DNA from: Methylobacterium tardum
GTDB taxonomy: Bacteria; Pseudomonadota; Alphaproteobacteria; Rhizobiales; Beijerinckiaceae
Direction of reading: 5' to 3'
DNA: 64,000 bases
Assembly: GCF_023546765.1 (NCBI RefSeq)
Contig: NZ_CP097484.1
Location: 2,140,001-2,204,000, forward strand
Every line of letters begins with the position of its first letter. Position 1 is the first letter of the stretch. Shown here one piece after another: positions 1-64,000 of the stretch. The notes beneath the pieces are model-generated. The model was not told where the DNA came from, did not search any database, and was given only the letters and a program-made list of their open reading frames with translations. A program made the translations under genes and the position numbers.

Positions 1-1111
<1,111 letters not shown>

Positions 1112-1252
1112 GCCGGATCCCCCGCGGGTTCGAAGGCACCGGTCACCGCCGCGCCCGCGATGCGCGTATAGGGGCGGCCCGGTCCCGCGTCGATCCGCAT
1201 CGGCCGAGTGCTATGACGCGGTCAACCCGAATCGCGCATGTGGGGCGTGAGG

Positions 1253-1515
1253 ATGCCTGATCTTCGCTGGGCTGACGGCCCGGTTCACTGCACCGACCTC
1301 GTGGACGGGACCGGCAAGGTGTTCGGCTATGTCGGGTCCGTTGCCGGCGGCATGCGGGGATACGTCGTGCAATCCGGCTCGGAATGGCCGCCGCGACCCC
1401 CGCCTATGCCGATCATCCCTCGATGGATGCGGCGCGCGCCTGGGTCGAGGCCGAGGTCGCGGCGCGCGCCTTCCGGCCCGTGCGCATCATCCGAGATGCG
1501 GGCGATCCGCGTTAG
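1253..1515 (+). pseudogene. Small hypothetical protein with a probable frame break
   Basis: An ATG at 1253 opens a protein-like stretch (MPDLRWADGPVHCTDLV...) that turns into low-complexity proline/arginine after about 1384. In another frame an equally protein-like stretch (AYADHPSMDAARAWVEAEVA...) runs to a TAG at 1513-1515. Together they would make a protein of about 87 residues broken by a one-base loss near 1372-1384. No family recognised. The alternative is two unrelated short ORFs. Confidence 0.45.
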
Positions 1516-1546
1516 CGCGCCTCGCACGCGCAGGATCGGCGCCGTC

Positions 1547-1669
1547 TCAGGGATCGTCCCACGTGATGCGTCGGGGCCGGACGGAGGGGGCGGTCGCCGC
1601 GATGCCGATCCGGATCGCCGTCCCGACGATCGCCACGACGGCGCAGACGAGGAGCAGGGCGTCCAGCAT
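1547..1669 (-). CDS. Possible 40-residue single-pass membrane peptide
   Basis: From an ATG at 1669 the ORF encodes about 40 residues with one hydrophobic helix (MLDALLLVCAVVAIVGTAI) followed by a basic tail. A longer in-frame ORF extends upstream but is arginine-rich and looks non-coding. No clear ribosome-binding site is visible, so this is tentative. Confidence 0.25.
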   Translation of the reverse strand: MLDALLLVCAVVAIVGTAIRIGIAATAPSVRPRRITWDDP

Positions 1670-2237
1670 GGCCGCGCGCTCAGAGCAGAGATCGGCCGGC
1701 GCGATGGTGCCGGGCGGCGCGCTCGCGGGCACGGGTGTTGTGCTGGCGGCGCATCTGCTGCTGACGGAGCTCGTCCTCGTGCGCCGGGTGACGTGCCGTC
1801 GCGGGCGGAATCGCTGCTCCTGGGCGGTCTTCCTCAAGGGGATAGACTGGTTTCATGGTCGCCCTCCTCAGTATTCCATACCGAGGAGCTTAGCTGTTTA
1901 TGCTCGTATTGCAACCCGGCCGTGGCGACTGTCTGGCAGACAGGCTGATCCGTAGACGGAGGTCCTGTCGGTCAAGATGGCTGGCCTGCGTTGCGATGCC
2001 AGCATCCTTGGGGCGGTCATTCGTGCTGCACTGTGGGCCGGTGGATTGCGGCCTCTCTGACCCTCGCAGAAGGTGTGAGGCTGTCCTGCCGGCTCAATCG
2101 TCACCGAACCTGGGTGGAGCGGATGCTTCAGCCGATCTGAGGCGATGCGACTTCCGATGAAGGCGCGGCGCATGGATCTTACGCGTGGGAGATGACCTGA
2201 TCTACATCGGCTCTCGTACGTGATCGCACCTGCGCCT
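1670..2237. other. Intergenic region without a supported gene
   Basis: ORFs on both strands here are short, arginine/serine-rich and show no recognisable motif. The region ends in an AGGAG ribosome-binding site at 2238-2242 for the HWE kinase, so the kinase promoter probably lies within it. No other site was identified. Confidence 0.4.
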
Positions 2238-2245
2238 AGGAGTTC

Positions 2246-4459
2246 ATGACATTGACCGGTGTTCTCTGGCCCAGGGGCGATGGCGAGATGGCCGCTCGCA
2301 TCCGCGACTTCGGCTGGGCTGCGACACCGCTCGGACCGATCGAAGGATGGTCACAGGGCCTGAGCGTGGCAGTGAACATGATCCTGGCCATGCCGGGGCC
2401 CGCCAACATCCTGTGGGGCCCCGCCCATGTTCAGCTGTACAACGACGCCTACATCGCGATCGCTCGAGACAGGCATCCCGAGTTGCTCGGCCGGCCAGCA
2501 GCGGAGGGCTGGCCGGAAATCCATGCCGCGGTGCTCGCCCCCGTGATGGAGGCCGCATTGGCGGGCCGGGCAACCCGGATCGCCGATCTCTGCGTCACGC
2601 TGCTCGGTCCGGACAGGCAGCCTGAGGAGCGGGCGTTCGACACCACATGGTCGCCGATCCCCGACGGAGCCGATGGGTTCGGGGGCGCTCTGGAGATCCT
2701 GATGGAGGTCACCGATCGCCGTCGCACGCAGGCAGCACTGCGCGAGAGCGAGGAACTTCGCCGCATCGCGCTTGAGAGCGGCGGGATGGGTGCTTGGCGA
2801 TGGGACACGCGCAGCGGTCTGGTTCGGGCGGACGACGCCTTCCAAGCCCTCTGGGGCGTCTCGTTCTCCGACGCGCTGCACCCGGCCTCGGTGTATGCCG
2901 ATTTGATGTACCCGGAGGGCGCGGCCTCGCTCGCAGCCGTGACCGCGAAGCCGATCGTCCCTGAACAGGAATTTCAGGATCAGGTGCAGGTGGCGATAGG
3001 CCCGAATGCGGGTCGCTGGATCCAGTGGCGCGGGCGCGCCGAGCGCGACAGGCCTTGGATCATCAACGGCGTCAGCTTCGACATCACCGCGCAACATCTG
3101 GTGCAACAAAGACTGCGTGAGGGCGAGGCGCGGCTGCACCGCGTGCTCGACGGTATGGGCGAGGGCTTTGGCCTGCTTGCCCCTGACTTCACAATCTTGG
3201 AACACAATCATGAGGCGCTGCGCCTGGACGGACGTCGCCGTGACGAGATCGTCGGGCATTCGCAATGGGAGGCCTACCCTGGCAGCGAACATTCGGAGAT
3301 CGGCCGCCTGCTGAAACAGGCCATGTTCGAGCGCGAGCCGGCAGCCCTGGAGCACCGCTACACCTGGGCGGACGGGCGAGCGTACTGGCTCGACATGCGA
3401 GCGTACCCGACGTCCGACGGGACGCTCGCCGTGTTCTGGCGCGACGTGACCGACCGCAAGCACGTCGAAGATGCGCTACGCACGGAGCGCGACCGAAGCG
3501 CGAAGATTCTTGAGAGCATCTCGGACGCCTTCTATGCGGTCGATGCTGAGTGGCGGTTCACCTACGTCAACGGTGAGGCCGAAGCGTGGTGGGGACGTGA
3601 CCGCCAGGATCTGCTCGGCAAAGTATTCTGGGAAGAGTTCCCGCAGGCGATCGGGTCCGAATCCTACAAGGCGCACCTCCGGGCGGCAGAGACACGGGAG
3701 GTGGTCAGGCTTGAGGCCATGTCGCCCATCCTCAATCACTGGGTCGATATCAGCATCTACCCGACCGCCGATGGTGGCCTGTCTGTCTACTTCCGCGATA
3801 TGACGCGGAAGAAGCAGGTCGAGGACACGCAAGCGATCCTCGTCGCGGAGCTGCAGCATCGCACGCGCAACCTCCTCGGTGTGGTGCGGTCCGTGGCGCA
3901 ACAGACACTGCGCACAAGCGCGTCATTGGACGAGTTCAGGACGGCCTTCAACGAACGTCTCGGCGCTCTCTCGCGCGTGCAAGGGCTGCTGTCCCGAGCA
4001 GGGGATGAACCGATCACGATGGACAGGCTTATCCGCTCGGAGCTGGATGCGCTCGGCGCGGCTGACATCCCGGAGCGCGTGACGGTGCAGGGACCGAAGG
4101 TGCGCCTGCGCAAGGGCACAGTGCAGACCTTGGCGCTGGCCCTGCACGAGTTGGCCACCAACGCGCGGAAGTACGGTGCTCTCACGACTGACAGCGGTCA
4201 GCTGCGGGTGGCATGGCGGACGTATACGGACGAGACAGGTCGACGGTTGGTGATGGACTGGCAGGAGATCGGGCTTGTGCGTCAGCGCGAGGAGCAGAGC
4301 CCGACGAAGCGAGGTGGCTACGGGCGCGAGTTGATCGAGCGGGCACTGCCCTACGCGCTTCAGGCTCGCACGAGCTACAATCTCGGCGAGACCGAGTTGC
4401 TTTGCACCGTCGATCTACCACTCACCGAGGGCGCAGCTCCGAAGACTTCAGCTCAATAG
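2246..4459 (+). CDS. Multi-PAS HWE-family sensor histidine kinase
   Basis: 737-residue cytoplasmic sensor kinase with no membrane segment. Several PAS-type modules fill roughly residues 1-525 (first one contains WGPAHVQLYNDAYIAIARD), linked by the usual ALRESEELR-type connectors. The kinase core is HWE type: the phospho-acceptor is His538 in AELQHRTRNLLGVV, the N-box reads ALALHELATNARKYGAL and the signature W-x-E is in MDWQEIG. There is no receiver domain, so it should phosphorylate a separate regulator. AGGAG lies 3 bases upstream of the ATG. HWE kinases often serve light, stress or general stress response circuits in alphaproteobacteria; the ligand here is unknown. Confidence 0.9.
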   Translation: MTLTGVLWPRGDGEMAARIRDFGWAATPLGPIEGWSQGLSVAVNMILAMPGPANILWGPAHVQLYNDAYIAIARDRHPELLGRPAAEGWPEIHAAVLAPVMEAALAGRATRIADLCVTLLGPDRQPEERAFDTTWSPIPDGADGFGGALEILMEVTDRRRTQAALRESEELRRIALESGGMGAWRWDTRSGLVRADDAFQALWGVSFSDALHPASVYADLMYPEGAASLAAVTAKPIVPEQEFQDQVQVAIGPNAGRWIQWRGRAERDRPWIINGVSFDITAQHLVQQRLREGEARLHRVLDGMGEGFGLLAPDFTILEHNHEALRLDGRRRDEIVGHSQWEAYPGSEHSEIGRLLKQAMFEREPAALEHRYTWADGRAYWLDMRAYPTSDGTLAVFWRDVTDRKHVEDALRTERDRSAKILESISDAFYAVDAEWRFTYVNGEAEAWWGRDRQDLLGKVFWEEFPQAIGSESYKAHLRAAETREVVRLEAMSPILNHWVDISIYPTADGGLSVYFRDMTRKKQVEDTQAILVAELQHRTRNLLGVVRSVAQQTLRTSASLDEFRTAFNERLGALSRVQGLLSRAGDEPITMDRLIRSELDALGAADIPERVTVQGPKVRLRKGTVQTLALALHELATNARKYGALTTDSGQLRVAWRTYTDETGRRLVMDWQEIGLVRQREEQSPTKRGGYGRELIERALPYALQARTSYNLGETELLCTVDLPLTEGAAPKTSAQ

Positions 4460-4499
4460 CTGAATCTCGGTCTGGGAGATGTGTCGCGGCGTCCTCCGC

Positions 4500-4964
4500 T
4501 CACACGGTTAGATGAACATCTTGGTAAGAACGAGCAGCAATGCCCGCAACGCGGGCTGAGGATAAGGCGTGATCCAACCGGGCGAGGCTCGACGCGAGCT
4601 CATCCTCGCGCAAGGGCTTGGTGAGCTGCGGCAGGCCGGCCGCGACGCCGTCGTTCTCCGCGTAGCCGGAAACCAAGAGCACGGGCCCATCAGGCTGCAG
4701 GCTCCAGACGGGGCGTGCCAAATCGGTGCCGGTGATGCCGGGCATGAAGTGGTCGGTCACGAGCAGGTCGAAGCGCTCGCCGCGGTCGACCATGCCCAAC
4801 GCCGCCTCGCCCCAGACTGCCTTGACCACGGCAGATCCGGGCTCGCCCAGCATGTCGGCCGTGCTCAGGCGCACGCGTTCCTCGTCGTCGACCAGCAGCG
4901 CGGCGCCGCGCTTCCGCAGAGCCGCATCTGCGAGCCTCTCGGATCGCGTGCGAGGCCTTTGGTG
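4500..4964 (-). pseudogene. Orphan response-regulator receiver domain, 5'-truncated
   Basis: Encodes most of a CheY-like receiver: the acidic pair (LLVDDEERVR), the phospho-acceptor Asp in LLVTDHFMPG and the conserved Lys in QLTKPL. Reading upstream, an in-frame TAG sits at 4965-4967. No ATG, GTG or TTG occurs between it and the acidic pair. The first usable start (GTG at 4874) would delete the first beta-strand and the DD pocket. It therefore looks like the tail of a lost hybrid kinase, converging on the HWE kinase at 2246-4459. Confidence 0.65.
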
Positions 4965-5196
4965 CTACCCTGGCCTGCGTGGTTCCGCGCGTGCCTATCG
5001 CGGCTCGGATTGGGTATGCTCGGGCAAGGTCGCCGTCGGTGGCAGGCCGAAGGCGGCGCTGCTCCCAGGCAACGTCGCCAGCTTGCCACCTCCCGGGATC
5101 TACCCTCAGGTCTCCGCTAAACAATCGCTTCTCGCTGGAAACCGGATGCTGCGTCTGCGCGGGTCCTGCTAACCGGCTAAAACCGACCGACGCCGC

Positions 5197-8100
5197 ATGC
5201 CAGAAAGCGCCACCTCCGAGTTCCCGCTCTTCCTCGCAGGGGGCGGTCAGATGGGCGCGATGATGCGCTGCCACGATTGGTCCGGCTCAACGCTGGGACC
5301 ACCCGCGACCTGGCCGCCATGCCTCCGCTCCACCGTGAGCCTGCTGCTCGGTTCGCGCTTCCCGATGTTCGTGGCCTTCGGGCCTGAACTCGGCTTCCTC
5401 TACAACGACGCCTATGCGGAGATTCTCGGCGGCAAGCATCCCGCTGCGCTCGGTGCTCGCTTCCGAGACATCTGGTCGGAGATCTGGCCCGACATCGCGC
5501 CGCTCGTGGAGACGGCGCTCGCGGGCGAGCCGACCTGGTCCGACGACATGCCGCTGACCATGAACCGGCGCGGCTTCGGCGAGCAGACTTGGTTCACCTT
5601 CTCCTACTCGCCGGTGCGCGACGAGAGCGGGCGCGTTGCCGGCATGTTCTGCGCCTGCACCGAGACCACCGGGCGCGTGCTGGCCGAGACCGGCCTGCGG
5701 GAGGCGGAGGCACGCCTCAGGGCCGTGACCGACCACCTGCCGGGCGGCTACGTCTACCAGATCGCCACGCCTCGCGACGGTTCGAGCCGGCGCTTTCTGT
5801 ACGTCTCGCAGGGCTTCGAGCGCATGACCGGCGTCTCGGCCGAGGCCGTGCTGGCCGATCCGGCCGCGGCCTACGACCTGATCCTGCCCGAGCACCGCCC
5901 CCGCATCGCCGAGGCCGAGGCAGCCGCCGTGCGGGACCTCGCGCATTTCGACGTCGAGGCGCCCATGCGCCGTCCCGACGGCAGCCTCGTCTGGACCCGC
6001 ATCATCTCCGCGCCGCGTGAAGTCGACAACCAACTCGTATGGGACGGCCTGCACCTCGACGATACCGCCCGCAGGAACACCGAGGAGCAGTTGCGCGAGA
6101 GCGAGGCGCGCCTGCGACTCGCCACCGATGCCGCCGAGGTCGGCTTGTGGGACGTGGACGAGGTCAACGGTACGATGTTCTGGCCGGCTCGGGTGAAGGC
6201 GATGTTCGGGATCTCGCCGGATGTGCCGGTCTCCATGGCCGATTACTATGCGGGGCTGCACCCGGAGGACCGGGAGGTCACCGGTGCGGCCTATGCCGCC
6301 GCAGCGGACCCGGACCGGCGCGCCGTCTACGACGTCGAGTTTCGCACGGTGGGCAAGGAGGACGGCGTCGTGCGCTGGGTGGCCGCCAAGGGCCGCGGCG
6401 TCTTCGAGGGCGGGCGCTGCATCCGGGTCATCGGCACGGCCATCGACATCACCGCCCGCAAGCAGGCCGAGGCGGCACTGCGCGACAGCGAGGAGCAGTT
6501 CCGCGTCCTCTCCCAGGTTTTGCCGAATTTCGTCTGGGTCACCGACCCGGATGGCCGCGCTTACTGGTTCAACGAGCGTGTCTACGCCTATGCGGGTGTC
6601 GAGCCGGGAGAGCTCGACGCGAACGGTTGGCGGGCCATCATCCACCCTGACGATGGAGAGCGCGTGGCCAGGGAGTGGCTGGCGGCGGTCGGGAGCCTCA
6701 CCAACTACGAGTGCGAGTACCGCCTGCGGCGCGCCGATGGGACCTACCGCTGGTTCCTGGCCCGGGCGCAGCCGGTGCTGGCGGGCGACACCGCGGTCGT
6801 GCGCTGGGTCGGCACCAGCACCGACATCGACGACCAGAAACGCGTGATGGCCGAGCTCGTGCGCTTCAACGAGGCCTTGGAGCAGCGCGTCGCCGAGCGC
6901 ACCGCCGAGCACGACCGGGTCTGGCGCAACTCGCGCGACCTGCTGGTCGTGGTGGGCGCCGACGGCGTGTTCAAGGCGGTGAACCCGGCCTGGGAGGCGA
7001 TTCTGGGCTACGGCCCCGCGGAGGTCACGGGCCGGCACTTCGGCGAATTCATCTGGCCTGACGATGCCGAGTCGACCCGGTCGGCCCTGGAACGGGCCGT
7101 GACGTCGGGGCCGCTCACCGACTTCGAGAACCGCTACCGGCACAAGGATGGCACCCCGCGCTGGATCTCATGGCGCACGGCCATCGAGGGCGACCTCGTC
7201 TACGCCTATGGGCGCGACGTCACCGCCGAGAAGGTGCAGGCGGAGGCGCTCCGGGACGCCGAGGAGGCGCTCCGGCAGTCGCAGAAGCTGGAGGCGGTTG
7301 GGCAACTGACCGGGGGCGTGGCCCACGACTTCAACAACCTGCTGACCATCATCCGCTCGTCGGTGGACTTCCTGCGACGGCCGGACCTCGCCGAGGAGCG
7401 CCGGGGCCGGTACCTCAACGCCGTCTCGGAGACGGTGGATCGCGCGGCCAAACTGACCGGCCAGCTCCTCGCCTTCGCCCGGCGGCAGACCCTGAAGCCC
7501 GAGACGCTCGACGTCGGCGCACGCCTGGCCGTCGTCGGAGACCTGCTCGACACAGTCACGGGCGCTCGCATCCGGGTGGTGACCGAGCTACCGGATCACC
7601 CGTGCTTCGTCCGTGTGGACGCCAGCCAGTTCGAGACGGCGCTGGTGAACATGGCGGTGAATGCACGCGACGCCATGGACGGCTCGGGAACGCTGACGCT
7701 GCGCCTTCGATGCGGCGCACCGCTGCCATCGATCCGCGGCCATGCCGGCGCTGAAGGCCCCTTCGCGGCTGTCTCTCTCAGCGACACCGGCTCGGGAATA
7801 CCAGCGGACCTGTTGTCCCGCGTCTTCGAGCCGTTCTTCACCACGAAGGAGGTCGGCAAGGGCACCGGCCTCGGCCTCAGCCAGGTCTTCGGCTTCGCCA
7901 AGCAGTCGGGCGGCGACGTCGACGTGCACAGCACACCGGACCAGGGCACCACCTTCACGCTCTACCTGCCCCAGGTCGAGGCGGAGTTCGCCGTTCGCGG
8001 GGACGCCGGGGAGGCGGCATCCGTGGATCCGGGCGGGGCAGGCCAAAGGGTGCTGGTGGTCGAGGACAACGTCGAGGTCGGACGCTTCGCCACCCAGATC

Positions 8101-8433
8101 CTAGAGGACCTGGGCTACATCACCACGTGGGCGACCAACGCCGAAGAGGCGCTTGACAAGCTCGGCTCCGACGGCGCCGGCTTCGACGTCGTGTTCTCGG
8201 ACGTCGTCATGCCGGGTATCGGTGGGATCGAGCTCGCCCGCATCCTGCAGCGGCGGCTGCCGCACCTGCCGGTGGTCCTGGCCTCCGGTTACAGCCACGT
8301 TCTGGCACAGGAGAGTTCGAACGGCTTCGAACTCTTGCAGAAGCCGTACTCGGCCGACCAGGTCTCGCGCATGCTTCGCAAGGTGGCCGGTGGCAGGCGC
8401 CGGCGGGACGCTGCCCGCGTGACGGGAAACTGA
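5197..8433 (+). CDS. Multi-PAS hybrid histidine kinase with C-terminal receiver
   Basis: 1078-residue soluble hybrid kinase. About five PAS modules occupy residues 1-690; the first shares the FLYNDAYAEILGGKHP motif seen in the neighbouring kinases. A short coiled linker (NEALEQRVAERTAEHDRVW) precedes the last PAS. HisKA follows with the phospho-acceptor His710 in [14 protein letters not shown]. The HATPase domain has [10 protein letters not shown] and [20 protein letters not shown]. The receiver at about 950-1075 has Asp1002 in [10 protein letters not shown] and the Lys in LLQKPYS. All catalytic residues are present. The ribosome-binding site is weak, but the ATG at 5197 fits the conserved N-terminus of the paralogues. 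Confidence 0.9.
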   Translation: MPESATSEFPLFLAGGGQMGAMMRCHDWSGSTLGPPATWPPCLRSTVSLLLGSRFPMFVAFGPELGFLYNDAYAEILGGKHPAALGARFRDIWSEIWPDIAPLVETALAGEPTWSDDMPLTMNRRGFGEQTWFTFSYSPVRDESGRVAGMFCACTETTGRVLAETGLREAEARLRAVTDHLPGGYVYQIATPRDGSSRRFLYVSQGFERMTGVSAEAVLADPAAAYDLILPEHRPRIAEAEAAAVRDLAHFDVEAPMRRPDGSLVWTRIISAPREVDNQLVWDGLHLDDTARRNTEEQLRESEARLRLATDAAEVGLWDVDEVNGTMFWPARVKAMFGISPDVPVSMADYYAGLHPEDREVTGAAYAAAADPDRRAVYDVEFRTVGKEDGVVRWVAAKGRGVFEGGRCIRVIGTAIDITARKQAEAALRDSEEQFRVLSQVLPNFVWVTDPDGRAYWFNERVYAYAGVEPGELDANGWRAIIHPDDGERVAREWLAAVGSLTNYECEYRLRRADGTYRWFLARAQPVLAGDTAVVRWVGTSTDIDDQKRVMAELVRFNEALEQRVAERTAEHDRVWRNSRDLLVVVGADGVFKAVNPAWEAILGYGPAEVTGRHFGEFIWPDDAESTRSALERAVTSGPLTDFENRYRHKDGTPRWISWRTAIEGDLVYAYGRDVTAEKVQAEALRDAEEALRQSQKLEAVGQLTGGVAHDFNNLLTIIRSSVDFLRRPDLAEERRGRYLNAVSETVDRAAKLTGQLLAFARRQTLKPETLDVGARLAVVGDLLDTVTGARIRVVTELPDHPCFVRVDASQFETALVNMAVNARDAMDGSGTLTLRLRCGAPLPSIRGHAGAEGPFAAVSLSDTGSGIPADLLSRVFEPFFTTKEVGKGTGLGLSQVFGFAKQSGGDVDVHSTPDQGTTFTLYLPQVEAEFAVRGDAGEAASVDPGGAGQRVLVVEDNVEVGRFATQILEDLGYITTWATNAEEALDKLGSDGAGFDVVFSDVVMPGIGGIELARILQRRLPHLPVVLASGYSHVLAQESSNGFELLQKPYSADQVSRMLRKVAGGRRRRDAARVTGN

Positions 8434-8680
8434 ACCCCAAGGGGGATCGGAGGCCGCACGACCGGCAATGCGGAAGCGGGGGTGGGACCTCCGGGCGGCG
8501 AGTGCGGGTGAGCGGGCCAGGGTTTCTCGGCCCCTTGCCCCGGTCGGGTGGGATCGCGGGACTCCGCGCCGGGGCCGCTCCAGCAAGGGGCGGTCGCAAG
8601 TCGGTGAGGCCGCGGGCGTCGTCGTGCGAACCGGCTGGCGCGACGGACGTTGCCGAACACCGAGAGAGGACGGCCGACAC

Positions 8681-9445
8681 ATGCAGCAGCGATGGCCGAG
8701 CCGATTGTGGATCGTGCGGCACGGTGAGAGCGCCGGCAACGTCGCCGCCGAGGCGGCGAACGGCGCGAGCCTGGCGCGGATCGACATAGCCGAGCGGGAC
8801 GTCGACGTGCCACTCAGCCCACGCGGCGAACGGCAGGCCGACGCCGTTGGGAGTTGGTTCGCAGACCTCCCGGCGGGCGAGCGCCCTGAAACCATTCTGA
8901 CCTCGCCGTACCTGCGGGCCGTGCAGACCTCCGACCGCATCCGCGCCGCGGGCGGCCTGACGAAGGACGCGCCGGCACACGTGGTCGACGAGCGATTGCG
9001 CGAGAAGGAGCTCGGCATCCTCGACCGGCTGACGTGGACTGGCGTCGAGCAACTGCATCCCGAGCAAGCCGAGATGCGCCGGCGCCTAGGCAAGTTCTAC
9101 CACCGCCCGCCATCCGGCGAGAGTTGGTGCGACGTGATCCTGCGCCTGAGGAGCGCGCTGGACACGGTCTCGCTGCACCATGGCGGCAAGCGGGTTCTCA
9201 TCGTCGCGCATCAGGTCGTCGTGCTGTGCCTGCGCTACTTGATTGAGGAGATGACCGAGTCAGAGATCCTGGCCGTCGACGCCGCGGGTGACGTCGCGAA
9301 CTGTTCGGTGACGGAGTACGCGTTCCGGCCAAGCGTCGGCACCACCGGCAGGTTGGCGCTGGTGCGCTACAACTTCGTCGCGCCCGTCGCCGAGGCTGGG
9401 GCGCCGATCACCTCCGAGCCCGACGCGAACGTGGCCGCCCGATGA
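8681..9445 (+). CDS. Histidine phosphatase (phosphoglycerate-mutase-like) family protein
   Basis: About 254 residues. The N-terminal catalytic RHG motif is in LWIVRHGESAGN, and the second active-site histidine is in VLIVAHQVVVLC. These two define the histidine phosphatase superfamily, whose members hydrolyse phosphomonoesters or transfer phosphate. The substrate cannot be inferred. I chose the ATG at 8681 because the RHG motif lies close to it and GAGAGAGGA stands about 11 bases upstream; the longer upstream frame is arginine-rich. Its stop overlaps the start of nnrD by 4 bases, so the two are probably translationally coupled. Confidence 0.85.
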   Translation: MQQRWPSRLWIVRHGESAGNVAAEAANGASLARIDIAERDVDVPLSPRGERQADAVGSWFADLPAGERPETILTSPYLRAVQTSDRIRAAGGLTKDAPAHVVDERLREKELGILDRLTWTGVEQLHPEQAEMRRRLGKFYHRPPSGESWCDVILRLRSALDTVSLHHGGKRVLIVAHQVVVLCLRYLIEEMTESEILAVDAAGDVANCSVTEYAFRPSVGTTGRLALVRYNFVAPVAEAGAPITSEPDANVAAR

Positions 9446-10326
9446 CGCACGAGATCCTCACCGCGGGCAGCCTTAAGGCGTTCCCCCTCCCCATGCCGCA
9501 CGAGGGCAGCAAGGACGAGCGCGGCAGCGCGCTGGTGCTCGGGGGCTCTCGTTCGGTTCCTGGCGCTGCCCTGCTGGCCGGCGTTGCCGCCCTGCGCGCG
9601 GGCGCGGGCAAGCTGAAGATCGCGACCGTCGAGAGCAGGGCCGCCGGCATGGGGCTCGCGGTGCCCGAGGCCATGGTCGTCGGCCTTCCCGAGACACCGG
9701 AGGGCGGCGTCGACGGCGAGCGCGCCAAGGACTGCCTGCTCAAGGTGACGAAGGGCTGCGACGGCCTTCTGATCGGTCCCGGCCTGGTCGAGGACGGTCC
9801 GACCACGAAGCTGGCCGTAGAACTGCTTGAGGCGCTGCCTGACGCATCCTTCATCCTCGACGCGGCAGCGATCTGCGGGCTCGCCCCGCATGCCGGCGAC
9901 GTCTGCCGGCACGGGGAACGGGTGGTGATCACGCCGCATGCTGGCGAGATGGCGCAGTTGCTGGACCGGAGCCGTGAGGCGGTGGAGGCGGACCCGCTCG
10001 ACGCGGCGCTTGCGGCGGCCAACCTGCTGCACGCCGTCGTGGTGATGAAGGGGGCGCAGACCTGGATCGTGGACCCGCAGGGTGCGCGCTGGCTCTACGA
10101 GGGCGGTGGCGTCGGCCTGGCGACCTCCGGTTCGGGGGACGCCTTGGCCGGCATCGTTGTCGGGCTGCTCGCGCGCGGTCTGGCGCCGTTGGCCGCGGCG
10201 CTATGGGGCGTGTTCCTGCACGGGGAGGCCGGAAAGCGCTTGGCAGCCTCGATCGGCCCAGTCGGATTTCTCGCCCGCGAGATCCCCGGCGAGGTGCCGC
10301 GCCTGCTGCGCGAGACGGGCTCCTAG
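9442..10326 (+). CDS. nnrD: ADP-dependent NAD(P)H-hydrate dehydratase
   Basis: Repairs hydrated NADH and NADPH by ADP-dependent dehydration. The 294-residue ribokinase-like fold (YjeF C-terminal/carbohydrate-kinase family) shows GSALVLGGSRSVPGAALLAG near the N-terminus, LLIGPGLVEDG, VVITPHAGEMAQLL and the C-terminal anion-hole motif LATSGSGDALAGIVVG. The epimerase (NnrE) half found in the bifunctional enzyme is absent. The gene starts inside the preceding phosphatase stop (ATGA overlap), suggesting one transcript. Confidence 0.9.
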   Translation: MTHEILTAGSLKAFPLPMPHEGSKDERGSALVLGGSRSVPGAALLAGVAALRAGAGKLKIATVESRAAGMGLAVPEAMVVGLPETPEGGVDGERAKDCLLKVTKGCDGLLIGPGLVEDGPTTKLAVELLEALPDASFILDAAAICGLAPHAGDVCRHGERVVITPHAGEMAQLLDRSREAVEADPLDAALAAANLLHAVVVMKGAQTWIVDPQGARWLYEGGGVGLATSGSGDALAGIVVGLLARGLAPLAAALWGVFLHGEAGKRLAASIGPVGFLAREIPGEVPRLLRETGS

Positions 10327-10360
10327 GGCCGTTCCGCCGCCACGGATGCCGCCATGGACG

Positions 10361-10801
10361 CTACCTTGGCGGCTCCCTGGACCGGGGCAGAGACACGGGA
10401 CGCCAGGACTGGGCCCCGCTCGATGCCTTGTTCCCGTGCCGGACGAGTGCGCGTGCGGTCTCTGCGTCGCCACTCCGGCGCAGCCTGAAGTCCTTGTCGG
10501 CGAGCTGGTTGTCGTGGCCGAACAACGCCTCGACCTCGTCCCGCATGCCTGGTTGCGGGTTTAGGGAGCGCGTGCGCGCGCGGGCCTTCACGGCCACGCC
10601 GATCAGCCGGTCGTTGCACTCCCGGGTGCCGTCGCGCTCGCGCTGCTCGGCCTGCCGGCATCCGCGCCGACGCCGCTCCGCTGGCTGTTCGGAAGAGCCG
10701 GCCCCTCGGCCTGCGTCGGCGCCCCCGTAGGCGGCCATGGAGACGGATACGGCCACCATCGTACTGGTGCTGGGGGCAGCGCGGGCATATTGCGGCGGCA
10801 T
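10361..10801 (-). CDS. Hypothetical protein, low support
   Basis: A 146-residue minus-strand frame between nnrD and the ParD-like gene. The N-terminal third is alanine/serine-rich with a weakly signal-like stretch. The C-terminal half (NDRLIGVAVKARARTRSLNP, then GMRDEVEALFGHDNQLADKD) reads more like real protein than the competing frames. No domain recognised and no convincing ribosome-binding site. The whole 10,327-10,855 interval could instead be non-coding. Confidence 0.35.
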   Translation of the reverse strand: MPPQYARAAPSTSTMVAVSVSMAAYGGADAGRGAGSSEQPAERRRRGCRQAEQRERDGTRECNDRLIGVAVKARARTRSLNPQPGMRDEVEALFGHDNQLADKDFRLRRSGDAETARALVRHGNKASSGAQSWRPVSLPRSREPPR

Positions 10802-10855
10802 CTTTGCGGCACGCCGCCGCGTTGTACGACCTAATCTCACAGGCCACAGGCCCTC

Positions 10856-11044
10856 ATGCCCGTCCGAAGGTCCGTCACGATCTCGCTCAGCCCCGAGCTC
10901 CTGGCCGTCGTGGAGCGGCTGCTCGCCTCGGGCCGATACGGCAACATGGGCGAGGTCATGCGCGCGGCGCTGCGCCTTCTCGAAGAGCGCGCGGTCGCCT
11001 TCCAGGCCTGTCGCGAAGGGGCGCTGACGCCCGGCGAGGCCTGA
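10856..11044 (+). CDS. ParD-like antitoxin without a toxin partner
   Basis: 62 residues. MPVRRSVTISLSPELLAVVE, then GRYGNMGEVMRAALRLLEER, matches the ribbon-helix-helix N-terminus of ParD/CC2985 antitoxins, which bind DNA as dimers and neutralise ParE RNA-cleavage-fold gyrase poisons. Family members are commonly around 80-90 residues, so the toxin-binding tail may be short here. No parE follows; the next frame is the hybrid kinase 4 bases downstream. It may be a solitary regulator or a remnant. Confidence 0.7.
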   Translation: MPVRRSVTISLSPELLAVVERLLASGRYGNMGEVMRAALRLLEERAVAFQACREGALTPGEA

Positions 11045-11048
11045 TCCA

Positions 11049-14000
11049 GTGAGCGACAAACTGGCTTTCCTCGCCGGCGGCGGCGAGGCCGCCCGCCAGA
11101 TTGCGCGCGCAACTGGTCGGACCATCCCCTCGGCCGGCCCGAGACTTGGCCGACGGAGCTCCGCACCGCGCTCAGCCTGGTGCTGAACTCGCCGGAATCG
11201 ATGATCCTCGCCTGGGGGCCCGAGCTCCACTTCTTCTTCAACGACGCCTACGCGCCCCTGCTCGGGCCACGGCTCGCCTGGGCCATGGGCGAGCGCTTCG
11301 ACGTGGTCTGGGCCGACGCCTGGGAACAGGCCAAGCCCATCATCGGCGACGCCTTCGCGGGGCGCAGCCGACGGTTCGATAACCTGCCCTGGAAGCTCGG
11401 CACCGACCGCGGCCCAGCCGAGACTTGGTTCTCGTTCTCCTACTCGCGCGTGCTCGACGGCGAGGGCCGCGTCACCGGTCTCTTCGTCTTCACCAACGAG
11501 ACCACCGCGCGCGTGCTGGCGGACCGCGCGCTGCGCGAGAGCGAGGAGCACTACCGACAGACGGTCGAGCTCAACCCGCAGGTGCCCTGGACCTGCGACC
11601 CGCACGGCAACATCACCTCCTACTCGCACCGTTGGCTCGAACTCACGGGCCGGCACCCGGCGAGCCGGACGGGACGGGCTGGACCAAGGCGCTGCACCCG
11701 GACGACCTGGAGCCGACGGCGGCGGTGTTCGCGGCCCGCCTGGGGTCGGGCGAGCCCGTGGACGTCGACTACCGCATCCGCATCGCCGCCACCGGCGAGT
11801 ACCGCTGGCAGCGGGCCCGCGCCTACCCGCGCCGGGATGAGGCCGGCACGGTCATCCGCTGGTACGGCGTCGCCGAGGACGTGCACGACCGCAGGCTCGC
11901 CGAGGCGGCCCTGCGCGAGAGCGAGGAGGAGTTGCGCCTCGTCGCCGAGAGCGCCCGGGACCACGTCATCCTCACCACCGACACGGACGGCGTCATCACG
12001 CGCTGGTCGGCCGGCGCGCAGGCGGTGCTGGGCTGGTCGCCCGGGGAGGCGGTCGGGCAGCCAGCCGCCATCACGTTCACCCCCGAGGACCGCGAGCGGG
12101 GTGCCGACCTCCGGGAGATAGCCACGGCGGCCCGAGAGGGCTGCGCCATCGACGAGCGCTGGCACGTCACCAAAGATGGCCGGCGCGTCTTCCTGAACGG
12201 CTCGGTTCACCCGCTGCCGCCTGACGCCCAGAACCGCCCGCGCGGCTTCCTGAAGGTCGCCCGCGACGAGACCGGCCGCATCACGGCAGAGGAGGCACGG
12301 CGCGCGAGCGAGGCCCAACTGCGGCTCGTCGCCGACGCGCTGCCCCTGCTGGTGTCCTTCGTCGACCGCAGCCTGACTTACCGGTTCGCGAACGCCGCCT
12401 ACCGCGACTGGTTCGACCGCACGCCGGCGGAGGTGGTCGGTCGAAAGGTCCCCGACCTTGTCGACGAGGCCGGCTTCCAGGCGCGCCTGCCGTACATGGA
12501 GCGGGCGCTCGCCGGCACGCCGGTCCGCCTCGACCTGCCCTGGCCTTGGCCGGACGGAAGGCGCCGCATCGCCGATATCCGCTACGAGCCGCGGCGGGAC
12601 GCCCGCGGCGAGGTCGACGGCTTCTACGTGTTCGTGCAGGACGTCACCACCCAGCGTGACGCAGAGGCCGGGCTCGCCGCCGAGCGCGACCGGCTGTGGG
12701 ACCTCAGCGAGGACCTGCTCGTCAATGCCGACTACGAGGGCCGTCTCCTGCGGGTGAGCCCATCCTGGACGGCCCTACTCGGCCATGACGAGGAAACCCT
12801 GCTGACGCGGCCCTACGCCGAGATCGTCCACCCCGACGACTTCCCGGTCGTGATGGAGGCGCTGCTCGACATGCGGGCCACGGGCAAGCCGGTTCGGTTC
12901 GAGGACCGGGTCAAGGCGGCCGACGGGACTTGGCGCTGGATCGCCTGGAAGCTCGCGCCCGAGCCCGGCGGCGAGCGGCTGACAGGCATCGGACGCGATG
13001 TCACCGCCGAGAGGGAGGCCGCCGAGGAGAAGGCGCGGCTCGAAGAGCAGCTGCGGCAGGCGCAGAAGATGGAGGCCGTCGGGCAACTGACAGGCGGCCT
13101 CGCGCATGACTTCAACAACCTGCTTGCCGGCATCTCGGGCTCGCTGGAGCTGATGCAGACCCGGATGGCCCAGGGTCGGCTGACCGATCTCGACCGTTAC
13201 ATGACCGCGGCCCAGGGCGCCTCGAAGCGGGCCGCCGCGCTAACGCACCGTCTGCTCGCCTTCTCCCGCCGTCAGACCCTCGATCCCAAGCCCACCAACG
13301 TGAACGCCCTCGTCCGCGGCATGGAGGAGCTCATCCGGCGGACGGTCGGCCCTGAGATCGAGGTCGAGGTGGTCGGCGCCGCCGGGCTGTGGCCGGCCCT
13401 GGTCGATCCGCACCAGCTTGAGAATGCGCTCCTGAACCTGTGCATCAACGCCCGCGACGCCATGCCGAGGGGCGGTCGCATCACGGTCGAGACCGCCAAC
13501 AAGTGGCTCGACGCGTACGCGGCCCGGAAGCACGACATCCCGCCGGGACAGTACCTGTCGCTCTGCGTGACCGACATCGGCACCGGCATGACCGCGGACG
13601 TCATCGCCAAGGCGTTCGACCCGTTCTTCACGACCAAGCCCATCGGCCAAGGCACGGGGCTCGGGCTGAGCATGATCTACGGCTTCGCCAAGCAGTCGGG
13701 CGGGCAGGTGCGGATCTACTCCGAGGTCGGCGAGGGCACGACCGTCTGCATCTATCTGCCCCGCTACCATGGCACGGTCGAGGAGATCGACCCGCTGGCC
13801 GCCCTCAGTGAGGTCCAGCGTGCCGAGCAGGGCGAGACGGTGCTGGTGGTCGGCGATGAGCCGACCGTGCGCATGCTGGTCACCGAGGTCCTGGAGGAGC
13901 TCGGCTACGCCGCCATCGAGGCGGCCGACAGCGCCTCGGGACTGAAGGTTCTGCAATCGGACGTGCGCATCGACCTGCTGATCACCGACGTGGGGTTGCC

Positions 14001-14199
14001 CGGCGGCATGAACGGGCGGCAGATGGCCGATGCCGGCCGCGAGCGTCGGCCCGACCTGAAGGTGCTGTTCATCACGGGCTACGCCGAGAATGCTGTCGTG
14101 GGCAACGGCCACCTGGAGCCCGGCATGGCGGTGCTGACCAAGCCTTTCGTGGTCGAGACCCTCGGCGTGCGCATTCGCGAGATGATCGCGCATGGCTGA
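11049..14199 (+). pseudogene. Multi-PAS hybrid histidine kinase with two frame breaks
   Basis: The GTG at 11049 starts MSDKLAFLAGGGEAARQIAR-like sequence. Family continuity (WSDHPLGRPETWPTELRTAL) then resumes in another frame from about 11114. A second one-base loss near 11654 moves the frame again (LELTGR to APGEPDGTGWTKALHPDD). From there the frame is clean to 14199: three to four PAS modules, HisKA ([14 protein letters not shown], His codon at 13105), HATPase ([18 protein letters not shown]) and a receiver with Asp in LLITDVGLPGG. The receiver's acidic pair reads VVGDEPT rather than DD. Either a decaying gene or two sequence errors; the long intact remainder argues for recent damage or error. 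Confidence 0.75.
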
Positions 14200-16369
14200 T
14201 GCCGCGCAGCCGGCGAGCGACGCTGGAAGCTCCATCGCCCTTGATGCCGTCCCGTCGCGGTCGATGCGGGCCGCCGCCCGGGCGCGACGGATCGCGCGAG
14301 CGTGCGGCGCCATCAGCACGGCCCTGTCGCTGACGGTGTTGGCGGGTTGGTGGTTCGACGTGCCGGCGATGCGGCGGCTCGTTCCAGGCCAGACGCCTAT
14401 GGTCGTCCTGACGGCGCTCGCCAGCTTCACTTTGGGTACAGCGCTGCTCCTCGCCGCCCGGCGCGAGGGCGCGACGGCCAGCCGTCGCGCCGGTCGGAGC
14501 CTAGCCGGCGTGGCCGCGGCCATCGCGCTGGGCGGTGGCCTGCAATACGCCCTGCCGGGCAGCTTCCGCCTCGGCGACTGGGCTCAGCGGCTGGTGTTCG
14601 CGCCGCTGGCGCCCGGCAGCGGCATGGCCCTGGCGACCGCCGTGGGCCTTGTCGGCGCCGCTTCGGGCCTCATCCTACAGGATGCTCGAAGCCGTCGCCT
14701 CCGCCGCCTCGGCACGGCCGCGGCCCTGCTCGCCTTCGTCGTCGCGGCGGTGGGCAGCCTCGGCTACGCCTACGGCCTCGGCGCCTTCCACCAGGGCGGC
14801 CCCTTCTCCCGCATGGCCCTGGTCACCGCACTGACGCTCGGTACCCTGTCATTCGGAGTGCTCCTCAGCCGCCCCAACCGGCCATGGGTGACAACCGCAC
14901 TGGGGGGCGGCGAGGCAGGGGTCCTGACCCGGCACATGCTGCCGGCGGCCGTGGTCGCGCCTCTGGTGCTGGGCCTGCTGCAACTCCACGCCGTCCGCGC
15001 AGGCCTGCTGGAGGCCGAGACCGGGACGGCCCTCCTCGTCATCGTCCTGGCGCTCTGGCTCGCCGCCCTGACCACCCGGCTGGCCCGGAATGTCGAGCGC
15101 CGCGCGGTGGCCGACCGGCAGCTCCGCGACACCCTTCAGGGCATGAACGAGACCCTGGAGCAACGGGTCGAGGAGAGGACCCGCGAACTCGCGGAGGCGC
15201 AGGACGCGCTCGTTCAGGCCCAGAAGATGGAGGCCATCGGCCAGCTCACCGGCGGCGTCGCGCACGACTTCAACAACCTGCTGACCATCATCCGCTCGTC
15301 CATCGACTTCCTGCGCCGCCCGAACCTGCCGGCAGAACGCCGCACCCGCTACATGGACGCGGTGTCCGACACCGTGGAGCGTGCCGCCAAGCTGACGGCG
15401 CAACTCCTCGCCTTCGCCCGGCGCCAAGCGCTCAAGCCGGAGGTGTTCGACGCCGGCGAGCGCTTGGCCGGCGTGGCGGCCATGCTCGATACTCTCACGG
15501 GGGCGCGTATCCGCATCGTGACGGAGAGGCCCGAGGGGCCCTGCTTCGTGCGAGCCGACGCCAGCCAATTCGAGACCGCGCTGGTGAACCTCGCGGTGAA
15601 TGCGCGCGACGCCATGGCGGGCGAGGGTACGCTCACCATCACGTTGAGCTGCAACCGCCAGAAGCCGGCCATCCGCGGCCACGCCGCCTCCGCGAACCAT
15701 TTCGTGGTGGTTGCGGTCACGGACACGGGTTCGGGCATCGCCCCGGACCAACTCGGGCGGATCTTCGAGCCGTTCTTCACCACCAAGGAGATTGGCAAGG
15801 GCACCGGGTTGGGTCTCAGTCAAGTCATCGGCTTCGCCAAGCAGTCGGGCGGCGACGTCGACGTGGCGAGCGTCCTCGGACGCGGTACCAGCTTCACGCT
15901 CTACCTGCCCCAGGCGGACGCGCACGATGGCGCGGCGAGGGACGCGGCGGAGCCGGAGGGCGCGCCGGTCGAGGATGCCAACCAGTGCATCCTGGTGGTG
16001 GAGGACAACGTCGAGATCGGCCGCTTCTGCATGCAGATCCTGCATGACCTCGGCTACGGCACCGTGCTGACCCAGACCGCAGAGGCGGCGCTCGCCGAGA
16101 TCGAGGCGGTGCCCTTCCGCTTCGACGCGGTCTTCTCGGACGTGGTGATGCCGGGCATGGGCGGCATCGAGCTCGCAAAGAGGCTGCGGGAGCTTCACCC
16201 CGAGATGCCGGTGATCCTCACATCGGGCTACAGCCACGTGCTGGCGCAGGACGAAGCCCACGGGTTCGAGCTCGTGCGCAAGCCCTACTCCGCCGAGCAG
16301 ATCGGCAAGGTTCTGCGGGCTGCCATCAAGCGCATGCCGAAGGTTCGTGCGGCCCCCTCGGAGGCGTAG
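14192..16369 (+). CDS. Membrane-anchored hybrid histidine kinase with receiver
   Basis: 725 residues. The N-terminal 300 residues hold about seven or eight hydrophobic segments (for example [20 protein letters not shown] and [20 protein letters not shown]), an integral-membrane sensor unlike its soluble neighbours. A coiled-coil ([20 protein letters not shown]) leads to HisKA with His358 in [14 protein letters not shown]. The HATPase has [10 protein letters not shown] and [18 protein letters not shown]. The C-terminal receiver has Asp650 in [13 protein letters not shown] and Lys in LVRKPYS. The kinase and receiver halves are strongly similar to those at 5197-8433, so they are paralogues. It overlaps the preceding gene by 8 bases. 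Confidence 0.88.
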
Positions 16370-16399
16370 ATCCCGGACGCCGGCCCTTGGGCGCCGCCG

Positions 16400-17407
16400 T
16401 CAGCCACGTGGTGGCCGGATGCCAAGGGCTCGGATGATGCCGTAGGTCGCCGCCGCCGAGACCAGGGACAAGCCGCCGACGTACAGGAAGCCGTGCGGGT
16501 CGTCGGCGAAGGGCAGACCCTTCACGTTCATGCCGAACAGCCCGGTGAGGAAGGTCGGCGGCAGGAAGAGCGCCGAAAGGATGGAGAGCACGTAGAGCTG
16601 GCGGTTGCTTTCCTCGGCCACGCGGGCGCCGACCTCCTCCTGCAGCAGCCGCGCGCGCTCGGCGAGCGCGGTCACGTCCCGGTCCAGGGCATCGAGCCGC
16701 TGGGCGAGGCGCGCCGCTACGGCGACGGCGGGTCCGTGCAGGTCGTGCGCGGCGTCGTCCTCCTCCAACCGGTGGAACACGGCGGCGAGGCCGAGAAGCT
16801 GTCGGTGCAGGCGCACGGCACTCCGGCGGATCGGGCCGAGGCGACGGCGGTCGTCGCGCACGCGCCCATCGAGCACGCGATCCTCGATCCCGTCGACCTC
16901 GTCCGAGAGCCGCTGGCCCGTCGCGGCCATCGAGGCGACCACGTGGCCGACCATCGTCTCCAAGAGGAGAACGGGCGAGGGAATCGATTGGCCCTTCTCG
17001 ACGGTGGCGCGGGTGGCGTCCGGGCTCTCGGTCGGCCCCCTGCGTCCGCTCACCAGCGCGCGGGGTCCCATCACGAAGTGCAGGCGACCCGAGGCGTCCG
17101 GCTTGGCTCCGGGCCGGGCCAGGTCGGCAACCACACCACCGACGTGGCCGTTTGCGACCGTGACGCGCTGGTGCTCGTCCGGACGGAAGACGGCCTCGGC
17201 TAGGAGACGCGGCCCGACATGCCCGGCGTCGATCAGCGGCCCGAGCTCGGCCACCTTCAGGTCGAAGTGCAGCCAGAGGAAGCCGCCACCGAAGGCGCCC
17301 AGGTCGGGGAGCGCCTCGTCAGCCGCGAGGAGTCGGCCGCAGCCCCGCTCGCCGAAGGACATGGCCCAGAGTAGCCCAGGCGGCGAGGCACCTTGGATGA
17401 CGGCCAT
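16400..17407 (-). CDS. CorA/ZntB-family divalent cation transporter
   Basis: 335 residues with the family plan: a soluble N-terminal alpha/beta domain, a long helical stretch (about 170-265) and two C-terminal membrane helices. The signature GMN at 292-294 (TGLFGMNVKGLPF) follows the first helix (VLSILSALFLPPTFL). GMNVKGLPF resembles ZntB rather than classical CorA (GMNFEHMP type), suggesting Zn2+ or other divalent cation transport. Start: ATG 17407, or the internal ATG giving MSFGERG; neither has a strong ribosome-binding site. It converges with the kinase at 14192-16369. Confidence 0.85.
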   Translation of the reverse strand: MAVIQGASPPGLLWAMSFGERGCGRLLAADEALPDLGAFGGGFLWLHFDLKVAELGPLIDAGHVGPRLLAEAVFRPDEHQRVTVANGHVGGVVADLARPGAKPDASGRLHFVMGPRALVSGRRGPTESPDATRATVEKGQSIPSPVLLLETMVGHVVASMAATGQRLSDEVDGIEDRVLDGRVRDDRRRLGPIRRSAVRLHRQLLGLAAVFHRLEEDDAAHDLHGPAVAVAARLAQRLDALDRDVTALAERARLLQEEVGARVAEESNRQLYVLSILSALFLPPTFLTGLFGMNVKGLPFADDPHGFLYVGGLSLVSAAATYGIIRALGIRPPRG

Positions 17408-17701
17408 CGCGGGTCGGACCGGTCCGCTCAGTCTATCGCGAACGCCACAAGCGCGACGGTGCTGGCGATGGCGAGTTTCCGGCGATGAGCGGGGCGAGAA
17501 GGGTCATCGTGAGCGTCCGCGACTGGGCCTCCCTCAACGGCCAGCGGCCACGGTTCGTTGCGGGAGCGGACGCGTCGGCTGTGGACGCGGAGGCGCTTGG
17601 CGCATGCCATCCTGCGGCGGTGGCCGGAGGAACACCCCCTAGCCTGCGAGGGTTGTCGCCCCCGGACCCGCCACCTTCGCCGGGTCGCGTATGGAGGCGT
17701 G

Positions 17702-18601
17702 ATGGCGGCCGATCCGAAGCCACTCAAGCTGTGGGACCGCGACAAGGGCAAGGCGGTCGAGGAGTTCATGCCCGACCACCAAACGACCTACGAGACGAGG
17801 CCGCTGCGCGCCCCGGGGCAGCGGCTGCGCGCGACACCTCTCTTCGACAAGCTTTACGCGCTCTACCAGGACGCGCCCTGGACGAGACGGAGCATCGAGC
17901 CGTTCGTGCGCGAGTACCACATCGACATGAGCGAATTCGAGGAGCGCCGGTACCGCTCCTACGCCGACTGGTTCGTGCGCGAGTTCAAGCCCGGCAAGCG
18001 CCGCTTCCCCGAGGATCCGGGCACGATGGGCGCGCCCGCCGAGGCGCGCTACTTCGGCTGGGAGCGCTTCGGCCCCGAGCAGCGATTCCCGGTGAAGGGG
18101 CAGTCGCTCGCGGCCGCGGACATCCTCGGCAATGCCGAGCGCGCCAAGCCCTTCCTCGGCGGCCCCGTCCTGCTGATGCGGCTCTCGCCGGTCGACTACC
18201 ACCACGTTCACTACCCGGACGACGGGCGGACGCTGGACCACGAACGATTGGGGCGCAGCATCTGGACGGTGTCGTGGACGGCCGTGCAGAACAAGCCGGA
18301 CATCTACATCCGCAACGAGCGCCAAGTGAACATCCTGCAAACCGAGCATTTCGGCCGTCTCGGCTTCGCCGAGTTCGGCGCGCTCACCGTCGGACGCATC
18401 GTGCAGCGTCACCCGCTCGACCGGCCGTTCCGGCGCGGGGAGCAGAAGTCGGTGTTCAAGTTCGGCGGCTCTGCCGTGGCCATCTTCGGCGAGCCCGGCG
18501 CGTGGCGGCCAGCAGGTGACATCCTGGAGCACACGCCGCAGGGCATGGAAACCATCGTGCGCCTGGGCGAACCCGTCGCTGCTCGCCGCAAAAGTGCGTA
18601 G
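17702..18601 (+). CDS. Phosphatidylserine decarboxylase proenzyme-like protein
   Basis: 299 residues. Family members decarboxylate phosphatidylserine to phosphatidylethanolamine using a pyruvoyl group made by self-cleavage. RLSPVDYHHVHYPDDGR carries the conserved Asp/His region, and VFKFGGSAVAIFGEPGAW corresponds to the cleavage motif, with Ser257 as the predicted pyruvoyl precursor. The motif reads GGSA where the common form is LGST. The long N-terminus before the core matches the eukaryote-like/secondary PSD type rather than short bacterial Psd. GGAGG just upstream supports ATG 17702. The longer upstream frame is arginine-rich and rejected. Confidence 0.85.
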   Translation: MAADPKPLKLWDRDKGKAVEEFMPDHQTTYETRPLRAPGQRLRATPLFDKLYALYQDAPWTRRSIEPFVREYHIDMSEFEERRYRSYADWFVREFKPGKRRFPEDPGTMGAPAEARYFGWERFGPEQRFPVKGQSLAAADILGNAERAKPFLGGPVLLMRLSPVDYHHVHYPDDGRTLDHERLGRSIWTVSWTAVQNKPDIYIRNERQVNILQTEHFGRLGFAEFGALTVGRIVQRHPLDRPFRRGEQKSVFKFGGSAVAIFGEPGAWRPAGDILEHTPQGMETIVRLGEPVAARRKSA

Positions 18602-18682
18602 TACGCGCGCCGGGTCCGCCTTCGGAACCCGACGTGGCGGTGGTCGATTGCTGCATCCCGGCTCAATTGGACCTCGCTGCGT

Positions 18683-19612
18683 ATGTCCTTATCGAAGAAG
18701 GTGAAGGTCGGCCTCGACGAGACCCGCATCCTGATCCTCGGCTCGCAGATCCTGCTGGGCTTCCAGTTCCAAGGCGCCTTCCGCCCAACCTTCGAGCGCC
18801 TGCCATTCCATGACCGCGTGATCTGGGTCGCAGCGCTTGCCCTCATCACCCTGACCATCGCGCTCCTCATCACGCCCTCGGTCCAGCACCGCGTGGTCGA
18901 GGGCGGACGGGACACCAAGCGCCTGCTCGGCGTGATCGGGCGCTACGCCGGCCTCGCACTCGGGCCCTTCGCGCTGGCGCTCGGGGCCGACCTGTACCTC
19001 GCCGTCAATCCGGTCCTGGGGCTCGGCCCCGGCGCCGTCGTCGGCCTCTTCTTCTGCGGCCTCGCCCTCCTGTTCTGGTACGGGTTGGAGGGGCTGATGA
19101 CACGAACCGCCGGACAACGGGAGCGCACCATGACCGACCGCGAACCCGAGCACGAGCACACCCCGCTGGAAACCAAGATCGAGCAGATGCTGACTGAGGC
19201 CCGGGTAGTCCTGCCCGGCGCCCAAGCGCTCCTCGGCTTCCAGCTGGTGATCACCTTCTCGGAGGCGTTCGAGAAGCTGACCTTCGCGGCGAAGGTCGTG
19301 CACCTTGTCGCGCTGGCCCTGCTGGCCCTGACGGTGGTCTGGCTGATGGCGCCGGCGGCCTTCCACCGCATCGTCTACGCGGGCGAGGACACACCCGAGT
19401 TCCACGCGCTCGGCACCCGATTCCTCCTTGCCGCAAGCGTGACACTCGCGCTCGGCATCTCGGTCGATCTCGGCGTCGTCGTTGCGAAGGTCGTCGCATC
19501 GAACGTGGCCGGGCTGATTGCGGCTCTCGCCTCCCTCGCGCTGCTGGGCGGGCTCTGGCACGTGCACCCGCTCATATTGCGGGCGCGCAAGGACACAGCG
19601 CCCACATCCTGA
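18683..19612 (+). CDS. Integral membrane protein with two tandem DUF6328-like domains
   Basis: 309 residues made of two similar halves (about 1-145 and 155-305). Each half opens with a conserved pattern, DETRILILGSQILLGFQFQG in the first and LTEARVVLPGAQALLGFQLV in the second. Each then has four hydrophobic helices with an HR-V motif after the second (QHRVVEGG, FHRIVYAG). The two are joined by a charged linker (DREPEHEHTPLETK). This is an internal duplication of the DUF6328 four-helix unit, giving about eight membrane spans. Function unknown. Confidence 0.75.
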   Translation: MSLSKKVKVGLDETRILILGSQILLGFQFQGAFRPTFERLPFHDRVIWVAALALITLTIALLITPSVQHRVVEGGRDTKRLLGVIGRYAGLALGPFALALGADLYLAVNPVLGLGPGAVVGLFFCGLALLFWYGLEGLMTRTAGQRERTMTDREPEHEHTPLETKIEQMLTEARVVLPGAQALLGFQLVITFSEAFEKLTFAAKVVHLVALALLALTVVWLMAPAAFHRIVYAGEDTPEFHALGTRFLLAASVTLALGISVDLGVVVAKVVASNVAGLIAALASLALLGGLWHVHPLILRARKDTAPTS

Positions 19613-19793
19613 GGCGCACCTCCAGGCGGCCTGCGCATCCCGGATCCACCGGCATTTCTGCGACAGGGGCCACCGGCGCCGCGGGCTCGACCGCCGCCTT
19701 CAGGCCGACGAGCACCAGGCGGCGCTTGCCGTCCTTCTCGATGCGCACGAGCGCGGCGTAGCGCAGGAAGCCGAGCGACGAGCGGCCCTTCAT
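19572..19793 (-). CDS. Hypothetical protein, possibly 5'-truncated
   Basis: 73 residues from ATG 19793 (MKGRSSLGFLRYAALVRIEK...). The coding-like sequence continues in frame upstream of the ATG (GADVRLIDAASW) as far as a TGA near 19926, without a further clear start. The true N-terminus may therefore be lost or frame-shifted. It overlaps the membrane protein end at 19572-19612 on the opposite strand. No family recognised. Confidence 0.35.
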   Translation of the reverse strand: MKGRSSLGFLRYAALVRIEKDGKRRLVLVGLKAAVEPAAPVAPVAEMPVDPGCAGRLEVRLRMWALCPCAPAI

Positions 19794-19925
19794 CCAGGAG
19801 GCCGCATCAATCAGGCGGACGTCGGCCCCGTCGCCTCGGCACCCGAGGAGAAGCCGGGTGCGCTTGGTTCGCCCGGCGCAGCTGAGCGGGCGCGGGTCTG
19901 CGGGGTCGGTGGCGGATCTTGCCGC

Positions 19926-21687
19926 TCAGGCTTGGGCGTGCCCGAAATCGGACGTCGTTCGACCCGGTCCCGTGCGTGCCCCCCTTCGCAAGGCCGCCTG
20001 AACGCGGTCGATCAGCTCGCTGCGCCGGTACGGTTTGCCGAGGACGTCCATTGCGTGAGGCTGGGGACCGTCGATGGCCATCTCGTCATTGTAACCCGTC
20101 GTGAGCAGGACCGGCACGGTCGGGTCGCGGTCGGCGACATGCTTGGCCAAGACCAGGCCGTTCGCCCCGCCCGGCATGATGACGTCCGAGAACACCAGCT
20201 TGAACGCGTCACCGCTACCGTGCGCCTCGTCGAAGCGTTGCAGGGCCTCCTCGGCGCTGTGGGCGACGACGACGCGGTAACCGATGTCCTGCAAGGCCTC
20301 ACCAGCCATCGCGGCAGCCTCGCGACTGTCGCCGACTACGAGCACCAAAGGCGGCGCCGTCGGGTTATCGAGCGGGCGCGTTTGATAGCCGGTCGGAGCC
20401 GTTTTCGGCGCGAATTCGTCCGCCTGTCGCTCAAGGATGGGGAACAGCATGCGGACCGTCGTGCCGCGTCCGACCCCGCTGTCGATCTCCAGTCTCCCGC
20501 CCGATTGCTGCACGAAGCCTGACGCCATGGCGAGGCCCAGGCCCGTTCCCTCGCCGCGCGGCTTGGTGGTGAAGAAGGGCTCCGTCGCCCGGGCCACGAT
20601 GTGCGGCGCCATGCCGGTGCCCTCGTCCGAGACGCAGAGCAGCGCGTAATCACCGCTCCAGCTGCCGCGAGGCGGCGTCGCCGTTGAGGTGAACCCGCTT
20701 CGTGGTGACCGTGATGGCGCCGCCATTCGGCGAGGCGTCGCGGGCGTTCACGACGACGTTCAGGAGAGCCATCTCCAGATGCGTGGCGTCCACCCGCACC
20801 TGCGGCAGGCGCCGCTGCAGGTTCAGGTGCAGCGTGGCCTTGCTGCCGACCGAGCTCTCCAGCAACTCGGCAACCGAGTTGACGAGTTCGCTCAAGTCGA
20901 TGCCCTTCGGCTCCAGGCGCCCACGCCGGGCGAAGGCGAGAAGCTGGTGGGTGAGCTTGGCACCGCGATCAGCCGCCGTCGTGGCTGCTGCGAGATAGCG
21001 CTCGAAGGCTTGCTCATCGTGCCGCTTGGCCGCCATCCGCTCGAGGCTACCGTTGATCACGTGCAACAGGTTGTTGAAGTCGTGGGCCAGCCCTGCCGTG
21101 AGCTGGCCGATGGCTTCCATCTTCTGCGCCTGCCGAAACTGCTGCTCGCTCTCGCGCCGGTTCGTCACGTCGAGTTGGCTGGCGAAGAAGTAGATGATCT
21201 CGCCTTCGGGGTTGTGTACCGGACCCATGAACACCGCGTTCCAGAACGGCGTGCCGTCCCGGCGGTAGTTCAGGATCTCCAGTGCGGTGGCCCTGCCTTC
21301 AACGAGGGCCTCCCGGAGCTGCCGGACGTGATCCGGGTCGGTGCCCGCGCCCTGCAGGAAGCGGCAGTTGCGGCCGAGGACTTCGCCTTCCTCGTAGCCG
21401 GTCAGGTCCAGGAAGGCGTTGTTGGCGAACACGATGGGTGTGTCGTCCTGGCGAGGGTCGGCCAGGATCATCGGCATCCGGGTCATCTCGACGGCGGCGA
21501 AGAAGACGCCGCCGCGGTCGCTCAGGTCCGGATCGGTGATGGTGCTCTGCTGCCAGTGGCGCAGACCTGGACGGCCGAGGGGCTCAAGCGCCCCCTGGTC
21601 CATGCTGCCGCGTGCAGGCTCGCCCGAGCTCTCGTGTCCGCCGCCGGCGCGTTCCGGCGATCCCTCATCATCGTTCATGTGCGCCAT
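19926..21687 (-). pseudogene. LOV-domain blue-light hybrid histidine kinase, frame-broken
   Basis: Two frames together make one complete protein. The upstream frame (to 20650) holds a classical LOV domain: NNAFLDLTGYEEGEVLGRNC then RFLQG with the flavin-adduct Cys, NYRRDGTPFWNAVFMGPV and [10 protein letters not shown]. It also holds HisKA with [13 protein letters not shown]. The downstream frame (from about 20668) holds the HATPase (GTGLGLAMASGFVQQSGG) and a receiver with Asp in VFSDVIMPGG. The break lies at about 20665-20668 inside the ATPase domain (one extra base or two missing). As written, the upstream product stops soon after the N-box. The start at 21687 or 21678 is a guess; there is no strong ribosome-binding site. 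Confidence 0.8.
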
Positions 21688-21850
21688 GAGGTCAGTAACG
21701 CGTCCCTGCGCAGTCGGGTTCGCAGCCTCGACGGTTTCGCCGAGGACTGTGTAACCCCGGTGCCTTTGCCTCCTGAACCTATCGCCTTTGCACCTAGTCC
21801 AACTCACGCAGCCATTGAGTTGAGAGCTCCATAGACGTTCCGGCAGGCTC

Positions 21851-22240
21851 TCAGCTCTCGCCATCCCGCACGATGGGGCAGCTCTCGTCCTTCGCCCAGT
21901 CGGAGAAGCTGGGGTAGTAGGTGTCCACCCGGCTGAACCCAGCCTGCACCGCGGCGAGCGCCGCGAGGGCCGCGCGACCGCCTCCGTCGCAGTGGGTGAC
22001 GATCCGCTCTCCCGGGCTGAACCCGGCGCTCTCCAGCATGGCGCGCAGCTCCTGCGGCTGCCTCAAGCGGCCTTCAGCGGTCAGCAGGTCGGCGTGGCCG
22101 ACGCGGCGGGCCCCGGGCAGGTGCCCGCCGCGGGCGTTCTTGCGCAGTCCTCCCCCGTGAACTCGGCGGGTGTGCGCGCGTCGAACACTCCCAGAGCGCG
22201 ACGCCGAGCCCGGGGTCCGCAGCCCACTCGGGCGCGGCTT
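21851..22240 (-). pseudogene. Rhodanese/sulfurtransferase C-terminal remnant
   Basis: The last 80 or so residues are a rhodanese domain: GGHLPGARRV, the active-site-like loop THCDGGGRAALAALAAVQAG and a closing YYPSFSDWAKD. The preceding motif VFDARTPAEFTGEDCAR is present but in a different frame (about 22145-22200), so the gene is frame-broken. The N-terminal rhodanese module expected of a full sulfurtransferase is not visible upstream. Likely a decayed thiosulfate/mercaptopyruvate sulfurtransferase gene. Confidence 0.65.
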
Positions 22241-22275
22241 AGGGTCGTTCACGCCGGCTGAGGGACGGCTGGCGG

Positions 22276-22539
22276 CTACTGGAACAGCCGTGCCGCTTCG
22301 CGATGCCGACGTTTCAGGTGGAGCTCGATCAGCTCGAACAGGCCACCACGGTTGCGCGCGTGGTGCTCCGGCAAGGCGAGTTCATGGAGCAGCGCATCCA
22401 TCGCGGCGCGACGCGCCCGATAGCCCTCGAAATCATCGAGGTAGGCGTCCACGATCCGCTCGGCCTCAATGATGGTGCCGGGCCTGTAGGACCCCGCGTG
22501 TGCGAGGATGGAGCGCACGGTGTGTTTGAGACGGTCCAT
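22276..22539 (-). CDS. Small hypothetical protein
   Basis: 87 residues from ATG 22539 (MDRLKHTVRSILAHAGSYRP...), predicted all-helical with a basic C-terminus (ELHLKRRHREAARLF). The in-frame upstream extension is low-quality sequence, so the internal ATG is preferred. No family recognised. It sits just upstream of the rhodanese remnant on the same strand. Confidence 0.55.
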   Translation of the reverse strand: MDRLKHTVRSILAHAGSYRPGTIIEAERIVDAYLDDFEGYRARRAAMDALLHELALPEHHARNRGGLFELIELHLKRRHREAARLFQ

Positions 22540-22780
22540 ACCGTCAGGAGCGCCGTGGGCGCCTGGACGGTTCCGAACCGCATGCCCATCCACGCACGGG
22601 CCCAGCCGCGTCATCGCACAGGTCAAAGGCGCTCAGGCAAATGTCCGCTCATGACGCGCCAGCGCTCATCGTGCACGCAATAAGACTCCGTGTGTTCCCC
22701 AAAGAGCCGAGGTGCCGAGCAGGGGCTGAACTCGCAGTTCGTCGCCGAGGCGCGGAGACTTCCAGCGATGGGGAACGGCG

Positions 22781-23119
22781 ATGTCCGATGCCGACCGGAT
22801 CTGGGAGATGCTCAGGCGTCAGAAAATGCTGGCCGACTTCGGCGAGTTCGCCTTGACGTGCCAGAACCTGGACGAGGTGCTCAGCAAGGCCTGCAGCCTC
22901 GTCGCTGCCGTGCTCGGCACCGGCCGCGCCAAGGTCCTGGAGATCCACCACGCGGGCGCATGCCTGTTCGTTCGTGCCGGCGTCGGCTGGGGCCCTGGCG
23001 TCGTCGGCCAGCGCAGTAGCCTGTCCGCTTTCGCGGAGAGCCTCGGAAGCAGCCGTTCTGGTTTCGGCAAGGACCGGCCGGCTGCTGAGCGCCCAGGCCG
23101 GTCATTCAGATGGTCCTGA
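22781..23119 (+). pseudogene. Truncated GAF-domain sensor fragment
   Basis: The N-terminus (MSDADRIWEMLRRQKMLADF) and the following VLSKACSLVAAVLGTGRAKV to VGWGPGVVGQ are the start of a GAF domain as found at the head of alphaproteobacterial hybrid kinases. After about residue 80 the sequence turns serine/arginine-rich and stops at 23119. The rest of the GAF domain and any kinase are missing. Remnant of a sensor kinase. Confidence 0.6.
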
Positions 23120-23291
23120 TGACGTCCCGTCAGCCGACGCTACCGGCTGAGATCGGCCATCCGCATGAGGCCCGGCTCCATGACCTAGCCGCCCAACACA
23201 ACATACGGTCTGAACCCCCTACGGGGGATCACCTCCGCTGCTGAGTGGTTCCCCCTCATGAGTCACTCAGAGCGCAGGAGGAAAGCTGACC

Positions 23292-23654
23292 ATGGCAGAC
23301 AACCAATCAGGGCAGACGGGCGGCCTATCCGGTGCGTCAGCGGGTAAATCGGGCGGCGGCAGTGCGGGCGGCTCATCCGGCGGCGGTGCTGGCGTCGCGG
23401 ACCAGGCCAAGGAGACGTTGCGGGACGCCACCAGCAGGGCCTCAGACGCTTGGGACAACGCCTCTGAGTACGGTTCCCGCTACTACCGCCAGGGCAGTCG
23501 CGCAGTCAGCGACATGGACACCGGGACGATGACCGGCCTGTTCATCGCGGGTGCGATCGGCTTTGGCCTCGGCTGGCTGGTGTTCGGTCAGCAGTCCCGC
23601 TCCGGCGATTACATCCCGAGGCGGATGAGCGAGAGCAGCGAACGCCACTATTGA
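23292..23654 (+). CDS. Small Gly/Ser-rich protein with a C-terminal membrane helix
   Basis: 120 residues. A Gly/Ser-rich N-terminal third is followed by a helical section (ADQAKETLRDATSRASDAWD) and one glycine-zipper membrane helix (GLFIAGAIGFGLGWLVFG) near the C-terminus, an arrangement like YqjD/DUF883-type small stress membrane proteins. GCAGGAGGAAAG provides a strong ribosome-binding site. A hairpin terminator follows immediately. Confidence 0.75.
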   Translation: MADNQSGQTGGLSGASAGKSGGGSAGGSSGGGAGVADQAKETLRDATSRASDAWDNASEYGSRYYRQGSRAVSDMDTGTMTGLFIAGAIGFGLGWLVFGQQSRSGDYIPRRMSESSERHY

Positions 23655-23667
23655 GCGGACATGAAAA

Positions 23668-23696
23668 GCCCCGCCGGGCACTGGGCCGGGCGGGGC
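23668..23696. terminator. GC-rich hairpin, probable bidirectional terminator
   Basis: GCCCCGCCGGGC and GCCGGGCGGGGC form a long GC stem with a short loop just past the stop codon of the gene ending at 23654, preceded by AAAA on the plus strand. It lies between convergent genes (23292-23654 and 23731-23937). Confidence 0.6.
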
Positions 23697-23730
23697 GAAT
23701 CTGTTCGCAGTGCAGCGAGGAATAGTGCGG

Positions 23731-23937
23731 TTACGCGGCGATCTTCGCCACGGCAGCGTGGTTTTCGTTGCTCGCCAGGAGCGTGGAACCAGCTGCGGCC
23801 GGGGCGCTGCTCTTCGGGCTCAGACGGTCGGCCATGAAGGGGACGAGCGCGACGTTGGCGGCAACGGCGGCGACGAGAGCGGTAACAGCGAGAGCGATCA
23901 TGGCGGACAATCCGTGCTGGCGTTTGCGTTGCAGCAT
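23731..23937 (-). CDS. Small single-pass membrane protein
   Basis: 68 residues with a basic N-terminus (MLQRKRQHG) and one hydrophobic helix (MIALAVTALVAAVAANVALV), then a polar Ala/Ser-rich tail. Translation could also begin at the internal ATG before the helix. No family recognised. Confidence 0.5.
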   Translation of the reverse strand: MLQRKRQHGLSAMIALAVTALVAAVAANVALVPFMADRLSPKSSAPAAAGSTLLASNENHAAVAKIAA

Positions 23938-24098
23938 TTATGACATCGAATCGCATTCGGTGGCATACCAAGTGCCAGATACCACCCGTGCGATAGATGC
24001 ATGGATGCGGTCAGCTTAGGATTGAGACGCGCGTTTCCGCTCACCTGGTGCCATGTCGCCAGGACGGAGGGTCGAACCAATTTTGCTTGAGACGGATC

Positions 24099-24521
24099 TC
24101 AGCGCGCCGGTGCGGTCATCTCCGCGACGCCGTTTGCCTCGAAGCGTACAAGCCTGGGGCCCGGCTTGCCGGTATCGCGTTCTAGCAAGTCGAGACGCGC
24201 GTTGATGGCCTCAATCCACTCCGCGTTGGTGCACGTGCTCAGGAGCGGCTGAACGACTTCTGCAAGGTCGCGGGCGAGCGTCTCGCGGCAGAGCTTACCC
24301 AGCTCGCCGCCGTGCTCCTCGAAAGCACCAGCAACGGCCTCCCCCATCATCAGCGCCTGACCTGCTCCGGTCGGGGCCTCTGTCTCGCTCTCTCCTTGAG
24401 ATCGCTTCGTCAGCATCGGCTCAGGCATCCGGCAGGCTGCAGTGTTCCTCGACGAGTCCATGAACGGTCCAGGCGGCTCAACCGTTGCGGGGGCAGCGAC
24501 GTTGGACGGCTGGTCACTCAT
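24099..24521 (-). CDS. Hypothetical protein
   Basis: 140 residues from ATG 24521 (MSDQPSNVAAPATVEPPG...). The N-terminal third is proline/serine-rich and probably disordered. The C-terminal half is helical (ELGKLCRETLARDLAEVVQP ... EWIEAINARLDLLERDTG) with no recognised domain. It is the last backbone-side gene before the island arm. Confidence 0.55.
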   Translation of the reverse strand: MSDQPSNVAAPATVEPPGPFMDSSRNTAACRMPEPMLTKRSQGESETEAPTGAGQALMMGEAVAGAFEEHGGELGKLCRETLARDLAEVVQPLLSTCTNAEWIEAINARLDLLERDTGKPGPRLVRFEANGVAEMTAPAR

Positions 24522-24554
24522 CGCGTCCCGATTGCGTGGCTCGTTGGCTCCCAA

Positions 24555-24868
24555 CCTGGCAGGCCAGCCTGTTCGGTGAGTTCGGTCGCGGTATCAGACT
24601 CAGGCGTCCAAGATGCGCTGGCGGATCTTCCAGCCCTGTCGGGCGTCGCAGGGTGTAGGGATCTTGGCATAGCCCGGGCTATCGCGAACCACCCATCGAA
24701 TGCTCCTTAAGGGGCTTTCGAGTCGAGCGCCATGCCTTCACGTCGATGACGGCCCGAGCGTGCCGTCCATATACCGGAGGCCTTCGCTGCCCCGACCTCC
24801 CACTGCTGGTGGGGTGAATGGTGGGGTAGCCCCTGTCAGTTCAAAAAGCTTGTCTAATCAATAGTGGC
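24555..24868. other. Intergenic segment flanking the left island end
   Basis: No supported gene. It ends abruptly at the tRNA-Ser-like core at 24,869. The last bases (AATAGTGGC) do not match the sequence beyond the right arm, so this is unique flank outside the repeat. Confidence 0.5.
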
Positions 24869-24889
24869 TGGCGGAGGGAGCGGGATTCG
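24869..24889 (-). other. Putative att core: tRNA-Ser 3' end (left copy)
   Basis: Read on the minus strand the 21 bases are the typical 3' end of a tRNA-Ser gene: the GAATC of the T-loop, the T-arm closing strand, the acceptor strand CCCTCC, G73 and CCA. The 5' body of the tRNA is absent; the bases upstream do not rebuild the full T-loop. The repeat ends exactly at the CCA. This fits a tyrosine-recombinase attachment core. Confidence 0.7.
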
Positions 24890-24999
24890 CCCCAGCCACC
24901 GATTTCTACCGCACGATCAATAGTCTCGCTTCCTTGCTCAAGGGGTAACACCGTGGGACCTCGCGTCAAGCGAGGCTCCATGGTCCCGACCTTCGGTCG

Positions 25000-25494
25000 T
25001 CAGCGCCCGGCAGTCGTCGCGGGGCTCACATCGGATCCGCAGCCACCCGCCTCCGGCTCAGGGTAGGAGACGGGCGCCCCGACCTCGACGACAGGCGACG
25101 CACACGTCTCGGCTTCGAGGTCCTCCAGCAGCACCAGTTCCGGTGCCTGCCCGGTGAGGTTGATCAACGCCACCTCGTGCCCGGCGACGTAGCTTTGGAG
25201 GTAGCGCAGGTCCTTCTCCTGCTCGCCGAGGCGGGCACGGATCCGCTCGTTCTCGGCATCTTGATGATCGATCAGGGCGTTCACGCTGGCGATCAACACG
25301 TCGCCGATGTGGATCTTCCGCTCACGCATCTCCGTGCGCAGGCGCATCAGGTGCTGGGCGAGTTCCTCCTCGGTGCGGGCGCGCTTGGCGTTCTGCTCCT
25401 CCAGGAACTCAACCTTGAGCGACAGCGCCTCGACCATGGTCATGGCCTTGCGCAGGGCTGCGACGAGCTTGGCGGGATCGATATCGGCCATCAC
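25000..25494 (-). CDS. Coiled-coil hypothetical protein (left arm copy)
   Basis: 164 residues. Residues 5-105 are strongly helical and heptad-like (VEALSLKVEFLEEQNAKRAR, ENERIRARLGEQEKDLRYLQ); the tail is acidic and proline-rich. It overlaps the upstream gene by 4 bases (ATGA), so the two form an operon. The right-arm copy at 61231-61725 differs by one Gly/Asp exchange (KIHIGD versus KIHIDD). No family recognised. Confidence 0.65.
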   Translation of the reverse strand: MMADIDPAKLVAALRKAMTMVEALSLKVEFLEEQNAKRARTEEELAQHLMRLRTEMRERKIHIGDVLIASVNALIDHQDAENERIRARLGEQEKDLRYLQSYVAGHEVALINLTGQAPELVLLEDLEAETCASPVVEVGAPVSYPEPEAGGCGSDVSPATTAGR

Positions 25495-26195
25495 GCGTCC
25501 TCCGTCCCGGCGACGAGGCCGTGCGGGTCGTAGAGCGCGTGCCGCTTGGGCGCGTTCGCCTTTTTGGACCGGGTGTTGGCGTAGAACGGGCCGATCTCGA
25601 TGACCTCGGCGTCAAGGTGCAGGCGCGCCTCCATCCCTTCCTCGCCCGCCACGACGAGCAGGAACTGGCCGTGGAAGTAGTGGTTGCCGGGCGGCGAGCC
25701 GATGTGGCCCATCTTGGCCCACAGCGCCTCCGGCTCGTCGCGCATCCAGGCCGCGGCGGCGTCGGCAGCCTCGCGGTAGGGCGCGAGCCCGGTCTCCGGG
25801 ATCCGGCCCGCGGCGTGCTCCTGCTCGGCCCAGGCCACAACCTTCTTCGGGTCGATGAGCTCGACGAGCCGGTGCCAGTGCGGGGTGCGCTGGTTCAAGG
25901 GCATGCCGTCGTCGAGGTAGACCCGCAACTTGATGGTATGCTGGGTGTTGCCCTTGCCGGGGTTCGGCCCGTTGTCGAAGAACTGCGCCCGCATGGCGCG
26001 GACCCGACCCAGCGGCGGGAACCGGGTGAACCAGGGCTTGCTGTCCTTCCTCGGCTTCTTCCCGGCAGGCCGCGGCGCGGACGCGCGGGACAGAGTAAGA
26101 GGAGCGTCCGCCTCAGGCAGAGTGGGGGGCGAGGACATGAGGGGAACGGTGGGCTCGCTGCCGATGAAGGCGTCGAGCCAGTCGGAGTCACGCAT
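25491..26195 (-). CDS. Hypothetical protein (left arm copy, intact)
   Basis: 234 residues. A Ser/Pro-rich N-terminus is followed by a basic stretch (RPAGKKPRKDSKPW) and a folded region with TQHTIKLRVYLDDGMPLNQR, PHWHRLVELIDPKKVVAWAE and GNHYFHGQFLLVVAGEEGME. No domain recognised. First gene of a two-gene operon with the coiled-coil protein. The partner copy in the right arm is frame-broken by a shorter C run, so only this copy can give the full product. Confidence 0.65.
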   Translation of the reverse strand: MRDSDWLDAFIGSEPTVPLMSSPPTLPEADAPLTLSRASAPRPAGKKPRKDSKPWFTRFPPLGRVRAMRAQFFDNGPNPGKGNTQHTIKLRVYLDDGMPLNQRTPHWHRLVELIDPKKVVAWAEQEHAAGRIPETGLAPYREAADAAAAWMRDEPEALWAKMGHIGSPPGNHYFHGQFLLVVAGEEGMEARLHLDAEVIEIGPFYANTRSKKANAPKRHALYDPHGLVAGTEDA

Positions 26196-26301
26196 TGGGG
26201 GAAAACCTCTTGAAGCAATAGGTAGACTTTACCAGCCCCCTGGAGGCCGCCTCAATATTATTCGATCCTCATGAATGGGAAGCGCTCCTGATCGGCAGCC
26301 A

Positions 26302-26359
26302 TTCTCATTGAACATCTTGATCAAGTTCAGGTGCAAGGAAGAATATTGTTCAATGAGAA
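26302..26359. promoter_or_regulatory. 13-bp inverted repeat around a palindrome, upstream of the arm operon
   Basis: TTCTCATTGAACA (26302-26314) and TGTTCAATGAGAA (26347-26359) are perfect inverted repeats 32 bases apart. The perfect palindrome CTTGATCAAG lies just inside the first half. The sequence is AT-rich against a high-GC background and lies about 110 bp upstream of the gene starting at 26195. Candidate operator or recombinase/replication site; the right arm has the same element. Confidence 0.5.
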
Positions 26360-26859
26360 ACAGGGCTGCTGCCCCTCGTCTCGGAAGAAAACGGAGTGAC
26401 ACCGCTCGACGCGCTTCACTCGTCTCGCAAGAGAAAAATCGGCGACCGCCGTGCTGCGCCCGTCGCCCGCCAAATGAACTCGACGGGGAACGCCTCGTGC
26501 TCCTCGCCTCTGGCTCGTCGCCTCGGGATCAACACCCGGATCCGCAGGAGCGGATCGGCCACCGGATGCCACCTGCGAACCAGTACCGCCATCGACCGAG
26601 GCGCCCTATCACCCAGGGCCAATTAAGCGAGCCCCGATGCCCGAACCGCGCCGCCACGATACCACCTGCGGGCGCCCGGCATCGCCGGGGCACACACACT
26701 CTATAGTCAGATCCAGCCACCGATCCGGCGGGCGTCTCCCAGGCCCCATCTCCACGCTGGGTGCCCCTCGGGGAGCCTCGGCTGCCGCGGGATCCTGGCG
26801 AACGGATCCAGCCGGTCGAACCACTGGTCGGGCTGATCCTCGCGGGCTGAACGTCGGCG

Positions 26860-27315
26860 ATGGTCCGGAGGATGATCTTCGAGCCATCGATCGAGATTAA
26901 AATAATGCGACCTCCGACACGAGGTAGTATTGTAAGTTTATCGGCGCTTCTGCCGGTAAGGACCTCTTTTACCGTGAACAAGAACGAAGACGTTAAGTAC
27001 ACCTACGCCTTGCCGATTTACAATTATCGCTCTTCTGCCGTTTTGAAGTTGATCGAATTGGCGCATAAACATGCCGAGTTCTCGACCAGGGAGGTTGAGG
27101 ACACTTGGGCGTTGACCCGTTGGCCTCACCACGTCCTCATCGGCTTCAAGCTGCGTGACGACCAGCGCTTCTTCAAGCGCACCTTCTGGAGCCGGAACGC
27201 GGCGGAGATCCATCAGTACGGGCTCGCGGCGCCCGGCTCCTACACCCCGCCGTATGCTCCGCCTCCCACCAGCGCGAGGGCTGCTCTGGACGAGATCCGC
27301 AGGCGCCTCAGCTAA
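26860..27315 (+). CDS. Hypothetical protein (left arm copy)
   Basis: 151 residues as an open frame; the best protein-like part runs from about residue 40 (VKYTYALPIYNYRSSAVLKL, HAEFSTREVEDTWALTRWPH, LRDDQRFFKRTFWSRNAAEI). An internal ATG (MRPPTRGSIV) is a possible start. The opposite strand has an overlapping ORF of similar length but poorer composition, so the plus strand is preferred. GC is lower than in the neighbouring genes. No family recognised. Confidence 0.5.
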   Translation: MVRRMIFEPSIEIKIMRPPTRGSIVSLSALLPVRTSFTVNKNEDVKYTYALPIYNYRSSAVLKLIELAHKHAEFSTREVEDTWALTRWPHHVLIGFKLRDDQRFFKRTFWSRNAAEIHQYGLAAPGSYTPPYAPPPTSARAALDEIRRRLS

Positions 27316-27355
27316 CGAACGCACTGAGCGGAGTGTCTTGATCGCGACCCGCTCA

Positions 27356-27979
27356 TCACGCCGCGGCGGTGATTGTCTCCTCATCCTGGGAGGCGGTCAT
27401 CGCCACATGCACGCGCTGCACGGTCGAGGCGCCGACGCCGGTCCGGCGCGCCGTCTCTCGGATCCCGACCCCGGCTGCCAGTAGCGCCCGGATTGCCTCG
27501 GCTTTCTCCGCGTCCAGCGGCGGCCGACCGAGGCGAGTGCCCTTCGATCGCGTGCGCTCCAAACCCGCCAGGACGCGGTCACGGACCATGCTGCGCTCAT
27601 AATCGGCGAAGACCGACAAGAGCGAGAAGAGCAGCCGACCCGAGGGCGTCGTTGTGTCGAGCCCTTGGACGTGCAGGTACAGACCGACCCCGCGGCTCTG
27701 AACCTCGGCGAGGAAGCCGACGAGGTCCTGGAGCGAACGCCCGAGGCGGTCCACGCTCCAGGCCGCGATTAGATCGTACTCGCGCCGGGCGACTCCCTTG
27801 AGGAGAGCATCGTAGCCCGGCCGCCGATCGCGCCCACGCGCGCCACTGATCCCCTCATCAATGTGGATCGCCACGACGGTCCAGCCCAGCCGGGCACCAA
27901 CCGCCTGAAGTTCGCGAAGTTGGTTCTCAACCGTCTGCCCCTTGGACGTGCTTACGCGGGCATAGAGTGCGACCTTCAT
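27356..27979 (-). CDS. Small serine recombinase, resolvase/invertase type (left arm copy)
   Basis: 207 residues from ATG 27979. The N-terminal catalytic domain begins MKVALYARVSTSKGQTVENQ, with the nucleophile Ser10 and Arg8. It continues with DEGISGARGRDRRPGYDALL, AWSVDRLGRSLQDLVGFLAE and YERSMVRDRVLAGLERTRSK. The C-terminal helix-turn-helix (AIRALLAAGVGIRETARRTG, then VGASTVQRVH) is of the Hin/resolvase type. Family members act on short paired sites by 2-bp staggered cuts. A palindrome with a 2-bp centre lies 53 bp upstream of the start. The same gene faces it in the right arm. Confidence 0.92.
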   Translation of the reverse strand: MKVALYARVSTSKGQTVENQLRELQAVGARLGWTVVAIHIDEGISGARGRDRRPGYDALLKGVARREYDLIAAWSVDRLGRSLQDLVGFLAEVQSRGVGLYLHVQGLDTTTPSGRLLFSLLSVFADYERSMVRDRVLAGLERTRSKGTRLGRPPLDAEKAEAIRALLAAGVGIRETARRTGVGASTVQRVHVAMTASQDEETITAAA

Positions 27980-28031
27980 CGCCCCCAGATTCTCACGGAT
28001 CCGCGCCTCGGCCAAGCCTACGGCCACGAGC

Positions 28032-28063
28032 CCTGTCCCAGAACCAGATGGTTCCGGGACAGG
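28032..28063. promoter_or_regulatory. Candidate serine-recombinase crossover site (left arm copy)
   Basis: A 32-bp near-perfect palindrome: CCTGTCCC-A-GAACCA, central GA, TGGTTC-C-GGGACAGG. Only the 40/55 pair and the central dinucleotide break symmetry. A third copy of the half-site GGGACAGG lies at 28119-28126. Symmetric half-sites around a 2-bp asymmetric centre, next to a resolvase-type gene, are the expected layout of a res/inversion site. The assignment is inference. Confidence 0.5.
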
Positions 28064-28616
28064 CCGACATAAGAGCCGCCGCGAAGGGAAAATGGGAGCC
28101 GAAAACGAGAGGGTTTTTGGGACAGGATGCGGAACGGTTGGCCAGACGACCACCGCCGCCGAGATCTCGAACAGCCACGAAGGGCATGATCACCGTCGAG
28201 GTGACCATGGACGCGACGTTCTTGGGCATGATCCTGCACCGCCGTGAGGCGCGCTGCCCGAAGTTCGAGAACAACGGGTACGAGGGCTCGCCACTGTGCC
28301 CTCGGTGAAGATGGTGACCTCCGGAGAGGACCATCCTTTCGAGATCGGCAGGGCATAGCCCTGGATCACGGCCTCTATGATCTCGAACTCCGCATGAACG
28401 TCGAGAGCCGGACGACCGACGCGAACTTCGTCAACAAAATCCGCATGGGTGCAGGTGCCTATCCTGGCGGTTGAGGATCTGAGCCTCGAAGCCGTCGTGC
28501 TCGCGAACCTTGTTGCTCTCGCGCAAGCGCACCTACACGCACCCCAGGACGTAGCGCGCGTCGTGCTCGGCAACCGGATCTGCGAAGTGGACGAGTAGAC
28601 AACCTTGCTGCACGCG

Positions 28617-28633
28617 TTTTCGTATATCGAAAA
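28617..28633. promoter_or_regulatory. TTTTCG/CGAAAA dyad 1
   Basis: TTTTCG-TATAT-CGAAAA, a perfect 6-bp dyad with a 5-base spacer. Related dyads lie at 28735-28748 and 29214-29228. Candidate operators or binding sites for a regulator or partition protein. Confidence 0.35.
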
Positions 28634-28734
28634 GCGCGTCGGTGCCCGTGCTTGTCGTAATGTTGCCCGAGTGCGAGATGGCGCCCGTGAGCAAGACGTT
28701 GCCCGTGCGCGAGATGTCGATCTCGGCGACATCG

Positions 28735-28748
28735 TTTTCGTGCGAAAA
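28735..28748. promoter_or_regulatory. TTTTCG/CGAAAA dyad 2
   Basis: TTTTCG-TG-CGAAAA, the same half-site as the dyad at 28617 with a 2-base spacer. It overlaps the GTG start region of the decayed frame on the minus strand. Confidence 0.3.
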
Positions 28749-28754
28749 ACGCAC

Positions 28755-29384
28755 GATCGACCACGCTCGGAGATCGAAGGCTGCTCTCGCCGCAGTGACG
28801 CGAACTCTGGGCGATATAGCGTCAGCCGATGCATGGTCCGCGCGAGCCGACCGTCGCGTGAACTGCTGCCGTATGGACGCTTCGCATGCCCGTTCCAGGC
28901 AAGGTCCGTCCGATGATCGTGGGCGAGCGTGGCCGTCGAGACCTCCGGGCGGAAGTTCGACGCCGACACTGGCCTGCGTAATGGTCGAGCCGATGATGGG
29001 AGAAGGCTGGGGCCGGATCGGTGGAGCGAGGTCGGCAGAACGTCGAGATCACCGCAAGAAGCATTAGGGGGGTGGCGGCCCAGACGGAGGGCGCTCCACC
29101 TGCTCGATCGCCGCTTGGGTGCGACCCGAACTTCGTGATCATCATAGAGGAAAAGGCGGGACGACGTATCCTCGGTGTAGACGACTGTCTTCTAGGTCAT
29201 CGACGCGTTCGTTTTTCGTATAACGAAATGCTCGGCGATTGCGCGGGAAAATTCCATCAGTGGAATTTGCCGCTGCCTCTTGCAAAGCAGTGCTGTTTTG
29301 TTATGTGTTTGTCACCCGAGCGGCCGACTGCTTCAGTTTCCATGATGGATGTTAGTTCGGCCGTGGTTCGGCTGCGCGGCTGAA
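28755..29384. other. Gene-poor stretch upstream of the DUF3102 protein
   Basis: ORFs here are short and compositionally poor on both strands, and no motif was recognised. The last 200 bases are more AT-rich, contain a TTTCG/CGAAA dyad (29214-29228) and end in GGAG before the start at 29401, so the promoter of that gene is probably here. Confidence 0.4.
29214..29228. promoter_or_regulatory. TTTCG/CGAAA dyad 3
   Basis: TTTCG-TATAA-CGAAA, about 170 bp upstream of the DUF3102/ParB-like gene. It is closely similar to the dyad at 28617 (same 5-base AT spacer). Confidence 0.4.
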
Positions 29385-29400
29385 ACGGAGAACACATAAT

Positions 29401-30420
29401 ATGGGTGCGCCGCCGATCACAGAGCCCAATTCTGGCCCTACGGCCTTCGACTACGCTGGAATGGATGCGGAGGTTGCCCGTGAGGCTCGCTCAGTGGTCG
29501 AGCGCTATCACCAGCGAACTCGCACCTACGTAATCAACACGGGTTCCGACCTCTTGGAGATGAAGGCGCGCCTCGATCGCGGCACTTTCTATCCGTGGGC
29601 CAAGTCCGAGATGGGTATCAGCCCTCGCATGGCTCAGAACTTCATGCGGGCCGCCAAGCGGTTCGGGGACAAAAGCGAAATAATTTCGCGTTTGCCTCCG
29701 ACAGCCATCTACGCGCTGGCAGCGCCCTCGACGCCCGACGCACTGTGCGCATCTGTGGCCGAACGGCTTGAGGCTGGCCAAAAGTTGACCAGCAAGGCGG
29801 TTGCCGCCGAGATCCGCGAGGCTCGTGCTGCCGCCAAGGTCAAGGGTCAGCAGGCTGACCCGCTGCACCAGTGGCATGGACAGGAGGAGGGTGCGCCCGA
29901 GCGCCGCGAGCCGCCGCAGGCGCCCGAGCCTCATGAGATGTGGCAGGCTCGCCAAGAGCGAGAGGCGAGGCACGCGCCCAACGACGATGTCGGGGTTGCG
30001 TTTCTTATGCGGGAACTCGGCTCCGAGGTCTTGTCGGCGTTTGGCACCCGGTTCGGGCACCAAGGGTTCGCAAGTGTGATGGCGAAGGCGATCGTCGCAG
30101 CGGACGTGGCGCGCGCCCAGGCCATGCATACGATCATGGTGCCGGTGGACGCCTTCGCGCGGATTGGGCTCCTGTCTGACGCAAACGAGAGCCAGCGGTG
30201 GGTGGGGCGGATGGCCAGCTTCGAGGCGTCCCTCAACTGGGGAGAAACGCTCCCGCCGATCGTTGCCGTCGTGGGGCAAGACGGCCGCTACACGCTGATC
30301 GCGGGGGAGTACACCTTCTGGACGTTGCGAGATCGCTTGAGCCACGAGACCGTGCCCGTCCACGTTGTCCCGGCGACCGACCCAGTTGCTATTGCGGCGA
30401 TCGAAGCCATCGATGCCTGA
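29401..30420 (+). CDS. DUF3102 and ParB-like domain protein
   Basis: 339 residues. The N-terminal region (RTRTYVINTGSDLLEMKARL, then GTFYPWAKSEMGISPRMAQN and FMRAAKRFG) is the DUF3102 signature found on plasmids and integrative elements. The C-terminal part (LPPIVAVVGQDGRYTLIAGE, then YTFWTLRD) resembles a ParB/sulfiredoxin-type fold with its G-xY-LI-GE pattern. The middle is Gln/Glu/Pro-rich. GGAG precedes the ATG. Likely an element maintenance or regulatory DNA-binding protein. The nearby TTTCG dyads are possible targets. Confidence 0.7.
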   Translation: MGAPPITEPNSGPTAFDYAGMDAEVAREARSVVERYHQRTRTYVINTGSDLLEMKARLDRGTFYPWAKSEMGISPRMAQNFMRAAKRFGDKSEIISRLPPTAIYALAAPSTPDALCASVAERLEAGQKLTSKAVAAEIREARAAAKVKGQQADPLHQWHGQEEGAPERREPPQAPEPHEMWQARQEREARHAPNDDVGVAFLMRELGSEVLSAFGTRFGHQGFASVMAKAIVAADVARAQAMHTIMVPVDAFARIGLLSDANESQRWVGRMASFEASLNWGETLPPIVAVVGQDGRYTLIAGEYTFWTLRDRLSHETVPVHVVPATDPVAIAAIEAIDA

Positions 30421-30659
30421 AATTCCATCTGTCGGCCGGGACAAAACCCGGCACGGCGCTAATTGGCGTCGCCGAGATCGTCCGCGCCTACCTGTCGATA
30501 AGGAGGCGCTAGTTCTGGGGCGTGGGGAAAACCGCCCAGGGCAATAGCAACTGCGTATAGGTTGGCCTCCACCAATTCAGGCAGGGGAAGCATGACCTTA
30601 GCTGCCGGTGGGCTTCCACGCCACAGCGCCGGATCCGTCTCGTTCGGGTTCAGAAATGC

Positions 30660-31058
30660 TTAGCTACGCCGGAAGCTGACCTCCAACGCTCGCTGCACCA
30701 GGATGCTCAACGTCATCCGGCCGCCCCAACTCGACGGCCACTCAGGCCCATACTTGGCGCGCTGCCGAGCGAGGATCTCTTCTCGGACTTGATCAAGATG
30801 GAGTTCGGCGTGGCGCTGCCACCGAGCCTCCTCGACTCGGTTTAGGGTCTGGGCGACTGCGCGGCGGTACTCGGCTGTGACATCGAGCAGTGGAAGCTTC
30901 GCTTCGATCCGCAGTGCTTGTCGGGTGAGGATGACGGAGAAGATGGCACCGCGGTCTACGATTGTGAACTCCACACCCCGAACGTCATCAGCAACTTCGG
31001 ACTGGCGCCGATCCCGACGATGCTCGCATAGATTCGAATTTCTGCAACGACCTACCAC
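30660..31058 (-). CDS. Hypothetical protein, uncertain start
   Basis: Up to 132 residues. The convincing part starts around VEFTIVDRGAIFSVILTRQA and continues as a helical region (AEYRRAVAQTLNRVEEARWQ, HLDQVREEILARQRAKYGPE). The beginning resembles DUF1488-like small proteins, but this is weak. A GTG near 30974 is an alternative start. No operon partner: it converges with the DUF3102 gene. Confidence 0.45.
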   Translation of the reverse strand: MVGRCRNSNLCEHRRDRRQSEVADDVRGVEFTIVDRGAIFSVILTRQALRIEAKLPLLDVTAEYRRAVAQTLNRVEEARWQRHAELHLDQVREEILARQRAKYGPEWPSSWGGRMTLSILVQRALEVSFRRS

Positions 31059-31216
31059 GAAAAAGCTGCTGGATATCCTCAGGCTGGACGCCCAGATTTA
31101 ACCACGACTCGCTTCATCTTCACGCATCGTTGCGGTCCATCAGCATTGTGGTAGAATTTGCACAAGGTCGAAACGGGTGGCGCGGGAACGCGTGACCACG
31201 GCGATGCTGTCGGAGC

Positions 31217-32425
31217 ATGCCGTTGGCCCATCGGCGATGCGATCACATCACTGAGAACCCGGCTGAGACGGCCAACGAAGCAACACCGATCACCGGTTGG
31301 GCCCTGACGCGGCTTTCGCTTCTCGATCGAAAGGGCGCCCGCGGACTCATCGCTGATCTCTGCGTCGCGGGAGTGCTCCGGCGGCAAGCTGCCTTCGTCG
31401 CTCTCGCCACCCTTGACCTGGATGCACCCGGCCCCTTCCTTCGCTGCCTCGCCATTGATACTGCGGGTGCTGAAGGTATCGGTCTCGCGCTTCGAACCCG
31501 TCGCGCCCGGCAGATCATTGCGGCAGCCTTCGCCGTCGAACCCCAGGACGTGCCCACCGGCTACCTCCGGGCGCTCGCCAGGATCGAGGAAATTGGCGCG
31601 AAGGGAGCGGGCCTGCATCCGTTCGTCGATCCCACCGCATATCATCGCCTGTTCGAGATCCTCGCCGTCGAGCGTCACAGTCGCCGGGCGCACGCGCTGA
31701 GGTACTCCGGCAAGCTGATGTCCATTACCGTCGAGGCAGCCATGACCCTGGACCCTGTCCTGGTCTGGCCCGACGTTCTCGCCGTCGCCGGTACGCCGCA
31801 GCGCGTCGTGGCGATGAATGCGGTGCTGGACCTCATCCGGATCTGCCACTCGGTCGTAGACGAAGACGCCGTCGTCGCCGCGCTGCGCCAGTCGCTCAAG
31901 AGCCTGGGGGTCATTGAGGCGTTCGCCAAGTCCGCTCTCGATACCGCGGATCGCCTGCCCACCCCGCTGCCAGCAGCCGAAGGCATCCGGCCGCTCCGGA
32001 CGGCCGCGGAGTACCGTGAGATCGGCACCAAGCTCCGCAACTGCGCGAGCACGAAGATCGCCGAGGCTGCGCTCGGTCTACTCGCAGTCGTAGAGGTAAT
32101 GCACCGCGCCGAAGACGGCACGGAGATGACCCTCGCGGCATCGCTGACGCCGACCATCGACGGACTTTGGATGGTCTCGGAAGTCGGCGGGATGAAGAAC
32201 CGGCAACCCTCCAGAGAGGTGCTCTACCCTGTGCTGAGGCGCCTGGAGGCGCTCGGCGCGATCATCCCCGGCCCGGCGATCGGCGGCCCCTATCGAAAGG
32301 ATGTGGCCGATCTGCTGGGGATCTACCGCTACGCGCCCCTCCACGACGCTCTTCACCCGCACGGCAGCAGCGAGGAGGACGAGGTTCTCGCAGCGCTGGA
32401 GGGTGAAGCTGACGAGGCGGCCTGA
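31217..32425 (+). CDS. Hypothetical protein of 402 residues
   Basis: Soluble, mostly helical. The N-terminal 260 residues are repeat-like helices without a recognised domain. From about 255 a more conserved-looking section reads EGIRPLRTAAEYREIGTKLR NCAS, then LAASLTPTIDGLWMVSEVGG. This vaguely recalls PcfJ-like element proteins (a Cys/His 'NC' core after an e-G-x-L-x-NC stretch), but too weakly for assignment. The C-terminus is acidic. It stands alone on its strand ahead of the J-domain gene. Confidence 0.6.
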   Translation: MPLAHRRCDHITENPAETANEATPITGWALTRLSLLDRKGARGLIADLCVAGVLRRQAAFVALATLDLDAPGPFLRCLAIDTAGAEGIGLALRTRRARQIIAAAFAVEPQDVPTGYLRALARIEEIGAKGAGLHPFVDPTAYHRLFEILAVERHSRRAHALRYSGKLMSITVEAAMTLDPVLVWPDVLAVAGTPQRVVAMNAVLDLIRICHSVVDEDAVVAALRQSLKSLGVIEAFAKSALDTADRLPTPLPAAEGIRPLRTAAEYREIGTKLRNCASTKIAEAALGLLAVVEVMHRAEDGTEMTLAASLTPTIDGLWMVSEVGGMKNRQPSREVLYPVLRRLEALGAIIPGPAIGGPYRKDVADLLGIYRYAPLHDALHPHGSSEEDEVLAALEGEADEAA

Positions 32426-32553
32426 TCCGGGAGGCGGCGGGTGACCATCGGGTTCGACGACATCCTCGACCGCAGGGATGAGGGAAGCACGCGTGATCGG
32501 CGTCGCCTCATAGTCACCTCTGGTGAGGCGCTGGCGGCGTTCCTGCTCCGCCC

Positions 32554-33072
32554 ATGACGAACCTTCACCCCGCTGCGGTCTACGTCCTGAAGACGCCCGG
32601 CTGGAAGATCCGCATCTGGCTGGCCATCGTGATCACCCTGGTGCTGGCGAGCCTACCGATGCCAGTCGCCGGGCTGACCCTGTGGGTGCTGGCCTTGCCT
32701 TATCTCGTGATGGCAGAAACGTTGGCGTGCATGGTCGGCGAACAAGATCGGGCGCGGCGGCTGCTCGAAGCGGATCACGAGGGGCAGGCCGCTCAACTCG
32801 CGGGACGCGACGCTCGGATCAAGCGTCTGGAAGGCGAACTTGCCGAGGTACGAGCGGCGGCCCACCGTGCGGCCAATACGGTTGGCAATCCTGTTTACCG
32901 CCGGGTGGGTTTGAGCCCTTCAGCCCCGGACTGGCTGGTCGAGGCCGCCCGCCGGGCCTACCGGCGCCGACTGCATCCGGATGTGCACCCTCCACATCAT
33001 CGTCCGCAGGCCCACGATCGCTACATCCGCGCCGAAGAGGCGTTCGAACGGATCCGCCAGCTTCGTGCGTGA
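32554..33072 (+). CDS. Membrane-anchored J-domain-like protein
   Basis: 172 residues. One or two hydrophobic helices at about 20-60 (IWLAIVITLVLASLPMPVAG, LWVLALPYLVMAETLACMVG) are followed by a coiled-coil (about 65-110). The C-terminal J-like domain contains the HPD motif in RRAYRRRLHPDVHP and ends in YIRAEEAFERIRQL. J-domains stimulate DnaK ATPase and recruit clients; here the anchor would place this at the inner membrane. The position of the domain at the C-terminus and the short helix II are unusual, so function is inferred only. Confidence 0.65.
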   Translation: MTNLHPAAVYVLKTPGWKIRIWLAIVITLVLASLPMPVAGLTLWVLALPYLVMAETLACMVGEQDRARRLLEADHEGQAAQLAGRDARIKRLEGELAEVRAAAHRAANTVGNPVYRRVGLSPSAPDWLVEAARRAYRRRLHPDVHPPHHRPQAHDRYIRAEEAFERIRQLRA

Positions 33073-33228
33073 TACCGCTCTGCACGCTGATCCTGTCGTA
33101 CAAACCCGATTGAATTCGCAGCATTGCGTTGATCGCCAGAGACGATCACGAAACTTCTGACTGCATGTGCGTGTCTGTTATATAAGTAGATAGAAGATAT
33201 TCATCCCAGATAATATCCCAGGAATAAG

Positions 33229-33546
33229 ATGCACGGATTTCAACTCGTTCGAATTTATGAGGAAATGAAAAATCTCGGACTCGTCCGGTCCCGAGAACAA
33301 TTCTCCCGTTCGTGGTGCGGACGCCACCCCGGCTACCTGCGCGACTATCTGCGGCGCGAGGGTGCGACAATGCGGGTGTCAGTGCAGACGATCCAGTCTC
33401 TGCGCTTGCGGCTTGCCGAGGCCGGATCATTACTGCCCCCGGATCTTCGCGATCGTGTGCAGGCGTTCGACGCGGCAATCCTTCGGGACATGCGCGTCGC
33501 CGATCTTCTCGGACGCCGTTCCATCGATGCGAGGATTACGGCATGA
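33229..33546 (+). CDS. Small hypothetical protein, DUF6626-like
   Basis: 105 residues. MHGFQLVRIYEEMKNLGLVR, then SREQFSRSWCGRHPGYLRDY, resembles the DUF6626 pattern ('L-LVRS-EDFSR-WLGRS-SY'), apparently a DNA-binding-like fold used by mobile-element genes. The upstream region is AT-rich (ATATAAGTAGATAGAAGATA), a plausible promoter. It overlaps the next gene by 4 bases. Confidence 0.55.
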   Translation: MHGFQLVRIYEEMKNLGLVRSREQFSRSWCGRHPGYLRDYLRREGATMRVSVQTIQSLRLRLAEAGSLLPPDLRDRVQAFDAAILRDMRVADLLGRRSIDARITA

Positions 33547-33860
33547 CCCCGACGCAGATCCAGAGGATCCGGGACATGCTCGCCCGGTTGCGGGACGACC
33601 CGGTTCTCCAGGCGATGATCGCGCGCAACACCTTCAATGTCGCCGACACCGTCACGATGGTCGTGAACCTGAACTCATTCGCTCATGAGCACCGGCATCA
33701 GATCGCGTGTCGGTGGTGCGCGGCCAAGGCTTCCGGTCGCTGGCGGCGGCGCGTTGTCGAGCGTGTGCGCAATGCACGGCTCGACAAGCTCAACTACGAA
33801 TTCGAAGTTCAGGCCGATGCCGCTGCGTTCGAGGAGTGGCTCTCCGCTCGCGGATGGTGA
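33543..33860 (+). CDS. Small hypothetical protein, coupled to the preceding gene
   Basis: 105 residues from the ATG in the ATGA overlap at 33543 (MTPTQIQRIRDMLARLRDDP, then LQAMIARNTFNVADTVTMVV). Helical, with a basic middle (WRRRVVERVRNARLDKLNYE). No family recognised. The ATGA overlap indicates translational coupling with the DUF6626-like gene. Confidence 0.55.
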   Translation: MTPTQIQRIRDMLARLRDDPVLQAMIARNTFNVADTVTMVVNLNSFAHEHRHQIACRWCAAKASGRWRRRVVERVRNARLDKLNYEFEVQADAAAFEEWLSARGW

Positions 33861-33888
33861 CCGGTGAGCAGCCGAGGGGATGATCCGG

Positions 33889-34173
33889 CTACTGTCTCCG
33901 GTGTCGCTGCCGCCGATGGGCCGCAGTGACGAGATGCCCATCGTCTGATCGGACGGCGTAGACGTGGAGCCAGGGCTCGACCATGCGCAGGCCACGTTCG
34001 CCACCGAGATGACGGGCGAGGCGGCGTCGGGCAGCCTTGTCCCAGATCAGACGCTCGGCGTGTCCACACCGCTCGATCGAACCGAATTCCTCAAGAAGCT
34101 CGATCACGAGGGGTGGGATCGCCCGCTGCTGAAGCCGCTCCTGGGCGTGAATGGTCATGATGCTCCTGATCAT
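33889..34173 (-). CDS. Small hypothetical protein
   Basis: 94 residues from ATG 34173, or 89 from ATG 34158 (MTIHAQERLQQRAIPPLVIE). The pattern 'H-a-eRl-qR-i' followed by a beta-rich middle (YAVRSDDGHLVTAAHR) resembles small DUF4258-like or RelE-fold-adjacent element proteins, unconfirmed. It starts in a 4-base overlap with the gene upstream. Confidence 0.5.
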   Translation of the reverse strand: MIRSIMTIHAQERLQQRAIPPLVIELLEEFGSIERCGHAERLIWDKAARRRLARHLGGERGLRMVEPWLHVYAVRSDDGHLVTAAHRRQRHRRQ

Positions 34174-34442
34174 GCTGGCCTCCCGACAAGTTGTTTGGAC
34201 GGCCGCCGCACTGTCGAACGCTGTTCGAAGCGGCGAGCCGCGAGCTTGGCGGCAACCTCCCGATCCATCTGCGCGATCTCGCGGAGGACCTGCTCGGAGG
34301 GGCCAGTCGGGAACCCGCTCACCGCCTCCCGTTGCGGACGATGTCGAACGTGGCGGTCCAGCCAAGTACCGGTGGGATCGCCTTCAAGACGGAAGAAGGT
34401 GTGTCCGCCGAGGTAGCTCACCGCTGATTCCCCCGCTCGCAT
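34170..34442 (-). CDS. Small hypothetical protein in a three-gene operon
   Basis: 90 residues from ATG 34442 (MRAGESAVSYLGGHTFFRLE, GDPTGTWLDRHVRHRPQREA). It overlaps the end of the upstream gene by 59 bases and the start of the downstream gene by 4 bases, so 35406-33889 reads as one compact operon. No family recognised. A later start would remove the large overlap but no good one is seen. Confidence 0.45.
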   Translation of the reverse strand: MRAGESAVSYLGGHTFFRLEGDPTGTWLDRHVRHRPQREAVSGFPTGPSEQVLREIAQMDREVAAKLAARRFEQRSTVRRPSKQLVGRPA

Positions 34443-35406
34443 CACGGCGCAGGGAGACCTCAAGCGCCTTACCGACGAACTCCGGCGCGTCGAAGTCCAG
34501 AGCCTGCGCGAGGGCCTGTGCCTTTGCCGCATCGAACGTGAACGTGCCCAGCTTCCATGCCATGACCTCCTCGTGAGGCCAGTTCAGAGATGCAGCACCT
34601 CCCGCGCTCCGATCCACCTTGGTGGGAGTACGCTCGATGAAGTCGCTGTGTAGGCCAGGGGCTTCGAGCAAATCGCTATGCAGCCAGATTAGGGCGCCGA
34701 GTTCCTGGGCCGTTTTGATAGCCTTGAGTCGATCTTTCAAAACCTGATCTTGGCTCGGACGAGCCGGAGTTCGCACGAAGCCGCGCCGACCCTTGAGCCA
34801 GCGCTCAGCTTCAGCCCACTCCACCTGCATCGGCTTCTTACCGGGAACCGTCTTGAGGCTGCCTTCGCCCTTGCCGGTCATGGCGTTGCGAACGGCCCCT
34901 TCGGTCATATTGGCCAACAGCGCCAGTTCACGTGCCGTGAAGGTTCCCTCCTCCTCAACCTCCAGGCGCCAGCGTGCTGCCGCGACCTCAGATACGATCT
35001 GACAATAGCCGTCCGGGGTCATGAAGGGGCGTGTCTCGCCATATGTGCCGACGCGCGGGATACCCTGTGTGAAGAATGTGATCTGTTTTATGTTTGTGTC
35101 ATATAATTCGTGAGACAAGCTTGGTCTGAATGCAAATTCGAAGCATTTTATCAATGTGCTGGTGATGGAAAATCTTTCAAGATCCACTTTCTGTGGATCC
35201 ATTACGCTGTATTCTTCTTCCTCATACTCGAAATCTGGAATTTGCTCGTCCTCGCCTTCCAGGACGCTGTCGTCGGTGGCCCATCTCGAAAACCCGATGA
35301 ACTCGGCGGCGATCTCGTCATTCGCGGCCGCCCGGATGTGGTCTGCCTCGTAGAGCAGGATGGTCCGGAGTTCCGTGAGCATCTCGTCCTTCGTGAACGG
35401 TGGCAT
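34384..35406 (-). CDS. Hypothetical protein with a helix-turn-helix-like segment
   Basis: 340 residues. The N-terminal 100 are acidic (PDFEYEEEEYSVMDPQKVDL). Around residues 155-215 the segment GTFTARELALLANMTEGAVR to EWAEAERWLKGRRGFV looks like a winged or MerR-like helix-turn-helix followed by a W-L-K-G-R motif, as in excisionase-type element regulators. The C-terminus (FTFDAAKAQALAQALDFDAP) is helical. First gene of a minus-strand operon with two small proteins. Confidence 0.55.
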   Translation of the reverse strand: MPPFTKDEMLTELRTILLYEADHIRAAANDEIAAEFIGFSRWATDDSVLEGEDEQIPDFEYEEEEYSVMDPQKVDLERFSITSTLIKCFEFAFRPSLSHELYDTNIKQITFFTQGIPRVGTYGETRPFMTPDGYCQIVSEVAAARWRLEVEEEGTFTARELALLANMTEGAVRNAMTGKGEGSLKTVPGKKPMQVEWAEAERWLKGRRGFVRTPARPSQDQVLKDRLKAIKTAQELGALIWLHSDLLEAPGLHSDFIERTPTKVDRSAGGAASLNWPHEEVMAWKLGTFTFDAAKAQALAQALDFDAPEFVGKALEVSLRRDASGGISGELPRRTHLLPS

Positions 35407-35648
35407 TCGATGACCTCGTGAATCACAAATTCATAAAGCCAACATACCCCGTCTCTGCGCGCCCGCAAGAGGCAACATGAAAAAATTATTCATGCACGCA
35501 TGAAGGCCGTTGCCGGGGCCGTCGTGGGCTGTGATAATGACGCTTATCGAAGGTGAATCCACGCGAACATCGCAGTGCCCGCCAGCGTTCCTGCTTGAAT
35601 GCAAGATTGCAAGATGCAATATAGCGAAACGCAAGCAAGGAGACGTTG

Positions 35649-35957
35649 ATGGCTTTTGGTCTCGACGGGTTCAAGGCATCGCCGCTCGGCGGTCGCGTCG
35701 GCGCGATCCTCACCGACCCCGATTACGTCACCGAGATGGTTGTGCTGTCGAAGCACGACATTCCCGCTCTTCGGGCAGTTGGTCGCCCGCTGCTGGATCG
35801 GATCGGGGACGAGGTCCGCCCCGATCCGATCAAGAAGCTGATCGGGCGCTGGGTCCGTGAGATCCTCGACGGCGAGGGACTCCTTCCGGGTCGGACCGGG
35901 CGCATCCCGCCGGGCCACCTTTTCTCGACCGGTGCGATCTACTCCCCGAAAGGCTGA
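35649..35957 (+). CDS. Small hypothetical protein upstream of the integrase
   Basis: 102 residues from ATG 35649 (MAFGLDGFKASPLGGRVGAI). AAGGAG stands 7 bases upstream and favours this ATG over the adjacent TTG at 35646. No family recognised. The integrase starts 5 bases after its stop, so they are probably co-transcribed. Confidence 0.6.
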   Translation: MAFGLDGFKASPLGGRVGAILTDPDYVTEMVVLSKHDIPALRAVGRPLLDRIGDEVRPDPIKKLIGRWVREILDGEGLLPGRTGRIPPGHLFSTGAIYSPKG

Positions 35958-35962
35958 CCCTC

Positions 35963-36929
35963 ATGGCGCAGGCTGTCGTCCCCCTCACCGATGGCAGCCC
36001 TGCCGCCACCCCGGATCTCGAAGCCGTCGCCGCTCGTGCCGCCGGGCTCGCCCGGCAGGCACGCGCCGCCAACACGATCCGCGCCTACGAGGCCGACTGG
36101 CGCGATTTTGCGGCGTGGTGCTCCGCTCGTGGCCTCACACCTCCCTGCGACTCCAGCCGTGGTCGGGCTCTACCTCGCCGACATCGCCGACCGGCTGTCG
36201 CTCGCGACTCTCACCCGGCGGGTGAGCAGCCTCGCCGCCCGGCACCGCCAAGCCGGGCTCGGCCTCGACGTGCGTCATCCGGCCGTGGCCGACGTGCTGG
36301 CGGGCCTGCGGCGCGAGCGCGGCTCCGCCCAGCGCCATGCCGAGGCCCTGACCGTCCCGCGCCTGAAGCAGGCGCTCGCCACGCTTGGCGACGGCCTTGC
36401 CGACCGGCGCGACCGTGCCCTGCTCCTGGTCGGCACCGCCGCCGCGCTCCGGCGCTCGGAACTTGTCGCCCTCGACGTTGCCGACATCGCCGTCCTGCCC
36501 GAGGGTCTGCGGATCAGTATCCGGCGCAGCAAGACCGACGCCGAGGGCCGTGGGGCGGTGCTGGCGGTCGGACGTACCGGGACGGCGACGTGTCCGGTCG
36601 CCGCCTACGCGGCGTGGCTCGCCGCATCCGGGATCGCCGAGGGGGCAGCGTTCCGCGCCGTCGATCGCCATGGCCGCCTCGGCGGGCGTCTGTCCGGCAA
36701 CGCGGTCGCCCTGATCGTCCAGCGTCGCGCCGGGGCAGCCGGGCTCGACGCAGCCGCCTATGCAGGCCACTCCATGCGGGCGGGGTTCGCCACGTCGGCC
36801 GCCCGCGCCGGGGTCCGCGAACTCGCGATCGCCCGTCAGACCCGTCACACCTCCCTCACGGTTCTGCGCCGCTATGTCCGCGAGGGGCAGTTGTTCGAGG
36901 ACAATCTCACCACTGAGATCGGGCTTTGA
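35963..36929 (+). pseudogene. Tyrosine recombinase (XerC/D-like integrase) with one frame break
   Basis: The N-terminal SAM-like core-binding start (QARAANTIRAYEADWRDFAA) is in one frame to about 36143. The rest (PAVVGLYLADIADRLSLATL onward) is in another, one extra C in the CCTCCC run explaining the shift. The catalytic set is complete in the second frame: Arg in ALRRSELVAL, Lys in RRSKTDAEG, HxxR in GHSMRAGFAT, His in RHTSLTVL and Tyr in LRRYVREG. If the break is real, the enzyme is dead; if it is an error, this is a functional recombinase of about 320 residues in the island centre. Confidence 0.8.
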
Positions 36930-37246
36930 CGCGAGCGGACTGGGCTTGTGACCGATCGCGGATCGCAGGGTGACCCGTTCATCGGGTAAACATCGGATTG
37001 TCATCGGGGGTGTTGACTTCACCCGAGTAATGCCCGATAGAAGCGAAGTGCGGCACGAGCGTCCCCCCACAAGGGTCACGGGCAGTGCCATGCTGGTTGG
37101 CCGGTATGGGTATTATCTTTGTAACTTCGGTCTACCCGAGGTGTAGGAGTTAATGCCGTTACTGCGCTCCTAAGTCTCTTGGCCACCCCGCGACCAGTTC
37201 ATCAGGTCGTTGAGATCAAAGTTCCGCGCCGGGGGGAGACTACGGA
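36930..37246. other. Intergenic region ahead of the restriction cassette
   Basis: No gene seen on either strand. Contains short symmetric AT-rich patches (AAACATCGG, TATTATCTTTGTAA). Probably holds the promoter for the membrane protein at 37247 and perhaps for the cassette that follows. Confidence 0.4.
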
Positions 37247-37546
37247 ATGGCCGAAGATCTGGCGCTCCATGCACTTGGAGAGTCAGAGATGAAGCGACAC
37301 GTCATCGTGGGCGAGCCTTTCGATGTTAAGGTTCGTGTTATCGAGGATCCCACCAAGTCTGAAGATGGGTTGGCTCGAAATGTGATCACATTCGCAGTAA
37401 TCGGGCTCTGTTCAATCTTTCTGCTTGGTGCGGCTTGCCTGGGAGTTATGACGAGCAACTGGACTCCTCTCCAGGCAATCTGGAGTGTGGTCGGTCCGCT
37501 CTTCGGAACGATCGGCGGTTACTACTACCGTTCTACCAGGGCGTAG
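37247..37546 (+). CDS. Small membrane protein
   Basis: 99 residues with two hydrophobic helices at the C-terminal side (VITFAVIGLCSIFLLGAACL and WSVVGPLFGTIGGYYY) and an acidic N-terminal 40 residues. No family recognised. The first codon lies 10 bases after GGGGAGAC. It precedes the RHH-like gene by 62 bases. Confidence 0.55.
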   Translation: MAEDLALHALGESEMKRHVIVGEPFDVKVRVIEDPTKSEDGLARNVITFAVIGLCSIFLLGAACLGVMTSNWTPLQAIWSVVGPLFGTIGGYYYRSTRA

Positions 37547-37608
37547 CTTCGGATGGGCGTCAGTGGTCTCGGCCACTGGCGCCCATCATTATTCAGCGGA
37601 GGATGAAT

Positions 37609-37893
37609 ATGTCTACGGAAACAAACGAGCCTACAAAAAACGGAAAAGCTTCGTTGACAAAAAGTAAAATGAAGTCACACACGAAAAGATTACAGATTGA
37701 CTTGCCTGAAGAGTCGTTTGAAAAATTAGATAAGATTAAAAAACTAAACGATTTTTCTTCCTATACTGATATGTTCAAAGAAATGGTGAGACTTTATCAT
37801 TACGCATTGACGGAAGAAATTGCGGGAACAAAATTTTGCGTAAACCGCGGTGGAAATATTTCTGAACTGGCAATGTTTGCTTTGAAAAAGTAG
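37609..37893 (+). CDS. AT-rich ribbon-helix-helix-like protein
   Basis: 94 residues, Lys-rich. KRLQIDLPEESFEKLDKIKK, then DFSSYTDMFKEMVRLYHYAL, is compatible with an RHH/MetJ-Arc DNA-binding fold. GGAGG at 37598-37602 fits ATG 37609 better than the in-frame ATG at 37603. Base composition is strikingly AT-rich (runs of AAAA, codons AAA/GAA/TTT) compared with both neighbours, indicating separate foreign origin. Located immediately upstream of vsr, it could regulate the restriction cassette. Confidence 0.55.
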   Translation: MSTETNEPTKNGKASLTKSKMKSHTKRLQIDLPEESFEKLDKIKKLNDFSSYTDMFKEMVRLYHYALTEEIAGTKFCVNRGGNISELAMFALKK

Positions 37894-37914
37894 CATTTAG
37901 AGCGGGAGGACGGA

Positions 37915-38391
37915 TTGGTCGATCGGTTCACCCCAGAAACCCGCAGCCGGATGATGAGTGCCATCCGCGGGCGCGACACCAAGCCCGAACTCGTGGTGCG
38001 GAAGATCCTTCGCGAACTCGGGGTCGGTTACCGCCTGCACAGGAAGGATCTGCCGGGAAAGCCGGACATCAGCATGAGCGGGAGGCGGAAGATCATCGAG
38101 GTGCGGGGATGCTTCTGGCATCGTCACCCCGGCTGCCGTTTCGCCTACGAGCCGAAGAGCCGCCAGGAGTTCTGGACCCGCAAATTCGCCTCGAACGTCG
38201 AACGGGATGAGCGCAACGATCGTGCGCTTCGGGACCGTGGATGGCAGGTCTTAACCATCTGGGAGTGCGAGACGGCGCAAGGTACAAGCCTGCAAGAGCG
38301 GGTCGCCGAATTCGTCGGCGCTGGAGAGCACGGTGCACCGAGTAAAGGGCGGGATCATTCGCGAAAAGCTGACGAGACTCCGGCGGGGTGA
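37915..38391 (+). CDS. vsr: Very short patch repair (Vsr) endonuclease
   Basis: 158 residues. Nicks T:G mismatches left by deamination of 5-methylcytosine, protecting sites methylated by a partner cytosine methyltransferase. Signatures: RFTPETRSRMMSAIRGRDTK, ELGVGYRLHRKDLPGKPDIS (catalytic Asp), IIEVRGCFWHRHPGC (zinc/metal and catalytic His cluster) and NVERDERNDRALRDRGWQVL. TTG start at 37915 with GGGAGG eight bases upstream. Its 3' end overlaps the methyltransferase start by 59 bases, so the pair is one unit. Confidence 0.92.
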   Translation: MVDRFTPETRSRMMSAIRGRDTKPELVVRKILRELGVGYRLHRKDLPGKPDISMSGRRKIIEVRGCFWHRHPGCRFAYEPKSRQEFWTRKFASNVERDERNDRALRDRGWQVLTIWECETAQGTSLQERVAEFVGAGEHGAPSKGRDHSRKADETPAG

Positions 38392-39843
38392 GCCGCCGCG
38401 CGTGCTCGATCTCTTCGCCGGGTGTGGCGGCATCTCGCTCGGTTTTCAGGCCGCAGGATTTCGCATCGACGCTGCCGTCGAGATCGACCCGATCGCGGCG
38501 CGGACGCATGCGCTGAACTTCCACGGGCACGAGCCGCCCGAAGTTCTCGCCCAGCACGCGCGCAGTCGCGACATCACCAGCGTCGAGCCCGGCGAGGTAA
38601 CCGCCGATCTGGGACTCGGAGATCCGGAGCGGGCCTTCGATGTGCTCGTGGGGGTCCCCCATGCCAAGCTTACGCCCGGGTCGGGCGCGCCAAGCTGCGC
38701 GAGGTGGCAGACCATCCGTCTGCCTACAAGGTTGATCCGCGCGGCAACCTGTACCTGCGTTACCTGCACTACATCCGGGTGACGAAGCCGCTCGCCCTGC
38801 TGATCGAGAACGTACCCGACTCGCTCAACTACGGCGGTCACAACGTCATGGGTGAGATTGCCGAGCTTCTGGAGAAGGATCTCGGGTACAGGGCACGCTA
38901 CAGCCTGATCAATTCGGCCTTCCATGGTGTCCCGCAGATGCGGGATCGGGTCTACCTGCTCGCCGTGCATGAGGAAGTCGATCATGAGATCCACTTCCCG
39001 CGCGCGATCAAGCACATGGTGCTGCCATCAGGGTACGGTGGGACACGTTCCGTGGCTCTGAAGTTCGTGGACCTCTTCGGTAGCGATGCCTTTGAGGAAG
39101 CGGACCATGGAACGCCGGACCTTCCGGGGCCGGTCACGGCCAAAGAGGCAATCGGCGATCTCAGCCCGATCACCCTGCACCTGGAGGGCAAGCTCAAGAA
39201 GGGTGCCCAGCGCTTCCAGGTACCCACCGCCTATCCCCGACAGCTAGGAGCGATCTCGGCTTACGCCAAGACGATGAGGACATGGGCAGGGTTCGAGGCC
39301 CCCGAGGACGGGTTACGGGATCATGTCATCCGGTATCTTCCAAGGGACACGGACATCTTCCGGGCCATGCCCAACGGTGCCGAGTACCCGGCGGCCCATG
39401 CGACCGCCGTCCGGCTGTACGAGGAGCATATCCAGAACCGTGAGCAGCGCGGCGGCAGGCGTCTCACGGCAGGCGAGAAGACGATGATCTTCCGGACCAT
39501 GGTCCCCCCGTACCCGGTAGGCAGCTTCCCGAACCGCTGGTGGAAGCTCAAGTCGGACTTCCCGGTCAGGACGCTGATGGCGCACATCGGCAAGGACACC
39601 TACTCGCACATCCACTACGATGGTGCGCAGGCGCGCGTCATCAGCGTTCGAGAGGCGGCCCGGCTCCAGAGCTTCCCGGACGGCTTCACCTTCTGTGGCA
39701 CCATGAACCCGGCGTACCGTCAGATCGGGAATGCCGTTCCGCCCCTGATGGCGAAGCGCCTCGCCGAGACGATCATGGACAGCCTGCGCCGCGCCTGTGC
39801 CCGACCAGCAGTAACACGCCGTGTGCCGGTTGCGGCCGAGTAG
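38333..39843 (+). pseudogene. DNA (cytosine-5) methyltransferase, broken at the catalytic motif
   Basis: C5-MTase with motif I (RVLDLFAGCGGISLGFQAAG) in the first frame, and motif IV (GGPPCQAYARVG, catalytic Cys), motif VI (LLIENVPDSLNYGG), motif VIII (VPQMRDRVYLLA), a target-recognition region and motifs IX/X (YRQIGNAVPPLMAKRLAE) in the second frame. The switch is at the G run near 38650-38655: five Gs where six would give VLVGGPPCQ. As written the product stops before the active Cys. GTG start at 38333. About 503 residues if repaired. An active nuclease next to a dead methylase would be lethal, so error or reversible slippage is plausible. Confidence 0.85.
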
Positions 39844-41004
39844 CTACTCGTCCTCTTCATCGTCATCCTCGTCCGGCACTTCGATCGCGACGGCTTCCGA
39901 CCACGTCCCGAACTGCACCGGGCTGATGGTGTAGCTGTCGGGGACGATGCCGACGCCCAGACCGGAGGTGGCTGCAACGATCTGTGCGGCCACGGCGCGG
40001 ATGTCACGGCAGATCCTAAGCGAGGCAGTGCCGTCCTGGAGTTCGGACAGGCGGTAGAGATCCGTTCGGGGTGCCTCTGCCTCCGCTGCCCACTCGATCT
40101 CCGCCTGGGAGATGTGGAAGTTCCGTTCGAAGGGTCCGGCTGTGGACTTGACCTCGATCCGGACTCTGGTCCCGTCGTTCTCCTCGACGACAAAATCCCA
40201 GGGGCTGATCGCGTTCGTCTCGGCGGTCCAGACCGCAGACCGGAGATGCCCGGCTTCAACCTCCGCCTGGAGCCAGTCGTTCAACAGCAGTTCGCCGTTC
40301 CGGCCCGTGACCTCGGCATTCCTTCTGGCGTTCTGCAACGCCTTTGCCGACATCCGGCGCGCGGAGCCGGAGTTGCGCAGCCTGCGGACGGCCGACGAGG
40401 AGCCGAGCGCGGCGTCCTCAAGTACCTCATCCAACGTGCTGTCAAGAACTTCGCGGATCGGATGCGTCGGCGACGCCTCGCGCTCGATGATCCGCGCGAG
40501 CAGGTCACGGGTGATCACCCCCATCGCCTTGTTGTTGATGGCTTCCAGAACGGCCGTGCGCAAACCGAGATCGCCGGGCTCTGCCTGACTCAGCAGAACC
40601 AGAGTGACGGCGGTCGGAAACGCGTCGCCATCGAAGGCAAGAACACCGACATCGTCTGCCGCCAGGGCATGATAACGGTTGGGATCCTCATCCGGGTCAC
40701 GAACAAACTCCCCGTTGAGACGCCAATTCTTCTGTTTCTGTGTCTTGGGCAGGACACTTCGAGACACGATCTGGGGTATCCGGCGTTCACCGGGTCCGTA
40801 GATCGTGAGCGGCAGATGGAATGGCTTGGGAGCGCCGACTTCGCCGTTATTCGCTGCGATCTCGGGCGCAGATGGAAATAGCACGTCGATAAAGACACGC
40901 CTTGTCAGATTGAGTGATTTCTGGTTGCCTGCGTTCTGAATGCGATATTGATACTCGAAGAAGGTAAGATCTGATCGGCGCAGGCGTTTGATGACATACT
41001 TCAA
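39844..41004 (-). CDS. Putative restriction endonuclease with PD-(D/E)XK/DUF3883-like core
   Basis: 386 residues, convergent with the methyltransferase (stops abut at 39843/39844). The C-terminal domain (about 245-330) has GRNGELLLNDWLQAEVEAGH, SPWDFVVEENDGTRVRIEVK and ST, i.e. the D-x(n)-ExK nuclease signature seen in DUF3883 and type II restriction proteins. The N-terminal part (FPSAPEIAANNGEVGAPKPF ...) is unassigned. Its position beside Vsr and a C5 methylase makes it the likely cognate nuclease. The tail is highly acidic (DEDDDEEDE). Confidence 0.75.
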   Translation of the reverse strand: MKYVIKRLRRSDLTFFEYQYRIQNAGNQKSLNLTRRVFIDVLFPSAPEIAANNGEVGAPKPFHLPLTIYGPGERRIPQIVSRSVLPKTQKQKNWRLNGEFVRDPDEDPNRYHALAADDVGVLAFDGDAFPTAVTLVLLSQAEPGDLGLRTAVLEAINNKAMGVITRDLLARIIEREASPTHPIREVLDSTLDEVLEDAALGSSSAVRRLRNSGSARRMSAKALQNARRNAEVTGRNGELLLNDWLQAEVEAGHLRSAVWTAETNAISPWDFVVEENDGTRVRIEVKSTAGPFERNFHISQAEIEWAAEAEAPRTDLYRLSELQDGTASLRICRDIRAVAAQIVAATSGLGVGIVPDSYTISPVQFGTWSEAVAIEVPDEDDDEEDE

Positions 41005-41345
41005 CTGTAGCTTCTCCCTGCGGGTAGATGGCTCGGAGCGTCATACGACCGGCCCGAACCCGTCGATAGCGATGATCCCAAGGCGATGCAGTCACGTGTT
41101 TGCAAGCCTGACAGCCTGACGTTGGGCCCCGTTCCCGTCGCGGTCACCTCGAAATCACGCGGGTTGAATCCAGGTGACCAACCTGGGTCGTGCGCGGACT
41201 ACGCCCAACCATCAAAGTCAACGAGCGTTCCTGCTGGCAGTGTCATGATCCAGGCGAAGTTCGTACGGTTCGTCATTTCGTTGGGCAGGGAACGGCCGTG
41301 TGCGCTCGGGCTTGTCGCATCACTGGTTTAGCATGAGCATTGAGA
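41005..41345. other. Intergenic region
   Basis: No supported gene; the plus-strand ORF across 41086-41331 has no motif and odd composition. It should hold the promoter of the nuclease (leftward) and of the HEAGH protein (rightward). Confidence 0.4.
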
Positions 41346-41931
41346 ATGCTGGGGCGACCGAAGATAGCAAATCAACGAACAAGCTTCCATGAAGCGGGCC
41401 ACGTTTACGCCAGTTGGTTCGTGGGCCTCGAAATTTATAAGGTGCAGGTTCGAACGTTCATCGCGGGCCGGAGGGGAATTCTATATCAAAACACGAGCAG
41501 GCAAAATCGAACGATCTGCACTCGGTCTGTCGGAAGTAAGATATAGCTTATTCGATTCCCGCTATAAATCGGTCAGAGAGTGCTACGACTTTTCCAAGGA
41601 ACTAAACGCAAAGAGAATATTCATCGCTGCTGCTGGCCCATTGGCGGAAGAGCATTTTGGAGGTACGCCTCTTACAATACTAATGCGGCAGAATATTGGG
41701 GATGACGCAAAAAATATCAAAACTCATACCCGCCTCGCGAGATTCACCATCAAACAACAAGACGCACTTTTTGAGCAAACCAAGCAGTTGATCCACAGTC
41801 CGCCTGGATGGCGGTGTATCAGCCGGTTGGCCCATCTGCTTGAGCGTCGAGGTAATATTCCTGGCGATGAAGCAGCTGCCATATGTCGGGCTTATCACGG
41901 AGCGAGCCCCCGGCAATTCCATATTCCATAG
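41346..41931 (+). pseudogene. Small HEAGH zinc-metallopeptidase (M41-like), frame-broken
   Basis: The first frame has TSFHEAGHVYASWFVGLEIY, the HExxH zinc motif in the form typical of FtsH-type M41 peptidases. The second frame, from about 41470, continues RAGKIERSALGLSEVRYSLF and IFIAAAGPLAEEHFGG, which corresponds to the AG-xAEE region of M41. The break is in GGAGGGG (+1 or -2). No AAA+ domain is present, so this is a stand-alone peptidase-like protein of about 195 residues. GC is lower than the surroundings. Confidence 0.65.
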
Positions 41932-42239
41932 CGGCATCAGTGCCATCGGAGGCGGATCGCCATCTCCTGCTCAGGGGTGACCGGGGTCATATAGATTGAT
42001 GCTTGTCTCGATCAGGTTGCCACAGTGGTGATCTCATCAAGCACCTCTGACAGAGGATGTTGCCGCTCTCATTCCACCGCGAAGGCCGCCAATCCGGAAG
42101 CTCTCGCTCTGATTGATGCCTAAGTCTGGCTCCGGGCCGATGTCTAAGCCAAACTTAGAGGTAGGTCGTTGACTCGCCCAAAACCTTTAGCTAACAGTCG
42201 TGGAATGGCGCTCAGCCGGGACGGTGCGAGGAGGTCGGG

Positions 42240-43151
42240 ATGGATCGGTCGATGGAAAACGTCATGGTGGTCGCGACCACACAGCCGCCAAGGGACGCGA
42301 TCAAGCAATTGAATTTGTGGAGAAAAGAGTCAAAAGAACTGATCGAGGAAGCAACCGTGACGATTAAGGCCGAACAGACCTTCCAGGCAGGCATCGGCTC
42401 GGTGATCGCTAAGTTGGAAGGTATTATGATGGGTGCGCCGGGCATCCCGATCCCGGAGAAAGGCGGACACTTGGCTCCTGAACAGGGCGACGAGGATGTC
42501 GAGGACCAGGGAGCCGCCCCTCAGTTTGAAATCCCAGAATTCTCGTGGGGCAATTCGATCGAGGGCAAGATCTTGGAGGCGCTCGGCGATGGTCCCAAGA
42601 CCATACGTGAGACGATGGCCGCCGTTGTTGCCAAGGGAGCCGATACCAACTGGCACGGCGTCTACAACGTCATGTTGACCGGCCGTCAGAGCCTCGTCCG
42701 CCAGGGACTGATCCTCTTCGACAACAGCATCAAGCCGGGCCGGGCGCGTCTCAACCCGGACTACGTTCCTCCCGCTCAGCCGTATGATGACTTCGTCGGT
42801 CGTATCCACGAACTCGATGACACCCTTGAGCCGAAGCACAAGCCCGTCGCCGAGTTGTTCGCCGAGGGTCTGAAGCTCCACACCATCGAGATCCGCAAGA
42901 ACAACGGCGGCAAGCGGCTGCATGCCAATCGGACCTGGAACTTGGTCAGGGACAAGGGGCTTATCGGCGCCATCGAGACGATTGTTACCGGCCCGGAGAC
43001 CCTCGGTTACTCGACGATGATCAAGATCGGCCGTGCTGACCTGCTTGCAGAGAAGATCGTTATCGACCACCCCCACCTATTCTCAGATGTCGCTGTAGAG
43101 GCTGCGCAACGGCGATGGAAGAAGATGTTTCCGGACGAAGACTCCGAGTGA
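42240..43151 (+). CDS. Hypothetical protein of 303 residues
   Basis: GAGGAGG six bases before the ATG is one of the best ribosome-binding sites in the window. The N-terminal 60 residues are helical, followed by an acidic linker, then a region with winged-helix character (GNSIEGKILEALGDGPKTIR, YNVMLTGRQSLVRQGLILFD) and a basic C-terminal half (IRKNNGGKRLHANRTWNLVR). No family recognised; DNA binding is possible. A strong terminator follows, so it is a single-gene transcript. Confidence 0.6.
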   Translation: MDRSMENVMVVATTQPPRDAIKQLNLWRKESKELIEEATVTIKAEQTFQAGIGSVIAKLEGIMMGAPGIPIPEKGGHLAPEQGDEDVEDQGAAPQFEIPEFSWGNSIEGKILEALGDGPKTIRETMAAVVAKGADTNWHGVYNVMLTGRQSLVRQGLILFDNSIKPGRARLNPDYVPPAQPYDDFVGRIHELDDTLEPKHKPVAELFAEGLKLHTIEIRKNNGGKRLHANRTWNLVRDKGLIGAIETIVTGPETLGYSTMIKIGRADLLAEKIVIDHPHLFSDVAVEAAQRRWKKMFPDEDSE

Positions 43152-43171
43152 GGGTCAGGCGTTTTCGTACA

Positions 43172-43199
43172 GGGCGGTCCTTCGGGATCGCCCTTTTTT
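43172..43199 (+). terminator. Rho-independent terminator
   Basis: GGGCGGTCC-TTCG-GGATCGCCC followed by six Ts, 20 bases after the stop of the 303-residue gene. UUCG-type tetraloop and a 9-bp stem with one mismatch. Confidence 0.85.
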
Positions 43200-43303
43200 G
43201 TTGAAAGAACTATTAACGAATTTGTTCTGTCTTCTCCTGCGGATCGCCCCTGAAAATTCTCGGCGAAGTCATCCGGCACCTCACCCTACTGACCGAGGAT
43301 TGA

Positions 43304-44059
43304 CACGCCCTCAAGTTCGCCGGTCTCGTCATCGGCCGGGCGTCGTTGGCGAAGCTGGAGGCGATGGGCGTGGAGAGCGTGGCGGATCTGCGCGATCTCG
43401 ACCCGCGTCCGGTCAGGAAGGGGCTGACAGTCGTGGGCGAGCGGATCATCCACGAACTGCGGGGAACCACCTGCCTACCGCTCGACCTCGTACCCGCTCG
43501 ACGCAAAGGCTGCGCGGTTACGCGATCTTTCTCGTCGCGCATCACCGATCGAGCGACCTTGGAGGAGGCTGTAGCTGCCCATGCTACGCGCCTTGGTGAG
43601 AAGCTCCGGCGCGAGGGGCTCGGCACCAACCACGTGAGCGTCTTCTACCACACCAGTGAGCATGATCGGGACGATCCGCAACGCTCGGTCTCGACTACCG
43701 TCAGCCTGCCCGAGCACACGTCCGACACGCTGGCGCTGATCAAGGCAGCGCGCCTCGGGGTAGCCAAGACATGGCGCGAGGCGGGCGAACGGCCGTGGCG
43801 CTACAGCAAGGCTGGGATCGTGACGAACGATCTCGCGCCGCTGTCCCACAGTCCGCGCGCGCTGATCGGCGCACTGGACCGAGAGCGATCGGGGCCGCTG
43901 ATGGCGGCGATGGACGCCTGCAACGCCCGTTGGGGCCGTGGTGCTGTCGTGCCCGCCCGCGCGGGGCTCGTCGAAAAGCGTGACTGGAACACGAAATTCG
44001 AGATGCGCACGCCACACTACACGACCCGGATCACCGAACTCCCGGTGGCCCACGCGTGA
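43304..44059 (+). pseudogene. UmuC (Y-family polymerase) C-terminal remnant
   Basis: Encodes only the thumb end, little-finger and C-terminal parts of UmuC: LAKLEAMGVESVADLRDLDP, VVGERIIHELRGTTCLPLDL, RKGCAVTRSFSSRITD and GLVEKRDWNTKFEMRTPHYT, then TRITELP. The catalytic palm and fingers are absent, and an in-frame TGA at 43301-43303 precedes the fragment. No umuD is visible. A deletion remnant of an SOS mutagenesis operon often carried by mobile elements; the protein could still be made from the TTG at 43346 but would be inactive. Confidence 0.85.
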
Positions 44060-44073
44060 TCAAGGAGGACACC

Positions 44074-44190
44074 ATGGCCGAGGACAAAAAGGACCCGCCG
44101 AAGCAGACGCCGCCGCGTGACCCGCCGCCGACTGACACGGGTGGCGTGAGTGTCCGGGATGGAGATCCTAGAGCGCGAAAAACCCGATGA
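44074..44190 (+). CDS. Very small Pro/Lys-rich protein
   Basis: 38 residues (MAEDKKDPPKQTPPRDPPPT ...). AAGGAGG lies five to six bases before the ATG, a strong ribosome-binding site, directly after the UmuC remnant. Probably disordered. Function unknown. It overlaps the 3' end of the opposite membrane-protein gene by 23 bases. Confidence 0.5.
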   Translation: MAEDKKDPPKQTPPRDPPPTDTGGVSVRDGDPRARKTR

Positions 44191-44695
44191 TGGCGATCAG
44201 GAAGACGCCGACGCCAACCATGCCGAGGATCATGCCCGCGTTGAGCAGGCGGTGCTTGGCCTCGTTGCTGTTGATGCTGACGGCGATGCGGTTTGCATAG
44301 TGATGGACGAGGTAGGCCCGCATCCGGGCGAGCGAGGCGTCGTTCCCGTCGATCCGACCCTTCACCAGCCACATGTCTGGAGTGCTGCCGAGGTTGCCGT
44401 ACTGACGCCCGCGTAGAGCCGCGACCAGGACGACTGCGCCGATCACGAACGTGACGGCCGAGAGGGCGAAGGGGAGCGCCTTCGCGACGGCGTGGCCCTC
44501 GCGATAGATGCCCGCTGACGCCCCGACCAGCGCGACGGACAGGGTGACGTAGGCGGCGACCAAGGTCGTGGCCTTCTGCTCGATCGCCTTCTTGGTCTCC
44601 AGGAGTTCGGCAAGGCGGCGCTCCGCCTGGGAGAGAGCTTCCTTGGCCGTCTCACCGTGGACGGTCGCGTGCTCCAGGTCTTCCAGGGTCAGCAT
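44168..44695 (-). CDS. Hypothetical membrane protein, three helices
   Basis: 175 residues from the ATG encoding MLTLEDLEHATVHGETAKEA. An N-terminal helical/coiled region (about 1-45) is followed by hydrophobic segments ATTLVAAYVTLSVALVGASA, ALPFALSAVTFVIGAVVLVA and MILGMVGVGVFLIAIIGFFA. The layout (coiled-coil, two helices, cytosolic loop, one helix) recalls small SLATT-like membrane effectors, which is only a suggestion. The longer frame from TTG 44773 is rejected because its extra sequence is arginine-rich. Confidence 0.6.
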   Translation of the reverse strand: MLTLEDLEHATVHGETAKEALSQAERRLAELLETKKAIEQKATTLVAAYVTLSVALVGASAGIYREGHAVAKALPFALSAVTFVIGAVVLVAALRGRQYGNLGSTPDMWLVKGRIDGNDASLARMRAYLVHHYANRIAVSINSNEAKHRLLNAGMILGMVGVGVFLIAIIGFFAL

Positions 44696-44699
44696 GGCC

Positions 44700-45072
44700 C
44701 CTCGCTGTGCCGAGCGCGGCTCTCCGGTGTGACGTGTAGATCTACCACAACGGTGCCACAGACGAGGCGGCAATCCACGAGGGCTATCAGGCCCGCTGGG
44801 CTCACGTCAGCGACATGATTTCCAAGGTCAAGTTGCGTGACTGGATCAGTCAGAATGGTCGAGATGGCCATCTCACTGATGCGAGTACCCTGATGCAAAG
44901 AGCAGGCTTGTCCGCAATTCACCACCGAGCAGGGCACAGCCTCTAATTAATCATAAAACGGTACAGGGCGGCCAAGCTAATTGCGAAGGTTAAAAAATCG
45001 TGTACACATACTTTAGATTGTGTGTGGGCTGCCCTCTTCGGGTGGGTGCTCCGGATTGTTGGTGTGATTTCG
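44700..45072. other. Intergenic, AT-richer promoter region
   Basis: No supported gene. The last 130 bases are AT-rich (ATTAATCATAAAACGG, GGTTAAAAAATCG, ATACTTTAG) and probably carry the promoter of the thioesterase-methyltransferase fusion. Confidence 0.4.
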
Positions 45073-46461
45073 ATGCATGTCATCAACGAAGCGTTCAATA
45101 TTATTCCGAGCAACGAAGATATCGTTCTTCATGCTAAGAATTGCGACCCAAAACTCATAACAGAGCGACTGGGCGAATTGGTCCCACTGTTCCGCTTCGC
45201 CGAATGCAAGGTAGAAGAAGCTACTTCGGCGAGAGCCGTCCTAACCGCTCCTCTTCAAGACGGGGCGATGAACCAGAATGGAACTCATCAAGCATCTGTA
45301 TTCTACTTGATGGCGGATTATGCTCTCGGTGTCGCTATGTTCGCGGCAGTGCCGGGCATCTATACGGTGGGCGTGCATGATCGCTGCAACGCACTGCCGG
45401 TACAGATGTGGCTCCGAAATGGTCGTGTGACTCATTTAGCTCCTGGTACAGGGGCCATCCGAGCAGTTGCTGAATTGGATCAGCCTACTGTCGAGGACAT
45501 GAGGAAAAGTCTGGCGTCGAAGGGGCGCTGCGTAGTGAAAGGTGAAGTCAAGATCTTTCAATCCGATCGGCTAGTCGCTCTCTGCGAGCATGAGATTGGG
45601 ATGTACGCCGACCTTCCGCGGGCGACCCATGAAAAGGCATCGGCAGGCCAGATCGAAAAAATGAAGCTTTCGGCGTTGATGATTGCCGGTCTACGGGGCG
45701 ACAGCCTTTCGGACGTTCTTGCCGGTGAGCAAGGCATCGCGATTGGAAAACGTATGTCGAATGCTACGCCGCAGCTTCCCTCGTTGGTTCGTGCCCGGAC
45801 AAAATACGCGCGCGATACCTTGAAGGCCGAGAAGTTCGATCAGGTTCTCGTCCTTGGAGCGGGACTTGATACGAAACCCGTCGAGTTGGCAGACAGCGGA
45901 GAAAGATGGTTTCTGGCCGACTTGCCGGAAATGCTGATGGAGCGCGATGCACGGCTCCAGGGTATGGATACAGGTCGTGCCGAGATCGTCCCGGTGCCTC
46001 TCGATTTCCGAATGGCTGACTGGCCGAGTGAATTGCTCGCAGCCGGGTTTGATCCTCATCGACGCACATTTGTACTTCTCGAAGGTGTTTCGATGTACCT
46101 TGCCAAGAAGGATCTATGCGACACCTTGAAGAAACTGGCTCTCCTATGCAAGCATTCGGACAGCCGTCTATGGATCGATCATGTGACAGATACTTTGTTT
46201 GGTATGGATGACCCGGAAGTAACCGCTTTCCTCTCATCCATGTCGCGTCTCGGCGAACCTTTCATCACGGGCTTCGATGATTTCACGAAACTTGGAATGA
46301 TGCATGGCTGGGAACTCGCCGCTTCCGTAAGTGCGGCCGAGGTCGCGGGGCGGAAATGCAATGTCCATAATCAATACCGTTTTTCAGTTCTGAAACGCGG
46401 TCAAGCTCACTTGGAAGTCGCCGATACCGCGGCTGAGATTGAGTTGTATGCTGCTGAATGA
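45073..46461 (+). CDS. Hotdog thioesterase-like domain fused to an LCMT-type methyltransferase
   Basis: 462 residues from ATG 45073; a GTG at 45022 would add 17 hydrophobic residues. Residues about 20-185 look like a DUF4442/YiiD-C hotdog fold (LGELVPLFRFAECKVEEATS, GTHQASVFYLMADYALGVAM). Residues about 215-430 are a leucine-carboxyl-methyltransferase/PPM-type SAM methyltransferase (LVRARTKYARDTLKAEKFDQ, VLVLGAGLDTKPVEL for SAM binding, LADLPEMLMERDARL, FVLLEGVSMYLAKKDL). This pairing suggests acting on an acyl or carboxyl substrate, possibly a carrier-bound one. Codon use is less GC-biased than the backbone. Confidence 0.7.
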   Translation: MHVINEAFNIIPSNEDIVLHAKNCDPKLITERLGELVPLFRFAECKVEEATSARAVLTAPLQDGAMNQNGTHQASVFYLMADYALGVAMFAAVPGIYTVGVHDRCNALPVQMWLRNGRVTHLAPGTGAIRAVAELDQPTVEDMRKSLASKGRCVVKGEVKIFQSDRLVALCEHEIGMYADLPRATHEKASAGQIEKMKLSALMIAGLRGDSLSDVLAGEQGIAIGKRMSNATPQLPSLVRARTKYARDTLKAEKFDQVLVLGAGLDTKPVELADSGERWFLADLPEMLMERDARLQGMDTGRAEIVPVPLDFRMADWPSELLAAGFDPHRRTFVLLEGVSMYLAKKDLCDTLKKLALLCKHSDSRLWIDHVTDTLFGMDDPEVTAFLSSMSRLGEPFITGFDDFTKLGMMHGWELAASVSAAEVAGRKCNVHNQYRFSVLKRGQAHLEVADTAAEIELYAAE

Positions 46462-46523
46462 TGTTAGGAGCATAGGCTGCTGACCCGGTTGTTCAGGGTG
46501 ATCCCGACGACTACAGCCACCTG

Positions 46524-46715
46524 ATGCACGACAAGCTCGCCGCTCTTCTCGACCGCCTCAAAGCCCACCAGCGCGATCTCATCCTCGCGATGGCTGGGCA
46601 CGACGGGATGCCCGCCGGTAGCGCCCTGCGTCAGGTTGCCGAGCTTGAGAACGTGATCGCCGCCGTCGAGGCCGTGGCGGATGAAGAGGCCACTCGCGAG
46701 CGGAAGTCTGGCTGA
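46524..46715 (+). CDS. Small helical hypothetical protein
   Basis: 63 residues (MHDKLAALLDRLKAHQRDLI ... AELENVIAAVEAVADEEATR), entirely helical and amphipathic. No family recognised; follows the fusion gene by 60 bases. Confidence 0.45.
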   Translation: MHDKLAALLDRLKAHQRDLILAMAGHDGMPAGSALRQVAELENVIAAVEAVADEEATRERKSG

Positions 46716-46752
46716 CGGCGGCAGACCTCGACCTGGGTGCCCTCCGAGACGC

Positions 46753-46953
46753 TCACTCCCACACGGCGTCATCACGTTGCGGGACCCGTCTGGGTGGCGT
46801 CTCAATGCGGACCTGAGCCATGGTGCGCAGCACCAGTTCCTCAAGGCTCACGCCCTTGTCCATGGCCTCTTCGAGCGCCCGAGAGATCTCCTCCGGCTCC
46901 ATCGCCCCGATGACGGCCTGGGCGTCCTGCAACCTTAACTGCGGGCTGGTCAT
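46753..46953 (-). CDS. Small helical hypothetical protein
   Basis: 66 residues from ATG 46953 (MTSPQLRLQDAQAVIGAMEP, then EEISRALEEAMDKGVSLEEL). The longer upstream frame is poor. No family recognised. Confidence 0.45.
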   Translation of the reverse strand: MTSPQLRLQDAQAVIGAMEPEEISRALEEAMDKGVSLEELVLRTMAQVRIETPPRRVPQRDDAVWE

Positions 46954-47244
46954 CGCGGCACCTCTAAAACAGGGCGCCGTCATCGGGGACAAACCGTAAC
47001 CAAAGGGTTCGACGCCCGGCTGCTGGATCTTCGTGGGTCCTAAGGTGCGCTGCCGGGGGTGACACACGGAAGCGCTAAACGCGTCCGGTCTTTGATCGTC
47101 ATACGGTTGCCGGTGGTTGCCATGCGGTCGGCGCATGTCGCGACCGGTTCATCGTGCAACCCGGACGGACCAACGATGGTCATGTCATCGTCGCGGCACA
47201 GATATAACGGGACCGCTTCACCGGCACGCCGGGAGCTAATCACT

Positions 47245-47487
47245 ATGCCGAAGCACTACTGCCTCAACCCCCATGACCCATACGCTGAGCGAGAGGTCCT
47301 GGTCGAGTTCGAGGCGACGACGGCTGGTCTGCTCCTCATCGCGGCCATCGACGACGCTGACGAAGACATCCTGTCAGACCTGACTGATGCCCAACTTGAC
47401 GACCTGAGGCGCGAACTCATGGTTGCGTGTCAGAGCAGAGCTTGCTCCGTCGAGACTTCGAGCAGGCCGGAGATGCACGCGGGCTGA
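47245..47487 (+). CDS. Small acidic hypothetical protein
   Basis: 80 residues from ATG 47245 (MPKHYCLNPHDPYAEREVLV). GGGAG stands 9 bases upstream. The middle is acidic (AAIDDADEDILSDLTDAQLD), the end Ser/Arg-rich. No family recognised. Confidence 0.5.
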   Translation: MPKHYCLNPHDPYAEREVLVEFEATTAGLLLIAAIDDADEDILSDLTDAQLDDLRRELMVACQSRACSVETSSRPEMHAG

Positions 47488-47635
47488 GTGCGCTTGGCTA
47501 GAGCCTACAGGCAGGGTGTGGGCGTCATGAAGCCCGTGCGAATGCGCATGCGCGGTCTCGTTATCATCCTCGGCTGCTCAGGCTGCCCGGACGGTCGCAA
47601 GGAAGCGACCGACCTCAGCGTGTAGCTCCGATGGC

Positions 47636-48190
47636 TCAGTGCAGGTTACCGCTTGGATCTGGCGAGGACATGTTGCGCGCCAGCGACCGACCCACCGCCA
47701 TCAGCGCTTGCCTGAGCACCGGCAACATCTCCTTGGCGTGATCCTGCTCGATCAGCCCATGGGCCATCAGCAGGTAGTCAGCCACGCGTTCCAAGGTCGA
47801 GCCGGGCTGCGTCGCCGGATGCGAGGGTGGGGGCACGTAGCGCGCAAGGGTGCCGTAGGCGGTCAGAGGTTCGGAGCCGCTGGGGCCTATCTCTGTCAAT
47901 GAACCGAGGTAGCCCAGGAAGGTGCGGTCCGGCGGCCCGTAGGAGGGCACGGCACCGATCACGACCCAGGCATAGCTCCCATCAGCCCGGCACAGGCGGG
48001 TGCGAAGGCTGTACTCGCTCTGCTGGTCGCGGGCGCTGCGCAGGAAGGTGACAGCCATCTCGTAATCGTCGGGGTGCATGCACGCGGTCCAGCCGTGCTC
48101 CATAGCCTCAGTGGCAGCTTGTCCGGTAAAGGTGGTCCACTCGGGGCTGACGTAGGTCACGCCGCCGTCCGCTTTCGCGACGAAGATCAT
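47636..48190 (-). CDS. Single-PAS-domain protein
   Basis: 184 residues. A PAS fold of the PAS_3 type fills residues 1-105 (TYVSPEWTTFTGQAATEAME, HGWTACMHPDD, RLCRADGSYAWVVIGAVPSY), followed by a helical tail. No output domain. It may be a partner subunit of a sensor kinase or a chemosensory adaptor. The N-terminus is slightly short compared with complete PAS domains, so the real start may lie upstream. Confidence 0.7.
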   Translation of the reverse strand: MIFVAKADGGVTYVSPEWTTFTGQAATEAMEHGWTACMHPDDYEMAVTFLRSARDQQSEYSLRTRLCRADGSYAWVVIGAVPSYGPPDRTFLGYLGSLTEIGPSGSEPLTAYGTLARYVPPPSHPATQPGSTLERVADYLLMAHGLIEQDHAKEMLPVLRQALMAVGRSLARNMSSPDPSGNLH

Positions 48191-48370
48191 CCTGAACGCT
48201 CCATGGGCCCGAGCCCTGCATCCGCATCAGGAGGCGCTCGCCGATCCCATACCCTAGCATGGGAATAGGATTGGCGCCGGAACCGTCAACTGCATTAAGA
48301 ATTCACCTCATTCACAAGCTATGAGCCTTCCGGCAAGGCGATCTCTCCCGGCGTGGCCTCGGGCGGCATC

Positions 48371-48598
48371 ATGGAAAAATTCAATTCACCGAAGCATGCG
48401 GTGCTCCGTCAGATCGCAGACGCGCTCGGCTTGCCTGTCGAACGCTTCCTCACCGACCCGGCGTCCGCGCGACCGACAGCGACTGCGGACGAGTGCCTAC
48501 GCTTGTGGTCCAGGATCACGACAGAGGTTGGGCGACAGCAAGCCCTAGAAGCCCTGCGGATGATCGCCGACCAGGAGAGGACGCGATCCGAGCCCTGA
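48371..48598 (+). CDS. Small protein resembling the C-terminal part of an XRE regulator
   Basis: 75 residues from ATG 48371. VLRQIADALGLPVERFLTDP, then LWSRITTEVGRQQALEALRM, resembles the helices that follow the helix-turn-helix in alphaproteobacterial XRE regulators ('ADLLNVPVETFF'); the helix-turn-helix itself is absent. A similar small protein lies at 56212-56448. Confidence 0.5.
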   Translation: MEKFNSPKHAVLRQIADALGLPVERFLTDPASARPTATADECLRLWSRITTEVGRQQALEALRMIADQERTRSEP

Positions 48599-48731
48599 GA
48601 CGCGTCAGGACAGTTCTCGGCAGCCATGCGGCCGGAAGCGTCCTGTCCGAGATAGGTTGGGACCAGGGTCAAGGTGACGTACCGGGGCAGCGGGGCGACG
48701 TTCCTGCCGCGCCGCTTCGCTGCCTGCGAGA

Positions 48732-49172
48732 TCAGCCCTTCAGCGATTGGGCGGTCCGGTGATCGTTCTGGAGGGTGGCCGCTGTCTTCACAATCGACAG
48801 CACGCTGCAACGGGTCGTCTCGTCGGAGATGCTGGTGAAGGCCAGGACGAGTTCCATCACCTGCGGGTCCTCGAAGAAAGTTCGGGCTCCAAGCTTCTCG
48901 CTCTCTGATCCCGCCTGCGTGGCGAAGAAGGTTTCCACCGGCACGTTCAGCAGGTCAGCGATGATCTGGAGGCGACCAGCACCGATGCGGTTGTGGCCCT
49001 TCTCGTACTTTTGCACCTGCTGGAAGCTCACACCTATGGCGTCGCCGAGCGCGGACTGGCTCAAGCCCTGCGCTTTCCGAAGGGAGGCGATCAGGCTGCC
49101 GATCGTGCGGTCGGCGTCAGTGGCTGCCTTGGGCTTGAGCAGGGGCGACATTTGGGAAGAAACCTTCGGCAT
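48732..49172 (-). CDS. XRE-family transcriptional regulator
   Basis: 146 residues. Helix-turn-helix at about 25-80: IGSLIASLRKAQGLSQSALG, DAIGVSFQQVQKYEKGHNRI, then GAGRLQIIADLLNVPVETFF. The C-terminal half carries helices that probably dimerise (VLSIVKTAATLQ). Typical of the short alphaproteobacterial SinR-like regulators. It faces the MucR-like gene across a 290-bp intergenic gap. Confidence 0.88.
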   Translation of the reverse strand: MPKVSSQMSPLLKPKAATDADRTIGSLIASLRKAQGLSQSALGDAIGVSFQQVQKYEKGHNRIGAGRLQIIADLLNVPVETFFATQAGSESEKLGARTFFEDPQVMELVLAFTSISDETTRCSVLSIVKTAATLQNDHRTAQSLKG

Positions 49173-49462
49173 GAAACAGCACGCTAGGGCTTAGCTTGAA
49201 CCGCTGCCGTGAGCACAACCGCAGAATGCTTAGTGCACCATTAAGTTGTGCGGTCTCTGGCTGCGTCTCGTGCATGGCTTGGGCTGATGCCTGAGCCGGA
49301 AGGGGTGTGCCTCAAGGCCGGAACCCTCATTGTTGTCCCTACGTCCAGATTTCTTGTCCCCCCGTCTCGACTCACTCCTGCCGTCGATCTGCTGGCCTTT
49401 TTTCTCTTGACCTTCAGTCGCGATAAAGCATCTAGGCTCCTTCAATCACGGAGCGCAGCTTA

Positions 49463-49954
49463 ATGGAAGAGGCCATGCAGCTACAGACTAATGATTTGGT
49501 CGAGATACAGGCGGTCGATTACGTGGAGATCACCACCGGCATCGTCGCCGCTTACCTGTCTCACAACCGTGTCCCCGTCGCTGAACTTCCCGGTCTTCTC
49601 GCGGGCGTTCACGCCGCACTCGCTGGTCTTGGCCAGAGTGCCGAAGCGGCCGAACCAGCGGCGGAAAGGCTGACACCTGCCCAGATCCGGAAGTCGATCA
49701 GACCGGACGCGCTGATCAGCTTCATCGACGGCAAGCCCTACAAGACTCTGAAGCGCCATCTCACCAAGCACGGTTTGACCATCGACGAGTACCGCGAGCG
49801 CTTCGGCTTGCCGCGGGATTATCCCTCGACGGCTGCCAGCTACTCCGCCGCGCGATCCAATCTGGCACGACAGAATGGTCTCGGTCGCAAAGGCGGATCC
49901 GAAAAGCCCAGCATCGATCTTGGTGACATGGCCAGGATCCAGCAAGCTTCCTGA
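49463..49954 (+). CDS. MucR/Ros-family transcriptional regulator
   Basis: 163 residues. The conserved core reads RLTPAQIRKSIRPDALISFI, DGKPYKTLKRHLTKHGLTID, EYRERFGLPRDYPSTAASYS and ARSNLARQNGLGRKGG. MucR/Ros proteins bind AT-rich DNA as oligomers and silence surface-polysaccharide, cell-cycle and horizontally acquired genes. The first zinc-ligand Cys of canonical Ros (CLEDGK) is replaced (SFIDGK), while the two His are kept, a variant known among paralogues. The N-terminal oligomerisation helices (VEITTGIVAAYLSHNRVPVA) are present. Confidence 0.88.
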   Translation: MEEAMQLQTNDLVEIQAVDYVEITTGIVAAYLSHNRVPVAELPGLLAGVHAALAGLGQSAEAAEPAAERLTPAQIRKSIRPDALISFIDGKPYKTLKRHLTKHGLTIDEYRERFGLPRDYPSTAASYSAARSNLARQNGLGRKGGSEKPSIDLGDMARIQQAS

Positions 49955-50073
49955 TGCTGGATGATCGCCGGACTGCCGAGTAGCTTCGTCCGGTTCTATA
50001 CAAACCATCATAGACGCGTGACCACTCGGAACCGCCCGGGTTCTCATTGCGGGGGGCACCCAGGGCCGGTGCC

Positions 50074-50319
50074 ATGCCGTCGTTCTTCTTCGATCTGCGG
50101 TCACGTTGTGGCTGTCAGTCCGACGACACCGGGCTGGAGTTCGCGAGCGCGGAGATCGCCTATATGGAGGCATGCAAGGCCATCCCGGACCTGACGGCCG
50201 AACTCGCCCACATGGGCGACGCCCCGCAGGACTACGCGTTCGAAGTCACCGATGAGGCCGGGCGTCTGCTCTGGCGCATCCCGTTCAGCGAGATCCTCGG
50301 CAGAAAAGATCGGTCGTGA
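50074..50319 (+). CDS. DUF6894-type small protein
   Basis: 81 residues from ATG 50074. MPSFFFDLRSRCGCQSDDTG, then LEFASAEIAYMEACKAIPDL and a closing beta-hairpin (YAFEVTDEAGRLLWRIPFSE), matches the DUF6894 pattern '(M)PRYFFDxxDG...D..G'. Common in multiple copies in Methylobacterium; function unknown. A second member lies at 62634-62873. Confidence 0.75.
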   Translation: MPSFFFDLRSRCGCQSDDTGLEFASAEIAYMEACKAIPDLTAELAHMGDAPQDYAFEVTDEAGRLLWRIPFSEILGRKDRS

Positions 50320-50521
50320 CCTCGCTGCGTCGCGGCCGAGGGATGTTGGTCGGTCATCCCGGCTGAAGGAGTGGCCGAGTTCGGGAACATCCTGCCGCAG
50401 CCGGGCGGCGAGGAGGCGTGGCTCGCGTCGCTGCCGAGCGCATTGCGCGAGAAGTTGATAGCGGCGTCCTGAGCGACACCGCCGGGCGTCCTCGACCATA
50501 AGGATCGATCGTAGCAAAACC

Positions 50522-50740
50522 TTAGATTTCGCTCCGGCCCTTGAGTTCTGGTCGGAGCCCGCCCTGAAGGGCTGCCCTCACAATCTCGGCCAACGTATCG
50601 GCGTCGATCTCGATAGCCACGCGCTCGGCGCGGCCGAAGCCCATGAGACCCGTGACGTAGACTGTGTTCTCCTTCGTGCGCTCGATCCCCTCAACCCGGA
50701 TGTGGCGCATCTCGCCGCGCTCTCCGACCCGGATCTTCAC
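50522..50740 (-). CDS. Small hypothetical protein
   Basis: 72 residues from a GTG at 50740 (VKIRVGERGEMRHIRVEGIE). Beta-rich start and a helical end (IDADTLAEIVRAALQGGLRP). The extension upstream of the GTG is poor. No family recognised. Confidence 0.45.
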   Translation of the reverse strand: MKIRVGERGEMRHIRVEGIERTKENTVYVTGLMGFGRAERVAIEIDADTLAEIVRAALQGGLRPELKGRSEI

Positions 50741-50834
50741 ATCTGCCTCCTGCTTCGTTCCGGCTGCCTGAGGCCGCAGAATCCCTATCGCCCATAAGCT
50801 CGGGGGTGCCTCGCACACTTTGAACCGCTGGCGT

Positions 50835-51674
50835 TCAATGCTTCGAGCCGATCGATGCTGCGACCTCGGCCTCGAACGTTAAGGCTCGGTCGAACAGCGG
50901 CGCCGTGCGGTACTCGCGCACGTAGCGCCACGCGAATGTGCCCGGCTCGCCGACGCGCCGCGTCTCCAGCAGTCCGAACCACGTCAACGGACGCAGGATC
51001 CGGCCCTCGAAGGCGAATGCGAGATGATCGGCTGCGCTTCCCTCCGCTGCGGCGTCGAGCACCGTGCAGACCGGCAGGAGATCTCCAACGTTGCTCCAGT
51101 TGCGTGCGGCGACCGACAGGCACCACAGCACCAGACCGACGTGGTCCTGCGGCCAGCGCTCGACCGGCACACGGTCGAGTGAGCCGAGGTCAATCTGCCA
51201 GAAGATCAGCGCGAAGAGCCGCCGGAACGCTTCGACAGCGCTGCTCCCTGACGCGAATTCCTGCCCTCGCTTGGTGGCCACCAGCTTGCGCTCGCGTCGC
51301 CGTAGGAGCTTAGCAGCTTGAGCGATGAGGCGGGTCACCTCCACCGGCATCACGTCACCCTCATTGAGCACCTTGTTGACGGCAAGGACCTCCTCCTTGT
51401 CGTAGTCGGGCCAGACGAGAGCGTCGAACAGAGCACGCGTGTCCGCGCGCGAGAGGGCGTGCGTAGCGGTCAGCGTGAGACCGCCGGACGCCTGCGCGCG
51501 AGTGAGCACGAGGCTCAACGTGGCGAGCAGCGGCATCCCGGCGGCACTGGTCTCGCCGAGGTTGGAGCCGAGCCGGATCGTCTCTGGTGGGCCGCCATTC
51601 GGCCGTGCGAGCAGCCCAGCTATCCCGGACGGTGTTAGCAACGACCATGCCGGTAAGTGCTCGATCTTCGTCAT
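50835..51674 (-). CDS. Hypothetical protein with a winged-helix-like C-terminus
   Basis: 279 residues. ALSRADTRALFDALVWPDYD, then AQAAKLLRRRERKLVATKRG QEF, resembles the C-terminal winged-helix part of plasmid pRiA4b ORF-3/SEC-C-associated proteins ('...aGLLRRrGrKLvLTkrG'). The rest is helical. Weak assignment. Single gene on its strand. Confidence 0.55.
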   Translation of the reverse strand: MTKIEHLPAWSLLTPSGIAGLLARPNGGPPETIRLGSNLGETSAAGMPLLATLSLVLTRAQASGGLTLTATHALSRADTRALFDALVWPDYDKEEVLAVNKVLNEGDVMPVEVTRLIAQAAKLLRRRERKLVATKRGQEFASGSSAVEAFRRLFALIFWQIDLGSLDRVPVERWPQDHVGLVLWCLSVAARNWSNVGDLLPVCTVLDAAAEGSAADHLAFAFEGRILRPLTWFGLLETRRVGEPGTFAWRYVREYRTAPLFDRALTFEAEVAASIGSKH

Positions 51675-51782
51675 CGACGTGCTTGTGTCACCTCGGGCGA
51701 ACGCCGCCCATCGCCGACAACGAGAACGCCACCGTTTTCCAACTGCTGCGGCTCGCGCTGCCTGCGCTGATGTACACCCGGC

Positions 51783-52061
51783 TCATGAACCAAGCGGTTG
51801 CGTTCCCGGCTGCCTGTCGTCGTTGCCGTTGCTCTTATCCAGCGCCGGAGCGCTCGCTCCCAGCGCTGACGCTCGTCCCTCGATCCGAGCGATCTGGTGT
51901 CCAAGACGACGGAGCACCTGCTCGTTCTCGGCTAGGCGCTGCTCGATGACCGACATCCGCCGCGACAGGCGCTCCTCACTCGCACGCAGTTCGCCTGTAA
52001 GCCGCTGTTCAAGCGCGTCAGTGTCGGTGAGAAACCCGCGCAGCCATCCCAGCATGAGCAC
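51783..52061 (-). CDS. Small coiled-coil protein
   Basis: 92 residues. Residues 15-70 form a continuous heptad-like helix (DALEQRLTGELRASEERLSR, VIEQRLAENEQVLRRLGHQI); the tail is disordered. The hydrophobic N-terminus (MLMLGWLRGFL) may touch the membrane. No family recognised. Confidence 0.5.
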   Translation of the reverse strand: MLMLGWLRGFLTDTDALEQRLTGELRASEERLSRRMSVIEQRLAENEQVLRRLGHQIARIEGRASALGASAPALDKSNGNDDRQPGTQPLGS

Positions 52062-52257
52062 ATCCTCGGGCTACGTCGGTCCGGCTCGGCCAGTCACAGG
52101 AGTGTAGCGGGGGTTGGAGAATTGCCCGAGCCCGAAGGTGCGCTCACCCACAGGTGGGGCGATCGAAGCCAACGGATGCCTTGCCAATCTGAAGGCTTTT
52201 CACCCTGAGAGCCGGACATCGCTCAACCTGATCTGCCTCACCCATTGGCTACCTGAG

Positions 52258-52842
52258 TCAGAACTGGCGCTTCTTGAACGGTAGATCAGTGTCGCCGTCG
52301 AGAAGACGAGGCGAGAGTTGCCGAAACGACCAGGGCGCGTCCGGAAATGCCCGATCGAAGCGAAGTACAACATCGAACCGATCGCCGTCCCACTTCTTTG
52401 GGACGCCCGGCAAAACCTGCTTCTTCAGCAGCGCCGGGACGATCTCCTCGACAATCGCCTTGTGCTCCCAGAACACCAGGACGACCCCGGTGAGCTTGAC
52501 GATCTCCTTGACCAGATCGGGCTCCTGCGAGACGCCGTAACTCGTGTTCGGTTCGAGGTGGAGGCGCTTGGCCACAGGTATGGCCGTCTCCCACGGGCGA
52601 TGGCTGAAGCTCGCATCCTCTGAAACCGCCTTGGGTTTGGCCGCATAGATGACGTTCGGCGGCGGGTAGTCGCCTCGCGCATCACCCTGGCCGAACAGCG
52701 CAGCCCAGGCCCCGGCCCGCTGCCAGCCGCGTATGACGAGCGACTTCTCGTCCGGCGTGCCCTCGAAAGTCAGCCCTTCTCCTGGGAATGCTCCACCCGC
52801 CTTCTCGGCGTGGCGCGCCAGCATGATGGTCAGCGATGACAT
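52258..52842 (-). CDS. Histidine phosphatase-superfamily-like protein
   Basis: 194 residues from the ATG giving MSSLTIMLARHAEKAGGAFP. The RHAEK motif early in the protein matches the RHG/RHA catalytic motif of the superfamily, and VVLVFWEHKAIVEEIVPALL is at the position of the second catalytic His (VLVFWEH). The product is short for the family and lacks other signatures; catalytic competence is uncertain. The start overlaps the opposite-strand ORF region only in non-coding sequence. Confidence 0.6.
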   Translation of the reverse strand: MSSLTIMLARHAEKAGGAFPGEGLTFEGTPDEKSLVIRGWQRAGAWAALFGQGDARGDYPPPNVIYAAKPKAVSEDASFSHRPWETAIPVAKRLHLEPNTSYGVSQEPDLVKEIVKLTGVVLVFWEHKAIVEEIVPALLKKQVLPGVPKKWDGDRFDVVLRFDRAFPDAPWSFRQLSPRLLDGDTDLPFKKRQF

Positions 52843-53072
52843 CCTATTCCTTCCGGCAACCGCCTGATCGGCTTCAGGAACGCCGGATCGGCATTGGAGT
52901 TCGACACGCGCTCTGGAGAAAGTGCTTGCCGCCACTCTGGCGCATCAGCGGTGCGATGGACGGTCGGTCGTGCTCGCACACGTCCAGTGCCCCACCGCCC
53001 GGCCTGGTGCTGAGACAGCGGTGCGACGCCGAAGCGCTGGCAGCACCCACCCCAGCATGTCAGGTCAGGGAG

Positions 53073-53333
53073 ATGCCGAGCCCTGACACTCAGACCTGTG
53101 AAGTGAAGATTGAGGGGGCATGGCTCGCCGTCAGTTTGGATGAGGCAGCCGCTCACTATACCATGGCCGTGAAGCGCTGCCCCGCCTGCCACGGGCGAGT
53201 GGCCATCAGCGGGACGTACAGCGGATTGAATGTCCAGCGCCGAGTGTATCACCGCAAGGCGCACAGCGGCTGCCCACTCAAGCCTGAGGCGTACTCCGGT
53301 ACGCCGTCGCCGCACCCGCAGGCGCTGACATAG
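53073..53333 (+). CDS. Small putative zinc-ribbon-like protein
   Basis: 86 residues from ATG 53073 with AGGGAG directly upstream. AVKRCPACHGRVAISGTYSG contains a CxxC pair, with further His/Cys downstream (YHRKAHSGCPLKPEA), consistent with a zinc-binding knuckle. Otherwise unassigned. A terminator follows at 53355. Confidence 0.55.
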   Translation: MPSPDTQTCEVKIEGAWLAVSLDEAAAHYTMAVKRCPACHGRVAISGTYSGLNVQRRVYHRKAHSGCPLKPEAYSGTPSPHPQALT

Positions 53334-53354
53334 CGCGGGACCTGCCTGATGAAA

Positions 53355-53385
53355 AAGCCCGCCCTGGTGTTCCAGGTGCGGGCTT
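53355..53385 (+). terminator. Hairpin terminator
   Basis: AAGCCCGC-CCTGG-TGTT-CCAGG-T-GCGGGCTT: a long stem with one unpaired base, preceded by A-rich and followed by GTTG, 21 bases after the zinc-ribbon-like gene. Confidence 0.65.
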
Positions 53386-53542
53386 GTTGCGACTGCGCCG
53401 AGGAGGCCGCATCGCGAGCCCCTACCTCCGGGTCTCGGCTGCTGCTCTTTCGACGCTCAGCCCCCAGCCGATCGCTGGCGGCCAACTCGGCTATTATGGT
53501 TGACAGTTCGTTGCCGCTGGTCGGCGTCAGCGCCGTGCTGTC

Positions 53543-53580
53543 AGCCCCGTCGCCCGATCTGATCACGGGCTGACGGGGCT
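53543..53580. terminator. Strong long hairpin, terminator or other structured element
   Basis: AGCCCCGTC-GCCCG, loop ATCTGATCA, CGGGC-T-GACGGGGCT: 14 paired bases with a single bulge. It lies in a 300-bp gap between the zinc-ribbon-like gene and the DUF1236 gene (which ends at 53670 reading toward it). No U-tract, so rho-independent termination is not certain. Confidence 0.45.
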
Positions 53581-53669
53581 CGATGCCCTTCGTTGCTCGG
53601 CGTCACGGTGGTGGCGATCCTGGCGACCTGCGGGCTCGCCGCGCCGTACCTTGACACTACCCTCTGGCG

Positions 53670-54092
53670 TCAGGGCCGTCCGTCATCAATCACCTCCACA
53701 ACGCGGCGAGTGCGCGGCTCGACCAGCACGGGATGCCCGTTGATGACCGTGTAGCTGTATTCTGGCAGCGCGAACTCCCGCGGCACGTCGTAATAGACCA
53801 CGCCGTCCTCTGGCAGCATGGTCCCGACCCGCACCGGGCCAGCGAGTGCGACGGATGGGCGGTGTTCGCCTAGCGCGTAGATGCGAAAACGCTCTCGCCG
53901 ATCGACACCCAGGTTCCCGTTGGCGGTGCCCACGGCCGCCCCGATCGCCCTGCCGACGATCGCGCCCAGGGGACCGGCCATCTCCTCGCCGCGGGATGCT
54001 CCATCCTGGGCGCCTCGTTCCAATCCTTGCGCGTGGACAGCCGCGGTGAGGCCGAACGTGGCTAAGAGCGCGAGCGTGGCTGGGATGCGCAT
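53670..54092 (-). CDS. Secreted DUF1236-domain protein
   Basis: 140 residues from ATG 54092. The signal peptide MRIPATLALLATFGLTAAVH has a likely cleavage site after AVHA. The C-terminal DUF1236 domain reads EDGVVYYDVPREFALPEYSY, then TVINGHPVLVEPRTRRVVEV. A Gly/Ala-rich segment (GPLGAIVGRAIGAAVGTANG) lies between. Periplasmic or cell-envelope protein of unknown function, common in Rhizobiales. Confidence 0.8.
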   Translation of the reverse strand: MRIPATLALLATFGLTAAVHAQGLERGAQDGASRGEEMAGPLGAIVGRAIGAAVGTANGNLGVDRRERFRIYALGEHRPSVALAGPVRVGTMLPEDGVVYYDVPREFALPEYSYTVINGHPVLVEPRTRRVVEVIDDGRP

Positions 54093-54220
54093 GCGGTATC
54101 TTCCTGCTCGGTTGCGCGGGCCTTCAGGCAAGCGCCTGAGGGTGCGAAGACCTGCCGAGAGACGGGTCGAACGTCGGACAGTCGGGACAGCGCCTGACAC
54201 CGTCCCGACTAGACTGTAGC

Positions 54221-54511
54221 TCAGGCTGCCTCGGCCAGGGGCGCGGGCGATGGCGCGTCCATGGCGCGCAGGTACACGTCGAGTAGGGTCTCCTGCTCGT
54301 CGCGCTCGTCCTTGTCCTGCTTGCGGATCTTCAGGATCTCCTTGAGTACCTTCACGTCCAGGCCCTCACCCTTGGCCTCGGCGAAAATTTCCTTCTTGGC
54401 CTCCATCAGGTCCTTGATCTCTTCCTCCAGTCGCTCGATGCGCTCGATGATCGAGCAGATGCGTTCGCCTGCCACGGCCACGGTGTCGGTGACTTCGATC
54501 TTCCCGCTCAT
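54221..54511 (-). CDS. GapR/DUF2312-family DNA-binding protein
   Basis: 96 residues. SIIERIERLEEEIKDLMEAK, then KEIFAEAKGEGLDVKVLKEI and LKIRKQDKDERDEQETLLDV, then YL, is the GapR/UPF0335 signature. GapR clamps overtwisted, AT-rich DNA ahead of replication and transcription forks and supports topoisomerases. The chromosomal gene is usually single; a copy within an island suggests a paralogue acting on the element. Canonical N-terminus shorter by little; all helices present. Confidence 0.88.
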   Translation of the reverse strand: MSGKIEVTDTVAVAGERICSIIERIERLEEEIKDLMEAKKEIFAEAKGEGLDVKVLKEILKIRKQDKDERDEQETLLDVYLRAMDAPSPAPLAEAA

Positions 54512-54759
54512 GTGCTAATCCTTGCGACGAGGCGCGCGACCGTGGCCAGTCAGGGTAAGCGTGACGTTAAAGGGAACGGGATGGCGCGAGGCTCTGCTGT
54601 AACGCCGCTGGACCGACCCCACTCATGGCAATGGTGGGCGGATCACCTTCCGATAGCCGGTCAACCACGGCTGTGACTGGCGTAGAGCCTCGGCCGGTTC
54701 GGGTGTAAGCCTGATGTCACCGCAACGACTAGCAGGACGCCATGCAGAAGGAATGACGC

Positions 54760-55446
54760 ATGTTCTCCGTGATCTTCGAAGCTCATCCGCGCGCCGAGCA
54801 GTGGGACGCCTATCTCGGGCACGCCAAGATCCTGCGGCCGGAGTTGGAGCAGATCGACGGTTTCGTGGAGAACGTCCGCTACCGCAGCCTCACCCGCGAG
54901 GGCTGGATCCTGTCGCTCTCAGGCTGGCGCGACGAGAAGGCAGTGGTGCGCTGGCGAACGCGAGTGCGGCACCACGAGGCCCAGGCGACGGGTCGGTCCG
55001 AGATCCTGCACAATTACCACCTGCGCGTCGGTCAGGTCACCAAGGACACGCAGGTTCCCAAGGGTCACGCGTTGACCGAGCAGCGCCTGGACGAGACCGA
55101 GATCGGCTTAGGCACGACCGTTAGCCTGATCGATGCAAGCCGCCCACTTGGCGGGACAGAACAGGCGAGCCCGGACGCGCTCGCCCGATGGCTTGGCCTC
55201 AGCCCCAAGACAGATGGCCTCGTCGCCTGGGACGTGTTCGAGGCCATCCTGACGCCGGGTGACTTCGTACTGCTTCTGTCCTGGCGAAATCGTGGGGCCG
55301 CCGAAGGGTTCGAGCCGGAGGTCGCGCTGCCGGAAGAATGCAGGCTGCGCCGTGTTCGCGTGATACGCGACTACGGCATGTTCGACCGTAGGGAGGCGCC
55401 GCAATACTACCCCGACGCCGCAGGTGCGGAGACCATCCACGACTGA
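54760..55446 (+). CDS. Antibiotic-biosynthesis-monooxygenase (ABM) fold protein, tandem domains
   Basis: 228 residues with two ABM-like ferredoxin folds. The first (about 1-95) reads MFSVIFEAHPRAEQWDAYLG, VENVRYRSLTREGWILSLSG and WRDEKAVVRWRTRVRHHEAQ. The second (about 110-215) has VAWDVFEAILTPGDFVLLLS and CRLRRVRVIRDYGMFDRREA. ABM proteins act as small oxygenases or stress-associated dimers; substrate unknown. Stand-alone gene. Confidence 0.8.
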   Translation: MFSVIFEAHPRAEQWDAYLGHAKILRPELEQIDGFVENVRYRSLTREGWILSLSGWRDEKAVVRWRTRVRHHEAQATGRSEILHNYHLRVGQVTKDTQVPKGHALTEQRLDETEIGLGTTVSLIDASRPLGGTEQASPDALARWLGLSPKTDGLVAWDVFEAILTPGDFVLLLSWRNRGAAEGFEPEVALPEECRLRRVRVIRDYGMFDRREAPQYYPDAAGAETIHD

Positions 55447-55479
55447 TGGATTCAGGGTTCAGCAGGGCTGGTCACGCCC

Positions 55480-55659
55480 TCAGGCATCGTCGGCGTCAAG
55501 GATGGTCTCCAGATCGCCAACCAGCGCTTCCAGTTGGTCCGCCTTCGCCTTGAGCTTGAGCTTTGTGCCGTCCTGCGCCTCGATGGCGATCTCGATATGG
55601 TCCTCGATCCGTGCCGCCAGCGCGTCCTTGATCGTGAAAGTCGTCACGTCGTTGGCCAT
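55480..55659 (-). CDS. Small hypothetical protein
   Basis: 59 residues from ATG 55659 (MANDVTTFTIKDALAARIED). GAGGAGGTAAG is a strong ribosome-binding site. The rest (AIEAQDGTKLKLKAKADQLE, ALVGDLETILDADD) is a beta-hairpin plus helix. No family recognised. Confidence 0.6.
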   Translation of the reverse strand: MANDVTTFTIKDALAARIEDHIEIAIEAQDGTKLKLKAKADQLEALVGDLETILDADDA

Positions 55660-55731
55660 CTTACCTCCTCGATCACTCGTTGACCTGAGCGGAGGGCGCC
55701 TCGACGGCGCCCTCACATTCGGCGGCTGACA

Positions 55732-55893
55732 CTACTCCTTGTCGCCTCGGTGGATGCCCTTCTCGCGGTTCTCCTTCAGGCGGCCATCGTCCGAGTGATG
55801 GACCGTTCCCTGGTTGTCGTGGTTTGGGTCCTTGTTGTTCTTCGTCGCGTGACCAGTATTACTTGACTGGTTCTGCTGCTTCTTGTCGGTCAT
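55732..55893 (-). CDS. Very small hydrophilic protein
   Basis: 53 residues (MTDKKQQNQSSNTGHATKNN ... RLKENREKGIHRGDKE), rich in Asn/Gln/Lys/His/Asp and probably disordered. Such short hydrophilic proteins are often stress-induced. It ends 72 bases upstream of the 59-residue gene on the same strand. Confidence 0.5.
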   Translation of the reverse strand: MTDKKQQNQSSNTGHATKNNKDPNHDNQGTVHHSDDGRLKENREKGIHRGDKE

Positions 55894-56211
55894 ATAGGCA
55901 AATTTCCTTCAGTGGCCGCCAGTACCGGCAGTTGTCCCGACAACATGCGGCGACGATACGGGTTCCAGGGACGGTATCAGCTTTAACTCACCTGAACTGC
56001 GACACTCCGTCAGACTCGACGAGGCGCATTGTTGCTTCGGAGCGCATCATGGGTCCGTGGAAGCTCTTGTGAGAGTTCGTGAACCGGCGATGGCTGCCAT
56101 GTCATCGAATGCGCGTCAGCACCGCTCGTTTGCGGCGCACACCCTGGACCGCTCACGGGTCTGTGATCGGTCTGCTTCGATTTCGACTGCATTCTTAATT
56201 CGGTATGCCAG

Positions 56212-56448
56212 ATGTCGGAGCTACGAGATCTCATGAACGAGACGCACCAGATCCTGACGTGCATCGCCGAGGCTCTCGGCGTGCCCGTGGAGACATTCAC
56301 GGGCCCATTCGCCGAGTCGGATGCGGCGATGCTCGGCGAGTTGATCTCCATGTGGCTCTCGATGGGCCGGGGGGCAGACCGCAACAAGGTGCTGGGCTAC
56401 ACTCGCGCTATCCTGGCCGCTCAGCAGCAGGTCGAGATGCGTCGTTGA
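56212..56448 (+). CDS. Small protein resembling the C-terminal part of an XRE regulator
   Basis: 78 residues. TCIAEALGVPVETFTGPFAE, then LGELISMWLSMGRGADRNKV, is similar to the protein at 48371-48598 and to the post-HTH helices of the XRE regulator at 48732-49172. No helix-turn-helix. Function unknown. Confidence 0.5.
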   Translation: MSELRDLMNETHQILTCIAEALGVPVETFTGPFAESDAAMLGELISMWLSMGRGADRNKVLGYTRAILAAQQQVEMRR

Positions 56449-56656
56449 GAGTGTCATTGGGGACAGTAGCGTCCGGCGTGTGCTCACCGGCCGCTTCCAC
56501 CTCAGACCGGGCCAGGGACTGCGATGCCGCAGGTCCGGGCAAGGCCCGGAGAGTCTCTTATCGCGCTTGATAGCCGCAGCCCGAGCATCTGCGGATCCGG
56601 ACTCACCACGGCGCGGTTTCCGACGATTGCCAAACGATGTAGCCCCGGAGAGCTTC

Positions 56657-57058
56657 ATGAACGCTGCACCAGACGGATCCGTCATCCAGCGCGACGCACC
56701 GCGGGCTGATCTCATCGCCTTCGAGATCAAGGACAAGATCACCAAGTCCGACATAGAGTGGATGAGCCGGATCACCGACGAGGCCATGCAGGCGCACGGG
56801 AAGATCGACATGCTGCTGATCATGTCGAACTACGAAGGGTCCGACCTCGGCGCGAAGTTTGACGGCTACGCGAACGAGGTGAAGGTCCGGTCGGTGGCCC
56901 ACATCCGGAAGTACGTCGTGGTCGGCGCACCGACGTTCGCTCGTGCCATGATCAAGCTGTCGGGGACGGTCATTCCGGTAGAGACGAAGACATTCGATCT
57001 GGCTGAGGAGGCTGCGGCGTGGGCCCACCTCGCTGAAGCGGGACCAGCTACCGCCTGA
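56657..57058 (+). CDS. SpoIIAA-like (STAS-fold) family protein
   Basis: 133 residues from the ATG opening MNAAPDGSVIQRDAPRADLI. AFEIKDKITKSDIEWMSRIT and IDMLLIMSNYEGSDLGAKFD then KVRSVAHIRKYVVVGAPTFA match the SpoIIAA-like family (STAS-related lipid/anti-sigma-antagonist fold). The family's role is poorly known. The in-frame upstream extension is poor and rejected. Confidence 0.75.
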   Translation: MNAAPDGSVIQRDAPRADLIAFEIKDKITKSDIEWMSRITDEAMQAHGKIDMLLIMSNYEGSDLGAKFDGYANEVKVRSVAHIRKYVVVGAPTFARAMIKLSGTVIPVETKTFDLAEEAAAWAHLAEAGPATA

Positions 57059-57200
57059 GCAGACCGGGAAGTACCTCGGCGATCACATCCAAGGAGTCTT
57101 CACCCGCTTGGCGTCGCTCAACAGCTTCTTTGTAGCAGAAAGTGGGACGCTGGCGTAATGCTCGCCCCGAGGGGCGAGCATTTCTAATGCGCAGATGCGA

Positions 57201-57629
57201 TCAGATGCACATCCGGATGGCGACGAGGTCGCTCGGGGTATCAGCATAGATGTTCACCGTCCCCCAGGAAGAACGCCCGAACCTCGGGGGGACATCGAAT
57301 TGCAGGTTGGCGATGGCGTCCCTGACATATTCCTCCCTAGCCCACACCCTCATTTTGAAACGCCGCTCAACGTGCGTGATGATCTCGACTTGTCCACCGA
57401 TAGCAAGACGCGGGTGGGCCAGCAGCCGGGTCGCAATGATGTTGATGTCGTCCAAGCGCTTGGTGCCGTAATTGAAATGCATCACGGCTTCCTCGCCCTT
57501 CCAGAGCACCGGCAACTTGAACGCAGAAAAGAAATAGTCATCGTAGGCGATCGGAATTTCGAGACCGTTCGGGAAGATCCTCACGCCACACTCGACGGCG
57601 CGAGCGCGCTTCCAAATCTTGAACTTCAT
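57201..57629 (-). CDS. Hypothetical protein
   Basis: 142 residues from ATG 57629 (MKFKIWKRARAVECGVRIFP). Beta-rich with LEIPIAYDDYFFSAFKLPVL, INIIATRLLAHPRLAIGGQV and REEYVRDAIANLQFDVPPRF. No family recognised. Composition is less GC-rich than the backbone. Confidence 0.5.
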   Translation of the reverse strand: MKFKIWKRARAVECGVRIFPNGLEIPIAYDDYFFSAFKLPVLWKGEEAVMHFNYGTKRLDDINIIATRLLAHPRLAIGGQVEIITHVERRFKMRVWAREEYVRDAIANLQFDVPPRFGRSSWGTVNIYADTPSDLVAIRMCI

Positions 57630-58059
57630 GGTGAAATGACTTTCTGGCAATCGCCGGGCCCACCAATTGGGCTGGCTTTCTCTTGATGCCAGATGCTGCT
57701 GGGCGAAGTCGAAATTATTCTTTTAGGCAAAAACGCTGCCGCGAACCAGTGGGTAGTCGCGCCTCTTCTGGTGCTAATACACAGCGCATTGTCCCTAAGC
57801 TTTGGGGCCCTAGATGCACGGAGGTCTTCCCGGCGGAAAATCGACCCGTTGTACACTTGATCGCGTTCGCGGGGATCAAAGTGCTCTCTGCCACCCTGCT
57901 CCCGGCCATGTAGTCCTAGGAGTGCCGCTATTTCCCCGAGCAACTACACCGAGGGCACGTCGTCCCCACCCTGTCGTCAATAGTGATCACGTGGTTCGGG
58001 CACCGCCTCAGCAGCGGTCTCGGAGGGTGACGCCGAACATTCCTCCCGAAGTTCGAGAC
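57630..58059. other. Gene-poor stretch inside the right end of the island centre
   Basis: ORFs on both strands overlap and none shows motif or convincing composition. No regulatory site identified. Confidence 0.4.
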
Positions 58060-58331
58060 CTAGCTCCACTCTTCGAACCCCGAGTCATCTGTGGCCTTGG
58101 TGGTGATCACGACTTTCTCCAGACCTTGGCCGCCGATCCGGCTGCGGATCTCTCTCGTCAATGGCCGCTTCATGATGGAGATTGTCGTCCACTCCGAGGA
58201 CCCAGTCCGCTCACGCGTGCTCCTGAAGTTGCGCTCGGCGTCGTTGAGCAGGGCCTTCTCGAACCCCTCGTCGGCGCTGATATCGTGATTGTCCTCGTTG
58301 AAGGACGCCTGCTTGATCGAGTGCGTCCTCC
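58060..58331 (-). pseudogene. Gene fragment cut by the right inverted arm
   Basis: Reading from 58331 to the TAG at 58060-58062 gives good protein sequence in one frame: IKQASFNEDNHDISADEGFE, then KALLNDAERNFRSTRERTGS and IGGQGLEKVVITTKATDDSG. It has no start, and the frame hits a TGA as soon as it enters the arm. The gene was therefore truncated at the arm's inner edge. No family recognised and its missing 5' part is not in this window as far as I can see. Confidence 0.6.
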
Positions 58332-58661
58332 GCGGAGTTCGAGATCATAGAGGCCGTGATCCAGGGCTATGCCCTGCCGATCTCGAAAGGATGGTCCTCT
58401 CCGGAGGTCACCATCTTCACCGAGGGCACAGTGGCGAGCCCTCGTACCCGTTGTTCTCGAACTTCGGGCAGCGCGCCTCACGGCGGTGCAGGATCATGCC
58501 CAAGAACGTCGCGTCCATGGTCACCTCGACGGTGATCATGCCCTTCGTGGCTGTTCGAGATCTCGGCGGCGGTGGTCGTCTGGCCAACCGTTCCGCATCC
58601 TGTCCCAAAAACCCTCTCGTTTTCGGCTCCCATTTTCCCTTCGCGGCGGCTCTTATGTCGG

Positions 58662-58693
58662 CCTGTCCCGGAACCATCTGGTTCTGGGACAGG
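58662..58693. promoter_or_regulatory. Candidate serine-recombinase crossover site (right arm copy)
   Basis: Identical to the 32-bp palindrome at 28032-28063, in inverted orientation, 53 bp upstream of the recombinase start at 58746. The asymmetric 2-bp centre gives each copy a direction; the two copies point in opposite directions, the geometry for inversion. Confidence 0.5.
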
Positions 58694-58745
58694 GCTCGTG
58701 GCCGTAGGCTTGGCCGAGGCGCGGATCCGTGAGAATCTGGGGGCG

Positions 58746-59369
58746 ATGAAGGTCGCACTCTATGCCCGCGTAAGCACGTCCAAGGGGCAGACGGTTGAGA
58801 ACCAACTTCGCGAACTTCAGGCGGTTGGTGCCCGGCTGGGCTGGACCGTCGTGGCGATCCACATTGATGAGGGGATCAGTGGCGCGCGTGGGCGCGATCG
58901 GCGGCCGGGCTACGATGCTCTCCTCAAGGGAGTCGCCCGGCGCGAGTACGATCTAATCGCGGCCTGGAGCGTGGACCGCCTCGGGCGTTCGCTCCAGGAC
59001 CTCGTCGGCTTCCTCGCCGAGGTTCAGAGCCGCGGGGTCGGTCTGTACCTGCACGTCCAAGGGCTCGACACAACGACGCCCTCGGGTCGGCTGCTCTTCT
59101 CGCTCTTGTCGGTCTTCGCCGATTATGAGCGCAGCATGGTCCGTGACCGCGTCCTGGCGGGTTTGGAGCGCACGCGATCGAAGGGCACTCGCCTCGGTCG
59201 GCCGCCGCTGGACGCGGAGAAAGCCGAGGCAATCCGGGCGCTACTGGCAGCCGGGGTCGGGATCCGAGAGACGGCGCGCCGGACCGGCGTCGGCGCCTCG
59301 ACCGTGCAGCGCGTGCATGTGGCGATGACCGCCTCCCAGGATGAGGAGACAATCACCGCCGCGGCGTGA
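58746..59369 (+). CDS. Small serine recombinase, resolvase/invertase type (right arm copy)
   Basis: Protein identical to the product of 27356-27979: 207 residues, Ser10 nucleophile in YARVSTSKGQ, Arg residues of the YERSMVRDRV region and a C-terminal helix-turn-helix. In this arm it is transcribed away from the island centre. The frame is open upstream of the ATG, but MKVALYARVS is the standard family start. Confidence 0.92.
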   Translation: MKVALYARVSTSKGQTVENQLRELQAVGARLGWTVVAIHIDEGISGARGRDRRPGYDALLKGVARREYDLIAAWSVDRLGRSLQDLVGFLAEVQSRGVGLYLHVQGLDTTTPSGRLLFSLLSVFADYERSMVRDRVLAGLERTRSKGTRLGRPPLDAEKAEAIRALLAAGVGIRETARRTGVGASTVQRVHVAMTASQDEETITAAA

Positions 59370-59409
59370 TGAGCGGGTCGCGATCAAGACACTCCGCTCA
59401 GTGCGTTCG

Positions 59410-59865
59410 TTAGCTGAGGCGCCTGCGGATCTCGTCCAGAGCAGCCCTCGCGCTGGTGGGAGGCGGAGCATACGGCGGGGTGTAGGAGCCGGGCGCCGCG
59501 AGCCCGTACTGATGGATCTCCGCCGCGTTCCGGCTCCAGAAGGTGCGCTTGAAGAAGCGCTGGTCGTCACGCAGCTTGAAGCCGATGAGGACGTGGTGAG
59601 GCCAACGGGTCAACGCCCAAGTGTCCTCAACCTCCCTGGTCGAGAACTCGGCATGTTTATGCGCCAATTCGATCAACTTCAAAACGGCAGAAGAGCGATA
59701 ATTGTAAATCGGCAAGGCGTAGGTGTACTTAACGTCTTCGTTCTTGTTCACGGTAAAAGAGGTCCTTACCGGCAGAAGCGCCGATAAACTTACAATACTA
59801 CCTCGTGTCGGAGGTCGCATTATTTTAATCTCGATCGATGGCTCGAAGATCATCCTCCGGACCAT
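59410..59865 (-). CDS. Hypothetical protein (right arm copy)
   Basis: Same 151-residue frame as 26860-27315, converging on the recombinase gene. No sequence difference from the left copy was noticed. Confidence 0.5.
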   Translation of the reverse strand: MVRRMIFEPSIEIKIMRPPTRGSIVSLSALLPVRTSFTVNKNEDVKYTYALPIYNYRSSAVLKLIELAHKHAEFSTREVEDTWALTRWPHHVLIGFKLRDDQRFFKRTFWSRNAAEIHQYGLAAPGSYTPPYAPPPTSARAALDEIRRRLS

Positions 59866-60365
59866 CGCCGACGTTCAGCCCGCGAGGATCAGCCCGACCA
59901 GTGGTTCGACCGGCTGGATCCGTTCGCCAGGATCCCGCGGCAGCCGAGGCTCCCCGAGGGGCACCCAGCGTGGAGATGGGGCCTGGGAGACGCCCGCCGG
60001 ATCGGTGGCTGGATCTGACTATAGAGTGTGTGTGCCCCGGCGATGCCGGGCGCCCGCAGGTGGTATCGTGGCGGCGCGGTTCGGGCATCGGGGCTCGCTT
60101 AATTGGCCCTGGGTGATAGGGCGCCTCGGTCGATGGCGGTACTGGTTCGCAGGTGGCATCCGGTGGCCGATCCGCTCCTGCGGATCCGGGTGTTGATCCC
60201 GAGGCGACGAGCCAGAGGCGAGGAGCACGAGGCGTTCCCCGTCGAGTTCATTTGGCGGGCGACGGGCGCAGCACGGCGGTCGTCGATTTTTCTCTTGCGA
60301 GACGAGTGAAGCGCGTCGAGCGGTGTCACTCCGTTTTCTTCCGAGACGAGGGGCAGCAGCCCTGT

Positions 60366-60423
60366 TTCTCATTGAACAATATTCTTCCTTGCACCTGAAC
60401 TTGATCAAGATGTTCAATGAGAA
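60366..60423. promoter_or_regulatory. 13-bp inverted repeat around a palindrome (right arm copy)
   Basis: Same element as 26302-26359: TTCTCATTGAACA and its complement 32 bases apart with CTTGATCAAG between them, about 110 bp upstream of the start at 60531. Confidence 0.5.
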
Positions 60424-60530
60424 TGGCTGCCGATCAGGAGCGCTTCCCATTCATGAGGATCGAATAATATTGAGGCGGCCTCCAGGGGGCTGGTAAAGTC
60501 TACCTATTGCTTCAAGAGGTTTTCCCCCCA

Positions 60531-61234
60531 ATGCGTGACTCCGACTGGCTCGACGCCTTCATCGGCAGCGAGCCCACCGTTCCCCTCATGTCCTCGCCCC
60601 CACTCTGCCTGAGGCGGACGCTCCTCTTACTCTGTCCCGCGCGTCCGCGCCGCGGCCTGCCGGGAAGAAGCCGAGGAAGGACAGCAAGCCCTGGTTCACC
60701 CGGTTCCCGCCGCTGGGTCGGGTCCGCGCCATGCGGGCGCAGTTCTTCGACAACGGGCCGAACCCCGGCAAGGGCAACACCCAGCATACCATCAAGTTGC
60801 GGGTCTACCTCGGCGACGGCATGCCCTTGAACCAGCGCACCCCGCACTGGCACCGGCTCGTCGAGCTCATCGACCCGAAGAAGGTTGTGGCCTGGGCCGA
60901 GCAGGAGCACGCCGCGGGCCGGATCCCGGAGACCGGGCTCGCGCCCTACCGCGAGGCTGCCGACGCCGCCGCGGCCTGGATGCGCGACGAGCCGGAGGCG
61001 CTGTGGGCCAAGATGGGCCACATCGGCTCGCCGCCCGGCAACCACTACTTCCACGGCCAGTTCCTGCTCGTCGTGGCGGGCGAGGAAGGGATGGAGGCGC
61101 GCCTGCACCTTGACGCCGAGGTCATCGAGATCGGCCCGTTCTACGCCAACACCCGGTCCAAAAAGGCGAACGCGCCCAAGCGGCACGCGCTCTACGACCC
61201 GCACGGCCTCGTCGCCGGGACGGAGGACGCGTGA
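60531..61234 (+). pseudogene. Frame-broken right copy of the 234-residue hypothetical protein
   Basis: Starts like the left copy (MRDSDWLDAFIGSEPTVPLM) but a C run at about 60,597-60,601 has five Cs instead of six. The frame shifts after about codon 23 into an arginine-rich sequence. The remainder (MRAQFFDNGPNPGKGNTQHT onward) is intact in the other frame, where an ATG at 60731 could start a shortened product of 167 residues. One residue also differs (VYLGDG for VYLDDG). Confidence 0.75.
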
Positions 61235-61725
61235 TGGCCGATATCGATCCCGCCAAGCTCGTCGCAGCCCTGCGCAAGGCCATGACCATGGTCGAGGCGC
61301 TGTCGCTCAAGGTTGAGTTCCTGGAGGAGCAGAACGCCAAGCGCGCCCGCACCGAGGAGGAACTCGCCCAGCACCTGATGCGCCTGCGCACGGAGATGCG
61401 TGAGCGGAAGATCCACATCGACGACGTGTTGATCGCCAGCGTGAACGCCCTGATCGATCATCAAGATGCCGAGAACGAGCGGATCCGTGCCCGCCTCGGC
61501 GAGCAGGAGAAGGACCTGCGCTACCTCCAAAGCTACGTCGCCGGGCACGAGGTGGCGTTGATCAACCTCACCGGGCAGGCACCGGAACTGGTGCTGCTGG
61601 AGGACCTCGAAGCCGAGACGTGTGCGTCGCCTGTCGTCGAGGTCGGGGCGCCCGTCTCCTACCCTGAGCCGGAGGCGGGTGGCTGCGGATCCGATGTGAG
61701 CCCCGCGACGACTGCCGGGCGCTGA
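61231..61725 (+). CDS. Coiled-coil hypothetical protein (right arm copy)
   Basis: 164 residues, as in 25000-25494 with one Gly-to-Asp difference (KIHIDDVLIA). It overlaps the preceding frame by 4 bases. A short hairpin (CCTCGC-TTGAC-GCGAGG) follows the stop in both arms. Confidence 0.65.
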   Translation: MMADIDPAKLVAALRKAMTMVEALSLKVEFLEEQNAKRARTEEELAQHLMRLRTEMRERKIHIDDVLIASVNALIDHQDAENERIRARLGEQEKDLRYLQSYVAGHEVALINLTGQAPELVLLEDLEAETCASPVVEVGAPVSYPEPEAGGCGSDVSPATTAGR

Positions 61726-61835
61726 CGACCGAAGGTCGGGACCATGGAGCCTCGCTTGACGCGAGGTCCCACGGTGTTACCCCTTGAGCAAGGAAGCGAG
61801 ACTATTGATCGTGCGGTAGAAATCGGTGGCTGGGG

Positions 61836-61856
61836 CGAATCCCGCTCCCTCCGCCA
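61836..61856 (+). other. Putative att core: tRNA-Ser 3' end (right copy)
   Basis: CGAATCCCGCTCCCTCCGCC followed by A, the same 21 bases as at 24869-24889 in opposite orientation. An integrase N-terminal fragment begins 100 bp beyond it, the usual int-next-to-att arrangement. The repeat between the arms ends exactly here. Confidence 0.7.
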
Positions 61857-61955
61857 ATTGCCTATAAACCACTGTCAATAAACGGTTTTTAGCTCTCGCT
61901 TCGAACCCACTTGGTGACACAGTGTCATCGTGGCCGTTGAGGAGAGAGGTCAGCG

Positions 61956-62393
61956 GTGCGCCGCCCGGAGTACCTGCAACGTCGTCGCGGGCGCTGGTAC
62001 GTGCGGCTCAGGGTCCCCGCCCACCTTGTCGCGACAGTCGGCCAGCAGCATCTCGTCAGGGCTCTCGACACGGACAGCGAGACTGCTGCCCGCGAGCGAC
62101 GGTGGCTCGCGCTGGCGCTGTTGTGGGACTGGATCGGTGCGCAGACCGTCTCGGACGGTTGGGAGCCCGCCTGGGCGGCTGAACTGACCGGTTCAGGACG
62201 GTCCCGTGACGATGCCGGGCGAGAGTGCCCCGACCCTACTCCTCATCCTCCTCCCAAGAGGCGATCCCGAAAGGGTAGCCAGGACCATGCTCCCCAAGGT
62301 GTCTCATCGCGCCAGACCACGATCCTCACGACGATGGAGCGCTGGTTGAAGGAGATCGAAGGGGTGCAGCATTTTGGAACCTGCCTCTGGTAA
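61956..62393 (+). pseudogene. Tyrosine integrase, N-terminal fragment
   Basis: From a GTG with GAGAGAGG upstream: MRRPEYLQRRRGRWYVRLRV, then PAHLVATVGQQHLVRALDTD and SETAARERRWLALALLWDWI. This is the DUF6538/arm-binding N-terminus of island integrases. After about residue 130 (TILTTMERWLKEIEG) it ends at 62393 with no core-binding or catalytic domain. The gene is truncated; its lost catalytic half could be of the type seen at 63653-64000, but that fragment is on the other strand. Confidence 0.7.
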
Positions 62394-62633
62394 GCCGCCT
62401 CTGACATTGGGCACCTGCCGCCAGCAACCGCTCCCAACGCTTCTCGGACCTTCCCAGCCCTAATGGCCCAAAAGGACCGCGTCCTATCGTTAACCTATCG
62501 GTCGCTGCCCATTGTCACCTAAGTCAGTGCGGCCGAGGTCCGTGCCGAGTAGGTATATCCATCGCTGGCTCCTACCCGAGCCGTCAGCGACTGCGAGACC
62601 TGCGTGCTCCCGGCTCGTGACCGGAGCGCCAGC

Positions 62634-62873
62634 GTGCCGCGCTACTTCTTCGACATCCACAACGGTGGCCCCAAGCGGGATGACACCGGCACCGAGTGCG
62701 CCGACCTCGACGCGGTGCGCCAGCAGGCCCTGCGCACGCTGCCCGAGATCGCCCGCGAGGAAATCCCCAGAGATGGCGACCGTCAGACCTTCACCGTGCT
62801 GGTCACCGACGAGGACGGGCACCCGGTCTACTCTGGGACGTTAAACTATGCCGGGTTGTGGCTGCTGCGCTGA
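62634..62873 (+). CDS. DUF6894-type small protein
   Basis: 79 residues from GTG 62634: (M)PRYFFDIHNGGPKRDDTG, then TECADLDAVRQQALRTLPEI and TFTVLVTDEDGHPVYSGTLN. Paralogue of 50074-50319 and closer to the family consensus. The Crp/Fnr gene starts 35 bases after its stop. Confidence 0.8.
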   Translation: MPRYFFDIHNGGPKRDDTGTECADLDAVRQQALRTLPEIAREEIPRDGDRQTFTVLVTDEDGHPVYSGTLNYAGLWLLR

Positions 62874-62907
62874 CAGTAAGCCGATCTGCGACGCGGCGGG
62901 GAACGCC

Positions 62908-63639
62908 ATGTCCAATCCGCTGATCCGCAAGCTGGAAGCTGTCGTTGACTTCACCGACCGAGACCGAGCGGTGCTGGAGCAGGTGTGTAAGTCCACTCAG
63001 CCCATTGCGGCTGGGCGGGACATCATCCGACAAGGCGACCGACCCAACAACGTACATCTCGTGCTCGATGGCGTCGCCTTCCGTTACAAGGTGATGCGGA
63101 ACGGTGGACGCCAGATCGTGGCCGTGCTGGTGCCGGGTGACTTTTGCGACCTGCACGTGGCGATCCTGGGCGAGATGGACCATTCCATCGGCGCACTTAC
63201 CCCCTGCACGCTGGCGGTGATCCCACGTGAGACGATCCTTGATCTGACGGAGCGCCACCCCCGCATCAACCGCGCGATGTGGTGGGCGACGCTTGTGGAT
63301 GAGGGCACCTTACGCGAGTGGCTCACCAACATCGGTCAACGCGAGGCGGCCGAGGGGCTGGCGCACATCTTCTGCGAGTTGTTGCTCCGGCTTCAGAGCG
63401 TCGGCGCGGCGGATGCCAACAGCTATCCAATGCCGTTGCGCCAGAACGACCTTGCCGACGTGCTCGGCATGACGAGCGTGCATGTTAACCGCACCCTACA
63501 AGCGCTGCGGGAAGCGGGTCTGATCGTGCTGGAACGGCGGCGGCTCACCATCCCGGACGTGGATCGGCTGAAGGAGTTCTGCGGCTTCGATCCCGCCTAT
63601 CTCCATCTCCGTCCGCGGCAGCCCGAAGCAGTAGGGTAG
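62908..63639 (+). CDS. Crp/Fnr-family transcriptional regulator
   Basis: 243 residues from ATG 62908. The cyclic-nucleotide-binding-like beta-roll (about 20-140) has IAAGRDIIRQGDRPNNVHLV, VLVPGDFCDLHVAILGEMDH and AVIPRETILDLTERHPRI. The Crp-type helix-turn-helix (about 185-225) is PLRQNDLADVLGMTSVHVNR, then TLQALREAGLIVLERRRLTI. There is no N-terminal Cys cluster, so it is not an oxygen-sensing FNR; cAMP-binding residues are not obvious. Typical of the many CRP-like regulators in Methylobacterium. Confidence 0.9.
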   Translation: MSNPLIRKLEAVVDFTDRDRAVLEQVCKSTQPIAAGRDIIRQGDRPNNVHLVLDGVAFRYKVMRNGGRQIVAVLVPGDFCDLHVAILGEMDHSIGALTPCTLAVIPRETILDLTERHPRINRAMWWATLVDEGTLREWLTNIGQREAAEGLAHIFCELLLRLQSVGAADANSYPMPLRQNDLADVLGMTSVHVNRTLQALREAGLIVLERRRLTIPDVDRLKEFCGFDPAYLHLRPRQPEAVG

Positions 63640-63652
63640 ACTGCCTGTTACG

Positions 63653-64000
63653 CTAGGGTCCGGCCTCCGCTCCTGGCCGACTTAGCGTGCAGGCACCAAG
63701 CGTCAGGGTTTGAAGGTGCTTTTTCACAGGAGGCTCGATCACACGATCAAGAGCGTCGATGGCGGCGCGGAGTTGCTCAGGCACAAGCCCTGAAGAGTAA
63801 ACGGCGAGGGCGAGCGTCGGCTTGGCATGCCCCATAAGCTCAGCGATGACGCTGCTGTTGACCGCCGTTGTGTGGGTAGAGGCCCGTTCAAGATAGGTCG
63901 CGAAGGACCGCCGGAAGCTATGAAAATCGACCTGCTTGCTCGGTCCAAGCACCTTCTGTCGGAAGGTCGCAAATCGCTTCACCACGATCCAGCTTCGTTT
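63653..64000 (-). CDS. Tyrosine recombinase, C-terminal part, continues beyond window
   Basis: The frame is open at the window edge (KRSWIVVKRFATFRQKVLGP ...). Catalytic elements: HSFRRSFATYLE (HxxR), IAELMGHAKPTLALAVYSSG with the second His and the nucleophilic Tyr, then a helical tail. The catalytic N-terminal Arg/Lys part lies outside the window. It converges with the Crp/Fnr gene. A second integrase distinct from the fragment at 61956. Confidence 0.8.
   Translation of the reverse strand, partial: KRSWIVVKRFATFRQKVLGPSKQVDFHSFRRSFATYLERASTHTTAVNSSVIAELMGHAKPTLALAVYSSGLVPEQLRAAIDALDRVIEPPVKKHLQTLTLGACTLSRPGAEAGP

Follow-up and report, generated by a model that had tools for sequence, protein, structure and literature searches.

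The usual description of an integrative island includes a single attP. For archaeal elements, an exchange of int(N) and int(C) parts has been proposed (PMC8371274, in excerpt), and for the yeast 2-micron plasmid (Flp/FRT), recombinase-driven amplification has been treated together with designed systems and suggested for chloroplast and herpesvirus DNA (PMC3147054, in excerpt). Among the matches listed from the open-access literature, covered as titles and abstract openings, we found no account of an island that has a further attP in inverted orientation. The explanation we favor for the locus of Methylobacterium tardum (G000) described here, and consider fairly probable, is a tRNA-Ser-integrated island of ~40.2 kb in which the element's own attP junction is present a second time, in inverted orientation, with recombining repeats and dual attP.

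Inverted arms and island borders

An earlier note on the window (the whole 64-kb stretch of DNA analyzed) had described two near-identical 3,525-bp arms in opposite orientation enclosing 29.9 kb. These were recovered at 24869-28393 and 58332-61856, with 99.86% identity over 3,526 alignment columns and 29,938 bp between them. The arms differ in five places (3 substitutions and two 1-base indels ~68 bp apart) and occur at these two places only in the 6.94-Mb genome, apart from an 82-bp, 75% match on a 47-kb contig (C2). We agree with the note that arms of this size are large enough for homologous inversion. Its placement of both outer arm ends at a tRNA-Ser 3′ end also stood: both start with TGGCGGAGGGAGCGGGATTCG, the reverse complement of the tRNA-Ser 3′ end, and their flanks diverge immediately beyond this shared core, from the next base. 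Neither ARAGORN nor Rfam (gathering threshold) detected a tRNA inside the window. The cores, the left flank, and the tRNA gene are placed as follows.

24869..24889, minus strand: far att core CGAATCCCGCTCCCTCCGCCA, a direct repeat of the tRNA-Ser(GGA) 3′ end; island/flank border at 24868/24869
24713..24868, unstranded: left flank, with its homologue in G002 placed immediately after tRNA-Ser(GGA)
61836..61856, plus strand: interior core, facing the opposite way to the two outer cores
65111-65200 (window coordinates), minus strand: tRNA-Ser(GGA), beyond the window, intact, with its 3′ end as the att site

The note had further taken the two arms as the bounds of the island and direct att repeats as absent, and neither claim held. 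The core at 24869-24889 pairs directly with the tRNA gene, and the island extends from 24869 to 65110, beyond the window, which leaves the right arm in its interior. In all seven relatives read downstream of tRNA-Ser(GGA) (14.6 to 20 kb each), similarity ends at 65110/65111. The empty tRNA-Ser site that the note suggested seeking was found as an island-free junction in one of these seven, G002, where a homologue of the left-flank sequence follows the tRNA at once (77.6% across 183 columns, core included). A core-like match with 2 mismatches lies 18.4 kb downstream in G002, so this junction may belong to another insertion, and the left flank at 24713-24868 may in turn mark where an older insertion begins. 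The boundary rests on the core comparison and the sequences downstream of the tRNA in relatives, including G002, and not on a flank search of 59 genomes, which weighs little because its query held 11 island bases only.

Interior attP junction and the predicted circle

The right-arm repeat runs on to 62369, and this extension is an inverted copy of 64598-65131 (534 bp, 100% identity), outside the window. The island is divided into the following parts.

24869..28393, minus strand: outer arm, which forms the first part of inverted repeat IR1 and the P-arm side of the attP junction, with two arm ORFs and a serine recombinase
28394..58331, unstranded: U_large, the large unique region, 29,938 bp
58332..62369, plus strand: IR2, 4,038 bp, the attP junction repeated in the interior in inverted orientation, with arm, core, P′ arm, and the first codons of the integrase
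62370..64000 in the window, unstranded: U_small, the small unique region, 2,228 bp in full, ending at 64597 beyond the window

IR2 differs from IR1 by 3 substitutions and 2 gaps over 4,038 bp, and its order (arm, core, P′ arm, and first 138 int codons) is that of the attP junction expected from excision. The predicted excised circle has the features of an inverted-repeat circle, in which U_large and U_small would be parted by a pair of 4,038-bp inverted repeats that both contain an attP core. The note had offered either a duplicated, inverted end or two head-to-head integrations; the former stood, and the latter are not needed. Head-to-head integrations, or a composite transposon with inverted repeats, would agree with the inverted arms at both ends of the stretch from 24.9 to 61.9 kb, but the direct att partner outside the window at the tRNA, the P′ arm and int N-terminus held in attP order by the interior copy, and the G002 junction all speak against them, and we regard both as very improbable. 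The composite transposon was rejected as a candidate: none of the five arm ORFs scanned is a transposase, and the outer ends lack a target-site duplication.

The island encodes the following products, and one gene, int, spans the repeat and U_small, with its first 138 codons in the former and the remainder in the latter.

25000..25494, minus strand: arm ORF, 164 aa, for which no family passed its cut-off
25491..26195, minus strand: arm ORF, 234 aa, no family; interior copy frame-shifted near the N-terminus
27356..28153, minus strand: serine recombinase of the outer arm (Resolvase, PF00239)
35991..36929, plus strand: second tyrosine-recombinase-like protein, in U_large; the integrase beside the tRNA gave no match to it (E up to 1)
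38422..39843, plus strand: C5-cytosine DNA methyltransferase, cargo
39844..41004, minus strand: NOV_C-domain protein, cargo
58572..59369, plus strand: serine recombinase, interior copy, identical to that of the outer arm
61956..62393, plus strand: cut-off integrase ORF, 145 aa, first 138 codons the same as in the full integrase
62604..62873, plus strand: DUF6894 protein, in U_small
62848..63639, plus strand: Crp/Fnr-type regulator, in U_small, convergent with int
63653-65011 (63653..64000 in the window, the C-terminal end), minus strand: full integrase of the tyrosine type, 452 aa, DUF6538 and Phage_integrase, adjoining tRNA-Ser(GGA)

The true start of the outer-arm serine recombinase is likely a Met ~58 codons in. 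This gene lies close to the inner arm edge in both G000 and the relative G010 (Methylobacterium sp. PvR107). A serine-invertase switch would need inverted crossover sites for the recombinase at the repeat edges; on visual comparison, no obvious site common to the edge sequences was seen. G010 also has a Crp/Fnr homologue at the corresponding place (36 to 53% identical, frame-broken).

In the island with dual attP that we favor, Int would excise the element as a circle with two 4-kb inverted repeats, an attP in each, and unique regions of 2.2 and 29.9 kb, and either attP could reinsert at tRNA-Ser. Recombination between the repeats, by RecA or by Int at the cores, would flip the unique regions and keep the repeats identical. 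Each isomer would retain one intact int because the gene passes from the repeat into U_small after codon 138. The arm serine recombinase probably resolves multimers, and double rolling-circle amplification, by analogy with the 2-micron plasmid, is possible.

Counterparts in other Methylobacterium genomes

When the arms were sought in relatives, as the note had proposed, the recombinase was found in 8 of the 111 genus genomes (E ≤ 1e-40), and the inverted pair in G000 and G010 only. G010, a single-contig genome, has the same layout, with inverted repeats of 4,472 bp that show no substitution and one insertion, a 1.3-kb IS with a 3-bp duplication in one arm only. Its predicted circle is ~39.1 kb (U_small, 2,145 bp; U_large, 26,705 bp). 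Long near-identical repeats are a known cause of misassembly, and the inverted pair could in principle be one end assembled twice. However, such an artefact is scarcely credible because the two copies in G000 differ in five places and the layout recurs in G010 with the IS in one arm.

G000 and G010 represent one isomer, with the full int at the tRNA. The opposite arrangement occurs in G069, another, decayed genome, with the cut-off int at the tRNA, int at the interior core, and a 528-bp inverted repeat (98.9%); there int is interrupted and the far arm was not found. These three loci are the only ones with an inverted int copy among the 111 genus genomes (own included), and the inverted copy is absent from the close int relatives in G098, G073, and a second G000 locus. 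Beyond the genus, the first 120 aa of int matched in 1 of 397 genomes of the order, its own, and the first 337 aa gave a single weak plasmid match (Azospirillum, 36%). The N-terminus (140 aa) had no relative among viral contigs, and the left arm plus flanking sequence (window 24600-28600) had no match in plasmids (near mode) or phages (distant mode). Three drafts (G108, G085, and G098) have contig ends near the recombinase or int, which might reflect repeats; these were not used as evidence.

The inverted repeats are 98.9 to 100% identical within a genome versus 72 to 84% between G000 and G010 (72% for recombinase DNA; 82 to 84% for P′/int DNA and int protein). The int breakpoints of G000, G010, and G069 agree within ~7 nt, and the arm-side breakpoints of G000 and G010 lie at non-homologous places. 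The duplication may have arisen independently at a preferred site, which stays a candidate because the sequences directly beyond the int breakpoint are mostly unrelated.

These comparisons bear on an accidental origin, in which one inversion, with breakpoints in both members of a tandem of related islands at tRNA-Ser, was followed by trimming deletions, and the repeats have no role. Accretion at tRNA-Ser occurs in the genus, as a direct-orientation core and a P′-int remnant lie downstream of tRNA-Ser(GGA) at 35 kb in G034 and at 18 kb in G129, and such a history would yield precisely the observed order of pieces. However, it predicts a lost int C-terminus at the inner U_large edge, and a search allowing E up to 1 found none in either the window or the 40 kb of G010. 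Unless conversion is added, it also leaves unexplained both the higher identity within than between genomes and the single int breakpoint common to three lineages. We consider this origin unlikely and prefer the island with recombining repeats.

Comparison with known systems

The element might also be a bacterial counterpart of the 2-micron plasmid, in which Int inversion at the two attPs during replication would start double rolling-circle amplification and the serine resolvase would yield monomers. The predicted circle has the 2-micron layout, and the arms of G010 encode, together with a resolvase, a 725-aa protein whose model is like AEP/PrimPol primases; a fragment of this protein is retained in G069. 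The protein is found in 8 of the 111 genus genomes (E ≤ 1e-60), as an inverted pair in G010 only. Across the order it matched in 3 of 397 genomes (E ≤ 1e-40), and no inverted pair occurs among these. The primase-like fold match is weak, however (pLDDT, 76; TM of query, 0.15; E of the top hit, 3.4e-3, with no hit at E ≤ 0.001). In the element of G000 we recognized no replication gene, and we hold such a counterpart to be improbable. That the element family is 2-micron-like once excised, with Int-driven double rolling circles, monomers made by the resolvase, and an int straddling the repeat edge that keeps the isomers competent, appears quite unlikely.

If the favored reading of an island with dual attP is true, the additional attP, inverted and kept within 4-kb repeats that are nearly identical, with int across the repeat edge, would constitute a built-in inversion and dual-insertion device. 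The island is a concrete bacterial case for testing whether inverted recombinase sites drive the amplification of an excised element.

Like archaeal elements in which integrases or paralogous copies drive inversions, such as TKV2/TKV3 and the pTN3 Int, the locus joins inverted integrated sequences with integrases tied to inversion, but the copies there are separate elements or chromosomal segments, whereas here the inverted copy lies within one island (PMC8371274, in excerpt). The predicted circle shares with the yeast 2-micron plasmid a pair of unique regions set apart by two inverted repeats, each with a candidate site for a tyrosine recombinase that the element itself encodes; unlike that plasmid, the element is bacterial and integrated at a tRNA, its repeats are 4 kb versus 599 bp, and amplification is only proposed (PMC3147054, in excerpt). 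It shares with tRNA-integrated islands the attB at a tRNA 3′ end, the direct cores, the int beside an intact tRNA, and the island-free junction in a relative, and differs from them in its extra inverted attP junction of ~4 kb with the integrase N-terminus.

Boundaries of the island at tRNA-Ser(GGA)

The window corresponds to C1:2140001-2204000 of the 6.94-Mb, two-contig genome of M. tardum, and no tRNA was found inside it. The features that define the island extend past its right end:

24869-65110: island, 40,242 bp between direct cores
65111-65200, minus strand: tRNA-Ser(GGA), just right of the window
65011-63653, minus strand: tyrosine integrase gene int (452 aa), immediately after tRNA-Ser(GGA); Pfam DUF6538, Phage_int_SAM_1, and Phage_integrase

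By its structure this is a normal case of insertion at a tRNA: the direct repeats CGAATCCCGCTCCCTCCGCCA lie at the 3′ end of tRNA-Ser(GGA) and at the core (24869-24889), with int adjoining the tRNA. The earlier note had reported inverted, near-identical 3,525-bp arms, which are real (99.86% identity over 3,526 columns, with 3 substitutions and 2 single-base indels); as it described, both have their outer limit at a tRNA-Ser 3′ end. Each outer end starts with the reverse complement of that 3′ end, and the flanks diverge from the next base. Its proposals that the arms bound the island and that direct att repeats are absent do not hold. The tRNA-side end is 65110, right of the window, the arm at 58332-61856 is internal, and the direct pair includes the tRNA 3′ end outside the window.

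Reading 14.6 to 20 kb onward from tRNA-Ser(GGA) in each of seven relatives, we found that locus similarity ends at the tRNA 3′ end in all seven. An island-free tRNA-Ser site, which the earlier note had suggested seeking, is seen in one of them (G002), with the caveat of a core-like match further on: the bases after the tRNA match the left flank of the window (77.6% over 183 columns, 24889-24713). This junction lacks the island and, with the stop seen in all seven, gives independent support for the boundary. The core-like sequence in G002 (L127; 2 mismatches, direct orientation) lies 18.4 to 18.5 kb after tRNA-Ser(GGA) and suggests a further insertion there, so the left-flank homologue may itself begin another, older insertion.

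The inverted second attP junction and its distribution

The segment 58332-62369 is an inverted copy of the excision junction, comprising the arm, the core, the int-side flank of the core (P′ arm), and the first 138 int codons; its P′/int part (61836-62369) matches 65131-64598 over 534 bp at 100% identity. Joining the outer ends of the island predicts a circle with two 4,038-bp repeats, differing by 3 substitutions and 2 gaps, that separate unique regions of 29,938 and 2,228 bp. The int gene crosses a repeat edge, with codons 1 to 138 within the repeat and the remainder in the small region; because the same codons are present in both repeats, inversion of the small region would rebuild int intact. 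The element is an island of a known kind, made unusual by an additional inverted attP that three genomes share. Readings as an assembly artefact or a transposon fit the data poorly.

Some match to the arm was found in 15 of 61 genomes (60 relatives and M. tardum itself), mostly short. Paired arms, for which the earlier note proposed a search, were recovered in part: among the 60 relatives, the recombinase part occurs twice, in inverted orientation, only in Methylobacterium sp. PvR107. The locus there begins at tRNA-Ser(GCT) with a complete int and continues with the remainder of a 2,145-bp small region, an inverted int copy (533 bp, 100% identical), a core, an arm, 26,705 bp, the inverted arm, and a core. 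The arms there show zero substitutions, and one alone carries a 1.3-kb insertion sequence with a 3-bp duplication, whose ORF, in our reading, looks like an IS3-type transposase.

Across 111 genomes of the genus, own included, 47 have some int match (E ≤ 1e-10), and an inverted int N-terminal copy lies beside int at three loci, those of M. tardum, PvR107, and a third genome, G069. The arrangement in G069 is opposite: the truncated copy adjoins tRNA-Ser(GGA) and int, broken by ~1 kb and carrying stops, faces the interior core (inverted repeat of 528 bp, 98.9% identical). Its P arm, on the side of the core opposite int, aligns with those of the other two beside the core; the next 74 kb were searched and showed neither a far core (≤2 substitutions allowed) nor another arm. 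The inverted copy is absent from the near int relatives G098 (80 kb seen) and G073 (34 kb) and from 60 kb at the second M. tardum int locus, at tRNA-Ser(GCT); G108 and G074, whose contigs end at the locus, stand outside this comparison. The second M. tardum int, which lies there with its P′ arm (L034, C1:5532718-5534236), is frame-broken. In six congeneric genomes (loci L077 to L079 and L081 to L083), only a P′ arm and an int N-terminal piece of ~47 to 80 aa follow tRNA-Ser, either remnants or small stand-alone DUF6538 ORFs.

The breakpoint in int agrees within ~7 nt across the three genomes, and the sequence past it is mostly unrelated. Copies within one genome are 98.9 to 100% identical; the same segments compared between M. 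tardum and PvR107 are ~82% (P′/int DNA) and 72% (recombinase DNA) identical, and the G069 int is 62 to 75% identical at the protein level. The arm-side edges in M. tardum and PvR107 both lie upstream of the serine recombinase, at positions that are not homologous. We favor one old duplication kept uniform by recombination over a duplication arising repeatedly at the same place.

Gene content of the island and its surroundings

The arms encode a serine recombinase; those of PvR107 also hold an ORF of 166 aa, ATPase-like by Pfam matches below threshold, and encode a protein of 725 aa (L018:4578-6755) that has no Pfam domain and part of whose gene is present in G069. This 725-aa protein has 205 relatives at E ≤ 1e-10 among 7,996 candidates scored; related proteins of 855 aa in some cases bear the name DEAD/DEAH helicase. 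Its AlphaFold2 model (pLDDT 76, pTM 0.50) has no structural match at E ≤ 0.001; the PrimPol domain of cyanophage S-2L comes out best, at E 3.4e-3 with probability 1.00, followed weakly by helicases and other PrimPols. From this model, it may tentatively be a helicase-primase replication protein.

Cargo comprises type I restriction-modification, a type IV-like restriction enzyme, and GmrSD in PvR107, and a C5 methyltransferase, a NOV_C protein, and others in M. tardum. Conjugation, capsid, and replication-initiation genes were not recognized among the 26 M. tardum island ORFs sent to Pfam, of many more that exist. The stretch 33896-35552, which holds a 340-aa ORF without a Pfam family, is 90% identical to the PvR107 island, and longer neighboring shared stretches are 71 to 76% identical; could this reflect recent exchange? 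A 402-aa protein (31217-32425) has relatives in several Methylobacterium records and a conserved C-terminal motif that, by eye, we take to recall PcfJ-like proteins. Left of the island, several repeats at 7249-21148, ~70 to 90% alike, are common to neighboring large ORFs at 7.2, 13.0, 15.2, and 20.5 kb. These ORFs seem to encode sensor proteins that are paralogs, and the ORF at 20650-21864 has PAS and HisKA domains.

Proposed mechanism and likeness to 2-micron

From the observed anatomy we infer, as most likely, excision, inversion, and dual insertion. Int would excise the island via the direct cores, and the resulting circle would carry a pair of inverted, equivalent attPs. RecA or Int would then recombine the repeats with each other, inverting the unique regions and homogenizing the repeats, and insertion through one or the other attP would give the M. 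tardum-like or the G069-like form.

Remnants of core, P′ arm, and int N terminus occur in direct orientation, with no tRNA attached, in G034 (L133), G129 (L130), and G106 (L076), and in G034 and G129 a different insertion occupies tRNA-Ser(GGA) with the remnants lying downstream of it, an accretion. One inversion within a tandem pair of islands would also produce the same order of pieces. However, the int C-terminal remnant expected from that event was not found in the window or in 40 kb of PvR107 (E up to 1), and the high identity of copies within a genome would require an additional cause.

Under excision through the direct cores, the island would resemble 2-micron (PMC3147054) in the layout of its predicted circle only. 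As that source describes it, 2-micron amplification by double rolling-circle replication rests on such a layout (PMC3147054).
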